Positions 1 to 64,000 of a DNA stretch of 64,000 nt are shown one piece after another. Source of the stretch: Struthio camelus (Eukaryota > Chordata > Aves > Struthioniformes > Struthionidae); NCBI RefSeq assembly GCF_040807025.1, contig NC_090953.1, positions 26,830,997-26,894,996 on the forward strand, given 5' to 3'. The position numbers and the translations under genes were made by a program. The notes under the pieces are model-generated. The model searched no databases, had not been told where the DNA came from, and was given only the letters and a program-made list of their open reading frames with translations. Position 1 is the first letter of the stretch. Every line of letters starts with the position of its first letter.

Positions 1-234
1 TCAGAAATGTCCCAGCCCCCTGGATGCTCTGGGTGGGCGGGGGCAGTGTGTTAGGGCTGGGAGTGTAGATTAGGCACCATGGACAGCCCCCCCGCCTGGC
101 TCTGGGTTTTCCTGTGTGGCCATCCCCTCCCCACACAGCTTGGGGTGCAAATGGAGCCTGTGGGCACATCTCCCTTCTTGCACTGTAAAGGAACACTGCC
201 AAGGCCCCCTCCCCACCTCCTGCCCCCGCCCACC

Positions 235-265
235 CATGCGCGCGCGCACACACACACGCACACGC
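235..265. repeat. Alternating CG/CA tract (Z-DNA prone)
   Basis: A 31-bp run of strictly alternating pyrimidine-purine, (CG)n followed by (CA)n. Such tracts favour left-handed Z-DNA. The tract recurs at 16822-16852, 31974-32004, 46044-46074 and 60114-60144 with no length change that I can see, which is unusual for a dinucleotide repeat and fits recent unit amplification. Confidence 0.85.
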
Positions 266-1324
266 TTGCAGAGACTGTACAGGCAAGCTTGGCTCAACGA
301 GAGCGATTATCACTAGCGACTCCTGAAACGGTGAGCCCTGCTATTACGGGATAAGGCCATGCTACGGCTGTGCCAGTCCCACAAGTAGCTGCTGCTGAAA
401 GGGATGGCCACATGCCCCTCTGTCCCAATCCCACCTTGTCCCTCACGCTGGCTCTGACACTCTCCTGACAGGGAGCTGGTGTAGAGGGTGATGCTGGTTG
501 GGAACCATTGATTTACGTGGGGAGTTACTTTCTCCCGGTGCAGCTCCGTGAAGCTGCACTCATCATGGGCCCACATAAGCACCGGAGAAAGCACGAGGGA
601 AGCAGAGAGAGGACATGGCCAGAAACAGAGCGGCTTTCGCCTCTGCAGGGCGCTTTCCTGTCCAGCTGGCTTTTCTGCAGGGCCAAACACCGTGCGCTGG
701 GTGAGCAAGCGAGTGAGCCACGCTTTCAGACAAGCCCTGACTTGCGCATGCACAAAATATGCTCTGCTAGCCTCAAACATCTCCGCAAGCCGACAGGAAA
801 CTGCGGGCTTACTGACCTCCTGCTGCCTCAGGATGTGGGTCTGGGTGCCCCCCTGGTTATGCAAGTGGGAGGCCACCGGACCCCTTGACACAGGCACCAT
901 GGTGGCAGGTCAGGGGCCAGCTCCGTTAGGCTCTCTGCAGCTGAATTTACAACAGCTGGAGCACTGCAGGCCACTCTGCAGAACCAAGAAATGGAGGGGA
1001 ACAGCTTCCAAGAAGTGGCTTTTTGTGCGGTATCTGTCACTGTTTTCCTGTACTGTAGACAAAACCAAGGTGGAAAGAGAGGGGCACCTTCAGAGCTTCT
1101 TTAAAAGCTTTTCACCATTCAGACCCCGTGCTGCTCCAGCCTCTTAGAGGAGGAGCCTGAGTGTCCGGGAGCAGCAAGCGCCGGCTGATCCCTAAGGGAT
1201 GGGGAGCCGGGTGCGATAACACGACTGGCTGGGCAAGGACCTTGCCTGCCAGGGTCCCTTCCCACCGCCACCAAGCCAGGCAAACAGGGCAGGCCTGGAG
1301 ATGCTAGCGAGGCTCAGCAAAGAG

Positions 1325-1530
1325 TACAGATCACCAGGGAAGTTCACCTGGTGATGAGGCAGGTCCGAGGTCAAGCTGGGAAGTAAATCTGCAGCTCAGG
1401 GTCAGGGTCAGAATCGGGTCTGGCAAGGGTGGTGAGGGTCAGACGCAGTCCAGTGATCACCAGGCAGGTCCATGGTGAAAAGGCAGGTCTGAGGTCAGGC
1501 TGGGACGTCAGACCGCGGGTCAGTGTCCAG
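1325..1530. repeat. Diverged 126-bp tandem duplication
   Basis: Two imperfect copies with a period of about 126 bp. Each starts at a GATCACCAGG block (1329 and 1455), continues through GGCAGGTC-GAGGTCA-GCTGGGA and is followed by a GGGTCAG-rich stretch. The style recalls GGTCAG-rich repeats seen in sauropsid interspersed repeats, but I cannot name a family. It recurs in the other units at 17912-18117, 33064-33269, 47134-47339 and 61204-61409. Confidence 0.6.
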
Positions 1531-2318
1531 ATCAATGGGGTCCATGGCTAGGCAGGGACATGGCCGTGACAGAGCCAGAGACTAGTACTCCCACAACATA
1601 GCGCAGCCAGAGGAAAGGCCTAGGGCTGAGCTTAAATGGGGCTCCTGGGCCCACAGGAAGAGGGTGCATGGTGGTGGGGGGGGGAGGTCCGAGCTGAGGC
1701 TGGTCAGGGCACTGAAGCCTATCAGTGCCCTCAGGGCTGTGACAGAGGGGGTCCCTCTCTCTGCTCAGCAGTGCCAGGAGCAGGCAGAAAGAGGGCCCAG
1801 CATAGCCCCGTGGTCTCATTGAACAGTCTCCCAAGGCCACCCTCCCACTGCTCTCCAAGAACCCAGAAACTCAGCGCAGTGACTCAGAAAAATCCAGCTC
1901 TGCCCTTGGAGAATATAGGTGTCTTTCTCTCCCTGGGAATGGAGAGAAAAGTGTGACTTGGAGCTGTGATTTGATTTCAGCACACCTGAGCTCTGTATTC
2001 TTGCTCTGGACAAGCCAACATGCTGTCACGGTGCTCCTGAGTCATGGCAAGAGTACGCATGTCTTTCCCACCGGCAGGCGCCACACAGGCAAGTGTGGGA
2101 CTCCGGATGGTGTAGCCCATAGAAGAGGGGTTTGCTCTGGGGTGCTCCCCAGGAGTTAGCGAACCCCAGGTGCACCATGGCTGTGGGGTTGCTGCACCCT
2201 GGGGGCACACCCTCTAACCACCCCATGATTGACAAGACCACATGAAGGAGAAGTGACACCGCAGACCCACACCACAAACATCTAGGGGCTGTGGAGCCAT
2301 CCCCCACAGAACGACCTG

Positions 2319-2853
2319 TTACTGGGCGTACCGTTACCAACAATTGCTACCCATGCTGGGTACGAGGGCTGGGCTGGGCACGAGGTTACCTGTTGGTATG
2401 CACTCTGCTATTGACTAGAGCCATACAGCTTTTGTATACCTGTGGGCTGGCGTTGTTTCGACTGGGTGTAAAAGAGAGGAAGCCCCATGGGTTTGTTGCG
2501 GACTTGGACCCATGGTCCGCTGGCCTGCAGACCCGAGGACCCACCCGTCAGTGGGGATGCCCCTAATGTCAACAGCGTGGTGAGGAGAATCCGGGGAAAA
2601 CTGTACCGGAGGGGTGGCCCGTGAGGGGCGAGAGCGGTCACCGTACCACCGTGCACCCGTGATTTAACCGTACAGCTCTGATAAGTATATGTACTTTCAG
2701 TTCTGTTATATTTCTCGCTATACTACACTGCACTTTTAGCTTTGTTATAACCTCCCATCTCTAATAAATTCTCACCCTTGACAAATGACAATCTCCCCGG
2801 TTCAGCGCAGCTAACTCGGGAATCCGAAAGAATCCCAGACACCCCTCTAGTGG
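2319..2853 (+). mobile_element. Possible solo LTR of an endogenous retrovirus (fossil)
   Basis: An island that is AT-richer than its surroundings at its 3' end, starting TGTTAC and ending near CAGACA. It has an AATAAA polyadenylation signal at about 2763, about 90 bp before the proposed end. No internal retroviral genes flank it and I see no clear target-site duplication, so this would be an old solo LTR. The boundaries and family are uncertain; an untranslated gene remnant is the alternative. Confidence 0.35.
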
Positions 2854-3050
2854 CGCGTCACACCCACGCGCTTTGAAGGCTGATGAACTGAGAAGCCAAA
2901 GACTTTGCCCGCAATGCCGCCCCATGGCCAGTTCCTGGGGAAGCAAGAGGGCTTCCTTCTGCCTTGGTTGGGGACTGGAGGGCTGCGTAGGGAGGGCTCT
3001 ACCACAGTAACCCCCGGAGGGAGGCTGTGGCAGTCTGAAGGAGTGTGTGT

Positions 3051-3058
3051 GGGGGGGG
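3051..3058. repeat. Length-variable G tract
   Basis: A G homopolymer following GTGTGTGT. It has 8 G in unit 1, 17 in units 2, 3 and 4 (19636-19652, 34788-34804, 48858-48874) and 14 in unit 5 (62928-62941). It is the most length-variable site between units and a useful copy marker; it is also a sequencing and assembly error hotspot. Confidence 0.85.
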
Positions 3059-3216
3059 AAGGGGCTGGGGAGTCAAAGAGAAAGGACAGGACATGAGCCA
3101 AGCGCTGAGCAACGACTGAGCTCCAGTTCCTGTGGGGAAGAGGCTCACTTGCTGCCGTGGTGCAGAGGAGGGAGGAGAGTGCAGCGCTCTCTGGGAGCTG
3201 GGAATTCGTGGAACGA

Positions 3217-3390
3217 GACAGACTGGAAGGGATCTCCGGAGGCCTCTAATTCAACTGCCCGCTCAAAGCAGGACTAGTGCCAAAGCTGGAGCCGGTCGCT
3301 CAGTGCCTGGCCCTGACACATTTTGAATTTGCTCTCCACGGAAGGAGAGTCCAAACTTCTCTGGGCACCTGCTCCACACGGCTTCAATGC
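3217..3390 (-). mobile_element. Old CR1 LINE, 3' UTR fragment
   Basis: The plus strand reads the complement of a CR1 3' end: a GACTGGAAGGGATCTCC block, then GCTCAAAGCAGG, then a TTTTGAAT-TGCTCTCC-GGAGAGTCC block. It is strongly diverged, so it is an old insertion, oriented opposite to the CR1-A that follows. Confidence 0.75.
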
Positions 3391-3484
3391 TCACTGAGTT
3401 AACGCTGCAGTTAACAACTGGCTGCACCGCTGGTGTTGGCAGCAGGGTTTTGGTTTCTATGACCGTGGGACCCTGTTTGAAGAT

Positions 3485-3523
3485 CTGATGGAGAGAGCTG
3501 ATGGAGAGAGCTGATGGAGAGAG
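3485..3523. repeat. 13-bp unit repeated three times inside CR1-A ORF1 tail
   Basis: CTGATGGAGAGAG occurs three times in perfect tandem just before the GIHLTKWG codons of CR1 ORF1. It interrupts the normal ORF1 reading. It recurs unchanged at 20079-20117, 35231-35269, 49301-49339 and 63368-63406, so it predates the unit amplification. Confidence 0.9.
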
Positions 3524-3911
3524 CTGGGATCCACCTCACCAAGTGGGGCATGCGTGTCTTTGCCAACAGGTTGACCAGCCTGGCAAGGAGGGCTTTAAAC
3601 TAGGCAAGATGGGGGAAGGGGAGTGTTATAGAGACAGGATAGTCAGTAAAACACTGCTCAAGTCAGGATGCCTCCAGCGGGTGCATGCAGCCAGGGGCAC
3701 AGCGCGGGACATGGCTATGGAGCATCCTCTTGCACCTCTCCTGAGAAGCCTGCATGCCCCATTTGGCTCTCTGAAATGCCTGTACACCAATGCACGCGGC
3801 ATGGGGAATCAGCAGGAAGAATTAGAGATCTGTGTGCGGTTGCAGGGCCAGGATCTCGTTGCAGTTACAGAGACGTGGTGCGATAGCTCACGTGACTGGA
3901 ATGCTGTCATG

Positions 3912-3959
3912 GATGGCTATGCACTTTTTAGGAAAGATGGCTATGCACTTTTTAGGAAA
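3912..3959 (+). repeat. 24-bp in-frame duplication in CR1-A endonuclease
   Basis: Two perfect 24-bp copies encode DGYALFRK twice in a row in the EN domain; usual CR1 has this block once. The frame is kept. Present at the same place in all units: 20506-20553, 35658-35705, 49728-49775 and 63795-63842. Confidence 0.9.
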
Positions 3960-5400
3960 GACAGGCTAGGAAGGCGAGGTGCTGTGGAGTTACTCTTTAT
4001 GTGAGGGAGCAACTAGAATGTCTGGAGCTCTGCCTCGGGGTGGATGAAGAGCAAGCTGAGAGCTTATGGGTAAGGATTAAAGGGCAGGCTAACATGGGTG
4101 ACACTGTTGTGGGGGTTTACTACAGGCCACCTGATCAGGAAGAAGTAGTCAATGGGGCCTTCTACAGACAGCTGGAAGTAACCTCACGATCAGAGGCCCT
4201 GGTTCTCCCGGGAGACTTCAACCACCCTGACATCTGCTGGGAAGAGAGCACAGCTAGGCACAAACAGTCGAGGAGGGTCCTGCAGAGCACTGATGATAAC
4301 TTCTTGACACAGGTGGTGGAGACGCCAACAAGGAGAGGTGTGCTGCTTGACCTTGTGCTAACAAACAAAGGAGGCCTGGTTGGATCTGTGAAGGCTGGGG
4401 GCAGCCTTGGCTGTAGTGGAGTTCAGGCTCCTACGAGGAGGAAGCAGGGCAATAAGTAATATAAGTCAGATCACAACCCTGGACTTCAGGAGAGCTAACT
4501 TTGGCCTCTTCAGGGACCTCCTCAGGGGAATCTCATGGGGTAGGGCCCTAGCAGGAAGAGGGGTCCAGGAGAGCCGGTTAATATTCAAGCATCGTTTCCT
4601 CCAGGCTCAAGACGGGTGCATCCCTCTTGAGTAGGAAGTCCAGCAAAGTGGGCAGGAGACCTGCATGGATGAGCAAGGAGCTCCTGGCAGAACTCCAACA
4701 GAAGAAGGAAGTCTACAGAATGTGGAAAAGGGGACAGGCCACTTGGGAGGAATACAGGGACGTTGTCAGAGTGTGCAGGGATGCGACGAGGAAGGCTAAG
4801 GCCCAGTTGGAATGAAATCTGGCAAGGGATGCCAAGGACAACCAGAAGGGCTTCTTCAACTACATCCTGGAGGTCCTCACTGAGCATGTGGAGGACAAGG
4901 AGGTGATCAGGAGTAGTCAGCACGGGTTCACCAAAGGGAAATCATGCTTGACCTTCTCTGATGGCCTGACTGGCTGGGTAGATGAGGGCAGAGCAGTGGA
5001 TGCTGTCTCCCTGCACTTCAGCAAGGCTTCTGACACTGTCTCCCATCACTTTCTCATAGGTAAACTCAGCAAGTGTGGATTGGATGAGTGGACAGTGAGG
5101 TGGCCTGAGGACCGGCTGGATGGCCGAGCTCAGAGGGTTGTGGTCAGTGGCACAGAGGCCTGTAGCTCGCACTGTCCCGCAGGGGTCAGTCCTGGGTCCA
5201 GTCCTGTTCAACGTATTCATCGATGACCTGGACGAAGGCACAGAGTGCACCCGCAGCAAGTTTGCTGAGGATACTAAACTGTGGGGGAGTGGCTGACACA
5301 CCAGAAGGCAGTGCTGCCGTTCCGAGGGACCAGGACAGGCTGGAGAGCTGGGCGGAGAGGAACCTCCTGAAGTTCAACAAAGGCAAGGGCAGGGTCCTGC

Positions 5401-5752
5401 CATCAGGAAGCTGTGGATTTAGCTCCCTGAAGGGAAGGGAGAAACAGCTTTGTGCCCAGGACACCCACACTCTTGTGGGGGGACCTCTCTGTGGTCCACT
5501 GCCTGTGAACCACAGCAGTCTCTGCCCCTCGGGGGCACTTTTGGAGGCCTGGATGCTAAGAAAGCAAAGGAGAAGGTGGGAGAAGATGCTGAGAAAGCAA
5601 AGGAGAACGCAGGAGGAGCACAGACAAGGGGCTGAGGAGTGGCACAGCCACCAACCAGCCCTGGCCAGAGACCTGGAGCGCAGCACTGCGGGGAGTGCTG
5701 GTGCACGTGCCCAAAGTGAGAGGCCCCACCTCTCAGGGGGGCGGGGTGGGGC
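5401..5752. other. Spacer between CR1-A and tRNA-iMet, with 33-bp duplication
   Basis: Non-CR1 spacer. It holds an imperfect 33-bp tandem duplication (5552-5584 and 5585-5617) that in one frame reads as an 11-residue repeat, DAKKAKEKVGE then DAEKAKENAGG. The open frame is only 61 codons (5450-5635) and matches no family I recognise. Equivalents of the duplication lie at 22151-22216, 37298-37363 and 51368-51433. Confidence 0.6.
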
Positions 5753-5756
5753 AAAA
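5753..5756 (-). terminator. Pol III terminator of tRNA-iMet, unit 1
   Basis: TTTT on the minus strand, 7 nt after the tRNA 3' end. Confidence 0.85.
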
Positions 5757-5762
5757 GGGCCA

Positions 5763-5834
5763 TAGCAGAGGATGGTTTCGATCCATCGACCTCTGGGTTA
5801 TGGGCCCAGCACACTTCCGCTGCGCCACTCTGCT
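5763..5834 (-). tRNA. tRNA-iMet-CAT: Initiator tRNA-Met (CAT)
   Basis: The 72-nt minus-strand gene delivers methionine to the P site at translation start. Initiator hallmarks are visible: three G:C pairs (GGG/CCC) closing the anticodon stem around CCCATAA, GATCGAAAC instead of TTCG in the T loop, and A1:T72 at the acceptor end (AGCAGAG pairs with CTCTGCT, then A). It matches my recollection of vertebrate iMet except C to T in the D stem (GGAAGTGTGC), which makes a G-U pair. A T4 terminator lies 7 nt downstream. Confidence 0.96.
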
Positions 5835-7543
5835 CCCCCCAGCAGCTTTGTGGGGAGATGGCAGGGCCCTCCCTGCCACTCCCAGGCACTGACCGTGCCA
5901 GCTCTTGGGCTCGGGGGGTTGCCGTTCCTCCTGCCTGGGCCTGGTCCCACGGAGGAAAAAAGTCTCCCCCGGGAAGCCCCAAGGCCGTGGGCCCGGGCTG
6001 AAGCCGCCTTGGTTTGCCCTTATGACGCCATCTCCTGCCTGGCACAGACCCAGGGGAAAGCGGGGAGTTTGTGTTTGCCCAACTGAGCTGCCTCTGCAGG
6101 GGAGGACAGAAACCCCAGAGCCAGGGGGCAGCCTGCCTGCCTGCATTGTGCTGGGAGCGCTTGCTTCCCAACGAGTGGATGAGTGTCTGATGCTCTCCTA
6201 GCCAGGAAAAGGCTCCCCTCCACCTGGAGTCACGTGCCTCTCCTGCACACAGTGCTTTCCTTGTGCAGGCTTGGTGAGCCCTGGGAGCCCCCGGTGGCTT
6301 TCTGCCCTGGAGAGGCAGGTTCCACCTCTGCTGGTGACCTGCTGCTGACACACTTCCTCAGAGCCGCTGCCCAGGCCAAGCCTGAAGAGCTGCGCTAGAG
6401 TGACCCCTGAGCCCAATGGATGCTCTCTTGCTGCCATCCCAAGGACGTTTTGGGCACCTCCATTTCAGTCCGCAGCAAGGGAAGGAGGAAGCCCCAAACC
6501 AAGTCAACCCTGCTGGCCCCTTGCTGCCCCACATGACTGAGTTGTGGCAGGGCACCCTGCCAAGGGGGAAAGCCCCATCACCTGGAAGGACTCAGGGACT
6601 GGCTCTGTCTCTTGCAAACTGCCCTGTGCTCACCAAAGACAGCAGCTGCGGTGCTTTAGTGCAAACCAGTGCTGGAGGAAGTAGGAGCAGGGAGGGCAGA
6701 GGAAGGCAGGAGTTAAGTGATGTTAGGAAGGAACTGGTGCAGGCTAGAGCAACGATTCCCAGGTGCTTTCCTGGCAGTGCCCTCTTTCCCAGGGCCCTGG
6801 ACTTCTCTGCCTTGACAAAGCTCTGCTTCAGATGTGCCTTCCAGGCCCACCTGCCGTGCAGGCGTGTCAGGGCTCCTTGGCCTTGCTGGTGAGCTGACTG
6901 GCAGCTGTGTCCAACGCGGTGTCCCCACAGCTGTGTTCAACACGGTGTCCAGGCTCTCTGGCCTGGGGCCCAGAGGTGCGCCCCCTCCCCACGGAGCCCA
7001 TAGTCTTCCTGGGTGGGAAGGAAACCCAGGCCTCCTGCATGTGCAGGAACCAGAGGAGCGCAGAGCTGGGCACTGCTTCCTCTCAGGCTGACGCAAGGGG
7101 AAGGAAAAATATCACTGTGGATGCCTGTTCCTGCATAGCAGCAGGGAAATAAGACTGTAAGGAGTATAATTACCCCAGAATGTCTTTGTCCAGGATTTCC
7201 CCAGCTCTGCTTCCTCCCCAGGGCTGGGCATCTGGTGGCACCTTCTGTCCAGTCCGCCTCACTCCACAGCAGGCACTGGGAGGTAAGTGAGACACTTCCC
7301 CTGGAGTCCCAGGTGTGGTGCCTCTGTTGGGGTGTATTGCAGCCCTCATGTTCCTGCCTGCTGTCCACGTCTGAATGCGCTCGTCTGTGGGTCTGTGCGT
7401 GCCCAGCTGTGGTGTGTCCAAAGAGTGCAAAGGAGAACTCCCCCCCCCCCCATCCCCCTAGTGCAGCCTGGCCCTGGAACTCGCAGCAGGCCGGACGAGT
7501 TGCACAGGGCACGTGATCACTGCTGCTGAGAGGTTTGGGGCAG
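5835..7543. other. GC-rich spacer between tRNA-iMet and the Ser pseudogene, unit 1
   Basis: About 1.7 kb with no recognised gene or transposon. It contains a C homopolymer near 7440 that is longer in units 1 and 2 and is broken by a T in units 3 and 4. A 310-codon minus-strand open frame (5419-6351) runs through the iMet gene and has no recognisable domain, so I treat it as spurious. Equivalents: 22434-24142, 37581-39289 and 51651-53359. Confidence 0.6.
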
Positions 7544-7625
7544 GAAGCTGTGGCCGAGTGGGGAAGGCGATGGACGTGAAACGCATGGGGGTTTCCCTGC
7601 GCAGGTTCGAATCCTGCCAACTATG
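7544..7625 (+). pseudogene. tRNA-Ser pseudogene (anticodon now TGA)
   Basis: An 82-nt serine tRNA relic. The D arm (GGCCGAGTGG), long variable arm and perfect T arm (GCAGG-TTCGAAT-CCTGC) are kept. The anticodon loop reads CGTGAAA, giving anticodon TGA (still serine) where the intact paralogue at 15249-15330 has CTAGAAA. Two anticodon-stem pairs are broken (ATGGA against CGCAT) and the acceptor stem has mismatches (GAAGCTG against CAACTAT). The flanks match those of the intact Ser(AGA) gene on both sides, so it is a segmental copy of that gene. TTTT follows at 7640. It could still be transcribed from its B box, but a working tRNA is unlikely. Confidence 0.85.
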
Positions 7626-8125
7626 GGGCACCTGTCCCCTTTTGGGCTGCCTGGAGCGACCAGGCTCCAGCCCTGGACAAAGCCTCACAGCCACAGTCCC
7701 TCCAGCTGAACAGCGTGCCCGGTGAACCCTCCATCCCTCTAGTCACCCTCAGCTTCCCCCCAGAGTCGCCAGGGCGCGTGCAAACCCCCTCTCTCCTTTC
7801 CCAGCCACACAGGCTCACACCTTTCCTGACAGAGACATGCTCTCCTCTGGGGACGGATGGATTTTCTTCTCAGGGGCATGTTTTTCCCACGGGGCCAGAG
7901 CTGAGATGCACGTGCTTCTGTGATGGGAAGGGAGGCATCCTTTGTGGAAACTTCTGCAAGTTTTTGCAGCATCAGGAGAAGAGGCAGGGGCAGGGCAATG
8001 CTGCTTCCTATTCTTTTTCCTTCTGCTGCATCTTTCTCCCCTCTCAGACTCCCGGGATAGTCTTGAAAGCTCAGCGAGGGTCAGAGAGTGCCTGGGACGA
8101 GCAGGAGGCAGGCATAGGTCTGCGT
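7626..8125. other. Spacer between Ser pseudogene and tRNA-Gly, unit 1
   Basis: About 500 bp without a recognised gene. Its first 60 bp are the shared 3' flank of the Ser duplication (compare the complement of 15185-15248). Equivalents: 24225-24724, 39372-39871 and 53442-53941. Confidence 0.6.
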
Positions 8126-8197
8126 GCGTTGGTGGTATAGTGGTGAGCATAGCTGCCTTCCAAGCAGTTGACCCGGGTTCGATTCCTGGCCAACGCA
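8126..8197 (+). tRNA. tRNA-Gly-TCC: tRNA-Gly (TCC)
   Basis: A 72-nt glycine tRNA reading GGA and, by wobble, GGG codons. The acceptor stem GCGTTGG pairs fully with CCAACGC; the anticodon loop is CTTCCAA; the B box is GGTTCGATTCC. The T stem has one G-U pair (CCGGG against CCTGG), shared with unit 2. A T4 terminator lies 8 nt downstream. Confidence 0.95.
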
Positions 8198-8698
8198 CAT
8201 GCACTTTTCTTCTCCCAGGCGCCTGCAGAGGCCCTTCCACCTCCTGCCAGAAAAAAGCCCAGGTTTCCCCAACAGGTTCATGTTCCCTCGGGGAGCCACT
8301 CCCCTTGCTGCATGCACAGGCAGGGTGAGGCACCCCACAGAGCCCAGGAGAGACAGGGGCCCCCTCCTCCTTCAGCAATGCCTGCCTTGGCCAAAGCAGC
8401 AGGTCTGTCGCCGAGCACAGCTTCCAGGCTGCTTGCCCTGCCCCCCGAGGCATAGCCCTGCAGAAGGAAGCGCCCCAGAATGAAGGTGCTACCTCCTTTG
8501 CTAGAAGCATGACAGGCTTCTGCAAAGGGCTCTGCTGCTCTCCTGAAGGGCCCGCTTCTGACTGCATGGTGCCTCAAGGGCCTGCAGAAAGGCTGTGCAT
8601 GGGCGTTGCTGGGGAGATGCAGAAAGCCCCTGGCTCAGCCAGGACCATGTGGCTCAGCCCTGCTATAGCGACAGAGCGGCAAGAAGAGGTGTCCAGGC
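8198..8698. other. Spacer between tRNA-Gly and tRNA-Gln, unit 1
   Basis: No gene recognised. The first 200 bp are paralogous to 15988-16210 downstream of the Gly pseudogene (shared CCTGCAGAGGCCCTTCCACC, then GAGGGGAGCC-type and CACCCCACAGAGCCCAGG blocks). Unit 2 equivalent: 24797-25297. In units 3 and 4 most of this is deleted. Confidence 0.65.
8205..8208 (+). terminator. Pol III terminator of tRNA-Gly, unit 1
   Basis: TTTT 8 nt after the tRNA. Confidence 0.85.
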
Positions 8699-8770
8699 GG
8701 TCCCATGGTGTAATGGTGAGCACTCTGGACTCTGAATCCAGCGATCTGAGTTCAAGTCTCAGTGGGACCT
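8699..8770 (+). tRNA. tRNA-Gln-CTG: tRNA-Gln (CTG)
   Basis: A 72-nt glutamine tRNA reading CAG codons. The acceptor stem GGTCCCA pairs with TGGGACC, the anticodon loop CTCTGAA is closed by CTGGA/TCCAG, and the T arm CTGAG-TTCAAGT-CTCAG pairs fully. Compared with the usual vertebrate gene (GGTTCCA and CCGAG stems), the changes are compensated on both strands, which points to selection on structure. The nearest T4 run is 42 nt downstream, farther than for the other tRNAs. Confidence 0.95.
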
Positions 8771-8811
8771 CAGGCTTCTGCTTCACTGAGGGCCTGCCTC
8801 AGCTGACTGCA

Positions 8812-8815
8812 TTTT
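8812..8815 (+). terminator. Distant T4 run after tRNA-Gln, unit 1
   Basis: First TTTT downstream, 42 nt after the tRNA; termination is expected to be late or weak. Confidence 0.5.
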
Positions 8816-8906
8816 ACACCCTTGCGTTGCTCTTGGGTAGACTGCTTTACGCACTCCGGTCTTCCTTCCCTCTTCTCGTGCCCCTGGCACTGGGTTTGGG
8901 CAGAGG

Positions 8907-9655
8907 GTCACAGGATCACTGAACAGCTGAGGTGGGAAGGAACTTCTGCAGACTATCTAGTCCAACCCCTCCTCAAAGCAGGGTCAAGAAAAGGAGTCTG
9001 TTCAGGGCCCTGTGATGTCAAGTTTTGAAAAATCTCCATGGATGGAGACTCCACAGCTTCTCTGGGCAAGCTGTTCCCATGTTTGACAGCCCCGCACAGT
9101 AAAACAGGGGGGGGTTCTGTGTGTTTAAGTGGAATGTCATGTACTTCATGGCTTGTGCCCACTGCCTCTTGCCCTGTCCCTGGGCACCGCCAAGAAGCGG
9201 CTGGCTCTCTCTTCTCTACTCCCTCTTCCCCCTCTTCGTCCACCACCTCAGGTACTTATACACATTGATAAGATTCCCCCCCACCCCCACCCCAACCTTA
9301 GCCTTCTCTTCCCCAGGCTAGACAATCCCAGCTCTGTTAGCCTCTCCTGGTATGACAGATGGCGCAAGCCCTTGACCTTCTCTGTGGCCTTTTGCTGTGC
9401 TCACTCCAGTGTGGCCTTGTCTCTCTCGTACCGGGAAGCCCAGAAATGGACACAGCACTCCAGATGTGCTCTCACCAGTGCTGAGCAGAGGGGAAGGATC
9501 ACACCTCCCTCAGCCTGCTGGCAACGCTCTTCCTAACGCAGCCCAGGATGCTGCCAGCCGCCTTTGCTGCAAGGGCACGTTGCTGCCTCAAGTGCTGAAG
9601 GCCTTCCGGGACACAACAGCTCTGCTCTGAAATAAGTGCCCGTGAGATACCAAGC
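8907..9655 (-). mobile_element. CR1 LINE fragment (CR1-B), 3' UTR and RT C-terminus
   Basis: The plus strand shows the complement of a CR1 3' end: GATCACTGAACAG, GGTGGGAAGGAACTTCTG, ATCTAGTCCAACCCC-TCAAAGCAGGGTCA and ATGGAGACTCCACAGC. It continues through TACTTATACACATTGATAAGATT into the RT C-terminal coding part (complement of [21 protein letters not shown]-type text). It is diverged, with several breaks. No coding capacity remains. Confidence 0.88.
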
Positions 9656-10094
9656 TCCTGGGGAGCTGACAGAGCCCCTAACTGCTGGAACCAGAAACAT
9701 GACGGCACCAGTGGAGTCCCTGCAAGGGCAGCTGGCATGCAGATGCCCAGGGGCTCCTGCAGAGGGAGGAAGGACACTTTGAAGAGCCCTGTTCACTTGC
9801 TGCCAGGTGCGGACTGGCCCGAGAGGGAAGGCAGAGGCAACAGCCCTGAGTCCGCAGAAGAGCTCCACCTACTGCAAAGATGGTGTAACTCGAGCAGCAG
9901 TCCCTGCTGGGAGATGTGGGTGGTACAGCTTTGGGAAGAGTAATGCATGAACTGGGGGACTGAACAGTGACACGGGATGTGGCTTGGTGTTTGGCTGCAT
10001 GCTTGTAAGTACGAGGCCTTGGTTTGCTCCTGAGCAGCCCCGGTGCTTCTTGCCTCCAGTGCCTCCTGTAAGTAACCACCTGTCTTAGCAAAAA
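9656..10094. other. Spacer between CR1-B and CR1-C, unit 1
   Basis: About 440 bp without a recognised gene or repeat. Equivalents: 26256-26694, 40326-40764 and 54396-54834. Confidence 0.55.
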
Positions 10095-10870
10095 GAGACA
10101 AGGCCCGGACTGTCGGCTCGGCAGGCTGGAGAAACGGGCAGACAGGAGCCGCAGGAAGTTCAGCAAGGCAAAGTGCAACGCCCTGCACCCGGCGAGGAAT
10201 AACCCCAGGCACCCGGGGAGGAATAACCCCAGGCGCCAGTACATGGTGGGGGCCGACCTGCTGGAAAGCAGCTTTGCAGAAAAGACCTGGGGGTCCTGGC
10301 ACCCTACAAGCTGACCACAAGCCAGCAACGTGCCTTTGTGGCAAAGGCGGCCCACGGTAGGCTGGGCTGCGTGAGGAAGAGTGTTGCCACCAGGTCAAGG
10401 GAAGTGGTGCTTTCCCCTCTACTCAGCGCTCCAGAGGCCACATCTGGAGCGCGGTCTCCAGTTCTGGGCTCCGCAGTGGAAGAAAGAGAGGGCCCTACCG
10501 GCACGAGTCCAGCAAAGAGGCACAAGGATGATTAGGGGCCTGGAGAACCTCTCATATGAGGAGAGGCTGAGAGAGTCGGGACTGTTGAGCCCGGAGAAGA
10601 GAAGGCTCACGGGGCATCTTACCAGTGCGTATAACTATCCAACGGGAGGGTCGAACGAAGACAGACCAAGGGAGTGGTGCCCCTCTTCTCGGTGGTGCCC
10701 ACTGACAGGGCAAGAGTCATCGCACACAAACTGAACACGGGAAATTCAGCTTGAACGTGAGAAAATGCTTCTTTAGCGTGAGGCTGGCTGAACATTGGAA
10801 CAGGTGGCCCAGAGAGGTTGTGGATTCTCCATCCTTGGTTTTCCCTCCTCAGGTTCTGGCAGAGAGAGGT
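10095..10870 (+). mobile_element. CR1 LINE fragment (CR1-C), RT C-terminus and 3' UTR
   Basis: Plus-sense CR1: AERQTGAAGSSAR-type text at its start, then LHPARNNPR-like, [60 protein letters not shown] and EKRRLTG. A 3' UTR follows with AACACGGGAAATTCAGC and GAGAGGTTGTGGATTCTCC. A short internal duplication (GAGGAATAACCCCAGGC twice, about 10193-10236) is present. Frames are broken in several places; it is an old insertion. Confidence 0.88.
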
Positions 10871-11526
10871 AAGCTCAGGACAGGGGGGAATGCTTTCCTG
10901 TGCAGAGCGGGTGGCTAACGGAGGCTGGCGGAGAAAGAAACACCACCACGAGTCTCCAGCTATGCTGCACAACATCTTTAATGAGCAGGAAGGAAAAAAG
11001 GAAAAAAAGCAGCACAGAGACCAAGACACATGTTTCCTGGGTTGAGTGAGGCACAGAGAATTGCCCGTTTCCCCAGGACAAGCGGCATGCAAAGCGTTTG
11101 CCTTTTCCCATTCCAGCTCTACCTTGTGGCAATCACATCCTACCTACAGCAATTCCTAACCCCCAAACCGTCCTGCCGTCAGCAGGAGACTCAGCAGAGC
11201 GGACGAGCACGAGCTCTTTCTCGAGGAGCTCAGAGTGCAGCAGAGCCAGAGGCAGCATGGCGAGGCCTGGCTCTGTGAGGTGGAGCTGGGAACTCAGTGC
11301 GCTCAGGCCTCCAGCCCTTTCAAGACCCCCACCAGATCAGCCTTTCTTTTCTTTCCTCATCTTTCTCTGTGCCCTCCAAAATCCAGTTCTAGCTGCGTGT
11401 CCCCGAGGGGCCTGCGGCTGGTTTTCTTAAAATGCACAACAAGCGTTACATCTCACCTTAAGGCTGGATTTGAGGGCCTGGCAGCAAAGATTTGCCTAAC
11501 CCACTGCTTATTGCCCCAGGTCCGGG
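10871..11526. other. Spacer downstream of CR1-C, unit 1, with a minus-strand ATTAAA
   Basis: No coding gene recognised. On the minus strand an ATTAAA (10977-10982) follows a T-rich stretch, which looks like the 3' end of a transcribed region, perhaps a relic of a gene or processed transcript. No adjoining reading frame supports one. Equivalents: 27471-28125, 41541-42195 and 55611-56265. Confidence 0.45.
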
Positions 11527-12865
11527 TGCAGTTCTGGGTGAAGCAGCAAGGATGGAAACTGATCAGATTGTCACAGCAGAAAAAGATTGGGCTGAACAGA
11601 AGTCACAGCAATCACCTCTTAACAACACACTGCGCGCATACAAGCTCCCACGCCCTCCGAGTAACACAGCACAGGGACGCTGACCCACTTTTGGAATACG
11701 ACCCATTACGGTGGGTTTCAAGCACCGGTGGACAGGCTGGTCGTACCAGATTGCCAAAACAAACAGTTCAAGCTGCGTTCAAGGTGGCAGAGGATGCACT
11801 TGGCTATTTGGTTAGGGACGATCCGCTGGAGGCGCAGATTCTTGTGTGCAGGCATCCCTGCAGCTGAACACAGATCTCCCCCTTCTGCCTGAAAGAACCC
11901 TCGCCTTCCCAACTGCGCACAACTACCCCCTTGAAACGGGAAAGAGGTAAAGTCCCTAAACATTTCCATTCACCTGCCAAGCTGAGGCAGCCCGCGTATC
12001 AAAGTTGTGTCACCACCATGACAGCAATCCAGCCCACAGGAAGAGGAGAAGTGGGGTGTGGCTGACCTCGTTCCCCAGGGAAACTTGGGGAACATTCCCA
12101 GTATTCAGAGTTGAGGACATTGCTGGCGCTAGTCAGGCCACACCAGAGCCAGATTCCACTGCCTAGGGCCCAGGGAACGATAGCAGGTTCTGGACGAGGA
12201 AGAGGAGGGCAGAGAGCAAGGCAGGTCCCTGCAAGGGAGGAAGGGCAGACAGTCACTCCTGGGGATCTCCATGGGTATGTCCTTAGAGAACTTGACGGGG
12301 GCTTCATGCTTTGCCAGCCCGGGGCTCTGACTGGGGAGTGCAGAACCGAGGCGTGGGACAGTGACCAAAGAGGTTCCTGTGCCCTTCCCTGAAAGGGACT
12401 CCACACCCAAATTGACCCGTTTTCCTTAGCAAGTTCATCCCAGGGCCAAAAGCCTGGATGGCCTGCTTTTTTAGGAGTGGGTCAGAGCAGTGAGGCAAAA
12501 GCTCACAGATGTTTTTCCTGGGCCGTGGATGGAGTGGCCCACTCAAGGCATTTTAATTCCAAATAGGCTTTGACTCAGCCTCCCGGAACACATGGGAGCC
12601 CTCGTAACGTGGAAGAGCGGGGAAAACCCCCAAACTCCAGGGAAACGTGCGTCGGTGTGCTGCTGACTTGGGTGGAGACGGTGTCCTGGCTTCAGGCGTG
12701 CCAGCGATACCAGGGTTTTTGGCCTCGCTCCTCCACAACTGCCTCCTTCCTGAGGGACGTTTCCTGAAACAACTGGTGCCACTATGCAATCTCCTGCTCC
12801 TGCCTTTAAAGCTGTTGCCTTTCTGCTGCTGGTCCAGGGCCTGCGTGACTCAGTGCAGCCCAAAC
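11527..12865. other. Unit 1-only block, first part, no gene recognised
   Basis: Start of the 2,924-bp block (11527-14450) that unit 1 alone keeps. No tRNA, CR1 or protein family recognised. Base composition is less GC-rich than the neighbouring spacers. Overlapping open frames (up to 210 codons, 11235-11867) have no recognisable domain. Confidence 0.55.
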
Positions 12866-13680
12866 TGTTTCAGGTTGCAAGGGATCTCTGGCGGCCCTCT
12901 GGGCCAACGCCCCGTTCCAATCAGGCCAAACTTCCCAGCGACATCAGGAGGCTCAGGGCCTTGCCCGGCCAGCTTCTGAACGCTGCAATGAAGGGAGACG
13001 CCACTCTCCCATGGGCAGCCTCTTCCAGGGCTGTGCCGTGCTCCCTGTGACTTGTTCTTCCAAAGAGACAGTTGACATCTCCCTGGTTGCACCTGGAACT
13101 GTGCCCCTTGCTGTTTTGCTGTGCACCTCTGAGGAGAGCTTGGCTCTGCCTTTTCCATAACCCGCTGTAGCTGGTGGGAGATGGCAGTGTGATCCCCTCC
13201 TCCCCTCCTTGCCTTCTCCCCTCCAGGCGCCACAAAAACAATGCCTTCAACCTTCCTCATATGGCCTGTGCTGCAGGCCTGACCCTCAGCCTCTTCCTCT
13301 GCCACTAGCTCTCTCCAGGTTGTTGCCATTGCACTTGTCCTGAGGGAACAGAACCCAGTCTGGCCTGCTGTACAAACCTGCTGAAAGGCCCCTCTGTCCC
13401 ACTGTCCAGGTCGCCCATAAAAAGCCTAAAGCTTTTTGGCATCTGGACTGATCCCTGAGGGAGGCCACTAGGAAGCAGTCGCCAGATGGCCCTTTTTCCC
13501 ACTGAGTAAAGGCCTTTGAGCCCAACGGTCCACCCCATTTTCCCCTCACATTAGCGTCGTCAGGCTCCAGGCTGTAACTCACCGGTCTGGCTCGAAGGAT
13601 GCTGTGAGAGACAAGGCCTTGACAAAGGCCTTGCTAGGCTCAAGGTGAACAGCGGTAGCAACAGCATTTGCAGCGGTAAA
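12866..13680 (-). mobile_element. Old CR1 LINE fragment (CR1-D), unit 1 only
   Basis: The plus strand reads the complement of an old CR1: GCAAGGGATCTCTGG, then an AGGCTCAGGGCCTTG block. Next are GGGCAGCCTCTTCCAG and a TTGCACCTGGAACTGTGCCCCTTG block, and further on the RT region (CATAAAAAGCCTAAAG, GACTGATCCCTGAGGGAGGCC, GATGCTGTGAGAGAC). It is strongly diverged and gapped, older than CR1-A and CR1-E, and lost from units 2-4. Confidence 0.75.
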
Positions 13681-14510
13681 AGCTCTTCTTTATGTCCTTG
13701 ATGTGCCCTGCCAGTTCCAACGCAGGCCAAGCTTTGCCTTTCCTACCACCATTGCGGTATGCCTGGACAGTGAGGCTCTATTTGTGCTTTCTCGCCTGTC
13801 CCTGTTTTCACCTCCTGTGCTAAGCAGTCATCCCTGACTCCCTCCACAAGCCCCCAGGGGTTACCTGAGTCCCAGCATGTTGCCCTCGTGGCAGAGGCTG
13901 GGGAGCTGGACGTCCCCATGAGGAAAGGGAGTCTGTGACCTGGAAACCTCCTTGGGCTGCTACAGAAGATTTTGTCCACTTCTCATCATGAGCGGGTTGT
14001 CTCTACCACAGCGTCACTTCCCGCTGCACTGAGGAGGAGGGGGACAAGGGCTCACAGGGCAGACATGCAGGAGGGTCAGAGGCCTTGAGCCAGCGATGGC
14101 TGGGAGAACAGGGCCCAGCCTGCATTTGCTACAGGGGCTCGCAGGGCCGGCCAGGAATATGGCAAAGCTACAGCAAAGCCAGGAACTGTGGAGCCTGTTT
14201 GGAGACTGTGGGACGGGGCCTGGTTGCCAAGGGCCCTGCCCTTGCCTGGGCTGTGCTTGCTCGCAGCTCCCAGCAGGGAAGCCGTGGCTTGCGTGCAGGC
14301 TGAGGTGGTAGAGCCTGTTGGTGAGGGCGAAGGAAGAGGTAGCTGGTGTGTGGGCCAGCTGTTTGTGGCTGTGGCTGCTGGCTGCCTGTCCCATGCACAC
14401 GCCAGAGCGGGGAGCAGCCAGGAAGAGGAGGCAAAAAGCAAAAGCAAGAGGGACAAGGCTGGGCGTGCAGACGTGAGCATGGGGAGTCCAGCAGTGGTGT
14501 GCATGATGCA
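13681..14510. other. Spacer between CR1-D and tRNA-Cys, unit 1
   Basis: No gene recognised. Only the last 60 bp (from 14451) are shared with units 2-4; the rest belongs to the unit 1-only block. Confidence 0.55.
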
Positions 14511-14582
14511 GGGGGTGTAGCTCAGTGGGAGAGCATTTGACTGCAGATCAAGAGGTCCCTGGTTCAACTCCAGGTGCCCCCT
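14511..14582 (+). tRNA. tRNA-Cys-GCA: tRNA-Cys (GCA)
   Basis: A 72-nt cysteine tRNA reading TGC/TGT. The acceptor stem GGGGGTG closes with TGCCCCC, the D arm is GCTC-AGTGGGA-GAGC, the anticodon loop CTGCAGA is closed by TTTGA/TCAAG, and the T arm CCTGG-TTCAACT-CCAGG pairs fully. It is close to my recollection of the standard vertebrate tRNA-Cys, with small loop changes. T4 terminator 11 nt downstream. Confidence 0.96.
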
Positions 14583-14592
14583 CCACTGCTGC

Positions 14593-14596
14593 TTTT
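14593..14596 (+). terminator. Pol III terminator of tRNA-Cys, unit 1
   Basis: TTTT 11 nt after the tRNA. Confidence 0.85.
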
Positions 14597-15231
14597 CTTC
14601 CTGGAGCTTCTCCTGTGCCTTGGCGGCCTGCTTCCCCATCCCTCAGTGGGAAGGCTGTGGGGGACAAACAGCCCAGCATGGACCTGGCTCGGCTTCTCGT
14701 TCTCTGGGCTCTCGCCTCATGACACCCTTGGGGTTTCCCCTTTCCTTAAGGTGCTGCACCTCCCAGGGAGGGCAAGAGCAGCCCCTCTTCCTTCCCAGGG
14801 GCTGTGCTGCCACTGCTCTGTCGGGAGCTGGAGGGCATGAGCTGAGAGAAACCCACCGGGAAACCTCCTGCCCTTGTCTAGCACACAGGTCAGGGTCTGT
14901 GACACAAGAGGGAAGGTCTCCCAACGTCACCAGTTAACGCTGAGTCTGGCTTCCACCGGCTTTTTTCCCATAAAGTGGAGCTTAAAGGCTAAACAGGCTA
15001 AACGCACCCTTTGTCATCTCATCCTTTCGCACCTGGGAAAGGTGTGTTGTGCCTGCCAGGACTGCAGGAAGTTGGGGGGGGGGGAGGAGCGAGCAGAGCC
15101 GTAGAGGGAGGGTGGGTGTTTTGCTGTGTGACCGGGCTTGACATGCTGCTGTGCTGCTGTGCAGCTGCGCAGCTGGAGGGACCCTCCGTACCCGCAGGGC
15201 TGGTCTGGAGCGTGGCCTTTCCAGGCAGCCC

Positions 15232-15235
15232 AAAA
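15232..15235 (-). terminator. Pol III terminator of tRNA-Ser(AGA)
   Basis: TTTT on the minus strand, 13 nt after the tRNA; the same T run is conserved after the Ser pseudogenes (7640-7643). Confidence 0.85.
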
Positions 15236-15248
15236 GGAGATGGCACCC

Positions 15249-15330
15249 CGTAGTTGGCAGGATTCGAACCTGCGCGGGGAAACCCCAATGGATTTCTAGT
15301 CCATCGCCTTCACCACTCGGCCACAACTAC
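15249..15330 (-). tRNA. tRNA-Ser-AGA: tRNA-Ser (AGA), unit 1 only
   Basis: An 82-nt serine tRNA; A34 becomes inosine, so it reads TCT, TCC and TCA. The acceptor stem GTAGTTG pairs fully with CAACTAC plus discriminator G, which SerRS recognises. The anticodon loop CTAGAAA is closed by ATGGA/TCCAT, the long variable arm GGGG-TTT-CCCC is intact, and the T arm is GCAGG-TTCGAAT-CCTGC. A change from the common vertebrate C:G to T:A in the acceptor is compensated. T4 terminator 13 nt downstream. It is the intact paralogue of the decayed Ser copies at 7544 and equivalents. Confidence 0.96.
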
Positions 15331-15914
15331 CTGCCCCAAACTGCTCTGCAGCAGTGAGCGGGTGCCCTGTGCTGAGGCACCTGGCTCCCGGGGAGTTTGA
15401 GGGCCAGGCTGTGCTGGGGCATGTCCTTTCCACTCTGTGGACACCACGCAGTCAGGCACCAGAGGCCCCTGCAGCCAGTGCTGGAGAGGCCTTGAGAGAC
15501 ATGGTGCCAGGGCGATGGCTGCAGCTCCCAGTGCCTGGTTGTCAGGCTGGCCTCTGGGATATGCTGATGCTGGAGGATGGTTTCACTCTCCCTCCGGCAT
15601 CCCCATGGCGGGAGGGGAGAAAAGGAAGGGAGCAGTGTGAGGCATCCAGTGATGGTGGAGAGGAAATGTGTCAGGTGTATAAGAAGGAAGAGAAAGCAGA
15701 GAGCCCAGGAGTAGGAGTGGAAGGGGAAAGACTGCAAGGAAGCCATGGCCCAGCTGCGGCCTCCCCCCCCACCCCAGGTGTGAGGGTTTTGAGGTGATGA
15801 GGAAGAGCCTGGAGAGACTGTGAGAGGAGGAAATGTGTGTGCAGGGGGGCTGGAAGGAGGAGGCAGAGCCAGTTCATGAGCTGTGGGGAGCAGGAGGCAC
15901 GCCTGGGTCCGCAT
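15331..15914. other. Spacer between tRNA-Ser(AGA) and Gly pseudogene, unit 1
   Basis: About 580 bp, private to unit 1. The first 30 bp are the complement of the 5' flank also found before the Ser pseudogene at 7520-7543. Nothing else recognised. Confidence 0.55.
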
Positions 15915-15988
15915 GTGCTGGTGGTGCAATGGTGAGCGTAGCTGCCTTCCAAGCAGTGCAGGACAGGTTTTGTTCCCAGACAACACGG
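15915..15988 (+). pseudogene. tRNA-Gly (TCC) pseudogene, unit 1 only
   Basis: The middle of the gene matches tRNA-Gly(TCC) closely (GGTGAGC, then TAGCTGCCTTCCAAGCAGT), but the A-box region has GCAATGG for TATAGTGG and the T arm is ruined (ACAGG-TTTTGTTCCCAG). The acceptor strands (GTGCTGG, ACAACACGG) no longer pair well. Downstream sequence is paralogous to that after the intact Gly gene at 8198 onward. Non-functional. Confidence 0.85.
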
Positions 15989-16587
15989 ACAAAACGTTCT
16001 TCTTCCAGGTGCCTGCAGAGGCCCTTCCACCTCCTTCAGGGAAGTTCCTGCTGGAACACAGCTCAGCTTTCTCCAGCAAGCTCTCATCCCCTGAGGGGAG
16101 CCACTCCCCTTGTTGCAGCCTCCCTGCATGCACAGCCACGGTGGGGCACCCCACAGAGCCCAGGAGAGACAGGCCCCCTCCTCCTTCAGCAATGCCTGCC
16201 TTGGCAAAAGCACATGGAAGGCACTGAAGTGGCAGAGCTGCTGAGGGTGGAGGTTATCATGGCCAGGAGTCAAGCGCAGACCAGCTGCTTGGCAGGCAGC
16301 TGTGCTCATCTCAGGCACAGAAGTGCCCGCTGCCCCACAGCCTTCCTGCTGGCCCCAGTTCTGCCCCTGCTCTCCTCTTCCTGCCCGCCTCCAAAGCCAG
16401 CCTGGCTGGGGGCTGGGGAAGGGCAAGCTGGGCAGAACCTGGTGGGTCAGGAAGCACCACCTCCCCAGCTCCGCTGCCAGCAGGACGGCGTCCTGCGGTG
16501 GGCTCAGACCACCAGCCTTGGGGTGCCCTCTCTGCTGGTGCCACAGAGCTGCCCATGCGGGGCCTCTCAGGGCCACCTTTTCCTGCC
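15989..16587. other. Unit 1 tail
   Basis: 15989-16210 is a diverged copy of the sequence after tRNA-Gly (8198-8400). From 16338 the sequence is common to all units and runs into the next unit (equivalents 31490-31739, 45560-45809, 59630-59879). No gene recognised. Confidence 0.6.
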
Positions 16588-18905
16588 TCAGAAATGTCCC
16601 AGCCCCCTGGATGCTCTGGGTGGGCGGGGGCAGTGTGTTAGGGCTGGGAGTGTAGATTAGGCACCATGGACAGCCCCCCCGCCTGGCTCTGGGTTTTCCT
16701 GTGTGGCCATCCCCTCCCCACACAGCTTGGGGTGCAAATGGAGCCTGTGGGCACATCTCCCTTCTTGCACTGTAAAGGAACACTGCCAAGGCCCCCTCCC
16801 CACCTCCTGCCCCCGCCCACCCATGCGCGCGCGCACACACACACGCACACGCTTGCAGAGACTGTACAGGCAAGCTTGGCTCAACGAGAGCGATTATCAC
16901 TAGCGACTCCTGAAACGGTGAGCCCTGCTATTACGGGATAAGGCCATGCTACGGCTGTGCCAGTCCCACAAGTAGCTGCTGCTGAAAGGGATGGCCACAT
17001 GCCCCTCTGTCCCAATCCCACCTTGTCCCTCACGCTGGCTCTGACACTCTCCTGACAGGGAGCTGGTGTAGAGGGTGATGCTGGTTGGGAACCATTGATT
17101 TACGTGGGGAGTTACTTTCTCCCGGTGCAGCTCCGTGAAGCTGCACTCATCATGGGCCCACATAAGCACCGGAGAAAGCACGAGGGAAGCAGAGAGAGGA
17201 CATGGCCAGAAACAGAGCGGCTTTCACCTCTGCAGGGCGCTTTCCTGTCCAGCTGGCTTTTCTGCAGGGCCAAACACCGTGCGCTGGGTGAGCAAGCGAG
17301 TGAGCCACGCTTTCAGACAAGCCCTGACTTGCGCATGCACAAAATATGCTCTGCTAGCCTCAAACATCTCCGCAAGCCGACAGGAAACTGCGGGCTTACT
17401 GACCTCCTGCTGCCTCAGGATGTGGGTCTGGGTGCCCCCCTGGTTATGCAAGTGGGAGGCCACCGGACCCCTTGACACAGGCACCATGGTGGCAGGTCAG
17501 GGGCCAGCTCCGTTAGGCTCTCTGCAGCTGAATTTACAACAGCTGGAGCACTGCAGGCCACTCTGCAGAACCAAGAAATGGAGGGGAACAGCTTCCAAGA
17601 AGTGGCTTTTTGTGCGGTATCTGTCACTGTTTTCCTGTACTGTAGACAAAACCAAGGTGGAAAGAGAGGGGCACCTTCAGAGCTTCTTTAAAAGCTTTTC
17701 ACCATTCAGACCCCGTGCTGCTCCAGCCTCTTAGAGGAGGAGCCTGAGTGTCCGGGAGCAGCAAGCGCCGGCTGATCCCTAAGGGATGGGGAGCCGGGTG
17801 CGATAACACGACTGGCTGGGCAAGGACCTTGCCTGCCAGGGTCCCTTCCCACCGCCACCAAGCCAGGCAAACAGGGCAGGCCTGGAGATGCTAGCGAGGC
17901 TCAGCAAAGAGTACAGATCACCAGGGAAGTTCACCTGGTGATGAGGCAGGTCCGAGGTCAAGCTGGGAAGTAAATCTGCAGCTCAGGGTCAGGGTCAGAA
18001 TCGGGTCTGGCAAGGGTGGTGAGGGTCAGACGCAGTCCAGTGATCACCAGGCAGGTCCATGGTGAAAAGGCAGGTCTGAGGTCAGGCTGGGACGTCAGAC
18101 CGCGGGTCAGTGTCCAGATCAATGGGGTCCATGGCTAGGCAGGGACATGGCCGTGACAGAGCCAGAGACTAGTACTCCCACAACATAGCGCAGCCAGAGG
18201 AAAGGCCTAGGGCTGAGCTTAAATGGGGCTCCTGGGCCCACAGGAAGAGGGTGCATGGTGGTGGGGGGGGGAGGTCCGAGCTGAGGCTGGTCAGGGCACT
18301 GAAGCCTATCAGTGCCCTCAGGGCTGTGACAGAGGGGGTCCCTCTCTCTGCTCAGCAGTGCCAGGAGCAGGCAGAAAGAGGGCCCAGCATAGCCCCGTGG
18401 TCTCATTGAACAGTCTCCCAAGGCCACCCTCCCACTGCTCTCCAAGAACCCAGAAACTCAGCGCAGTGACTCAGAAAAATCCAGCTCTGCCCTTGGAGAA
18501 TATAGGTGTCTTTCTCTCCCTGGGAATGGAGAGAAAAGTGTGACTTGGAGCTGTGATTTGATTTCAGCACACCTGAGCTCTGTATTCTTGCTCTGGACAA
18601 GCCAACATGCTGTCACGGTGCTCCTGAGTCATGGCAAGAGTACGCATGTCTTTCCCACCGGTAGGCGCCACACAGGCAAGTGTGGGACTCCGGATGGTGT
18701 AGCCCATAGAAGAGGGGTTTGCTCTGGGGTGCTCCCCAGGAGTTAGCGAACCCCAGGTGCACCATGGCTGTGGGGTTGCTGCACCCTGGGGGCACACCCT
18801 CTAACCACCCCATGATTGACAAGACCACATGAAGGAGAAGTGACACCGCAGACCCACACCACAAACATCTAGGGGCTGTGGAGCCATCCCCCACAGAACG
18901 ACCTG

Positions 18906-19440
18906 TTACTGGGCGTACCGTTACCAACAATTGCTACCCATGCTGGGTACGAGGGCTGGGCTGGGCACGAGGTTACCTGTTGGTATGCACTCTGCTATTG
19001 ACTAGAGCCATACAGCTTTTGTATACCTGTGGGCTGGCGTTGTTTCGACTGGGTGTAAAAGAGAGGAAGCCCCATGGGTTTGTTGCGGACTTGGACCCAT
19101 GGTCCGCTGGCCTGCAGACCCGAGGACCCACCCGTCAGTGGGGATGCCCCTAATGTCAACAGCGTGGTGAGGAGAATCCGGGGAAAACTGTACCGGAGGG
19201 GTGGCCCGTGAGGGGCGAGAGCGGTCACCGTACCACCGTGCACCCGTGATTTAACCGTACAGCTCTGATAAGTATATGTACTTTCAGTTCTGTTATATTT
19301 CTCGCTATACTACACTGCACTTTTAGCTTTGTTATAACCTCCCATCTCTAATAAATTCTCACCCTTGACAAATGACAATCTCCCCGGTTCAGCGCAGCTA
19401 ACTCGGGAATCCGAAAGAATCCCAGACACCCCTCTAGTGG
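18906..19440 (+). mobile_element. Possible solo LTR, unit 2 copy
   Basis: Same fossil as at 2319-2853, carried along by unit duplication and not a separate insertion. Confidence 0.35.
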
Positions 19441-19810
19441 CGCGTCACACCCACGCGCTTTGAAGGCTGATGAACTGAGAAGCCAAAGACTTTGCCCGCA
19501 ATGCCGCCCCATGGCCAGTTCCTGGGGAAGCAAGAGGGCTTCCTTCTGCCTTGGTTGGGGACTGGAGGGCTGCGTAGGGAGGGCTCTACCACAGTAACCC
19601 CCGGAGGGAGGCTGTGGCAGTCTGAAGGAGTGTGTGGGGGGGGGGGGGGGGGAAGGGGCTGGGGAGTCAAAGAGAAAGGACAGGACATGAGCCAAGCGCT
19701 GAGCAACGACTGAGCTCCAGTTCCTGTGGGGAAGAGGCTCACTTGCTGCCGTGGTGCAGAGGAGGGAGGAGAGTGCAGCGCTCTCTGGGAGCTGGGAATT
19801 CGTGGAACGA

Positions 19811-19984
19811 GACAGACTGGAAGGGATCTCCGGAGGCCTCTAATTCAACTGCCCGCTCAAAGCAGGACTAGTGCCAAAGCTGGAGCCGGTCGCTCAGTGC
19901 CTGGCCCTGACACATTTTGAATTTGCTCTCCACGGAAGGAGAGTCCAAACTTCTCTGGGCACCTGCTCCACACGGCTTCAATGC
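19811..19984 (-). mobile_element. Old CR1 3' fragment, unit 2 copy
   Basis: Copy of the fragment at 3217-3390, in the same place relative to CR1-A. Confidence 0.75.
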
Positions 19985-20033
19985 TCACTGAGTTAACGCT
20001 GCAGTTAACAACTGGCTGCACCGCTGGTGTTGG

Positions 20034-21999
20034 CAGCAGGGTTTTGGTTTCTATGACCGTGGGACCCTGTTTGAAGATCTGATGGAGAGAGCTGATGGAG
20101 AGAGCTGATGGAGAGAGCTGGGATCCACCTCACCAAGTGGGGCATGCGTGTCTTTGCCAACAGGTTGACCAGCCTGGCAAGGAGGGCTTTAAACTAGGCA
20201 AGATGGGGGAAGGGGAGTGTTATAGAGACAGGATAGTCAGTAAAACACTGCTCAAGTCAGGATGCCTCCAGCGGGTGCATGCAGCCAGGGGCACAGCGCG
20301 GGACATGGCTATGGAGCATCCTCTTGCACCTCTCCTGAGAAGCCTGCATGCCCCATTTGGCTCTCTGAAATGCCTGTACACCAATGCACGCGGCATGGGG
20401 AATCAGCAGGAAGAATTAGAGATCTGTGTGCGGTTGCAGGGCCAGGATCTCGTTGCAGTTACAGAGACGTGGTGCGATAGCTCACGTGACTGGAATGCTG
20501 TCATGGATGGCTATGCACTTTTTAGGAAAGATGGCTATGCACTTTTTAGGAAAGACAGGCTAGGAAGGCGAGGTGCTGTGGAGTTACTCTTTATGTGAGG
20601 GAGCAACTAGAATGTCTGGAGCTCTGCCTCGGGGTGGATGAAGAGCAAGCTGAGAGCTTATGGGTAAGGATTAAAGGGCAGGCTAACATGGGTGACACTG
20701 TTGTGGGGGTTTACTACAGGCCACCTGATCAGGAAGAAGTAGTCAATGGGGCCTTCTACAGACAGCTGGAAGTAGCCTCACGATCAGAGGCCCTGGTTCT
20801 CCCGGGAGACTTCAACCACCCTGACATCTGCTGGGAAGAGAGCACAGCTAGGCACAAACAGTCGAGGAGGGTCCTGCAGAGCACTGATGATAACTTCTTG
20901 ACACAGGTGGTGGAGACGCCAACAAGGAGAGGTGTGCTGCTTGACCTTGTGCTAACAAACAAAGGAGGCCTGGTTGGATCTGTGAAGGCTGGGGGCAGCC
21001 TTGGCTGTAGTGGAGTTCAGGCTCCTACGAGGAGGAAGCAGGGCAATAAGTAATATAAGTCAGATCACAACCCTGGACTTCAGGAGAGCTAACTTTGGCC
21101 TCTTCAGGGACCTCCTCAGGGGAATCTCATGGGGTAGGGCCCTAGCAGGAAGAGGGGTCCAGGAGAGCCGGTTAATATTCAAGCATCGTTTCCTCCAGGC
21201 TCAAGACGGGTGCATCCCTCTTGAGTAGGAAGTCCAGCAAAGTGGGCAGGAGACCTGCATGGATGAGCAAGGAGCTCCTGGCAGAACTCCAACAGAAGAA
21301 GGAAGTCTACAGAATGTGGAAAAGGGGACAGGCCACTTGGGAGGAATACAGGGACGTTGTCAGAGTGTGCAGGGATGCGACGAGGAAGGCTAAGGCCCAG
21401 TTGGAATGAAATCTGGCAAGGGATGCCAAGGACAACCAGAAGGGCTTCTTCAACTACATCCTGGAGGTCCTCACTGAGCATGTGGAGGACAAGGAGGTGA
21501 TCAGGAGTAGTCAGCACGGGTTCACCAAAGGGAAATCATGCTTGACCTTCTCTGATGGCCTGACTGGCTGGGTAGATGAGGGCAGAGCATCCCCATGGAT
21601 GCTGTCTCCCTGCACTTCAGCAAGGCTTCTGACACTGTCTCCCATCACTTTCTCATAGGTAAACTCAGCAAGTGTGGATTGGATGAGTGGACAGTGAGGT
21701 GGCCTGAGGACCGGCTGGATGGCCGAGCTCAGAGGGTTGTGGTCAGTGGCACAGAGGCCTGTAGCTCGCACTGTCCCGCAGGGGTCAGTCCTGGGTCCAG
21801 TCCTGTTCAACGTATTCATCGATGACCTGGACGAAGGCACAGAGTGCACCCGCAGCAAGTTTGCTGAGGATACTAAACTGTGGGGGAGTGGCTGACACAC
21901 CAGAAGGCAGTGCTGCCGTTCCGAGGGACCAGGACAGGCTGGAGAGCTGGGCGGAGAGGAACCTCCTGAAGTTCAACAAAGGCAAGGGCAGGGTCCTGC
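20034..21999 (+). mobile_element. CR1-A, unit 2 copy
   Basis: Same broken CR1 with the same ORF1 tail, EN halves, internal RT deletion and TGA. Private change: a 5-bp net gain at about 21590 that creates the palindrome GCATCC-CCAT-GGATGC (21587-21602) and shifts the frame just before the FSKASDTVS block. Confidence 0.93.
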
Positions 22000-22351
22000 C
22001 ATCAGGAAGCTGTGGATTTAGCTCCCTGAAGGGAAGGGAGAAACAGCTTTGTGCCCAGGACACCCACACTCTTGTGGGGGGACCTCTCTGTGGTCCACTG
22101 CCTGTGAACCACAGCAGTCTCTGCCCCTCGGGGGCACTTTTGGAGGCCTGGATGCTAAGAAAGCAAAGGAGAAGGTGGGAGAAGATGCTGAGAAAGCAAA
22201 GGAGAACGCAGGAGGAGCACAGACAAGGGGCTGAGGAGTGGCACAGCCACCAACCAGCCCTGGCCAGAGACCTGGAGCGCAGCACTGCGGGGAGTGCTGG
22301 TGCACGTGCCCAAAGTGAGAGGCCCCACCTCTCAGGGGGGCGGGGTGGGGC

Positions 22352-22355
22352 AAAA
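22352..22355 (-). terminator. Pol III terminator of tRNA-iMet, unit 2
   Basis: TTTT on the minus strand just after the tRNA. Confidence 0.85.
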
Positions 22356-22361
22356 GGGCCA

Positions 22362-22433
22362 TAGCAGAGGATGGTTTCGATCCATCGACCTCTGGGTTAT
22401 GGGCCCAGCACACTTCCGCTGCGCCACTCTGCT
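22362..22433 (-). tRNA. tRNA-iMet-CAT: Initiator tRNA-Met (CAT), unit 2
   Basis: Same sequence as the unit 1 gene, including the D-stem T, with all initiator features intact. Confidence 0.96.
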
Positions 22434-24142
22434 CCCCCCAGCAGCTTTGTGGGGAGATGGCAGGGCCCTCCCTGCCACTCCCAGGCACTGACCGTGCCAG
22501 CTCTTGGGCTCGGGGGGTTGCCGTTCCTCCTGCCTGGGCCTGGTCCCACGGAGGAAAAAAGTCTCCCCCGGGAAGCCCCAAGGCCGTGGGCCCGGGCTGA
22601 AGCCGCCTTGGTTTGCCCTTATGACGCCATCTCCTGCCTGGCACAGACCCAGGGGAAAGCGGGGAGTTTGTGTTTGCCCAACTGAGCTGCCTCTGCAGGG
22701 GAGGACAGAAACCCCAGAGCCAGGGGGCAGCCTGCCTGCCTGCATTGTGCTGGGAGCGCTTGCTTCCCAACGAGTGGATGAGTGTCTGATGCTCTCCTAG
22801 CCAGGAAAAGGCTCCCCTCCACCTGGAGTCACGTGCCTCTCCTGCACACAGTGCTTTCCTTGTGCAGGCTTGGTGAGCCCTGGGAGCCCCCGGTGGCTTT
22901 CTGCCCTGGAGAGGCAGGTTCCACCTCTGCTGGTGACCTGCTGCTGACACACTTCCTCAGAGCCGCTGCCCAGGCCAAGCCTGAAGAGCTGCGCTAGAGT
23001 GACCCCTGAGCCCAATGGATGCTCTCTTGCTGCCATCCCAAGGACGTTTTGGGCACCTCCATTTCAGTCCGCAGCAAGGGAAGGAGGAAGCCCCAAACCA
23101 AGTCAACCCTGCTGGCCCCTTGCTGCCCCACATGACTGTGTTGTGGCAGGGCACCCTGCCAAGGGGGAAAGCCCCATCACCTGGAAGGACTCAGGGACTG
23201 GCTCTGTCTCTTGCAAACTGCCCTGTGCTCACCAAAGACAGCAGCTGCGGTGCTTTAGTGCAAACCAGTGCTGGAGGAAGTAGGAGCAGGGAGGGCAGAG
23301 GAAGGCAGGAGTTAAGTGATGTTAGGAAGGAACTGGTGCAGGCTAGAGCAACGATTCCCAGGTGCTTTCCTGGCAGTGCCCTCTTTCCCAGGGCCCTGGA
23401 CTTCTCTGCCTTGACAAAGCTCTGCTTCAGATGTGCCTTCCAGGCCCACCTGCCGTGCAGGCGTGTCAGGGCTCCTTGGCCTTGCTGGTGAGCTGACTGG
23501 CAGCTGTGTCCAACGCGGTGTCCCCACAGCTGTGTTCAACACGGTGTCCAGGCTCTCTGGCCTGGGGCCCAGAGGTGCGCCCCCTCCCCACGGAGCCCAT
23601 AGTCTTCCTGGGTGGGAAGGAAACCCAGGCCTCCTGCATGTGCAGGAACCAGAGGAGCGCAGAGCTGGGCACTGCTTCCTCTCAGGCTGACGCAAGGGGA
23701 AGGAAAAATATCACTGTGGATGCCTGTTCCTGCATAGCAGCAGGGAAATAAGACTGTAAGGAGTATAATTACCCCAGAATGTCTTTGTCCAGGATTTCCC
23801 CAGCTCTGCTTCCTCCCCAGGGCTGGGCATCTGGTGGCACCTTCTGTCCAGTCCGCCTCACTCCACAGCAGGCACTGGGAGGTAAGTGAGACACTTCCCC
23901 TGGAGTCCCAGGTGTGGTGCCTCTGTTGGGGTGTATTGCAGCCCTCATGTTCCTGCCTGCTGTCCACGTCTGAATGCGCTCGTCTGTGGGTCTGTGCGTG
24001 CCCAGCTGTGGTGTGTCCAAAGAGTGCAAAGGAGAACTCCCCCCCCCCCCATCCCCCTAGTGCAGCCTGGCCCTGGAACTCGCAGCAGGCCGGACGAGTT
24101 GCACAGGGCACGTGATCACTGCTGCTGAGAGGTTTGGGGCAG

Positions 24143-24224
24143 GAAGCTGTGGCCGAGTGGGGAAGGCGATGGACGTGAAACGCATGGGGGTTTCCCTGCG
24201 CAGGTTCGAATCCTGCCAACTATG
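24143..24224 (+). pseudogene. tRNA-Ser pseudogene (TGA), unit 2
   Basis: Same sequence as the unit 1 pseudogene; the same stem breaks are present. Confidence 0.85.
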
Positions 24225-24724
24225 GGGCACCTGTCCCCTTTTGGGCTGCCTGGAGCGACCAGGCTCCAGCCCTGGACAAAGCCTCACAGCCACAGTCCCT
24301 CCAGCTGAACAGCGTGCCCGGTGAACCCTCCATCCCTCTAGTCACCCTCAGCTTCCCCCCAGAGTCGCCAGGGCGCGTGCAAACCCCCTCTCTCCTTTCC
24401 CAGCCACACAGGCTCACACCTTTCCTGACAGAGACATGCTCTCCTCTGGGGACGGATGGATTTTCTTCTCAGGGGCATGTTTTTCCCACGGGGCCAGAGC
24501 TGAGATGCACGTGCTTCTGTGATGGGAAGGGAGGCATCCTTTGTGGAAACTTCTGCAAGTTTTTGCAGCATCAGGAGAAGAGGCAGGGGCAGGGCAATGC
24601 TGCTTCCTATTCTTTTTCCTTCTGCTGCATCTTTCTCCCCTCTCAGACTCCCGGGATAGTCTTGAAAGCTCAGCGAGGGTCAGAGAGTGCCTGGGACGAG
24701 CAGGAGGCAGGCATAGGTCTGCGT

Positions 24725-24796
24725 GCGTTGGTGGTATAGTGGTGAGCATAGCTGCCTTCCAAGCAGTTGACCCGGGTTCGATTCCTGGCCAACGCA
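24725..24796 (+). tRNA. tRNA-Gly-TCC: tRNA-Gly (TCC), unit 2
   Basis: Same as the unit 1 gene, with the CCTGG T-stem strand. Confidence 0.95.
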
Positions 24797-24803
24797 CATG
24801 CAC

Positions 24804-24807
24804 TTTT
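24804..24807 (+). terminator. Pol III terminator of tRNA-Gly, unit 2
   Basis: TTTT 8 nt after the tRNA. Confidence 0.85.
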
Positions 24808-25297
24808 CTTCTCCCAGGCGCCTGCAGAGGCCCTTCCACCTCCTGCCAGAAAAAAGCCCAGGTTTCCCCAACAGGTTCATGTTCCCTCGGGGAGCCACTC
24901 CCCTTGCTGCATGCACAGGCAGGGTGAGGCACCCCACAGAGCCCAGGAGAGACAGGGGCCCCCTCCTCCTTCAGCAATGCCTGCCTTGGCCAAAGCAGCA
25001 GGTCTGTCGCCGAGCACAGCTTCCAGGCTGCTTGCCCTGCCCCCCGAGGCATAGCCCTGCAGAAGGAAGCGCCCCAGAATGAAGGTGCTACCTCCTTTGC
25101 TAGAAGCATGACAGGCTTCTGCAAAGGGCTCTGCTGCTCTCCTGAAGGGCCCGCTTCTGACTGCATGGTGCCTCAAGGGCCTGCAGAAAGGCTGTGCATG
25201 GGCGTTGCTGGGGAGATGCAGAAAGCCCCTGGCTCAGCCAGGACCATGTGGCTCAGCCCTGCTATAGCGACAGAGCGGCAAGAAGAGGTGTCCAGGC

Positions 25298-25369
25298 GGT
25301 CCCATGGTGTAATGGTGAGCACTCTGGACTCTGAATCCAGCGATCTGAGTTCAAGTCTCAGTGGGACCT
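25298..25369 (+). tRNA. tRNA-Gln-CTG: tRNA-Gln (CTG), unit 2
   Basis: Same sequence as the unit 1 gene. This is the last copy in the window: units 3 and 4 have lost it by deletion. Confidence 0.95.
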
Positions 25370-25410
25370 CAGGCTTCTGCTTCACTGAGGGCCTGCCTCA
25401 GCTGACTGCA

Positions 25411-25414
25411 TTTT
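25411..25414 (+). terminator. Distant T4 run after tRNA-Gln, unit 2
   Basis: First TTTT downstream, 42 nt after the tRNA. Confidence 0.5.
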
Positions 25415-25505
25415 ACACCCTTGCGTTGCTCTTGGGTAGACTGCTTTACGCACTCCGGTCTTCCTTCCCTCTTCTCGTGCCCCTGGCACTGGGTTTGGGC
25501 AGAGG

Positions 25506-26255
25506 GTCACAGGATCACTGAACAGCTGAGGTGGGAAGGAACTTCTGCAGACTATCTAGTCCAACCCCTCCTCAAAGCAGGGTCAAGAAAAGGAGTCTGT
25601 TCAGGGCCCTGTGATGTCAAGTTTTGAAAAATCTCCATGGATGGAGACTCCACAGCTTCTCTGGGCAAGCTGTTCCCATGTTTGACAGCCCCGCACAGTA
25701 AAACAGGGGGGGGGTTCTGTGTGTTTAAGTGGAATGTCATGTACTTCATGGCTTGTGCCCACTGCCTCTTGCCCTGTCCCTGGGCACCGCCAAGAAGCGG
25801 CTGGCTCTCTCTTCTCTACTCCCTCTTCCCCCTCTTCGTCCACCACCTCAGGTACTTATACACATTGATAAGATTCCCCCCCACCCCCACCCCAACCTTA
25901 GCCTTCTCTTCCCCAGGCTAGACAATCCCAGCTCTGTTAGCCTCTCCTGGTATGACAGATGGCGCAAGCCCTTGACCTTCTCTGTGGCCTTTTGCTGTGC
26001 TCACTCCAGTGTGGCCTTGTCTCTCTCGTACCGGGAAGCCCAGAAATGGACACAGCACTCCAGATGTGCTCTCACCAGTGCTGAGCAGAGGGGAAGGATC
26101 ACACCTCCCTCAGCCTGCTGGCAACGCTCTTCCTAACGCAGCCCAGGATGCTGCCAGCCGCCTTTGCTGCAAGGGCACGTTGCTGCCTCAAGTGCTGAAG
26201 GCCTTCCGGGACACAACAGCTCTGCTCTGAAATAAGTGCCCGTGAGATACCAAGC
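25506..26255 (-). mobile_element. CR1-B, unit 2 copy
   Basis: Same fragment as at 8907-9655, with one extra G in the G run near 25706. Confidence 0.88.
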
Positions 26256-26694
26256 TCCTGGGGAGCTGACAGAGCCCCTAACTGCTGGAACCAGAAACAT
26301 GACGGCACCAGTGGAGTCCCTGCAAGGGCAGCTGGCATGCAGATGCCCAGGGGCTCCTGCAGAGGGAGGAAGGACACTTTGAAGAGCCCTGTTCACTTGC
26401 TGCCAGGTGCGGACTGGCCCGAGAGGGAAGGCAGAGGCAACAGCCCTGAGTCCGCAGAAGAGCTCCACCTACTGCAAAGATGGTGTAACTCGAGCAGCAG
26501 TCCCTGCTGGGAGATGTGGGTGGTACAGCTTTGGGAAGAGTAATGCATGAACTGGGGGACTGAACAGTGACACGGGATGTGGCTTGGTGTTTGGCTGCAT
26601 GCTTGTAAGTACGAGGCCTTGGTTTGCTCCTGAGCAGCCCCGGTGCTTCTTGCCTCCAGTGCCTCCTGTAAGTAACCACCTGTCTTAGCAAAAA

Positions 26695-27470
26695 GAGACA
26701 AGGCCCGGACTGTCGGCTCGGCAGGCTGGAGAAACGGGCAGACAGGAGCCGCAGGAAGTTCAGCAAGGCAAAGTGCAACGCCCTGCACCCGGCGAGGAAT
26801 AACCCCAGGCACCCGGGGAGGAATAACCCCAGGCGCCAGTACATGGTGGGGGCCGACCTGCTGGAAAGCAGCTTTGCAGAAAAGACCTGGGGGTCCTGGC
26901 ACCCTACAAGCTGACCACAAGCCAGCAACGTGCCTTTGTGGCAAAGGCGGCCCACGGTAGGCTGGGCTGCGTGAGGAAGAGTGTTGCCACCAGGTCAAGG
27001 GAAGTGGTGCTTTCCCCTCTACTCAGCGCTCCAGAGGCCACATCTGGAGCGCGGTCTCCAGTTCTGGGCTCCGCAGTGGAAGAAAGAGAGGGCCCTACCG
27101 GCACGAGTCCAGCAAAGAGGCACAAGGATGATTAGGGGCCTGGAGAACCTCTCATATGAGGAGAGGCTGAGAGAGTCGGGACTGTTGAGCCCGGAGAAGA
27201 GAAGGCTCACGGGGCATCTTACCAGTGCGTATAACTATCCAACGGGAGGGTCGAACGAAGACAGACCAAGGGAGTGGTGCCCCTCTTCTCGGTGGTGCCC
27301 ACTGACAGGGCAAGAGTCATCGCACACAAACTGAACACGGGAAATTCAGCTTGAACGTGAGAAAATGCTTCTTTAGCGTGAGGCTGGCTGAACATTGGAA
27401 CAGGTGGCCCAGAGAGGTTGTGGATTCTCCATCCTTGGTTTTCCCTCCTCAGGTTCTGGCAGAGAGAGGT
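26695..27470 (+). mobile_element. CR1-C, unit 2 copy
   Basis: Same fragment as at 10095-10870. Confidence 0.88.
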
Positions 27471-28125
27471 AAGCTCAGGACAGGGGGGAATGCTTTCCTG
27501 TGCAGAGCGGGTGGCTAACGGAGGCTGGCGGAGAAAGAAACACCACCACGAGTCTCCAGCTATGCTGCACAACATCTTTAATGAGCAGGAAGGAAAAAAG
27601 GAAAAAAAGCAGCACAGAGACCAAGACACATGTTTCCTGGGTTGAGTGAGGCACAGAGAATTGCCCGTTTCCCCAGGACAAGCGGCATGCAAAGCGTTTG
27701 CCTTTTCCCATTCCAGCTCTACCTTGTGGCAATCACATCCTACCTACAGCAATTCCTAACCCCCAAACCGTCCTGCCGTCAGCAGGAGACTCAGCAGAGC
27801 GGACGAGCACGAGCTCTTTCTCGAGGAGCTCAGAGTGCAGCAGAGCCAGAGGCAGCATGGCGAGGCCTGGCTCTGTGAGGTGGAGCTGGGAACTCAGTGC
27901 GCTCAGGCCTCCAGCCCTTTCAAGACCCCCACCAGATCAGCCTTTCTTTTCTTTCCTCATCTTTCTCTGTGCCCTCCAAATCCAGTTCTAGCTGCATGTC
28001 CCCGAGGGGCCTGCGGCTGGTTTTCTTAAAATGCACAACAAGCGTTACATCTCACCTTAAGGCTGGATTTGAGGGCCTGGCAGCAAAGATTTGCCTAACC
28101 CACTGCTTATTGCCCCAGGTCCGGG

Positions 28126-28137
28126 CACTAAGGACAA
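28126..28137. other. Filler bases at the 2.9-kb deletion junction, unit 2
   Basis: Twelve bases (CACTAAGGACAA) sit between sequence equal to unit 1 up to 11526 and sequence equal to unit 1 from 14451. The GGACAA in the filler repeats the bases that follow, as in templated end joining. The same filler is in units 3 (42196-42207) and 4 (56266-56277). Confidence 0.8.
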
Positions 28138-28197
28138 GGACAAGGCTGGGCGTGCAGACGTGAGCATGGGGAGTCCAGCAGTGGTGTGCATGATGCA

Positions 28198-28269
28198 GGG
28201 GGTGTAGCTCAGTGGGAGAGCATTTGACTGCAGATCAAGAGGTCCCTGGTTCAACTCCAGGTGCCCCCT
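28198..28269 (+). tRNA. tRNA-Cys-GCA: tRNA-Cys (GCA), unit 2
   Basis: Same sequence as the unit 1 gene. It lies only 60 bp downstream of the 2.9-kb deletion junction, so its immediate 5' flank is kept but the farther upstream context is new. Confidence 0.96.
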
Positions 28270-28279
28270 CCACTGCTGC

Positions 28280-28283
28280 TTTT
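28280..28283 (+). terminator. Pol III terminator of tRNA-Cys, unit 2
   Basis: TTTT 11 nt after the tRNA. Confidence 0.85.
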
Positions 28284-28353
28284 CTTCCTGGAGATTCTCC
28301 TGTGCCTTGGCGGCCTGCTTCCCCATCCCTCAGTGGGAAGGCTGTGGGGGACA

Positions 28354-28671
28354 GACACCTGTTCAAAGAGAAAGCCAGGAGCAAAGGCATTTCTCCAAAG
28401 GCCCTTTCCTGCACTCAGTCCTTTCCCCAGGGCAGGCAGTGAGGTGGCATTGTTGCGCGAACAGGAAACTTTCGCACAGCAGCTCCATCTCCTGTGAATA
28501 ACCACACACACATATACACGCACCCACCCCGCTGCCATCCCTCCCACCATCCCCCGCGAGGACAGCATTATATCTCAAACCTTGACTATGACTTGTACAG
28601 TAAATACATGAAATACAGGGTGTCCACTTAAGAGAGCAACAGCACAAAGAATGAGGTAGTCATAGTTAAAT
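28354..28671. other. Start of the unit 2-type cassette
   Basis: Sequence not found in unit 1. It holds a CA/TA-rich stretch (about 28500-28525) and no recognised gene. Equivalents: 42424-42741 and 56494-56811. Confidence 0.55.
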
Positions 28672-28796
28672 TTAGCTTGGAAGGCAGCTTACAGGTCTGT
28701 AGTCCAACCTCCAGTTCCGGGCAGGGCTGACTGCAGAGTTACTTGAGGCTGCCTGTGGCCTTGTCCAGTTGAGGTCTGAAAACCCCAGTGAGGGAG
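28672..28796 (-). mobile_element. Older CR1, 3' arm, split by CR1-E (unit 2)
   Basis: The plus strand reads the complement of an old CR1 3' UTR: TTGGAAGGCAGCTTACAGG, GTCTGTAGTCCAACCTCC, CTTGTCCAGTTGAGGTCTGAAA. It continues beyond CR1-E at 30873, so the younger element landed inside it. Confidence 0.7.
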
Positions 28797-30835
28797 AATC
28801 ACAGAATCACAGAATGGTTTAGGTTGGAAGGGACCTCTGGAGATCATCTAGTCCAACCTCCCTGCTCAAGCAGGGTCCTCTAGAGCATATTGCCCAGGAT
28901 CACATCCGGACGGGTTTTGAATATCTCCAGCGAAGGAGACTCCACTGCCTCGCTGGGCAACCTCTTCCAGTGCTCTGTCACCCTCCCAGTGAAGAAGTTT
29001 TTTTCTCAGATTCAGATGGAACTTCCTGTGGTTCAGTTTCTGCCCGTTGCCTCTTGTCCTGCTGCTGGGCACCACGGAGAAGAGGCTGGCCTCATCCTCT
29101 TGACACCCCCCTTCAGATACTTATACACGTTGATCAGATCACCTCTCAGTCTTCTCTTCTCCAGACTGAACAGGCCCAGCTCTCGCAGTCTTTCTTCCTA
29201 GGAGAGGTGCTCCAGTCCCCTCACCATCTTTGTAGCCCTCCGCTGGACTCTCTCCAGTAGCGCCATGTCTCTCTTGTACTGGGGAGCCCAGAATTGGGCA
29301 CAGTACTCCAGGTGAGGCCTCCCCAGGGCTGAGGAGAGGGGCAGGATCACCTCCCTCCACCTGCTGGCAACACTCTGCCTCATGCACCCCAGGATACCAT
29401 TGGCCTTCTTGGCCACAAGCCCACGTTGCTGGCTCATGCTTAACTTGTTTAACCTGAGGACTGGAAGAACCACTCCCAGGTCCTTCTCGGCAGAGCTACT
29501 TTCCAGCAGGTCAACCCCCAGCCTGTACTGCTGCATGGGATTATTTCTCCCGAGGTGCAGGACCTTGCACTTGCCTTTGCTGAACTTCAGGAGGTTCCTC
29601 TCCGCCCAGCTCTCCAGCCTGCCCTGGTCCCTCGGAATGGCAGCACTGCCTTCTGGTGTGTCAGCCACTCCCCCCAGTTTAGTATCCTCAGCAAACTTGC
29701 TGCGGGTGCACTCTGTCCCTTCCTCCAGGTCATTGAGGAATATATTGAACAAGACTGGACCCAGGACTGACCCCCTAGCCAGTGGGGCACCACTAGCTAC
29801 ACGCCTCCAACTTGACTCTGCGCCATTCACCACAACCCTCCGAGCTCGGCCATCCAGCCAGTTCTCAATCCACCTCACCGTCCACTCCTCTAGCCCACAC
29901 TTGCTGAGTTTACCTACGAGGATGTGATGGGAGACAGTGTCAAAAGCCTTGCTGAAGTCCAGGTAGACAGCATCCACTGCTCTCCCCTCATCTACCCAGC
30001 CGGTCATCCCATCCTAGAAGGCTATCAGATTGGTCAAGCATGATTTCCCTTTGGTGAATCCATGCTGACTACTCCTGATCACCTTCTTGTCCTCCAGATG
30101 CTTAGTGAGGACCTCCAGGAGGAGCTGTTCCATCACCTTTCCTGGGATGGAGGGGAGGCTGACAGGCCTGTAGTTCCCTGGCTCCTCCTTCTTGCCCTTT
30201 TGGAAGGCTGGGGTGACATTGGCTTTCTTCCAGTCCTCAGGCACCTCTCCTGATCTCCAGGACCTCTCCAAGATGATGGAGAGTGGCCTAGCCATAACAT
30301 CCGCCAGCTCTCTCAGCACTCGCGGATGCATCCCGTCAGGACCCACGGATTTATGGAGGTCAAGTTTGGACAAAAGATCTCTAACCTGATCCTCCTCCTC
30401 CACCAAGGGGGAGTCTTCCTTTCTCCAGCCTTCCTCTCTTGTCCCCAGGGTCTGGAATTCCTGAGGGCTGGCCTTAGCAGTGAAGACTGAAGCAAAGGCA
30501 GCATTCAGTAACTCTGCCTTCTCTATTTCCTTTGTTACCAGGGCACCCGCCCCATTCAGCAGCGGGCCCACCTTGGCCCTAGTCTTCCTCTTGCTAGTGA
30601 TGTATTTGAAGAAGCCCTTCTTGTTGTCCTTGGCATCCCTTGCCAGATTTCATTCCAACTGGGCCTTAGCCTTCCTCGTCGCATCCCTGCACACTCTGAC
30701 AGCGTCCCTGTATTCCTCCCAAGTGGCCTGTCCCCTTTTCCACATTCTGTAGACTTCCTTCTTCTGTTGGAGTTCTGCCAGGAGCTCCTTGCTCATCCAT
30801 GCAGGTCTCCTGCCCGCTTTGCTCGACTCGAATCT
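28797..30835 (-). mobile_element. Younger CR1 LINE (CR1-E): 5'-truncated ORF2 RT plus 3' UTR, unit 2
   Basis: The best-preserved CR1 in the window, about 2.04 kb. The 3' end shows two copies of the CR1 8-mer (complement AATCACAG) and the complete 3' UTR. Reading ORF2 from the inner end: [75 protein letters not shown] (RT motif A), [24 protein letters not shown] (motif C; usual FADD), [30 protein letters not shown]. Three in-frame stops break it: TGA at 30650-30652, TAG at 30014-30016 and TAG at 29198-29200. The endonuclease and ORF1 are missing by 5' truncation, as is usual for LINEs. Not active. Confidence 0.95.
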
Positions 30836-30872
30836 GCCTGTTCCAGGAGGAAACCACACCCACCATGCTTTT

Positions 30873-30960
30873 TTTCCCCTCTTCTGATATCAAATCAGAA
30901 TTTCCCTTGTTGCAGCTTGTTCCCATTGTCTCCTGTCCTTTCCTTGTGCACCTGTAAGAA
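30873..30960 (-). mobile_element. Older CR1, 5' arm, split by CR1-E (unit 2)
   Basis: Continuation of the older CR1 beyond CR1-E: plus strand TTTTTTTCCCCTCTTCTGAT, AGAATTTCCCTTGTTGCAGC, CCCATTGTCTCCTGTCCTTT, TGTGCACCTGTAAGAAGGAG, all recognisable as the complement of CR1 3' UTR text following on from the arm at 28672-28796. About 80 bp seem missing between the arms. Confidence 0.65.
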
Positions 30961-31292
30961 GGAGGCGGCCTCTGTCTTCCCGAGGGTTCAGCCAGTAGAT
31001 CTGGCCCGAGGAACTCCCCTTGCTCTTTCACCACACCTGCAGTGAGCCCAGAGGCCCTGTTGCTCTTTGGGGACTGCAGGGGCACAAATCCCACCAAGCC
31101 CCGAGCCAGTTTAGGGAGCTGATCTGACCTGACCCTAGGGGCTCTCCTTGCCTCCTTCACCACAAGCCATGGGCTTCTCTGAGGGGCACAGACTGGAGAG
31201 CACAGCATGCAGAGAAGGATGTCCAGGAGGAAAGTCCTGGCCCGAGGCTCTCCACTGCCAGCCGGGGAAAGGAAAAGAGGCAGCGACAAGCT
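30961..31292. other. Spacer between the older CR1 and tRNA-Leu, unit 2
   Basis: No gene recognised apart from the Leu terminator. Equivalents: 45031-45362 and 59101-59432. Confidence 0.55.
31273..31276 (-). terminator. Pol III terminator of tRNA-Leu, unit 2
   Basis: TTTT on the minus strand, 16 nt after the tRNA. Confidence 0.8.
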
Positions 31293-31375
31293 TGTCAGGA
31301 GTGGGATTCGAACCCACGCCTCCCACGGAGACTGCGACCTGAACGCAGCGCCTTAGACCGCTCGGCCACCCTGAC
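31293..31375 (-). tRNA. tRNA-Leu-CAG: tRNA-Leu (CAG), unit 2
   Basis: An 83-nt leucine tRNA reading CTG, the most used leucine codon in vertebrates. Acceptor GTCAGGG pairs with TCCTGAC (one G-U) with discriminator A, as LeuRS needs. The D arm is GGCCGAGCGGTCTAAGGC, the anticodon loop TTCAGGT is closed by CTGCG/CGCAG, there is a long variable arm, and the T arm GTGGG-TTCGAAT-CCCAC pairs fully. Found only in units with the CR1-E cassette. T4 terminator 16 nt downstream. Confidence 0.96.
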
Positions 31376-34057
31376 CCCTCTGCCAACCTTGGCTCAGCTC
31401 CTGCCCTGAAGGCTGTCCCCTCTGCAGCGTGTCTCTGGCTGTCTCTCCCCAGGAAACAGGGGGTTTGGTTCCTGATGTTTCCCGCCCCGCAGCCTTCCTG
31501 CTGGCCCCAGTTCTGCCCCTGCTCTCCTCTTCCTGCCCGCCTCCAAAGCCAGCCTGGCTGGGGGCTGGGGAAGGGCAAGCTGGGCAGAACCTGGTGGGTC
31601 AGGAAGCACCACCTCCCCAGCTCCGCTGCCAGCAGGACGGCGTCCTGCGGTGGGCTCAGACCACCAGCCTTGGGGTGCCCTCTCTGCTGGTGCCACAGAG
31701 CTGCCCATGCGGGGCCTCTCAGGGCCACCTTTTCCTGCCTCAGAAATGTCCCAGCCCCCTGGATGCTCTGGGTGGGCGGGGGCAGTGTGTTAGGGCTGGG
31801 AGTGTAGATTAGGCACCATGGACAGCCCCCCCGCCTGGCTCTGGGTTTTCCTGTGTGGCCATCCCCTCCCCACACAGCTTGGGGTGCAAATGGAGCCTGT
31901 GGGCACATCTCCCTTCTTGCACTGTAAAGGAACACTGCCAAGGCCCCCTCCCCACCTCCTGCCCCCGCCCACCCATGCGCGCGCGCACACACACACGCAC
32001 ACGCTTGCAGAGACTGTACAGGCAAGCTTGGCTCAACGAGAGCGATTATCACTAGCGACTCCTGAAACGGTGAGCCCTGCTATTACGGGATAAGGCCATG
32101 CTACGGCTGTGCCAGTCCCACAAGTAGCTGCTGCTGAAAGGGATGGCCACATGCCCCTCTGTCCCAATCCCACCTTGTCCCTCACGCTGGCTCTGACACT
32201 CTCCTGACAGGGAGCTGGTGTAGAGGGTGATGCTGGTTGGGAACCATTGATTTACGTGGGGAGTTACTTTCTCCCGGTGCAGCTCCGTGAAGCTGCACTC
32301 ATCATGGGCCCACATAAGCACCGGAGAAAGCACGAGGGAAGCAGAGAGAGGACATGGCCAGAAACAGAGCGGCTTTCGCCTCTGCAGGGCGCTTTCCTGT
32401 CCAGCTGGCTTTTCTGCAGGGCCAAACACCGTGCGCTGGGTGAGCAAGCGAGTGAGCCACGCTTTCAGACAAGCCCTGACTTGCGCATGCACAAAATATG
32501 CTCTGCTAGCCTCAAACATCTCCGCAAGCCGACAGGAAACTGCGGGCTTACTGACCTCCTGCTGCCTCAGGATGTGGGTCTGGGTGCCCCCCTGGTTATG
32601 CAAGTGGGAGGCCACCGGACCCCTTGACACAGGCACCATGGTGGCAGGTCAGGGGCCAGCTCCGTTAGGCTCTCTGCAGCTGAATTTACAACAGCTGGAG
32701 CACTGCAGGCCACTCTGCAGAACCAAGAAATGGAGGGGAACAGCTTCCAAGAAGTGGCTTTTTGTGCGGTATCTGTCACTGTTTTCCTGTACTGTAGACA
32801 AAACCAAGGTGGAAAGAGAGGGGCACCTTCAGAGCTTCTTTAAAAGCTTTTCACCATTCAGACCCCGTGCTGCTCCAGCCTCTTAGAGGAGGAGCCTGAG
32901 TGTCCGGGAGCAGCAAGCGCCGGCTGATCCCTAAGGGATGGGGAGCCGGGTGCGATAACACGACTGGCTGGGCAAGGACCTTGCCTGCCAGGGTCCCTTC
33001 CCACCGCCACCAAGCCAGGCAAACAGGGCAGGCCTGGAGATGCTAGCGAGGCTCAGCAAAGAGTACAGATCACCAGGGAAGTTCACCTGGTGATGAGGCA
33101 GGTCCGAGGTCAAGCTGGGAAGTAAATCTGCAGCTCAGGGTCAGGGTCAGAATCGGGTCTGGCAAGGGTGGTGAGGGTCAGACGCAGTCCAGTGATCACC
33201 AGGCAGGTCCATGGTGAAAAGGCAGGTCTGAGGTCAGGCTGGGACGTCAGACCGCGGGTCAGTGTCCAGATCAATGGGGTCCATGGCTAGGCAGGGACAT
33301 GGCCGTGACAGAGCCAGAGACTAGTACTCCCACAACATAGCGCAGCCAGAGGAAAGGCCTAGGGCTGAGCTTAAATGGGGCTCCTGGGCCCACAGGAAGA
33401 GGGTGCATGGTGGTGGGGGGGGGAGGTCCGAGCTGAGGCTGGTCAGGGCACTGAAGCCTATCAGTGCCCTCAGGGCTGTGACAGAGGGGGTCCCTCTCTC
33501 TGCTCAGCAGTGCCAGGAGCAGGCAGAAAGAGGGCCCAGCATAGCCCCGTGGTCTCATTGAACAGTCTCCCAAGGCCACCCTCCCACTGCTCTCCAAGAA
33601 CCCAGAAACTCAGCGCAGTGACTCAGAAAAATCCAGCTCTGCCCTTGGAGAATATAGGTGTCTTTCTCTCCCTGGGAATGGAGAGAAAAGTGTGACTTGG
33701 AGCTGTGATTTGATTTCAGCACACCTGAGCTCTGTATTCTTGCTCTGGACAAGCCAACATGCTGTCACGGTGCTCCTGAGTCATGGCAAGAGTACGCATG
33801 TCTTTCCCACTGGCAGGCGCCACACAGGCAAGTGTGGGACTCCGGATGGTGTAGCCCATAGAAGAGGGGTTTGCTCTGGGGTGCTCCCCAGGAGTTAGCG
33901 AACCCCAGGTGCACCATGGCTGTGGGGTTGCTGCACCCTGGGGGCACACCCTCTAACCACCCCATGATTGACAAGACCACATAAAGGAGAAGTGACACCG
34001 CAGACCCACACCACAAACATCTAGGGGCTGTGGAGCCATCCCCCACAGAACGACCTG

Positions 34058-34592
34058 TTACTGGGCGTACCGTTACCAACAATTGCTACCCATGCTGGGT
34101 ACGAGGGCTGGGCTGGGCACGAGGTTACCTGTTGGTATGCACTCTGCTATTGACTAGAGCCATACAGCTTTTGTATACCTGTGGGCTGGCGTTGTTTCGA
34201 CTGGGTGTAAAAGAGAGGAAGCCCCATGGGTTTGTTGCGGACTTGGACCCATGGTCCGCTGGCCTGCAGACCCGAGGACCCACCCGTCAGTGGGGATGCC
34301 CCTAATGTCAACAGCGTGGTGAGGAGAATCCGGGGAAAACTGTACCGGAGGGGTGGCCCGTGAGGGGCGAGAGCGGTCACCGTACCACCGTGCACCCGTG
34401 ATTTAACCGTACAGCTCTGATAAGTATATGTACTTTCAGTTCTGTTATATTTCTCGCTATACTACACTGCACTTTTAGCTTTGTTATAACCTCCCATCTC
34501 TAATAAATTCTCACCCTTGACAAATGACAATCTCCCCGGTTCAGCGCAGCTAACTCGGGAATCCGAAAGAATCCCAGACACCCCTCTAGTGG
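34058..34592 (+). mobile_element. Possible solo LTR, unit 3 copy
   Basis: Unit 3 copy of the LTR-like fossil at 2319-2853; same position within the unit. Confidence 0.35.
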
Positions 34593-34962
34593 TGCGTCAC
34601 ACCCACGCGCTTTGAAGGCTGATGAACTGAGAAGCCAAAGACTTTGCCCGCAATGCCGCCCCATGGCCAGTTCCTGGGGAAGCAAGAGGGCTTCCTTCTG
34701 CCTTGGTTGGGGACTGGAGGGCTGCGTAGGGAGGGCTCTACCACAGTAACCCCCGGAGGGAGGCTGTGGCAGTCTGAAGGAGTGTGTGGGGGGGGGGGGG
34801 GGGGAAGGGGCTGGGGAGTCAAAGAGAAAGGACAGGACATGAGCCAAGCGCTGAGCAACGACTGAGCTCCAGTTCCTGTGGGGAAGAGGCTCACTTGCTG
34901 CCGTGGTGCAGAGGAGGGAGGAGAGTGCAGCGCTCTCTGGGAGCTGGGAATTCGTGGAACGA

Positions 34963-35136
34963 GACAGACTGGAAGGGATCTCCGGAGGCCTCTAATTCAA
35001 CTGCCCGCTCAAAGCAGGACTAGTGCCAAAGCTGGAGCCGGTCGCTCAGTGCCTGGCCCTGACACATTTTGAATTTGCTCTCCACGGAAGGAGAGTCCAA
35101 ACTTCTCTGGGCACCTGCTCCACACAGCTTCAATGC
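34963..35136 (-). mobile_element. Old CR1 3' fragment, unit 3 copy
   Basis: Copy of the fragment at 3217-3390; one CACGG to CACAG change lies near its inner edge, shared with units 4 and 5. Confidence 0.75.
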
Positions 35137-35185
35137 TCACTGAGTTAACGCTGCAGTTAACAACTGGCTGCACCGCTGGTGTTGG

Positions 35186-37146
35186 CAGCAGGGTTTTGGT
35201 TTCTATGACCGTGGGACCCTGTTTGAAGATCTGATGGAGAGAGCTGATGGAGAGAGCTGATGGAGAGAGCTGGGATCCACCTCACCAAGTGGGGCATGCG
35301 TGTCTTTGCCAACAGGTTGACCAGCCTGGCAAGGAGGGCTTTAAACTAGGCAAGATGGGGGAAGGGGAGTGTTATAGAGACAGGATAGTCAGTAAAACAC
35401 TGCTCAAGTCAGGATGCCTCCAGCGGGTGCATGCAGCCAGGGGCACAGCGCGGGACATGGCTATGGAGCATCCTCTTGCACCTCTCCTGAGAAGCCTGCA
35501 TGCCCCATTTGGCTCTCTGAAATGCCTGTACACCAATGCACGCGGCATGGGGAATCAGCAGGAAGAATTAGAGATCTGTGTGCGGTTGCAGGGCCAGGAT
35601 CTCGTTGCAGTTACAGAGACGTGGTGCGATAGCACACGTGACTGGAATGCTGTCATGGATGGCTATGCACTTTTTAGGAAAGATGGCTATGCACTTTTTA
35701 GGAAAGACAGGCTAGGAAGGCGAGGTGCTGTGGAGTTACTCTTTATGTGAGGGAGCAACTAGAATGTCTGGAGCTCTGCCTCGGGGTGGATGAAGAGCAA
35801 GCTGAGAGCTTATGGGTAAGGATTAAAGGGCAGGCTAACATGGGTGACACTGTTGTGGGGGTTTACTACAGGCCACCTGATCAGGAAGAAGTAGTCAATG
35901 GGGCCTTCTACAGACAGCTGGAAGTAGCCTCACGATCAGAGGCCCTGGTTCTCCCGGGAGACTTCAACCACCCTGACATCTGCTGGGAAGAGAGCACAGC
36001 TAGGCACAAACAGTCGAGGAGGGTCCTGCAGAGCACTGATGATAACTTCTTGACACAGGTGGTGGAGACGCCAACAAGGAGAGGTGTGCTGCTTGACCTT
36101 GTGCTAACAAACAAAGGAGGCCTGGTTGGATCTGTGAAGGCTGGGGGCAGCCTTGGCTGTAGTGGAGTTCAGGCTCCTACGAGGAGGAAGCAGGGCAATA
36201 AGTAATATAAGTCAGATCACAACCCTGGACTTCAGGAGAGCTAACTTTGGCCTCTTCAGGGACCTCCTCAGGGGAATCTCATGGGGTAGGGCCCTAGCAG
36301 GAAGAGGGGTCCAGGAGAGCCGGTTAATATTCAAGCATCGTTTCCTCCAGGCTCAAGACGGGTGCATCCCTCTTGAGTAGGAAGTCCAGCAAAGTGGGCA
36401 GGAGACCTGCATGGATGAGCAAGGAGCTCCTGGCAGAACTCCAACAGAAGAAGGAAGTCTACAGAATGTGGAAAAGGGGACAGGCCACTTGGGAGGAATA
36501 CAGGGACGTTGTCAGAGTGTGCAGGGATGCGACGAGGAAGGCTAAGGCCCAGTTGGAATGAAATCTGGCAAGGGATGCCAAGGACAACCAGAAGGGCTTC
36601 TTCAACTACATCCTGGAGGTCCTCACTGAGCATGTGGAGGACAAGGAGGTGATCAGGAGTAGTCAGCACGGGTTCACCAAAGGGAAATCATGCTTGACCT
36701 TCTCTGATGGCCTGACTGGCTGGGTAGATGAGGGCAGAGCAGTGGATGCTGTCTCCCTGCACTTCAGCAAGGCTTCTGACACTGTCTCCCATCACTTTCT
36801 CATAGGTAAACTCAGCAAGTGTGGATTGAATGAGTGGACAGTGAGGTGGCCTGAGGACCGGCTGGATGGCCGAGCTCAGAGGGTTGTGGTCAGTGGCACA
36901 GAGGCCTGTAGCTCGCACTGTCCCGCAGGGGTCAGTCCTGGGTCCAGTCCTGTTCAACGTATTCATCGATGACCTGGACGAAGGCACAGAGTGCACCCGC
37001 AGCAAGTTTGCTGAGGATACTAAACTGTGGGGGAGTGGCTGACACACCAGAAGGCAGTGCTGCCGTTCCGAGGGACCAGGACAGGCTGGAGAGCTGGGCG
37101 GAGAGGAACCTCCTGAAGTTCAACAAAGGCAAGGGCAGGGTCCTGC
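35186..37146 (+). mobile_element. CR1-A, unit 3 copy
   Basis: Same broken CR1 as at 3440-5400. Substitutions mark the unit 3/4 lineage: CDSTRDW instead of CDSSRDW in EN (also in unit 5) and KCGLNEW instead of KCGLDEW in RT. Confidence 0.93.
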
Positions 37147-37498
37147 CATCAGGAAGCTGTGGATTTAGCTCCCTGAAGGGAAGGGAGAAACAGCTTTGTG
37201 CCCAGGACACCCACACTCTTGTGGGGGGACCTCTCTGTGGTCCACTGCCTGTGAACCACAGCAGTCTCTGCCCCTCGGGGGCACTTTTGGAGGCCTGGAT
37301 GCTAAGAAAGCAAAGGAGAAGGTGGGAGAAGATGCTGAGAAAGCAAAGGAGAACGCAGGAGGAGCACAGACAAGGGGCTGAGGAGTGGCACAGCCACCAA
37401 CCAGCCCTGGCCAGAGACCTGGAGCGCAGCACTGCGGGGAGTGCTGGTGCACGTGCCCAAAGTGAGAGGCCCCACCTCTCAGGGGGGCGGGGTGGGGC

Positions 37499-37502
37499 AA
37501 AA
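37499..37502 (-). terminator. Pol III terminator of tRNA-iMet, unit 3
   Basis: TTTT on the minus strand just after the tRNA. Confidence 0.85.
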
Positions 37503-37508
37503 GGGCCA

Positions 37509-37580
37509 TAGCAGAGGATGGTTTCGATCCATCGACCTCTGGGTTATGGGCCCAGCACACTTCCGCTGCGCCACTCTGCT
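37509..37580 (-). tRNA. tRNA-iMet-CAT: Initiator tRNA-Met (CAT), unit 3
   Basis: Same sequence as the unit 1 gene; initiator features intact. Confidence 0.96.
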
Positions 37581-39289
37581 CCCCCCAGCAGCTTTGTGGG
37601 GAGATGGCAGGGCCCTCCCTGCCACTCCCAGGCACTGACCGTGCCAGCTCTTGGGCTCGGGGGGTTGCCGTTCCTCCTGCCTGGGCCTGGTCCCACGGAG
37701 GAAAAAAGTCTCCCCCGGGAAGCCCCAAGGCCGTGGGCCCGGGCTGAAGCCGCCTTGGTTTGCCCTTATGACGCCATCTCCTGCCTGGCACAGACCCAGG
37801 GGAAAGCGGGGAGTTTGTGTTTGCCCAACTGAGCTGCCTCTGCAGGGGAGGACAGAAACCCCAGAGCCAGGGGGCAGCCTGCCTGCCTGCATTGTGCTGG
37901 GAGCGCTTGCTTCCCAACGAGTGGATGAGTGTCTGATGCTCTCCTAGCCAGGAAAAGGCTCCCCTCCACCTGGAGTCACGTGCCTCTCCTGCACACAGTG
38001 CTTTCCTTGTGCAGGCTTGGTGAGCCCTGGGAGCCCCCGGTGGCTTTCTGCCCTGGAGAGGCAGGTTCCACCTCTGCTGGTGACCTGCTGCTGACACACT
38101 TCCTCAGAGCCGCTGCCCAGGCCAAGCCTGAAGAGCTGCGCTAGAGTGACCCCTGAGCCCAATGGATGCTCTCTTGCTGCCATCCCAAGGACGTTTTGGG
38201 CACCTCCATTTCAGTCCGCAGCAAGGGAAGGAGGAAGCCCCAAACCAAGTCAACCCTGCTGGCCCCTTGCTGCCCCACATGACTGAGTTGTGGCAGGGCA
38301 CCCTGCCAAGGGGGAAAGCCCCATCACCTGGAAGGACTCAGGGACTGGCTCTGTCTCTTGCAAACTGCCCTGTGCTCACCAAAGACAGCAGCTGCGGTGC
38401 TTTAGTGCAAACCAGTGCTGGAGGAAGTAGGAGCAGGGAGGGCAGAGGAAGGCAGGAGTTAAGTGATGTTAGGAAGGAACTGGTGCAGGCTAGAGCAACG
38501 ATTCCCAGGCGCTTTCCTGGCAGTGCCCTCTTTCCCAGGGCCCTGGACTTCTCTGCCTTGACAAAGCTCTGCTTCAGATGTGCCTTCCAGGCCCACCTGC
38601 CGTGCAGGCGTGTCAGGGCTCCTTGGCCTTGCTGGTGAGCTGACTGGCAGCTGTGTCCAACGCGGTGTCCCCACAGCTGTGTTCAACACGGTGTCCAGGC
38701 TCTCTGGCCTGGGGCCCAGAGGTGCGCCCCCTCCCCACGGAGCCCATAGTCTTCCTGGGTGGGAAGGAAACCCAGGCCTCCTGCATGTGCAGGAACCAGA
38801 GGAGCGCAGAGCTGGGCACTGCTTCCTCTCAGGCTGACGCAAGGGGAAGGAAAAATATCACTGTGGATGCCTGTTCCTGCATAGCAGCAGGGAAATAAGA
38901 CTGTAAGGAGTATAATTACCCCAGAATGTCTTTGTCCAGGATTTCCCCAGCTCTGCTTCCTCCCCAGGGCTGGGCATCTGGTGGCACCTTCTGTCCAGTC
39001 CGCCTCACTCCACAGCAGGCACTGGGAGGTAAGTGAGACACTTCCCCTGGAGTCCCAGGTGTGGTGCCTCTGTTGGGGTGTATTGCAGCCCTCATGTTCC
39101 TGCCTGCTGTCCACGTCTGAATGCGCTCGTCTGTGGGTCTGTGCGTGCCCAGCTGTGGTGTGTCCAAAGAGTGCAAAGGAGAACTCCCCCCTCCCCCATC
39201 CCCCTAGTGCAGCCTGGCCCTGGAACTCGCAGCAGGCCGGACGAGTTGCACAGGGCACGTGATCACTGCTGCTGAGAGGTTTGGGGCAG

Positions 39290-39371
39290 GAAGCTGTGGC
39301 CGAGTGGGGAAGGCGATGGACGTGAAACGCATGGGGGTTTCCCTGCGCAGGTTCGAATCCTGCCAACTATG
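39290..39371 (+). pseudogene. tRNA-Ser pseudogene (TGA), unit 3
   Basis: Same sequence as the unit 1 pseudogene; decay predates amplification. Confidence 0.85.
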
Positions 39372-39871
39372 GGGCACCTGTCCCCTTTTGGGCTGCCTGG
39401 AGCGACCAGGCTCCAGCCCTGGACAAAGCCTCACAGCCACAGTCCCTCCAGCTGAACAGCGTGCCCGGTGAACCCTCCATCCCTCTAGTCACCCTCAGCT
39501 TCCCCCCAGAGTCGCCAGGGCGCGTGCAAACCCCCTCTCTCCTTTCCCAGCCACACAGGCTCACACCTTTCCTGACAGAGACATGCTCTCCTCTGGGGAC
39601 GGATGGATTTTCTTCTCAGGGGCATGTTTTTCCCACGGGGCCAGAGCTGAGATGCACGTGCTTCTGTGATGGGAAGGGAGGCGTCCTTTGTGGAAACTTC
39701 TGCAAGTTTTTGCAGCATCAGGAGAAGAGGCAGGGGCAGGGCAATGCTGCTTCCTATTCTTTTTCCTTCTGCTGCATCTTTCTCCCCTCTCAGACTCCCG
39801 GGATAGTCTTGAAAGCTCAGCGAGGGTCAGAGAGTGCCTGGGACGAGCAGGAGGCAGGCATAGGTCTGCAT

Positions 39872-39943
39872 GCGTTGGTGGTATAGTGGTGAGCATAGCT
39901 GCCTTCCAAGCAGTTGACCCGGGTTCGATTCCCGGACAACGCA
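39872..39943 (+). tRNA. tRNA-Gly-TCC: tRNA-Gly (TCC), unit 3 variant
   Basis: It differs from units 1 and 2 at two places: the T stem is the fully paired CCCGG form, but the last acceptor pair is G7:A66 (CCGGACAACGC). One mismatch at the base of the acceptor stem is often tolerated, so the gene is probably usable though less certain than the unit 1 copy. Flanks downstream differ by a net 39-bp loss. Confidence 0.88.
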
Positions 39944-39950
39944 CATGCAC

Positions 39951-39954
39951 TTTT
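39951..39954 (+). terminator. Pol III terminator of tRNA-Gly, unit 3
   Basis: TTTT 8 nt after the tRNA. Confidence 0.85.
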
Positions 39955-40041
39955 CTTCTCCCAGGCGCCTGCAGAGGCCCTTCCACCTCCTGCCAGAAAA
40001 GAGCCCAGGCAGGGCTGCATGCACAGGCAGGGTGAGGCACC

Positions 40042-40325
40042 TTGACCTTCTCTGTGGCCTTTTGCTGTGCTCACTCCAGTGTGGCCTTGTCTCTCTCGTA
40101 CCGGGAAGCCCAGAAATGGACACAGCACTCCAGATGTGCTCTCACCAGTGCTGAGCAGAGGGGAAGGATCACACCTCCCTCAGCCTGCTGGCAACGCTCT
40201 TCCTAACGCAGCCCAGGATGCTGCCAGCCGCCTTTGCTGCAAGGGCACGTTGCTGCCTCAAGTGCTGAAGGCCTTCCGGGACACAACAGCTCTGCTCTGA
40301 AATAAGTGCCCGTGAGATACCAAGC
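40042..40325 (-). mobile_element. CR1-B remnant, unit 3 (3' part deleted)
   Basis: Only the RT-derived part remains. The 3' UTR and adjoining sequence were removed by the 1,037-bp deletion whose junction is at 40041/40042. Confidence 0.85.
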
Positions 40326-40764
40326 TCCTGGGGAGCTGACAGAGCCCCTAACTGCTGGAACCAGAAACATGACGGCACCAGTGGAGTCCCTGCAAGGGCA
40401 CCTGGCATGCAGATGCCCAGGGGCTCCTGCAGAGGGAGGAAGGACACTTTGAAGAGCCCTGTTCACTTGCTGCCAGGTGCGGACTGGCCCGAGAGGGAAG
40501 GCAGAGGCAACAGCCCTGAGTCCGCAGAAGAGCTCCACCTACTGCAAAGATGGTGTAACTCGAGCAGCAGTCCCTGCTGGGAGATGTGGGTGGTACAGCT
40601 TTGGGAAGAGTAATGCATGAACTGGGGGACTGAACAGTGACACGGGATGTGGCTTGGTGTTTGGCTGCATGCTTGTAAGTACGAGGCCTTGGTTTGCTCC
40701 TGAGCAGCCCCGGTGCTTCTTGCCTCCAGTGCCTCCTGTAAGTAACCACCTGTCTTAGCAAAAA

Positions 40765-41540
40765 GAGACAAGGCCCGGACTGTCGGCTCGGCAGGCTGGA
40801 GAAACGGGCAGACAGGAGCCGCAGGAAGTTCAGCAAGGCAAAGTGCAACGCCCTGCACCCGGCGAGGAATAACCCCAGGCACCCGGGGAGGAATAACCCC
40901 AGGCGCCAGTACATGGTGGGGGCCGACCTGCTGGAAAGCAGCTTTGCAGAAAAGACCTGGGGGTCCTGGCACCCTACAAGCTGACCACAAGCCAGCAACG
41001 TGCCTTTGTGGCAAAGGCGGCCCACGGTAGGCTGGGCTGCGTGAGGAAGAGTGTTGCCACCAGGTCAAGGGAAGTGGTGCTTTCCCCTCTACTCAGCGCT
41101 CCAGAGGCCACATCTGGAGCGCGGTCTCCAGTTCTGGGCTCCGCAGTGGAAGAAAGAGAGGGCCCTACCGGCACGAGTCCAGCAAAGAGGCACAAGGATG
41201 ATTAGGGGCCTGGAGAACCTCTCATATGAGGAGAGGCTGAGAGAGTCGGGACTGTTGAGCCCGGAGAAGAGAAGGCTCACGGGGCATCTTACCAGTGCGT
41301 ATAACTATCCAACGGGAGGGTCGAACGAAGACAGACCAAGGGAGTGGTGCCCCTCTTCTCGGTGGTGCCCACTGACAGGGCAAGAGTCATCGCACACAAA
41401 CTGAACACGGGAAATTCAGCTTGAACGTGAGAAAATGCTTCTTTAGCGTGAGGCTGGCTGAACATTGGAACAGGTGGCCCAGAGAGGTTGTGGATTCTCC
41501 ATCCTTGGTTTTCCCTCCTCAGGTTCTGGCAGAGAGAGGT
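40765..41540 (+). mobile_element. CR1-C, unit 3 copy
   Basis: Same fragment as at 10095-10870. Confidence 0.88.
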
Positions 41541-42267
41541 AAGCTCAGGACAGGGGGGAATGCTTTCCTGTGCAGAGCGGGTGGCTAACGGAGGCTGGCG
41601 GAGAAAGAAACACCACCACGAGTCTCCAGCTATGCTGCACAACATCTTTAATGAGCAGGAAGGAAAAAAGGAAAAAAAGCAGCACAGAGACCAAGACACA
41701 TGTTTCCTGGGTTGAGTGAGGCACAGAGAATTGCCCGTTTCCCCAGGACAAGCGGCATGCAAAGCGTTTGCCTTTTCCCATTCCAGCTCTACCTTGTGGC
41801 AATCACATCCTACCTACAGCAATTCCTAACCCCCAAACCGTCCTGCCGTCAGCAGGAGACTCAGCAGAGCGGACGAGCACGAGCTCTTTCTCGAGGAGCT
41901 CAGAGTGCAGCAGAGCCAGAGGCAGCATGGCGAGGCCTGGCTCTGTGAGGTGGAGCTGGGAACTCAGTGCGCTCAGGCCTCCAGCCCTTTCAAGACCCCC
42001 ACCAGATCAGCCTTTCTTTTCTTTCCTCATCTTTCTCTGTGCCCTCCAAATCCAGTTCTAGCTGCATGTCCCCGAGGGGCCTGCGGCTGGTTTTCTTAAA
42101 ATGCACAACAAGCGTTACATCTCACCTTAAGGCTGGATTTGAGGGCCTGGCAGCAAAGATTTGCCTAACCCACTGCTTATTGCCCCAGGTCCGGGCACTA
42201 AGGACAAGGACAAGGCTGGGCGTGCAGACGTGAGCATGGGGAGTCCAGCAGTGGTGTGCATGATGCA

Positions 42268-42339
42268 GGGGGTGTAGCTCAGTGGGAGAGCATTTGACTG
42301 CAGATCAAGAGGTCCCTGGTTCAACTCCAGGTGCCCCCT
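42268..42339 (+). tRNA. tRNA-Cys-GCA: tRNA-Cys (GCA), unit 3
   Basis: Same sequence as the unit 1 gene, in the unit 2-type context. Confidence 0.96.
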
Positions 42340-42349
42340 CCACTGCTGC

Positions 42350-42353
42350 TTTT
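42350..42353 (+). terminator. Pol III terminator of tRNA-Cys, unit 3
   Basis: TTTT 11 nt after the tRNA. Confidence 0.85.
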
Positions 42354-42741
42354 CTTCCTGGAGCTTCTCCTGTGCCTTGGCGGCCTGCTTCCCCATCCCT
42401 CAGTGGGAAGGCTGTGGGGGACAGACACCTGTTCAAAGAGAAAGCCAGGAGCAAAGGCATTTCTCCAAAGGCCCTTTCCTGCACTCAGTCCTTTCCCCAG
42501 GGCAGGCAGTGAGGTGGCATTGTTGCGCGAACAGGAAACTTTCGCACAGCAGCTCCATCTCCTGTGAATAACCACACACACATATACACGCACCCACCCC
42601 GCTGCCATCCCTCCCACCATCCCCCGCGAGGACAGCATTATATCTCAAACCTTGACTATGACTTGTACAGTAAATACATGAAATACAGGGTGTCCACTTA
42701 AGAGAGCAACAGCACAAAGAATGAGGTAGTCATAGTTAAAT

Positions 42742-42866
42742 TTAGCTTGGAAGGCAGCTTACAGGTCTGTAGTCCAACCTCCAGTTCCGGGCAGGGCTGA
42801 CTGCAGAGTTACTTGAGGCTGCCTGTGGCCTTGTCCAGTTGAGGTCTGAAAACCCCAGTGAGGGAG
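42742..42866 (-). mobile_element. Older CR1, 3' arm (unit 3)
   Basis: Unit 3 copy of the arm at 28672-28796. Confidence 0.7.
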
Positions 42867-44905
42867 AATCACAGAATCACAGAATGGTTTAGGTTGGAAG
42901 GGACCTCTGGAGATCATCTAGTCCAACCTCCCTGCTCAAGCAGGGTCCTCTAGAGCATATTGCCCAGGATCACATCCGGACGGGTTTTGAATATCTCCAG
43001 CGAAGGAGACTCCACTGCCTCGCTGGGCAACCTCTTCCAGTGCTCTGTCACCCTCCCAGTGAAGAAGTTTTTTTCTCAGATTCAGATGGAACTTCCTGTG
43101 GTTCAGTTTCTGCCCGTTGCCTCTTGTCCTGCTGCTGGGCACCACGGAGAAGAGGCTGGCCTCATCCTCTTGACACCCCCCTTCAGATACTTATACACGT
43201 TGATCAGATCACCTCTCAGTCTTCTCTTCTCCAGACTGAACAGGCCCAGCTCTCGCAGTCTTTCTTCCTAGGAGAGGTGCTCCAGTCCCCTCACCATCTT
43301 TGTAGCCCTCCGCTGGACTCTCTCCAGTAGCGCCATGTCTCTCTTGTACTGGGGAGCCCAGAATTGGGCACAGTACTCCAGGTGAGGCCTCCCCAGGGCT
43401 GAGGAGAGGGGCAGGATCACCTCCCTCCACCTGCTGGCAACACTCTGCCTCATGCACCCCAGGATACCATTGGCCTTCTTGGCCACAAGCCCACGTTGCT
43501 GGCTCATGCTTAACTTGTTTAACCTGAGGACTGGAAGAACCACTCCCAGGTCCTTCTCGGCAGAGCTACTTTCCAGCAGGTCAACCCCCAGCCTGTACTG
43601 CTGCATGGGATTATTTCTCCCGAGGTGCAGGACCTTGCACTTGCCTTTGCTGAACTTCAGGAGGTTCCTCTCCGCCCAGCTCTCCAGCCTGCCCTGGTCC
43701 CTCGGAATGGCAGCACTGCCTTCTGGTGTGTCAGCCACTCCCCCCAGTTTAGTATCCTCAGCAAACTTGCTGCGGGTGCACTCTGTCCCTTCCTCCAGGT
43801 CATTGAGGAATATATTGAACAAGACTGGACCCAGGACTGACCCCCTAGCCAGTGGGGCACCACTAGCTACACGCCTCCAACTTGACTCTGCGCCATTCAC
43901 CACAACCCTCCGAGCTCGGCCATCCAGCCAGTTCTCAATCCACCTCACCGTCCACTCCTCTAGCCCACACTTGCTGAGTTTACCTACGAGGATGTGATGG
44001 GAGACAGTGTCAAAAGCCTTGCTGAAGTCCAGGTAGACAGCATCCACTGCTCTCCCCTCATCTACCCAGCCGGTCATCCCATCCTAGAAGGCTATCAGAT
44101 TGGTCAAGCATGATTTCCCTTTGGTGAATCCATGCTGACTACTCCTGATCACCTTCTTGTCCTCCAGATGCTTAGTGAGGACCTCCAGGAGGAGCTGTTC
44201 CATCACCTTTCCTGGGATGGAGGGGAGGCTGACAGGCCTGTAGTTCCCTGGCTCCTCCTTCTTGCCCTTTTGGAAGGCTGGGGTGACATTGGCTTTCTTC
44301 CAGTCCTCAGGCACCTCTCCTGATCTCCAGGACCTCTCCAAGATGATGGAGAGTGGCCTAGCCATAACATCCGCCAGCTCTCTCAGCACTCGCGGATGCA
44401 TCCCGTCAGGACCCACGGATTTATGGAGGTCAAGTTTGGACAAAAGATCTCTAACCTGATCCTCCTCCTCCACCAAGGGGGAGTCTTCCTTTCTCCAGCC
44501 TTCCTCTCTTGTCCCCAGGGTCTGGAATTCCTGAGGGCTGGCCTTAGCAGTGAAGACTGAAGCAAAGGCAGCATTCAGTAACTCTGCCTTCTCTATTTCC
44601 TTTGTTACCAGGGCACCCGCCCCATTCAGCAGCGGGCCCACCTTGGCCCTAGTCTTCCTCTTGCTAGTGATGTATTTGAAGAAGCCCTTCTTGTTGTCCT
44701 TGGCATCCCTTGCCAGATTTCATTCCAACTGGGCCTTAGCCTTCCTCGTCGCATCCCTGCACACTCTGACAGCGTCCCTGTATTCCTCCCAAGTGGCCTG
44801 TCCCCTTTTCCACATTCTGTAGACTTCCTTCTTCTGTTGGAGTTCTGCCAGGAGCTCCTTGCTCATCCATGCAGGTCTCCTGCCCGCTTTGCTCGACTCG
44901 AATCT
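42867..44905 (-). mobile_element. Younger CR1 (CR1-E), unit 3 copy
   Basis: Same as 28797-30835 in unit 2, with the same three stops (TGA 44720-44722, TAG 44084-44086, TAG 43268-43270). Copied by unit duplication, not by a new insertion. Confidence 0.95.
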
Positions 44906-44942
44906 GCCTGTTCCAGGAGGAAACCACACCCACCATGCTTTT

Positions 44943-45030
44943 TTTCCCCTCTTCTGATATCAAATCAGAATTTCCCTTGTTGCAGCTTGTTCCCATTGTC
45001 TCCTGTCCTTTCCTTGTGCACCTGTAAGAA
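44943..45030 (-). mobile_element. Older CR1, 5' arm (unit 3)
   Basis: Unit 3 copy of the arm at 30873-30960. Confidence 0.65.
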
Positions 45031-45342
45031 GGAGGCGGCCTCTGTCTTCCCGAGGGTTCAGCCAGTAGATCTGGCCCGAGGAACTCCCCTTGCTCTTTCA
45101 CCACACCTGCAGTGAGCCCAGAGGCCCTGTTGCTCTTTGGGGACTGCAGGGGCACAAATCCCACCAAGCCCCGAGCCAGTTTAGGGAGCTGATCTGACCT
45201 GACCCTAGGGGCTCTCCTTGCCTCCTTCACCACAAGCCATGGGCTTCTCTGAGGGGCACAGACTGGAGAGCACAGCATGCAGAGAAGGATGTCCAGGAGG
45301 AAAGTCCTGGCCCGAGGCTCTCCACTGCCAGCCGGGGAAAGG

Positions 45343-45346
45343 AAAA
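45343..45346 (-). terminator. Pol III terminator of tRNA-Leu, unit 3
   Basis: TTTT on the minus strand, 16 nt after the tRNA. Confidence 0.8.
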
Positions 45347-45362
45347 GAGGCAGCGACAAGCT

Positions 45363-45445
45363 TGTCAGGAGTGGGATTCGAACCCACGCCTCCCACGGAG
45401 ACTGCGACCTGAACGCAGCGCCTTAGACCGCTCGGCCACCCTGAC
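45363..45445 (-). tRNA. tRNA-Leu-CAG: tRNA-Leu (CAG), unit 3
   Basis: Same sequence as the unit 2 gene. Confidence 0.96.
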
Positions 45446-48127
45446 CCCTCTGCCAACCTTGGCTCAGCTCCTGCCCTGAAGGCTGTCCCCTCTGCAGCGT
45501 GTCTCTGGCTGTCTCTCCCCAGGAAACAGGGGGTTTGGTTCCTGATGTTTCCCGCCCCGCAGCCTTCCTGCTGGCCCCAGTTCTGCCCCTGCTCTCCTCT
45601 TCCTGCCCGCCTCCAAAGCCAGCCTGGCTGGGGGCTGGGGAAGGGCAAGCTGGGCAGAACCTGGTGGGTCAGGAAGCACCACCTCCCCAGCTCCGCTGCC
45701 AGCAGGACGGCGTCCTGCGGTGGGCTCAGACCACCAGCCTTGGGGTGCCCTCTCTGCTGGTGCCACAGAGCTGCCCATGCGGGGCCTCTCAGGGCCACCT
45801 TTTCCTGCCTCAGAAATGTCCCAGCCCCCTGGATGCTCTGGGTGGGCGGGGGCAGTGTGTTAGGGCTGGGAGTGTAGATTAGGCACCATGGACAGCCCCC
45901 CCGCCTGGCTCTGGGTTTTCCTGTGTGGCCATCCCCTCCCCACACAGCTTGGGGTGCAAATGGAGCCTGTGGGCACATCTCCCTTCTTGCACTGTAAAGG
46001 AACACTGCCAAGGCCCCCTCCCCACCTCCTGCCCCCGCCCACCCATGCGCGCGCGCACACACACACGCACACGCTTGCAGAGACTGTACAGGCAAGCTTG
46101 GCTCAACGAGAGCGATTATCACTAGCGACTCCTGAAACGGTGAGCCCTGCTATTACGGGATAAGGCCATGCTACGGCTGTGCCAGTCCCACAAGTAGCTG
46201 CTGCTGAAAGGGATGGCCACATGCCCCTCTGTCCCAATCCCACCTTGTCCCTCACGCTGGCTCTGACACTCTCCTGACAGGGAGCTGGTGTAGAGGGTGA
46301 TGCTGGTTGGGAACCATTGATTTACGTGGGGAGTTACTTTCTCCCGGTGCAGCTCCGTGAAGCTGCACTCATCATGGGCCCACATAAGCACCGGAGAAAG
46401 CACGAGGGAAGCAGAGAGAGGACATGGCCAGAAACAGAGCGGCTTTCGCCTCTGCAGGGCGCTTTCCTGTCCAGCTGGCTTTTCTGCAGGGCCAAACACC
46501 GTGCGCTGGGTGAGCAAGCGAGTGAGCCACGCTTTCAGACAAGCCCTGACTTGCGCATGCACAAAATATGCTCTGCTAGCCTCAAACATCTCCGCAAGCC
46601 GACAGGAAACTGCGGGCTTACTGACCTCCTGCTGCCTCAGGATGTGGGTCTGGGTGCCCCCCTGGTTATGCAAGTGGGAGGCCACCGGACCCCTTGACAC
46701 AGGCACCATGGTGGCAGGTCAGGGGCCAGCTCCGTTAGGCTCTCTGCAGCTGAATTTACAACAGCTGGAGCACTGCAGGCCACTCTGCAGAACCAAGAAA
46801 TGGAGGGGAACAGCTTCCAAGAAGTGGCTTTTTGTGCGGTATCTGTCACTGTTTTCCTGTACTGTAGACAAAACCAAGGTGGAAAGAGAGGGGCACCTTC
46901 AGAGCTTCTTTAAAAGCTTTTCACCATTCAGACCCCGTGCTGCTCCAGCCTCTTAGAGGAGGAGCCTGAGTGTCCGGGAGCAGCAAGCGCCGGCTGATCC
47001 CTAAGGGATGGGGAGCCGGGTGCGATAACACGACTGGCTGGGCAAGGACCTTGCCTGCCAGGGTCCCTTCCCACCGCCACCAAGCCAGGCAAACAGGGCA
47101 GGCCTGGAGATGCTAGCGAGGCTCAGCAAAGAGTACAGATCACCAGGGAAGTTCACCTGGTGATGAGGCAGGTCCGAGGTCAAGCTGGGAAGTAAATCTG
47201 CAGCTCAGGGTCAGGGTCAGAATCGGGTCTGGCAAGGGTGGTGAGGGTCAGACGCAGTCCAGTGATCACCAGGCAGGTCCATGGTGAAAAGGCAGGTCTG
47301 AGGTCAGGCTGGGACGTCAGACCGCGGGTCAGTGTCCAGATCAATGGGGTCCATGGCTAGGCAGGGACATGGCCGTGACAGAGCCAGAGACTAGTACTCC
47401 CACAACATAGCGCAGCCAGAGGAAAGGCCTAGGGCTGAGCTTAAATGGGGCTCCTGGGCCCACAGGAAGAGGGTGCATGGTGGTGGGGGGGGGAGGTCCG
47501 AGCTGAGGCTGGTCAGGGCACTGAAGCCTATCAGTGCCCTCAGGGCTGTGACAGAGGGGGTCCCTCTCTCTGCTCAGCAGTGCCAGGAGCAGGCAGAAAG
47601 AGGGCCCAGCATAGCCCCGTGGTCTCATTGAACAGTCTCCCAAGGCCACCCTCCCACTGCTCTCCAAGAACCCAGAAACTCAGCGCAGTGACTCAGAAAA
47701 ATCCAGCTCTGCCCTTGGAGAATATAGGTGTCTTTCTCTCCCTGGGAATGGAGAGAAAAGTGTGACTTGGAGCTGTGATTTGATTTCAGCACACCTGAGC
47801 TCTGTATTCTTGCTCTGGACAAGCCAACATGCTGTCACGGTGCTCCTGAGTCATGGCAAGAGTACGCATGTCTTTCCCACTGGCAGGCGCCACACAGGCA
47901 AGTGTGGGACTCCGGATGGTGTAGCCCATAGAAGAGGGGTTTGCTCTGGGGTGCTCCCCAGGAGTTAGCGAACCCCAGGTGCACCATGGCTGTGGGGTTG
48001 CTGCACCCTGGGGGCACACCCTCTAACCACCCCATGATTGACAAGACCACATAAAGGAGAAGTGACACCGCAGACCCACACCACAAACATCTAGGGGCTG
48101 TGGAGCCATCCCCCACAGAACGACCTG

Positions 48128-48662
48128 TTACTGGGCGTACCGTTACCAACAATTGCTACCCATGCTGGGTACGAGGGCTGGGCTGGGCACGAGGTTACCT
48201 GTTGGTATGCACTCTGCTATTGACTAGAGCCATACAGCTTTTGTATACCTGTGGGCTGGCGTTGTTTCGACTGGGTGTAAAAGAGAGGAAGCCCCATGGG
48301 TTTGTTGCGGACTTGGACCCATGGTCCGCTGGCCTGCAGACCCGAGGACCCACCCGTCAGTGGGGATGCCCCTAATGTCAACAGCGTGGTGAGGAGAATC
48401 CGGGGAAAACTGTACCGGAGGGGTGGCCCGTGAGGGGCGAGAGCGGTCACCGTACCACCGTGCACCCGTGATTTAACCGTACAGCTCTGATAAGTATATG
48501 TACTTTCAGTTCTGTTATATTTCTCGCTATACTACACTGCACTTTTAGCTTTGTTATAACCTCCCATCTCTAATAAATTCTCACCCTTGACAAATGACAA
48601 TCTCCCCGGTTCAGCGCAGCTAACTCGGGAATCCGAAAGAATCCCAGACACCCCTCTAGTGG
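48128..48662 (+). mobile_element. Possible solo LTR, unit 4 copy
   Basis: Unit 4 copy of the LTR-like fossil at 2319-2853; same position within the unit. Confidence 0.35.
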
Positions 48663-49032
48663 TGCGTCACACCCACGCGCTTTGAAGGCTGATGAACTGA
48701 GAAGCCAAAGACTTTGCCCGCAATGCCGCCCCATGGCCAGTTCCTGGGGAAGCAAGAGGGCTTCCTTCTGCCTTGGTTGGGGACTGGAGGGCTGCGTAGG
48801 GAGGGCTCTACCACAGTAACCCCCGGAGGGAGGCTGTGGCAGTCTGAAGGAGTGTGTGGGGGGGGGGGGGGGGGAAGGGGCTGGGGAGTCAAAGAGAAAG
48901 GACAGGACATGAGCCAAGCGCTGAGCAACGACTGAGCTCCAGTTCCTGTGGGGAAGAGGCTCACTTGCTGCCGTGGTGCAGAGGAGGGAGGAGAGTGCAG
49001 CGCTCTCTGGGAGCTGGGAATTCGTGGAACGA

Positions 49033-49206
49033 GACAGACTGGAAGGGATCTCCGGAGGCCTCTAATTCAACTGCCCGCTCAAAGCAGGACTAGTGCCAAA
49101 GCTGGAGCCGGTCGCTCAGTGCCTGGCCCTGACACATTTTGAATTTGCTCTCCACGGAAGGAGAGTCCAAACTTCTCTGGGCACCTGCTCCACACAGCTT
49201 CAATGC
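49033..49206 (-). mobile_element. Old CR1 3' fragment, unit 4 copy
   Basis: Copy of the fragment at 3217-3390; same as in unit 3. Confidence 0.75.
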
Positions 49207-49255
49207 TCACTGAGTTAACGCTGCAGTTAACAACTGGCTGCACCGCTGGTGTTGG

Positions 49256-51216
49256 CAGCAGGGTTTTGGTTTCTATGACCGTGGGACCCTGTTTGAAGAT
49301 CTGATGGAGAGAGCTGATGGAGAGAGCTGATGGAGAGAGCTGGGATCCACCTCACCAAGTGGGGCATGCGTGTCTTTGCCAACAGGTTGACCAGCCTGGC
49401 AAGGAGGGCTTTAAACTAGGCAAGATGGGGGAAGGGGAGTGTTATAGAGACAGGATAGTCAGTAAAACACTGCTCAAGTCAGGATGCCTCCAGCGGGTGC
49501 ATGCAGCCAGGGGCACAGCGCGGGACATGGCTATGGAGCATCCTCTTGCACCTCTCCTGAGAAGCCTGCATGCCCCATTTGGCTCTCTGAAATGCCTGTA
49601 CACCAATGCACGCGGCATGGGGAATCAGCAGGAAGAATTAGAGATCTGTGTGCGGTTGCAGGGCCAGGATCTCGTTGCAGTTACAGAGACGTGGTGCGAT
49701 AGCACACGTGACTGGAATGCTGTCATGGATGGCTATGCACTTTTTAGGAAAGATGGCTATGCACTTTTTAGGAAAGACAGGCTAGGAAGGCGAGGTGCTG
49801 TGGAGTTACTCTTTATGTGAGGGAGCAACTAGAATGTCTGGAGCTCTGCCTCGGGGTGGATGAAGAGCAAGCTGAGAGCTTATGGGTAAGGATTAAAGGG
49901 CAGGCTAACATGGGTGACACTGTTGTGGGGGTTTACTACAGGCCACCTGATCAGGAAGAAGTAGTCAATGGGGCCTTCTACAGACAGCTGGAAGTAGCCT
50001 CACGATCAGAGGCCCTGGTTCTCCCGGGAGACTTCAACCACCCTGACATCTGCTGGGAAGAGAGCACAGCTAGGCACAAACAGTCGAGGAGGGTCCTGCA
50101 GAGCACTGATGATAACTTCTTGACACAGGTGGTGGAGACGCCAACAAGGAGAGGTGTGCTGCTTGACCTTGTGCTAACAAACAAAGGAGGCCTGGTTGGA
50201 TCTGTGAAGGCTGGGGGCAGCCTTGGCTGTAGTGGAGTTCAGGCTCCTACGAGGAGGAAGCAGGGCAATAAGTAATATAAGTCAGATCACAACCCTGGAC
50301 TTCAGGAGAGCTAACTTTGGCCTCTTCAGGGACCTCCTCAGGGGAATCTCATGGGGTAGGGCCCTAGCAGGAAGAGGGGTCCAGGAGAGCCGGTTAATAT
50401 TCAAGCATCGTTTCCTCCAGGCTCAAGACGGGTGCATCCCTCTTGAGTAGGAAGTCCAGCAAAGTGGGCAGGAGACCTGCATGGATGAGCAAGGAGCTCC
50501 TGGCAGAACTCCAACAGAAGAAGGAAGTCTACAGAATGTGGAAAAGGGGACAGGCCACTTGGGAGGAATACAGGGACGTTGTCAGAGTGTGCAGGGATGC
50601 GACGAGGAAGGCTAAGGCCCAGTTGGAATGAAATCTGGCAAGGGATGCCAAGGACAACCAGAAGGGCTTCTTCAACTACATCCTGGAGGTCCTCACTGAG
50701 CATGTGGAGGACAAGGAGGTGATCAGGAGTAGTCAGCACGGGTTCACCAAAGGGAAATCATGCTTGACCTTCTCTGATGGCCTGACTGGCTGGGTAGATG
50801 AGGGCAGAGCAGTGGATGCTGTCTCCCTGCACTTCAGCAAGGCTTCTGACACTGTCTCCCATCACTTTCTCATAGGTAAACTCAGCAAGTGTGGATTGAA
50901 TGAGTGGACAGTGAGGTGGCCTGAGGACCGGCTGGATGGCCGAGCTCAGAGGGTTGTGGTCAGTGGCACAGAGGCCTGTAGCTCGCACTGTCCCGCAGGG
51001 GTCAGTCCTGGGTCCAGTCCTGTTCAACGTATTCATCGATGACCTGGACGAAGGCACAGAGTGCACCCGCAGCAAGTTTGCTGAGGATACTAAACTGTGG
51101 GGGAGTGGCTGACACACCAGAAGGCAGTGCTGCCGTTCCGAGGGACCAGGACAGGCTGGAGAGCTGGGCGGAGAGGAACCTCCTGAAGTTCAACAAAGGC
51201 AAGGGCAGGGTCCTGC
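49256..51216 (+). mobile_element. CR1-A, unit 4 copy
   Basis: Same broken CR1, indistinguishable by eye from the unit 3 copy (CDSTRDW and KCGLNEW). Confidence 0.93.
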
Positions 51217-51568
51217 CATCAGGAAGCTGTGGATTTAGCTCCCTGAAGGGAAGGGAGAAACAGCTTTGTGCCCAGGACACCCACACTCTTGTGGGGGGAC
51301 CTCTCTGTGGTCCACTGCCTGTGAACCACAGCAGTCTCTGCCCCTCGGGGGCACTTTTGGAGGCCTGGATGCTAAGAAAGCAAAGGAGAAGGTGGGAGAA
51401 GATGCTGAGAAAGCAAAGGAGAACGCAGGAGGAGCACAGACAAGGGGCTGAGGAGTGGCACAGCCACCAACCAGCCCTGGCCAGAGACCTGGAGCGCAGC
51501 ACTGCGGGGAGTGCTGGTGCACGTGCCCAAAGTGAGAGGCCCCACCTCTCAGGGGGGCGGGGTGGGGC

Positions 51569-51572
51569 AAAA
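51569..51572 (-). terminator. Pol III terminator of tRNA-iMet, unit 4
   Basis: TTTT on the minus strand just after the tRNA. Confidence 0.85.
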
Positions 51573-51578
51573 GGGCCA

Positions 51579-51650
51579 TAGCAGAGGATGGTTTCGATCC
51601 ATCGACCTCTGGGTTATGGGCCCAGCACACTTCCGCTGCGCCACTCTGCT
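51579..51650 (-). tRNA. tRNA-iMet-CAT: Initiator tRNA-Met (CAT), unit 4
   Basis: Same sequence as the unit 1 gene; initiator features intact. Confidence 0.96.
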
Positions 51651-53359
51651 CCCCCCAGCAGCTTTGTGGGGAGATGGCAGGGCCCTCCCTGCCACTCCCA
51701 GGCACTGACCGTGCCAGCTCTTGGGCTCGGGGGGTTGCCGTTCCTCCTGCCTGGGCCTGGTCCCACGGAGGAAAAAAGTCTCCCCCGGGAAGCCCCAAGG
51801 CCGTGGGCCCGGGCTGAAGCCGCCTTGGTTTGCCCTTATGACGCCATCTCCTGCCTGGCACAGACCCAGGGGAAAGCGGGGAGTTTGTGTTTGCCCAACT
51901 GAGCTGCCTCTGCAGGGGAGGACAGAAACCCCAGAGCCAGGGGGCAGCCTGCCTGCCTGCATTGTGCTGGGAGCGCTTGCTTCCCAACGAGTGGATGAGT
52001 GTCTGATGCTCTCCTAGCCAGGAAAAGGCTCCCCTCCACCTGGAGTCACGTGCCTCTCCTGCACACAGTGCTTTCCTTGTGCAGGCTTGGTGAGCCCTGG
52101 GAGCCCCCGGTGGCTTTCTGCCCTGGAGAGGCAGGTTCCACCTCTGCTGGTGACCTGCTGCTGACACACTTCCTCAGAGCCGCTGCCCAGGCCAAGCCTG
52201 AAGAGCTGCGCTAGAGTGACCCCTGAGCCCAATGGATGCTCTCTTGCTGCCATCCCAAGGACGTTTTGGGCACCTCCATTTCAGTCCGCAGCAAGGGAAG
52301 GAGGAAGCCCCAAACCAAGTCAACCCTGCTGGCCCCTTGCTGCCCCACATGACTGAGTTGTGGCAGGGCACCCTGCCAAGGGGGAAAGCCCCATCACCTG
52401 GAAGGACTCAGGGACTGGCTCTGTCTCTTGCAAACTGCCCTGTGCTCACCAAAGACAGCAGCTGCGGTGCTTTAGTGCAAACCAGTGCTGGAGGAAGTAG
52501 GAGCAGGGAGGGCAGAGGAAGGCAGGAGTTAAGTGATGTTAGGAAGGAACTGGTGCAGGCTAGAGCAACGATTCCCAGGCGCTTTCCTGGCAGTGCCCTC
52601 TTTCCCAGGGCCCTGGACTTCTCTGCCTTGACAAAGCTCTGCTTCAGATGTGCCTTCCAGGCCCACCTGCCGTGCAGGCGTGTCAGGGCTCCTTGGCCTT
52701 GCTGGTGAGCTGACTGGCAGCTGTGTCCAACGCGGTGTCCCCACAGCTGTGTTCAACACGGTGTCCAGGCTCTCTGGCCTGGGGCCCAGAGGTGCGCCCC
52801 CTCCCCACGGAGCCCATAGTCTTCCTGGGTGGGAAGGAAACCCAGGCCTCCTGCATGTGCAGGAACCAGAGGAGCGCAGAGCTGGGCACTGCTTCCTCTC
52901 AGGCTGACGCAAGGGGAAGGAAAAATATCACTGTGGATGCCTGTTCCTGCATAGCAGCAGGGAAATAAGACTGTAAGGAGTATAATTACCCCAGAATGTC
53001 TTTGTCCAGGATTTCCCCAGCTCTGCTTCCTCCCCAGGGCTGGGCATCTGGTGGCACCTTCTGTCCAGTCCGCCTCACTCCACAGCAGGCACTGGGAGGT
53101 AAGTGAGACACTTCCCCTGGAGTCCCAGGTGTGGTGCCTCTGTTGGGGTGTATTGCAGCCCTCATGTTCCTGCCTGCTGTCCACGTCTGAATGCGCTCGT
53201 CTGTGGGTCTGTGCGTGCCCAGCTGTGGTGTGTCCAAAGAGTGCAAAGGAGAACTCCCCCCTCCCCCATCCCCCTAGTGCAGCCTGGCCCTGGAACTCGC
53301 AGCAGGCCGGACGAGTTGCACAGGGCACGTGATCACTGCTGCTGAGAGGTTTGGGGCAG

Positions 53360-53441
53360 GAAGCTGTGGCCGAGTGGGGAAGGCGATGGACGTGAAACGC
53401 ATGGGGGTTTCCCTGCGCAGGTTCGAATCCTGCCAACTATG
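53360..53441 (+). pseudogene. tRNA-Ser pseudogene (TGA), unit 4
   Basis: Same sequence as the unit 1 pseudogene. Confidence 0.85.
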
Positions 53442-53941
53442 GGGCACCTGTCCCCTTTTGGGCTGCCTGGAGCGACCAGGCTCCAGCCCTGGACAAAGCC
53501 TCACAGCCACAGTCCCTCCAGCTGAACAGCGTGCCCGGTGAACCCTCCATCCCTCTAGTCACCCTCAGCTTCCCCCCAGAGTCGCCAGGGCGCGTGCAAA
53601 CCCCCTCTCTCCTTTCCCAGCCACACAGGCTCACACCTTTCCTGACAGAGACATGCTCTCCTCTGGGGACGGATGGATTTTCTTCTCAGGGGCATGTTTT
53701 TCCCACGGGGCCAGAGCTGAGATGCACGTGCTTCTGTGATGGGAAGGGAGGCGTCCTTTGTGGAAACTTCTGCAAGTTTTTGCAGCATCAGGAGAAGAGG
53801 CAGGGGCAGGGCAATGCTGCTTCCTATTCTTTTTCCTTCTGCTGCATCTTTCTCCCCTCTCAGACTCCCGGGATAGTCTTGAAAGCTCAGCGAGGGTCAG
53901 AGAGTGCCTGGGACGAGCAGGAGGCAGGCATAGGTCTGCAT

Positions 53942-54013
53942 GCGTTGGTGGTATAGTGGTGAGCATAGCTGCCTTCCAAGCAGTTGACCCGGGTTCGATT
54001 CCCGGACAACGCA
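53942..54013 (+). tRNA. tRNA-Gly-TCC: tRNA-Gly (TCC), unit 4 variant
   Basis: Same variant as unit 3: paired CCCGG T stem and G7:A66 mismatch. Confidence 0.88.
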
Positions 54014-54020
54014 CATGCAC

Positions 54021-54024
54021 TTTT
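54021..54024 (+). terminator. Pol III terminator of tRNA-Gly, unit 4
   Basis: TTTT 8 nt after the tRNA. Confidence 0.85.
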
Positions 54025-54111
54025 CTTCTCCCAGGCGCCTGCAGAGGCCCTTCCACCTCCTGCCAGAAAAGAGCCCAGGCAGGGCTGCATGCACAGGCAG
54101 GGTGAGGCACC

Positions 54112-54395
54112 TTGACCTTCTCTGTGGCCTTTTGCTGTGCTCACTCCAGTGTGGCCTTGTCTCTCTCGTACCGGGAAGCCCAGAAATGGACACAGCACTC
54201 CAGATGTGCTCTCACCAGTGCTGAGCAGAGGGGAAGGATCACACCTCCCTCAGCCTGCTGGCAACGCTCTTCCTAACGCAGCCCAGGATGCTGCCAGCCG
54301 CCTTTGCTGCAAGGGCACGTTGCTGCCTCAAGTGCTGAAGGCCTTCCGGGACACAACAGCTCTGCTCTGAAATAAGTGCCCGTGAGATACCAAGC
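54112..54395 (-). mobile_element. CR1-B remnant, unit 4 (3' part deleted)
   Basis: Same truncated remnant and same junction as in unit 3. Confidence 0.85.
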
Positions 54396-54834
54396 TCCTG
54401 GGGAGCTGACAGAGCCCCTAACTGCTGGAACCAGAAACATGACGGCACCAGTGGAGTCCCTGCAAGGGCACCTGGCATGCAGATGCCCAGGGGCTCCTGC
54501 AGAGGGAGGAAGGACACTTTGAAGAGCCCTGTTCACTTGCTGCCAGGTGCGGACTGGCCCGAGAGGGAAGGCAGAGGCAACAGCCCTGAGTCCGCAGAAG
54601 AGCTCCACCTACTGCAAAGATGGTGTAACTCGAGCAGCAGTCCCTGCTGGGAGATGTGGGTGGTACAGCTTTGGGAAGAGTAATGCATGAACTGGGGGAC
54701 TGAACAGTGACACGGGATGTGGCTTGGTGTTTGGCTGCATGCTTGTAAGTACGAGGCCTTGGTTTGCTCCTGAGCAGCCCCGGTGCTTCTTGCCTCCAGT
54801 GCCTCCTGTAAGTAACCACCTGTCTTAGCAAAAA

Positions 54835-55610
54835 GAGACAAGGCCCGGACTGTCGGCTCGGCAGGCTGGAGAAACGGGCAGACAGGAGCCGCAGGAAGTT
54901 CAGCAAGGCAAAGTGCAACGCCCTGCACCCGGCGAGGAATAACCCCAGGCACCCGGGGAGGAATAACCCCAGGCGCCAGTACATGGTGGGGGCCGACCTG
55001 CTGGAAAGCAGCTTTGCAGAAAAGACCTGGGGGTCCTGGCACCCTACAAGCTGACCACAAGCCAGCAACGTGCCTTTGTGGCAAAGGCGGCCCACGGTAG
55101 GCTGGGCTGCGTGAGGAAGAGTGTTGCCACCAGGTCAAGGGAAGTGGTGCTTTCCCCTCTACTCAGCGCTCCAGAGGCCACATCTGGAGCGCGGTCTCCA
55201 GTTCTGGGCTCCGCAGTGGAAGAAAGAGAGGGCCCTACCGGCACGAGTCCAGCAAAGAGGCACAAGGATGATTAGGGGCCTGGAGAACCTCTCATATGAG
55301 GAGAGGCTGAGAGAGTCGGGACTGTTGAGCCCGGAGAAGAGAAGGCTCACGGGGCATCTTACCAGTGCGTATAACTATCCAACGGGAGGGTCGAACGAAG
55401 ACAGACCAAGGGAGTGGTGCCCCTCTTCTCGGTGGTGCCCACTGACAGGGCAAGAGTCATCGCACACAAACTGAACACGGGAAATTCAGCTTGAACGTGA
55501 GAAAATGCTTCTTTAGCGTGAGGCTGGCTGAACATTGGAACAGGTGGCCCAGAGAGGTTGTGGATTCTCCATCCTTGGTTTTCCCTCCTCAGGTTCTGGC
55601 AGAGAGAGGT
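54835..55610 (+). mobile_element. CR1-C, unit 4 copy
   Basis: Same fragment as at 10095-10870. Confidence 0.88.
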
Positions 55611-56337
55611 AAGCTCAGGACAGGGGGGAATGCTTTCCTGTGCAGAGCGGGTGGCTAACGGAGGCTGGCGGAGAAAGAAACACCACCACGAGTCTCCAGC
55701 TATGCTGCACAACATCTTTAATGAGCAGGAAGGAAAAAAGGAAAAAAAGCAGCACAGAGACCAAGACACATGTTTCCTGGGTTGAGTGAGGCACAGAGAA
55801 TTGCCCGTTTCCCCAGGACAAGCGGCATGCAAAGCGTTTGCCTTTTCCCATTCCAGCTCTACCTTGTGGCAATCACATCCTACCTACAGCAATTCCTAAC
55901 CCCCAAACCGTCCTGCCGTCAGCAGGAGACTCAGCAGAGCGGACGAGCACGAGCTCTTTCTCGAGGAGCTCAGAGTGCAGCAGAGCCAGAGGCAGCATGG
56001 CGAGGCCTGGCTCTGTGAGGTGGAGCTGGGAACTCAGTGCGCTCAGGCCTCCAGCCCTTTCAAGACCCCCACCAGATCAGCCTTTCTTTTCTTTCCTCAT
56101 CTTTCTCTGTGCCCTCCAAATCCAGTTCTAGCTGCATGTCCCCGAGGGGCCTGCGGCTGGTTTTCTTAAAATGCACAACAAGCGTTACATCTCACCTTAA
56201 GGCTGGATTTGAGGGCCTGGCAGCAAAGATTTGCCTAACCCACTGCTTATTGCCCCAGGTCCGGGCACTAAGGACAAGGACAAGGCTGGGCGTGCAGACG
56301 TGAGCATGGGGAGTCCAGCAGTGGTGTGCATGATGCA

Positions 56338-56409
56338 GGGGGTGTAGCTCAGTGGGAGAGCATTTGACTGCAGATCAAGAGGTCCCTGGTTCAACTCCAG
56401 GTGCCCCCT
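56338..56409 (+). tRNA. tRNA-Cys-GCA: tRNA-Cys (GCA), unit 4
   Basis: Same sequence as the unit 1 gene, in the unit 2-type context. Confidence 0.96.
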
Positions 56410-56419
56410 CCACTGCTGC

Positions 56420-56423
56420 TTTT
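56420..56423 (+). terminator. Pol III terminator of tRNA-Cys, unit 4
   Basis: TTTT 11 nt after the tRNA. Confidence 0.85.
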
Positions 56424-56811
56424 CTTCCTGGAGCTTCTCCTGTGCCTTGGCGGCCTGCTTCCCCATCCCTCAGTGGGAAGGCTGTGGGGGACAGACACCT
56501 GTTCAAAGAGAAAGCCAGGAGCAAAGGCATTTCTCCAAAGGCCCTTTCCTGCACTCAGTCCTTTCCCCAGGGCAGGCAGTGAGGTGGCATTGTTGCGCGA
56601 ACAGGAAACTTTCGCACAGCAGCTCCATCTCCTGTGAATAACCACACACACATATACACGCACCCACCCCGCTGCCATCCCTCCCACCATCCCCCGCGAG
56701 GACAGCATTATATCTCAAACCTTGACTATGACTTGTACAGTAAATACATGAAATACAGGGTGTCCACTTAAGAGAGCAACAGCACAAAGAATGAGGTAGT
56801 CATAGTTAAAT

Positions 56812-56936
56812 TTAGCTTGGAAGGCAGCTTACAGGTCTGTAGTCCAACCTCCAGTTCCGGGCAGGGCTGACTGCAGAGTTACTTGAGGCTGCCTGTGGCC
56901 TTGTCCAGTTGAGGTCTGAAAACCCCAGTGAGGGAG
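56812..56936 (-). mobile_element. Older CR1, 3' arm (unit 4)
   Basis: Unit 4 copy of the arm at 28672-28796. Confidence 0.7.
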
Positions 56937-58975
56937 AATCACAGAATCACAGAATGGTTTAGGTTGGAAGGGACCTCTGGAGATCATCTAGTCCAACCTC
57001 CCTGCTCAAGCAGGGTCCTCTAGAGCATATTGCCCAGGATCACATCCGGACGGGTTTTGAATATCTCCAGCGAAGGAGACTCCACTGCCTCGCTGGGCAA
57101 CCTCTTCCAGTGCTCTGTCACCCTCCCAGTGAAGAAGTTTTTTTCTCAGATTCAGATGGAACTTCCTGTGGTTCAGTTTCTGCCCGTTGCCTCTTGTCCT
57201 GCTGCTGGGCACCACGGAGAAGAGGCTGGCCTCATCCTCTTGACACCCCCCTTCAGATACTTATACACGTTGATCAGATCACCTCTCAGTCTTCTCTTCT
57301 CCAGACTGAACAGGCCCAGCTCTCGCAGTCTTTCTTCCTAGGAGAGGTGCTCCAGTCCCCTCACCATCTTTGTAGCCCTCCGCTGGACTCTCTCCAGTAG
57401 CGCCATGTCTCTCTTGTACTGGGGAGCCCAGAATTGGGCACAGTACTCCAGGTGAGGCCTCCCCAGGGCTGAGGAGAGGGGCAGGATCACCTCCCTCCAC
57501 CTGCTGGCAACACTCTGCCTCATGCACCCCAGGATACCATTGGCCTTCTTGGCCACAAGCCCACGTTGCTGGCTCATGCTTAACTTGTTTAACCTGAGGA
57601 CTGGAAGAACCACTCCCAGGTCCTTCTCGGCAGAGCTACTTTCCAGCAGGTCAACCCCCAGCCTGTACTGCTGCATGGGATTATTTCTCCCGAGGTGCAG
57701 GACCTTGCACTTGCCTTTGCTGAACTTCAGGAGGTTCCTCTCCGCCCAGCTCTCCAGCCTGCCCTGGTCCCTCGGAATGGCAGCACTGCCTTCTGGTGTG
57801 TCAGCCACTCCCCCCAGTTTAGTATCCTCAGCAAACTTGCTGCGGGTGCACTCTGTCCCTTCCTCCAGGTCATTGAGGAATATATTGAACAAGACTGGAC
57901 CCAGGACTGACCCCCTAGCCAGTGGGGCACCACTAGCTACACGCCTCCAACTTGACTCTGCGCCATTCACCACAACCCTCCGAGCTCGGCCATCCAGCCA
58001 GTTCTCAATCCACCTCACCGTCCACTCCTCTAGCCCACACTTGCTGAGTTTACCTACGAGGATGTGATGGGAGACAGTGTCAAAAGCCTTGCTGAAGTCC
58101 AGGTAGACAGCATCCACTGCTCTCCCCTCATCTACCCAGCCGGTCATCCCATCCTAGAAGGCTATCAGATTGGTCAAGCATGATTTCCCTTTGGTGAATC
58201 CATGCTGACTACTCCTGATCACCTTCTTGTCCTCCAGATGCTTAGTGAGGACCTCCAGGAGGAGCTGTTCCATCACCTTTCCTGGGATGGAGGGGAGGCT
58301 GACAGGCCTGTAGTTCCCTGGCTCCTCCTTCTTGCCCTTTTGGAAGGCTGGGGTGACATTGGCTTTCTTCCAGTCCTCAGGCACCTCTCCTGATCTCCAG
58401 GACCTCTCCAAGATGATGGAGAGTGGCCTAGCCATAACATCCGCCAGCTCTCTCAGCACTCGCGGATGCATCCCGTCAGGACCCACGGATTTATGGAGGT
58501 CAAGTTTGGACAAAAGATCTCTAACCTGATCCTCCTCCTCCACCAAGGGGGAGTCTTCCTTTCTCCAGCCTTCCTCTCTTGTCCCCAGGGTCTGGAATTC
58601 CTGAGGGCTGGCCTTAGCAGTGAAGACTGAAGCAAAGGCAGCATTCAGTAACTCTGCCTTCTCTATTTCCTTTGTTACCAGGGCACCCGCCCCATTCAGC
58701 AGCGGGCCCACCTTGGCCCTAGTCTTCCTCTTGCTAGTGATGTATTTGAAGAAGCCCTTCTTGTTGTCCTTGGCATCCCTTGCCAGATTTCATTCCAACT
58801 GGGCCTTAGCCTTCCTCGTCGCATCCCTGCACACTCTGACAGCGTCCCTGTATTCCTCCCAAGTGGCCTGTCCCCTTTTCCACATTCTGTAGACTTCCTT
58901 CTTCTGTTGGAGTTCTGCCAGGAGCTCCTTGCTCATCCATGCAGGTCTCCTGCCCGCTTTGCTCGACTCGAATCT
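56937..58975 (-). mobile_element. Younger CR1 (CR1-E), unit 4 copy
   Basis: Same as 28797-30835, with stops at 58790-58792 (TGA), 58154-58156 and 57338-57340 (TAG). Confidence 0.95.
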
Positions 58976-59012
58976 GCCTGTTCCAGGAGGAAACCACACC
59001 CACCATGCTTTT

Positions 59013-59100
59013 TTTCCCCTCTTCTGATATCAAATCAGAATTTCCCTTGTTGCAGCTTGTTCCCATTGTCTCCTGTCCTTTCCTTGTGCACCTGTAAGAA
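59013..59100 (-). mobile_element. Older CR1, 5' arm (unit 4)
   Basis: Unit 4 copy of the arm at 30873-30960. Confidence 0.65.
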
Positions 59101-59412
59101 GGAGGCGGCCTCTGTCTTCCCGAGGGTTCAGCCAGTAGATCTGGCCCGAGGAACTCCCCTTGCTCTTTCACCACACCTGCAGTGAGCCCAGAGGCCCTGT
59201 TGCTCTTTGGGGACTGCAGGGGCACAAATCCCACCAAGCCCCGAGCCAGTTTAGGGAGCTGATCTGACCTGACCCTAGGGGCTCTCCTTGCCTCCTTCAC
59301 CACAAGCCATGGGCTTCTCTGAGGGGCACAGACTGGAGAGCACAGCATGCAGAGAAGGATGTCCAGGAGGAAAGTCCTGGCCCGAGGCTCTCCACTGCCA
59401 GCCGGGGAAAGG

Positions 59413-59416
59413 AAAA
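59413..59416 (-). terminator. Pol III terminator of tRNA-Leu, unit 4
   Basis: TTTT on the minus strand, 16 nt after the tRNA. Confidence 0.8.
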
Positions 59417-59432
59417 GAGGCAGCGACAAGCT

Positions 59433-59515
59433 TGTCAGGAGTGGGATTCGAACCCACGCCTCCCACGGAGACTGCGACCTGAACGCAGCGCCTTAGACCG
59501 CTCGGCCACCCTGAC
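59433..59515 (-). tRNA. tRNA-Leu-CAG: tRNA-Leu (CAG), unit 4
   Basis: Same sequence as the unit 2 gene. Confidence 0.96.
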
Positions 59516-62197
59516 CCCTCTGCCAACCTTGGCTCAGCTCCTGCCCTGAAGGCTGTCCCCTCTGCAGCGTGTCTCTGGCTGTCTCTCCCCAGGAAACAGG
59601 GGGTTTGGTTCCTGATGTTTCCCGCCCCGCAGCCTTCCTGCTGGCCCCAGTTCTGCCCCTGCTCTCCTCTTCCTGCCCGCCTCCAAAGCCAGCCTGGCTG
59701 GGGGCTGGGGAAGGGCAAGCTGGGCAGAACCTGGTGGGTCAGGAAGCACCACCTCCCCAGCTCCGCTGCCAGCAGGACGGCGTCCTGCGGTGGGCTCAGA
59801 CCACCAGCCTTGGGGTGCCCTCTCTGCTGGTGCCACAGAGCTGCCCATGCGGGGCCTCTCAGGGCCACCTTTTCCTGCCTCAGAAATGTCCCAGCCCCCT
59901 GGATGCTCTGGGTGGGCGGGGGCAGTGTGTTAGGGCTGGGAGTGTAGATTAGGCACCATGGACAGCCCCCCCGCCTGGCTCTGGGTTTTCCTGTGTGGCC
60001 ATCCCCTCCCCACACAGCTTGGGGTGCAAATGGAGCCTGTGGGCACATCTCCCTTCTTGCACTGTAAAGGAACACTGCCAAGGCCCCCTCCCCACCTCCT
60101 GCCCCCGCCCACCCATGCGCGCGCGCACACACACACGCACACGCTTGCAGAGACTGTACAGGCAAGCTTGGCTCAACGAGAGCGATTATCACTAGCGACT
60201 CCTGAAACGGTGAGCCCTGCTATTACGGGATAAGGCCATGCTACGGCTGTGCCAGTCCCACAAGTAGCTGCTGCTGAAAGGGATGGCCACATGCCCCTCT
60301 GTCCCAATCCCACCTTGTCCCTCACGCTGGCTCTGACACTCTCCTGACAGGGAGCTGGTGTAGAGGGTGATGCTGGTTGGGAACCATTGATTTACGTGGG
60401 GAGTTACTTTCTCCCGGTGCAGCTCCGTGAAGCTGCACTCATCATGGGCCCACATAAGCACCGGAGAAAGCACGAGGGAAGCAGAGAGAGGACATGGCCA
60501 GAAACAGAGCGGCTTTCGCCTCTGCAGGGCGCTTTCCTGTCCAGCTGGCTTTTCTGCAGGGCCAAACACCGTGCGCTGGGTGAGCAAGCGAGTGAGCCAC
60601 GCTTTCAGACAAGCCCTGACTTGCGCATGCACAAAATATGCTCTGCTAGCCTCAAACATCTCCGCAAGCCGACAGGAAACTGCGGGCTTACTGACCTCCT
60701 GCTGCCTCAGGATGTGGGTCTGGGTGCCCCCCTGGTTATGCAAGTGGGAGGCCACCGGACCCCTTGACACAGGCACCATGGTGGCAGGTCAGGGGCCAGC
60801 TCCGTTAGGCTCTCTGCAGCTGAATTTACAACAGCTGGAGCACTGCAGGCCACTCTGCAGAACCAAGAAATGGAGGGGAACAGCTTCCAAGAAGTGGCTT
60901 TTTGTGCGGTATCTGTCACTGTTTTCCTGTACTGTAGACAAAACCAAGGTGGAAAGAGAGGGGCACCTTCAGAGCTTCTTTAAAAGCTTTTCACCATTCA
61001 GACCCCGTGCTGCTCCAGCCTCTTAGAGGAGGAGCCTGAGTGTCCGGGAGCAGCAAGCGCCGGCTGATCCCTAAGGGATGGGGAGCCGGGTGCGATAACA
61101 CGACTGGCTGGGCAAGGACCTTGCCTGCCAGGGTCCCTTCCCACCGCCACCAAGCCAGGCAAACAGGGCAGGCCTGGAGATGCTAGCGAGGCTCAGCAAA
61201 GAGTACAGATCACCAGGGAAGTTCACCTGGTGATGAGGCAGGTCCGAGGTCAAGCTGGGAAGTAAATCTGCAGCTCAGGGTCAGGGTCAGAATCGGGTCT
61301 GGCAAGGGTGGTGAGGGTCAGACGCAGTCCAGTGATCACCAGGCAGGTCCATGGTGAAAAGGCAGGTCTGAGGTCAGGCTGGGACGTCAGACCGCGGGTC
61401 AGTGTCCAGATCAATGGGGTCCATGGCTAGGCAGGGACATGGCCGTGACAGAGCCAGAGACTAGTACTCCCACAACATAGCGCAGCCAGAGGAAAGGCCT
61501 AGGGCTGAGCTTAAATGGGGCTCCTGGGCCCACAGGAAGAGGGTGCATGGTGGTGGGGGGGGGAGGTCCGAGCTGAGGCTGGTCAGGGCACTGAAGCCTA
61601 TCAGTGCCCTCAGGGCTGTGACAGAGGGGGTCCCTCTCTCTGCTCAGCAGTGCCAGGAGCAGGCAGAAAGAGGGCCCAGCATAGCCCCGTGGTCTCATTG
61701 AACAGTCTCCCAAGGCCACCCTCCCACTGCTCTCCAAGAACCCAGAAACTCAGCGCAGTGACTCAGAAAAATCCAGCTCTGCCCTTGGAGAATATAGGTG
61801 TCTTTCTCTCCCTGGGAATGGAGAGAAAAGTGTGACTTGGAGCTGTGATTTGATTTCAGCACACCTGAGCTCTGTATTCTTGCTCTGGACAAGCCAACAT
61901 GCTGTCACGGTGCTCCTGAGTCATGGCAAGAGTACGCATGTCTTTCCCACCGGCAGGCGCCACACAGGCAAGTGTGGGACTCCGGATGGTGTAGCCCATA
62001 GAAGAGGGGTTTGCTCTGGGGTGCTCCCCAGGAGTTAGCGAACCCCAGGTGCACCATGGCTGTGGGGTTGCTGCACCCTGGGGGCACACCCTCTAACCAC
62101 CCCATGATTGACAAGACCACATAAAGGAGAAGTGACACCGCAGACCCACACCACAAACATCTAGGGGCTGTGGAGCCATCCCCCACAGAACGACCTG

Positions 62198-62732
62198 TTA
62201 CTGGGCGTACCGTTACCAACAATTGCTACCCATGCTGGGTACGAGGGCTGGGCTGGGCACGAGGTTACCTGTTGGTATGCACTCTGCTATTGACTAGAGC
62301 CATACAGCTTTTGTATACCTGTGGGCTGGCGTTGTTTCGACTGGGTGTAAAAGAGAGGAAGCCCCATGGGTTTGTTGCGGACTTGGACCCATGGTCCGCT
62401 GGCCTGCAGACCCGAGGACCCACCCGTCAGTGGGGATGCCCCTAATGTCAACAGCGTGGTGAGGAGAATCCGGGGAAAACTGTACCGGAGGGGTGGCCCG
62501 TGAGGGGCGAGAGCGGTCACCGTACCACCGTGCACCCGTGATTTAACCGTACAGCTCTGATAAGTATATGTACTTTCAGTTCTGTTATATTTCTCGCTAT
62601 ACTACACTGCACTTTTAGCTTTGTTATAACCTCCCATCTCTAATAAATTCTCACCCTTGACAAATGACAATCTCCCCGGTTCAGCGCAGCTAACTCGGGA
62701 ATCCGAAAGAATCCCAGACACCCCTCTAGTGG
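62198..62732 (+). mobile_element. Possible solo LTR, unit 5 copy
   Basis: Unit 5 copy of the LTR-like fossil at 2319-2853; same position within the unit. Confidence 0.35.
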
Positions 62733-63099
62733 TGCGTCACACCCACGCGCTTTGAAGGCTGATGAACTGAGAAGCCAAAGACTTTGCCCGCAATGCCGCC
62801 CCATGGCCAGTTCCTGGGGAAGCAAGAGGGCTTCCTTCTGCCTTGGTTGGGGACTGGAGGGCTGCGTAGGGAGGGCTCTACCACAGTAACCCCCGGAGGG
62901 AGGCTGTGGCAGTCTGAAGGAGTGTGTGGGGGGGGGGGGGGAAGGGGCTGGGGAGTCAAAGAGAAAGGACAGGACATGAGCCAAGCGCTGAGCAACGACT
63001 GAGCTCCAGTTCCTGTGGGGAAGAGGCTCACTTGCTGCCGTGGTGCAGAGGAGGGAGGAGAGTGCAGCGCTCTCTGGGAGCTGGGAATTCGTGGAACGA

Positions 63100-63273
63100 G
63101 ACAGACTGGAAGGGATCTCCGGAGGCCTCTAATTCAACTGCCCGCTCAAAGCAGGACTAGTGCCAAAGCTGGAGCCGGTCGCTCAGTGCCTGGCCCTGAC
63201 ACATTTTGAATTTGCTCTCCACGGAAGGAGAGTCCAAACTTCTCTGGGCACCTGCTCCACACAGCTTCAATGC
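63100..63273 (-). mobile_element. Old CR1 3' fragment, unit 5 copy
   Basis: Copy of the fragment at 3217-3390 in the partial unit. Confidence 0.75.
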
Positions 63274-63322
63274 TCACTGAGTTAACGCTGCAGTTAACAA
63301 CTGGCTGCACCGCTGGTGTTGG

Positions 63323-64000
63323 CAGCAGGGTTTTGGTTTCTATGACCGTGGGACCCTGTTTGAAGATCTGATGGAGAGAGCTGATGGAGAGAGCTGATGG
63401 AGAGAGCTGGGATCCACCTCACCAAGTGGGGCATGCGTGTCTTTGCCAACAGGTTGACCAGCCTGGCAAGGAGGGCTTTAAACTAGGCAAGATGGGGGAA
63501 GGGGAGTGTTATAGAGACAGGATAGTCAGTAAAACACTGCTCAAGTCAGGATGCCTCCAGCGGGTGCATGCAGCCAGGGGCACAGCGCGGGACATGGCTA
63601 TGGAGCATCCTCTTGCACCTCTCCTGAGAAGCCTGCATGCCCCATTTGGCTCTCTGAAATGCCTGTACACCAATGCACGCGGCATGGGGAATCAGCAGGA
63701 AGAATTAGAGATCTGTGTGCGGTTGCAGGGCCAGGATCTCGTTGCAGTTACAGAGACGTGGTGCGATAGCACACGTGACTGGAATGCTGTCATGGATGGC
63801 TATGCACTTTTTAGGAAAGATGGCTATGCACTTTTTAGGAAAGACAGGCTAGGAAGGCGAGGTGCTGTGGAGTTACTCTTTATGTGAGGGAGCAACTAGA
63901 ATGTCTGGAGCTCTGCCTCGGGGTGGATGAAGAGCAAGCTGAGAGCTTATGGGTAAGGATTAAAGGGCAGGCTAACATGGGTGACACTGTTGTGGGGGTT
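63323..64000 (+). mobile_element. CR1-A, unit 5 copy (cut by window end)
   Basis: ORF1 tail and first half of the EN domain, with the CDSTRDW variant shared with units 3 and 4. It runs off the window. Confidence 0.92.

Follow-up and report, generated by a model that had tools for sequence, protein, structure and literature searches.

The 64,000-nucleotide stretch of ostrich DNA analysed here (the window) belongs to a large tandem array, the units of which each carry tRNA genes of several isotypes. We propose, with a probability of about 0.7, that this array is a tRNA-gene macrosatellite amplified by unequal exchange beside a beta-keratin gene array, and that some of its units are probably transcribed, which stops short of a proof of selection for tRNA dosage. 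The proposal builds on observations: units stand in tandem, they differ from each other in modules, they hold a collinear keratin remnant, and many neighbours among them are nearly identical.

Using self-BLASTN, we found four complete head-to-tail units (16.6, 15.2, 14.1 and 14.1 kb) and 4.1 kb of a fifth in the window, where the sequence-only reading had counted five copies. The offsets are about 16.6, 15.15, 14.07 and 14.07 kb, and the units are 99.7-99.98% identical to each other (for example, 23,964 bp at 99.975% and 11,539 bp at 99.82%), so that chance is excluded as the source of the repeats. ARAGORN predicted 18 tRNA genes, and the Rfam model RF00005 recovered the same 18 at 52.8-66.9 bits (cut-off 29). 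They comprise four Met-CAT (which, from their sequence, we take to be initiator tRNA genes; iMet), four Gly-TCC, two Gln-CTG, four Cys-GCA, three Leu-CAG and one Ser-AGA, and by both methods a complete unit holds four to five genes of different isotypes (Table 1). ARAGORN, RF00005 and self-BLASTN agree in bearing out the previously claimed tandem units of 14-17 kb with several tRNA isotypes. The array seen in the window reaches far outside it: the iMet flank recurs 23 times on contig C12, between 26,514,300 and 26,911,723, and these 23 landmarks of the unit cover at least 404 kb in this one assembly, the contig ending inside the array (26,918,268). Over the whole array the unit length is 14-25 kb, and in its left part most long segments are 98.5-99.8% identical.

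Table 1. Features of the window (positions counted from its first nucleotide).
Feature	Position	Strand	Evidence or remark
Unit 1, 16.6 kb: iMet, Gly, Gln, Cys, Ser	1..16587	+	ARAGORN, self-BLASTN
Unit 2, 15.15 kb: iMet, Gly, Gln, Cys, Leu-CAG	16588..31739	+	ARAGORN, self-BLASTN
Unit 3, 14.07 kb: iMet, Gly, Cys, Leu-CAG; without Gln module	31740..45809	+	ARAGORN, self-BLASTN
Unit 4, 14.07 kb: iMet, Gly, Cys, Leu-CAG; without Gln module	45810..59879	+	ARAGORN, self-BLASTN
Unit 5, start (4.1 kb in window, no tRNA gene there)	59880..64000	+	self-BLASTN
tRNA-Met CAT (initiator type), unit 1	5763..5834	-	ARAGORN + RF00005
tRNA-Met CAT (initiator type), unit 2	22362..22433	-	ARAGORN + RF00005
tRNA-Met CAT (initiator type), unit 3	37509..37580	-	ARAGORN + RF00005
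tRNA-Met CAT (initiator type), unit 4	51579..51650	-	ARAGORN + RF00005
tRNA-Gly TCC, unit 1	8126..8198	+	ARAGORN + RF00005, 60.0 bits
tRNA-Gly TCC, unit 2	24725..24797	+	ARAGORN + RF00005, 60.0 bits
tRNA-Gly TCC variant, unit 3	39872..39944	+	ARAGORN + RF00005, 55.8 bits
tRNA-Gly TCC variant, unit 4	53942..54014	+	ARAGORN + RF00005, 55.8 bits
tRNA-Gln CTG, unit 1	8699..8771	+	ARAGORN + RF00005
tRNA-Gln CTG, unit 2	25298..25370	+	ARAGORN + RF00005
tRNA-Cys GCA, unit 1	14511..14585	+	ARAGORN + RF00005
tRNA-Cys GCA, unit 2	28198..28272	+	ARAGORN + RF00005
tRNA-Cys GCA, unit 3	42268..42342	+	ARAGORN + RF00005
tRNA-Cys GCA, unit 4	56338..56412	+	ARAGORN + RF00005
tRNA-Ser AGA, unit 1 only	15249..15330	-	ARAGORN + RF00005
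tRNA-Leu CAG, unit 2	31293..31375	-	ARAGORN + RF00005
tRNA-Leu CAG, unit 3	45363..45445	-	ARAGORN + RF00005
tRNA-Leu CAG, unit 4	59433..59515	-	ARAGORN + RF00005
Gln module	8264..9369	+	in window units 1 and 2; missing from 3 and 4
Replacement tail (LINE RT fragments, Leu-CAG)	28358..31483	-	self-BLASTN, Pfam scan
LINE reverse-transcriptase (RT) fragments, presumably CR1-like	29198..30649	-	Pfam scan, homologue search
LINE endonuclease and weak RT fragments	3956..5226	+	Pfam scan
Decayed beta-keratin locus, unit 1: six collinear blocks	10858..12954	-	72-87% identical to neighbouring keratin-gene flanks
Keratin remnant, unit 2: two blocks of six retained	27458..27871	-	sequence comparison

The gene content of the units proved to be still changing, as had been claimed, by loss and gain of modules in the pattern expected of unequal exchange. 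First, the Gln module is missing in 6 of the 17 units read at that place, 4 of the 11 left units among them; the units without it are not all adjacent, and the two joins that were read out are alike. Second, in three units a Leu-AAG module is flanked by direct repeats of about 1.3 kb, and one unit with a single such repeat and no Leu-AAG is likely the excision product that recombination would leave. Third, the Ser tail is swapped for the Leu-CAG tail between units. The similarity between units does not follow a smooth gradient along the array: in module M1 the last four units differ from each other by 0-0.2 substitutions per kb and the array ends by up to 4.8, M1 of the first window unit differs by 0.8 per kb from a unit 150 kb away vs 1.2 from two nearer units, and module M6 falls into two blocks of similarity. 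We propose that long repeats recombining by unequal crossing-over and by gene conversion would expand, contract and homogenise the array, and that tRNA genes may be gained or lost as modules through such exchange.

The statement that the units hold no recognisable protein gene nearly stands, the exceptions being LINE sequences and a decayed beta-keratin locus. When ten open reading frames were compared with Pfam, four matched LINE reverse-transcriptase or endonuclease models (three at or above the curated cut-off and one below it, E 0.0032) and six matched nothing; a protein gene as cargo of the tRNA unit was therefore rejected. LINE fragments occur in every unit. Among the best 120 of 7982 matches, the LINE RT is closest to bird and turtle proteins, with the highest identity to those of ostrich (85%) and kiwi (77-82%), and a sequence search of the PDB returned distant RT chains only. 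The open reading frame over the iMet gene has 21 homologues, of which 18 cover 7-24% of the query and three 38-50%, and which we take as putative matches across the tRNA itself. A tRNA-derived SINE was also considered and rejected, since the tRNA bodies are whole, the units are tandem and the copies are not dispersed, as judged with an iMet-plus-flank probe alone, the matches of which are confined to C12 save for a weak one (75%) on C8.

Directly left of the tRNA array, beyond the window and hence outside the view of the sequence-only reading, stand at least 40 near-identical beta-keratin gene units of 6.86 kb each, beta-keratins being a protein family of feathers and scales. The product (PF02422, 106.6 bits against a cut-off of 25, E 5.1e-31) counts 104 residues without Met, of which Ser makes up 17.3%, Pro 13.5%, Gly 11.5%, Leu 10.6%, Ala 9.6% and Cys 8.7%. 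Its closest named matches are from budgerigar (89%) and barn owl (88%), and a PDB sequence search gave no match. Keratin genes of the PF02422 family are numerous in the genome (414 candidates, of which 150 were scored), with further beta-keratin tandem arrays on C2, C25 and C30; together with the LINE RT matches, they bear out the earlier statement that the DNA comes from a bird. The decayed keratin locus inside the tRNA unit has lost its coding part, and tRNA-unit sequence is present on the far side of the keratin array too. It appears that both arrays, of keratin and of tRNA genes, grew inside a single domain, and the expansion would most simply be a by-product of such an amplification-prone domain.

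Because their tRNA genes look intact, at least some of the units probably serve Pol III as templates and would enlarge the supply of initiator-Met, Gly, Cys, Gln, Ser and Leu tRNAs. Across the array copies the tRNA bodies hardly vary, and a T4 run lies at most about 45 bases downstream in all seven gene types (first copy of each), so that tRNA dosage holds up as a plausible outcome; that selection favoured it is something we infer at most. By our reading, two of the four Gly genes of the window carry a stem mismatch. The low variation of the bodies is no sign of selection, since variation is equally low in the flanks of the Gln, iMet and Leu genes.

It is possible, if unlikely, that the array was kept and expanded because it supplies tRNAs for making short beta-keratins, rich in Ser, Gly, Leu and Cys, in bulk, a task for which many initiators would be needed. 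The two arrays are adjacent and partly common in ancestry, a plant parallel exists in Arabidopsis, where a Ser/Tyr tRNA cluster is linked to the synthesis of extensin in the available part of its description (PMC12308677), and four of the five elongator types serve residues among the top six of the keratin (chance 0.014, or 0.031 for the top seven), a comparison picked after the fact. However, the array genes that were read include none for Pro, Ala or Val, a Gln gene is present though Gln makes up only 1.9% of the neighbouring keratin, and by wobble rules Gly-TCC fits only 6 of its 12 Gly codons, GGC accounting for 6 of the 12. We hold equally doubtful the wider idea that the keratin array (at least 40 genes) and tRNA genes serving it (at least 23 units: initiator-Met, Ser, Gly, Cys, Gln, Leu) expanded together, as neighbours in a single growing domain, with keratin remnants inside the tRNA units; if true, a vertebrate tRNA pool would be tuned, through linked copy number, to one mass-produced protein.

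No more probable is a mostly silent satellite, in which the units would be methylated, nearly all tRNA genes untranscribed and the tRNA supply unaffected. The CpG observed/expected ratio of 0.31 (at 57.6% GC), too low for a CpG island over the unit, and the excess of TG (1.36) and CA (1.33) suggest germline methylation, so that many of the copies might not be transcribed; the presence of LINE fragments in all units and the near-identity of the units, flanks included, point the same way. Yet the tRNA bodies are whole and have terminators, CpG loss speaks for the germline only, and work cited in PMC12308677, as far as the available part of that paper goes, reports Pol III at tRNA repeats that carry methylation in Xenopus and mouse embryos. 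A CTCF boundary gains no clear support from the motif, matches to which do not rise above chance: unit 3 has three one-mismatch matches to the consensus, whereas 40 resamples average 1.6 and 7 of them reach three, and the human and mouse CTCF 24-mers are at least 7 bases off the window sequence. Least credible of all is a false duplication or over-extension of units by the assembler: the array runs to the contig end and some adjacent units have a 4-kb module in common without a single substitution, but the units differ by separate indels (about 2.6, 1.4, 3.8, 1.1 and 2.9 kb) and by substitutions, which assembler copying would not create.

Our preferred reading, a macrosatellite grown by unequal exchange, concerns a very large member of a class, the long mixed-isotype tRNA arrays, described from few vertebrates. 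One assembly displays several of its recombination states: shared deletions, a direct-repeat module with its likely excision product, and locally homogenised units. The locus makes it testable whether cells that mass-produce one protein gain matching tRNA genes; if it is neutral, the array keeps its value as a natural document of the way unequal exchange alters tRNA gene number. By its search listings, the open-access library describes no nuclear tRNA genes arrayed in tandem in any bird and no tie of tRNA genes to feather keratin, and the pairing of a tRNA array with a keratin array looks new.

Among known systems, the Xenopus tRNA array resembles the present one in its mixed-isotype tandem units, with a much shorter unit. 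The neighbouring 6.86-kb array is one of the avian beta-keratin tandem arrays (PF02422), with the feature that it adjoins tRNA units holding a keratin-locus remnant. As far as the available part of its description goes, each 7.3-kb unit of the human repeat at 1q23.3 carries five tRNA genes that represent four isotypes (Leu, Gly, Glu, Gly and Asp); the units are 98% identical and number 9-43 (PMC4041453), and the mouse counterpart at 1qH3 has a 7.6-kb unit (Darrow and Chadwick 2014, PMC4041453). The ostrich array matches the human one in kind: both have multi-kilobase tandem units of high identity, mixed tRNA genes on both strands, a GC-rich composition, a LINE fragment per unit and no other gene seen in the unit (PMC4041453). 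A long-period mixed-isotype array was thus rightly recognised, but is neither unusual in itself nor new in vertebrates, because these counterparts are known (PMC4041453). Unlike the human repeat, the ostrich array has units of 14-25 kb with changing gene content, totals at least 404 kb, carries iMet, Gly, Gln, Cys, Ser and Leu isotypes, is CpG-depleted where the human unit has a CpG island, and adjoins a keratin array of which it bears a remnant. The Arabidopsis SYY cluster likewise consists of tandem tRNA genes proposed to serve a bulk repetitive protein, but it is a plant cluster of other isotypes and, in the available part of its description (PMC12308677), its link to that protein is by expression, whereas a link in the ostrich would be by neighbourhood.

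Within the window, 18 tRNA genes were found, ARAGORN and Rfam returning the identical set: Met-CAT (n = 4), which we take from the sequence to be of the initiator type (iMet), Gly-TCC (n = 4), Gln-CTG (n = 2), Cys-GCA (n = 4), Leu-CAG (n = 3) and Ser-AGA (n = 1). Self-BLASTN resolved four complete head-to-tail units, measuring 16.6, 15.15, 14.07 and 14.07 kb, followed by the first 4.1 kb of a fifth, with 99.7-99.98% identity between units. The tandem multi-tRNA array proposed in the sequence-only reading is borne out, its five units becoming four and part of a fifth.

In the 1.45-Gb assembly, where the window occupies C12:26,830,997-26,894,996 (C12 being contig NC_090953.1), a 201-base iMet probe gave 42 matches, including 23 plus-strand landmarks (recurrences of the iMet flank) with a mean spacing of 18 kb. 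At 14 of these 23 landmarks the probe match stops short of the full tRNA body, and the presence of iMet is not judgeable there. The end of C12, at 26,918,268, falls within the array (no telomeric repeat was seen by eye in the final 600 bases); together with the landmark span (see table), this gives the array a length of no less than 404 kb. Between 26.740 and 26.831 Mb, two 3.2-kb pieces (L007 and L008) were covered. The main sequence read consists of 240 kb at 26.50-26.74 Mb, of which the first 14 kb are flank, and the right-hand 87 kb, in which the window lies. These 327 kb hold at least 58 readable tRNA genes (Cys 17, Ser-AGA 12, Gln 11, iMet 7, Gly 4, Leu-CAG 4 and Leu-AAG 3), a lower bound because some stretches read as N.

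Directly on its left, the tRNA array adjoins a keratin array, a tandem repeat with a period of 6.86 kb, two copies of which are 99.87% identical. The minus-strand ORF of this repeat encodes a beta-keratin (PF02422, E 5.1e-31). Many of its relatives are named feather keratin or beta-keratin-related, and Ser, Pro, Gly, Leu, Ala and Cys are abundant in it. No Rfam family scored up to its cut-off in L009 or L010, the pieces holding the right end of the keratin repeat.

Coordinates of the tRNA landmarks and of the large keratin gene arrays
Feature	Location	Strand	Scope
iMet landmarks	C12:26,514,300-26,911,723	plus	23 landmarks
Neighbouring keratin gene array	C12:26,240,166-26,510,237	all minus	at least 40 copies at 99-100% (DNA probe of the gene; 40 of 269 candidates scored)
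Other large keratin gene array	C2:171.83-172.12 Mb		among the 150 best-scored of 414 candidates
Other large keratin gene array	C25:1.13-1.72 Mb		among the 150 best-scored of 414 candidates
Other large keratin gene array	C30:4.91-4.98 Mb		among the 150 best-scored of 414 candidates

By their sequences, the keratin and tRNA arrays share part of their ancestry. First, the keratin unit and positions 10858-12954 of the tRNA unit have six collinear, same-strand blocks in common (72-87%), with the keratin coding region lying between the second block and the third. At the same threshold, 50 base shuffles yielded no block at all, the coding-region alignment outside the blocks was at background level (36-55%), and a tblastn search using the neighbour keratin as query (E up to 1) matched only the two genes to the left and nothing in the tRNA units read. 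Window unit 2 retains two of the six keratin-derived blocks. Second, tRNA-unit sequence in rearranged form (about 74-99%) lies past the opposite end of the keratin array, at 26.181-26.189 Mb within the piece covered there (L036, C12:26,180,001-26,189,000). Some of it is inverted and matches the leftmost tRNA unit at 99.4% identity, and no tRNA gene is readable in this stretch. It therefore looks as if keratin and tRNA units expanded inside a single domain.

From left to right, the landmark spacing is 20-25 kb, then 15.5, 16.9 and 16.6 kb, and finally 14-15 kb. Mapped by module across 18 units, some of them partial, the array has Gln, Cys and Ser at its left, in some units together with Leu-AAG; at its right it has iMet, Gly, Cys and Leu-CAG, with or without Gln. 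Six of the 17 units readable at that place lack the Gln module; these are not all neighbours, and the two joins spelled out, in window unit 3 and in one left unit, are alike. In three units, direct repeats of about 1.3 kb, 98% identical, flank Leu-AAG; a further unit carries one such repeat and lacks Leu-AAG, the state that recombination between the two repeats would produce. From window unit 2 onward (four units read far enough), a LINE-bearing Leu-CAG tail replaces the Ser tail, a 220-bp block around Cys being retained despite the swap. In module M1 the last four units differ from one another by 0-0.2 substitutions per kb, and units at the two ends of the array by up to 4.8 per kb, in an uneven gradient (the first window unit differs by 0.8 per kb from a unit 150 kb off versus 1.2 from two closer units). 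In module M6 the units sort into a left and a right block, one unit being intermediate. We infer that these module differences and M1/M6 patterns were left by unequal exchange together with local homogenisation.

LINE fragments lie on opposite strands within one unit (window 4637-5400 versus 29557-30828 and later copies, 86-98% identical), possible material for inversions. A 76% repeat links window 15888-16212 to 8099-8398, around the place of the Gly gene; the former is probably an old, decayed Gly locus within the Ser tail.

As to why the array grew, expansion as a by-product, with some functional gain, is the leading explanation. It is unlikely that the array was selected as a tRNA supply for the neighbour keratin. 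Its genes cover four of the six residues in which this protein is rich, plus the initiator, an overlap mildly unlikely by chance (0.014-0.031), but the comparison was picked after the fact, Pro and Ala have no gene among those read in the array, and Gln genes are present although Gln is scarce in the keratin.

The tRNA bodies are nearly invariant (variable columns: Cys 1/75, Ser 1/82, Gly 2/73, other types 0), and a T4 run follows within about 45 bases of the first copy of each of the seven gene types. This invariance says little about selection, because the flanks of Gln (5/600), iMet (3/601), Leu-AAG (1/600), Leu-CAG (0/600) and Ser (14/614) hardly vary either, and the higher counts for Cys (183/724) and Gly (109/642) reflect structural differences. 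In units 3 and 4, the Gly gene (39872-39944 and 53942-54014) scores 55.8 versus 60.0 bits and, by reading, has an acceptor-stem mismatch. With CpG at 0.31 of expectation, and TG and CA above it, the tRNA units may be methylated in the germline. At the array border the CpG ratio shifts sharply, from about 0.5 in the keratin units (L009, L010) to about 0.3.

Long tandem arrays of tRNA genes are an already known kind: a human array at 1q23.3 has a 7.3-kb unit with tRNA genes for Leu, Gly, Glu, Gly and Asp in 9-43 copies, and mouse has a similar counterpart with a 7.6-kb unit (PMC4041453). Compared with these two arrays, the ostrich tRNA unit is CpG-depleted and both longer and changing, and the ostrich array has a keratin partner. 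A consensus scan of unit 3 gave no CTCF motif match above chance.
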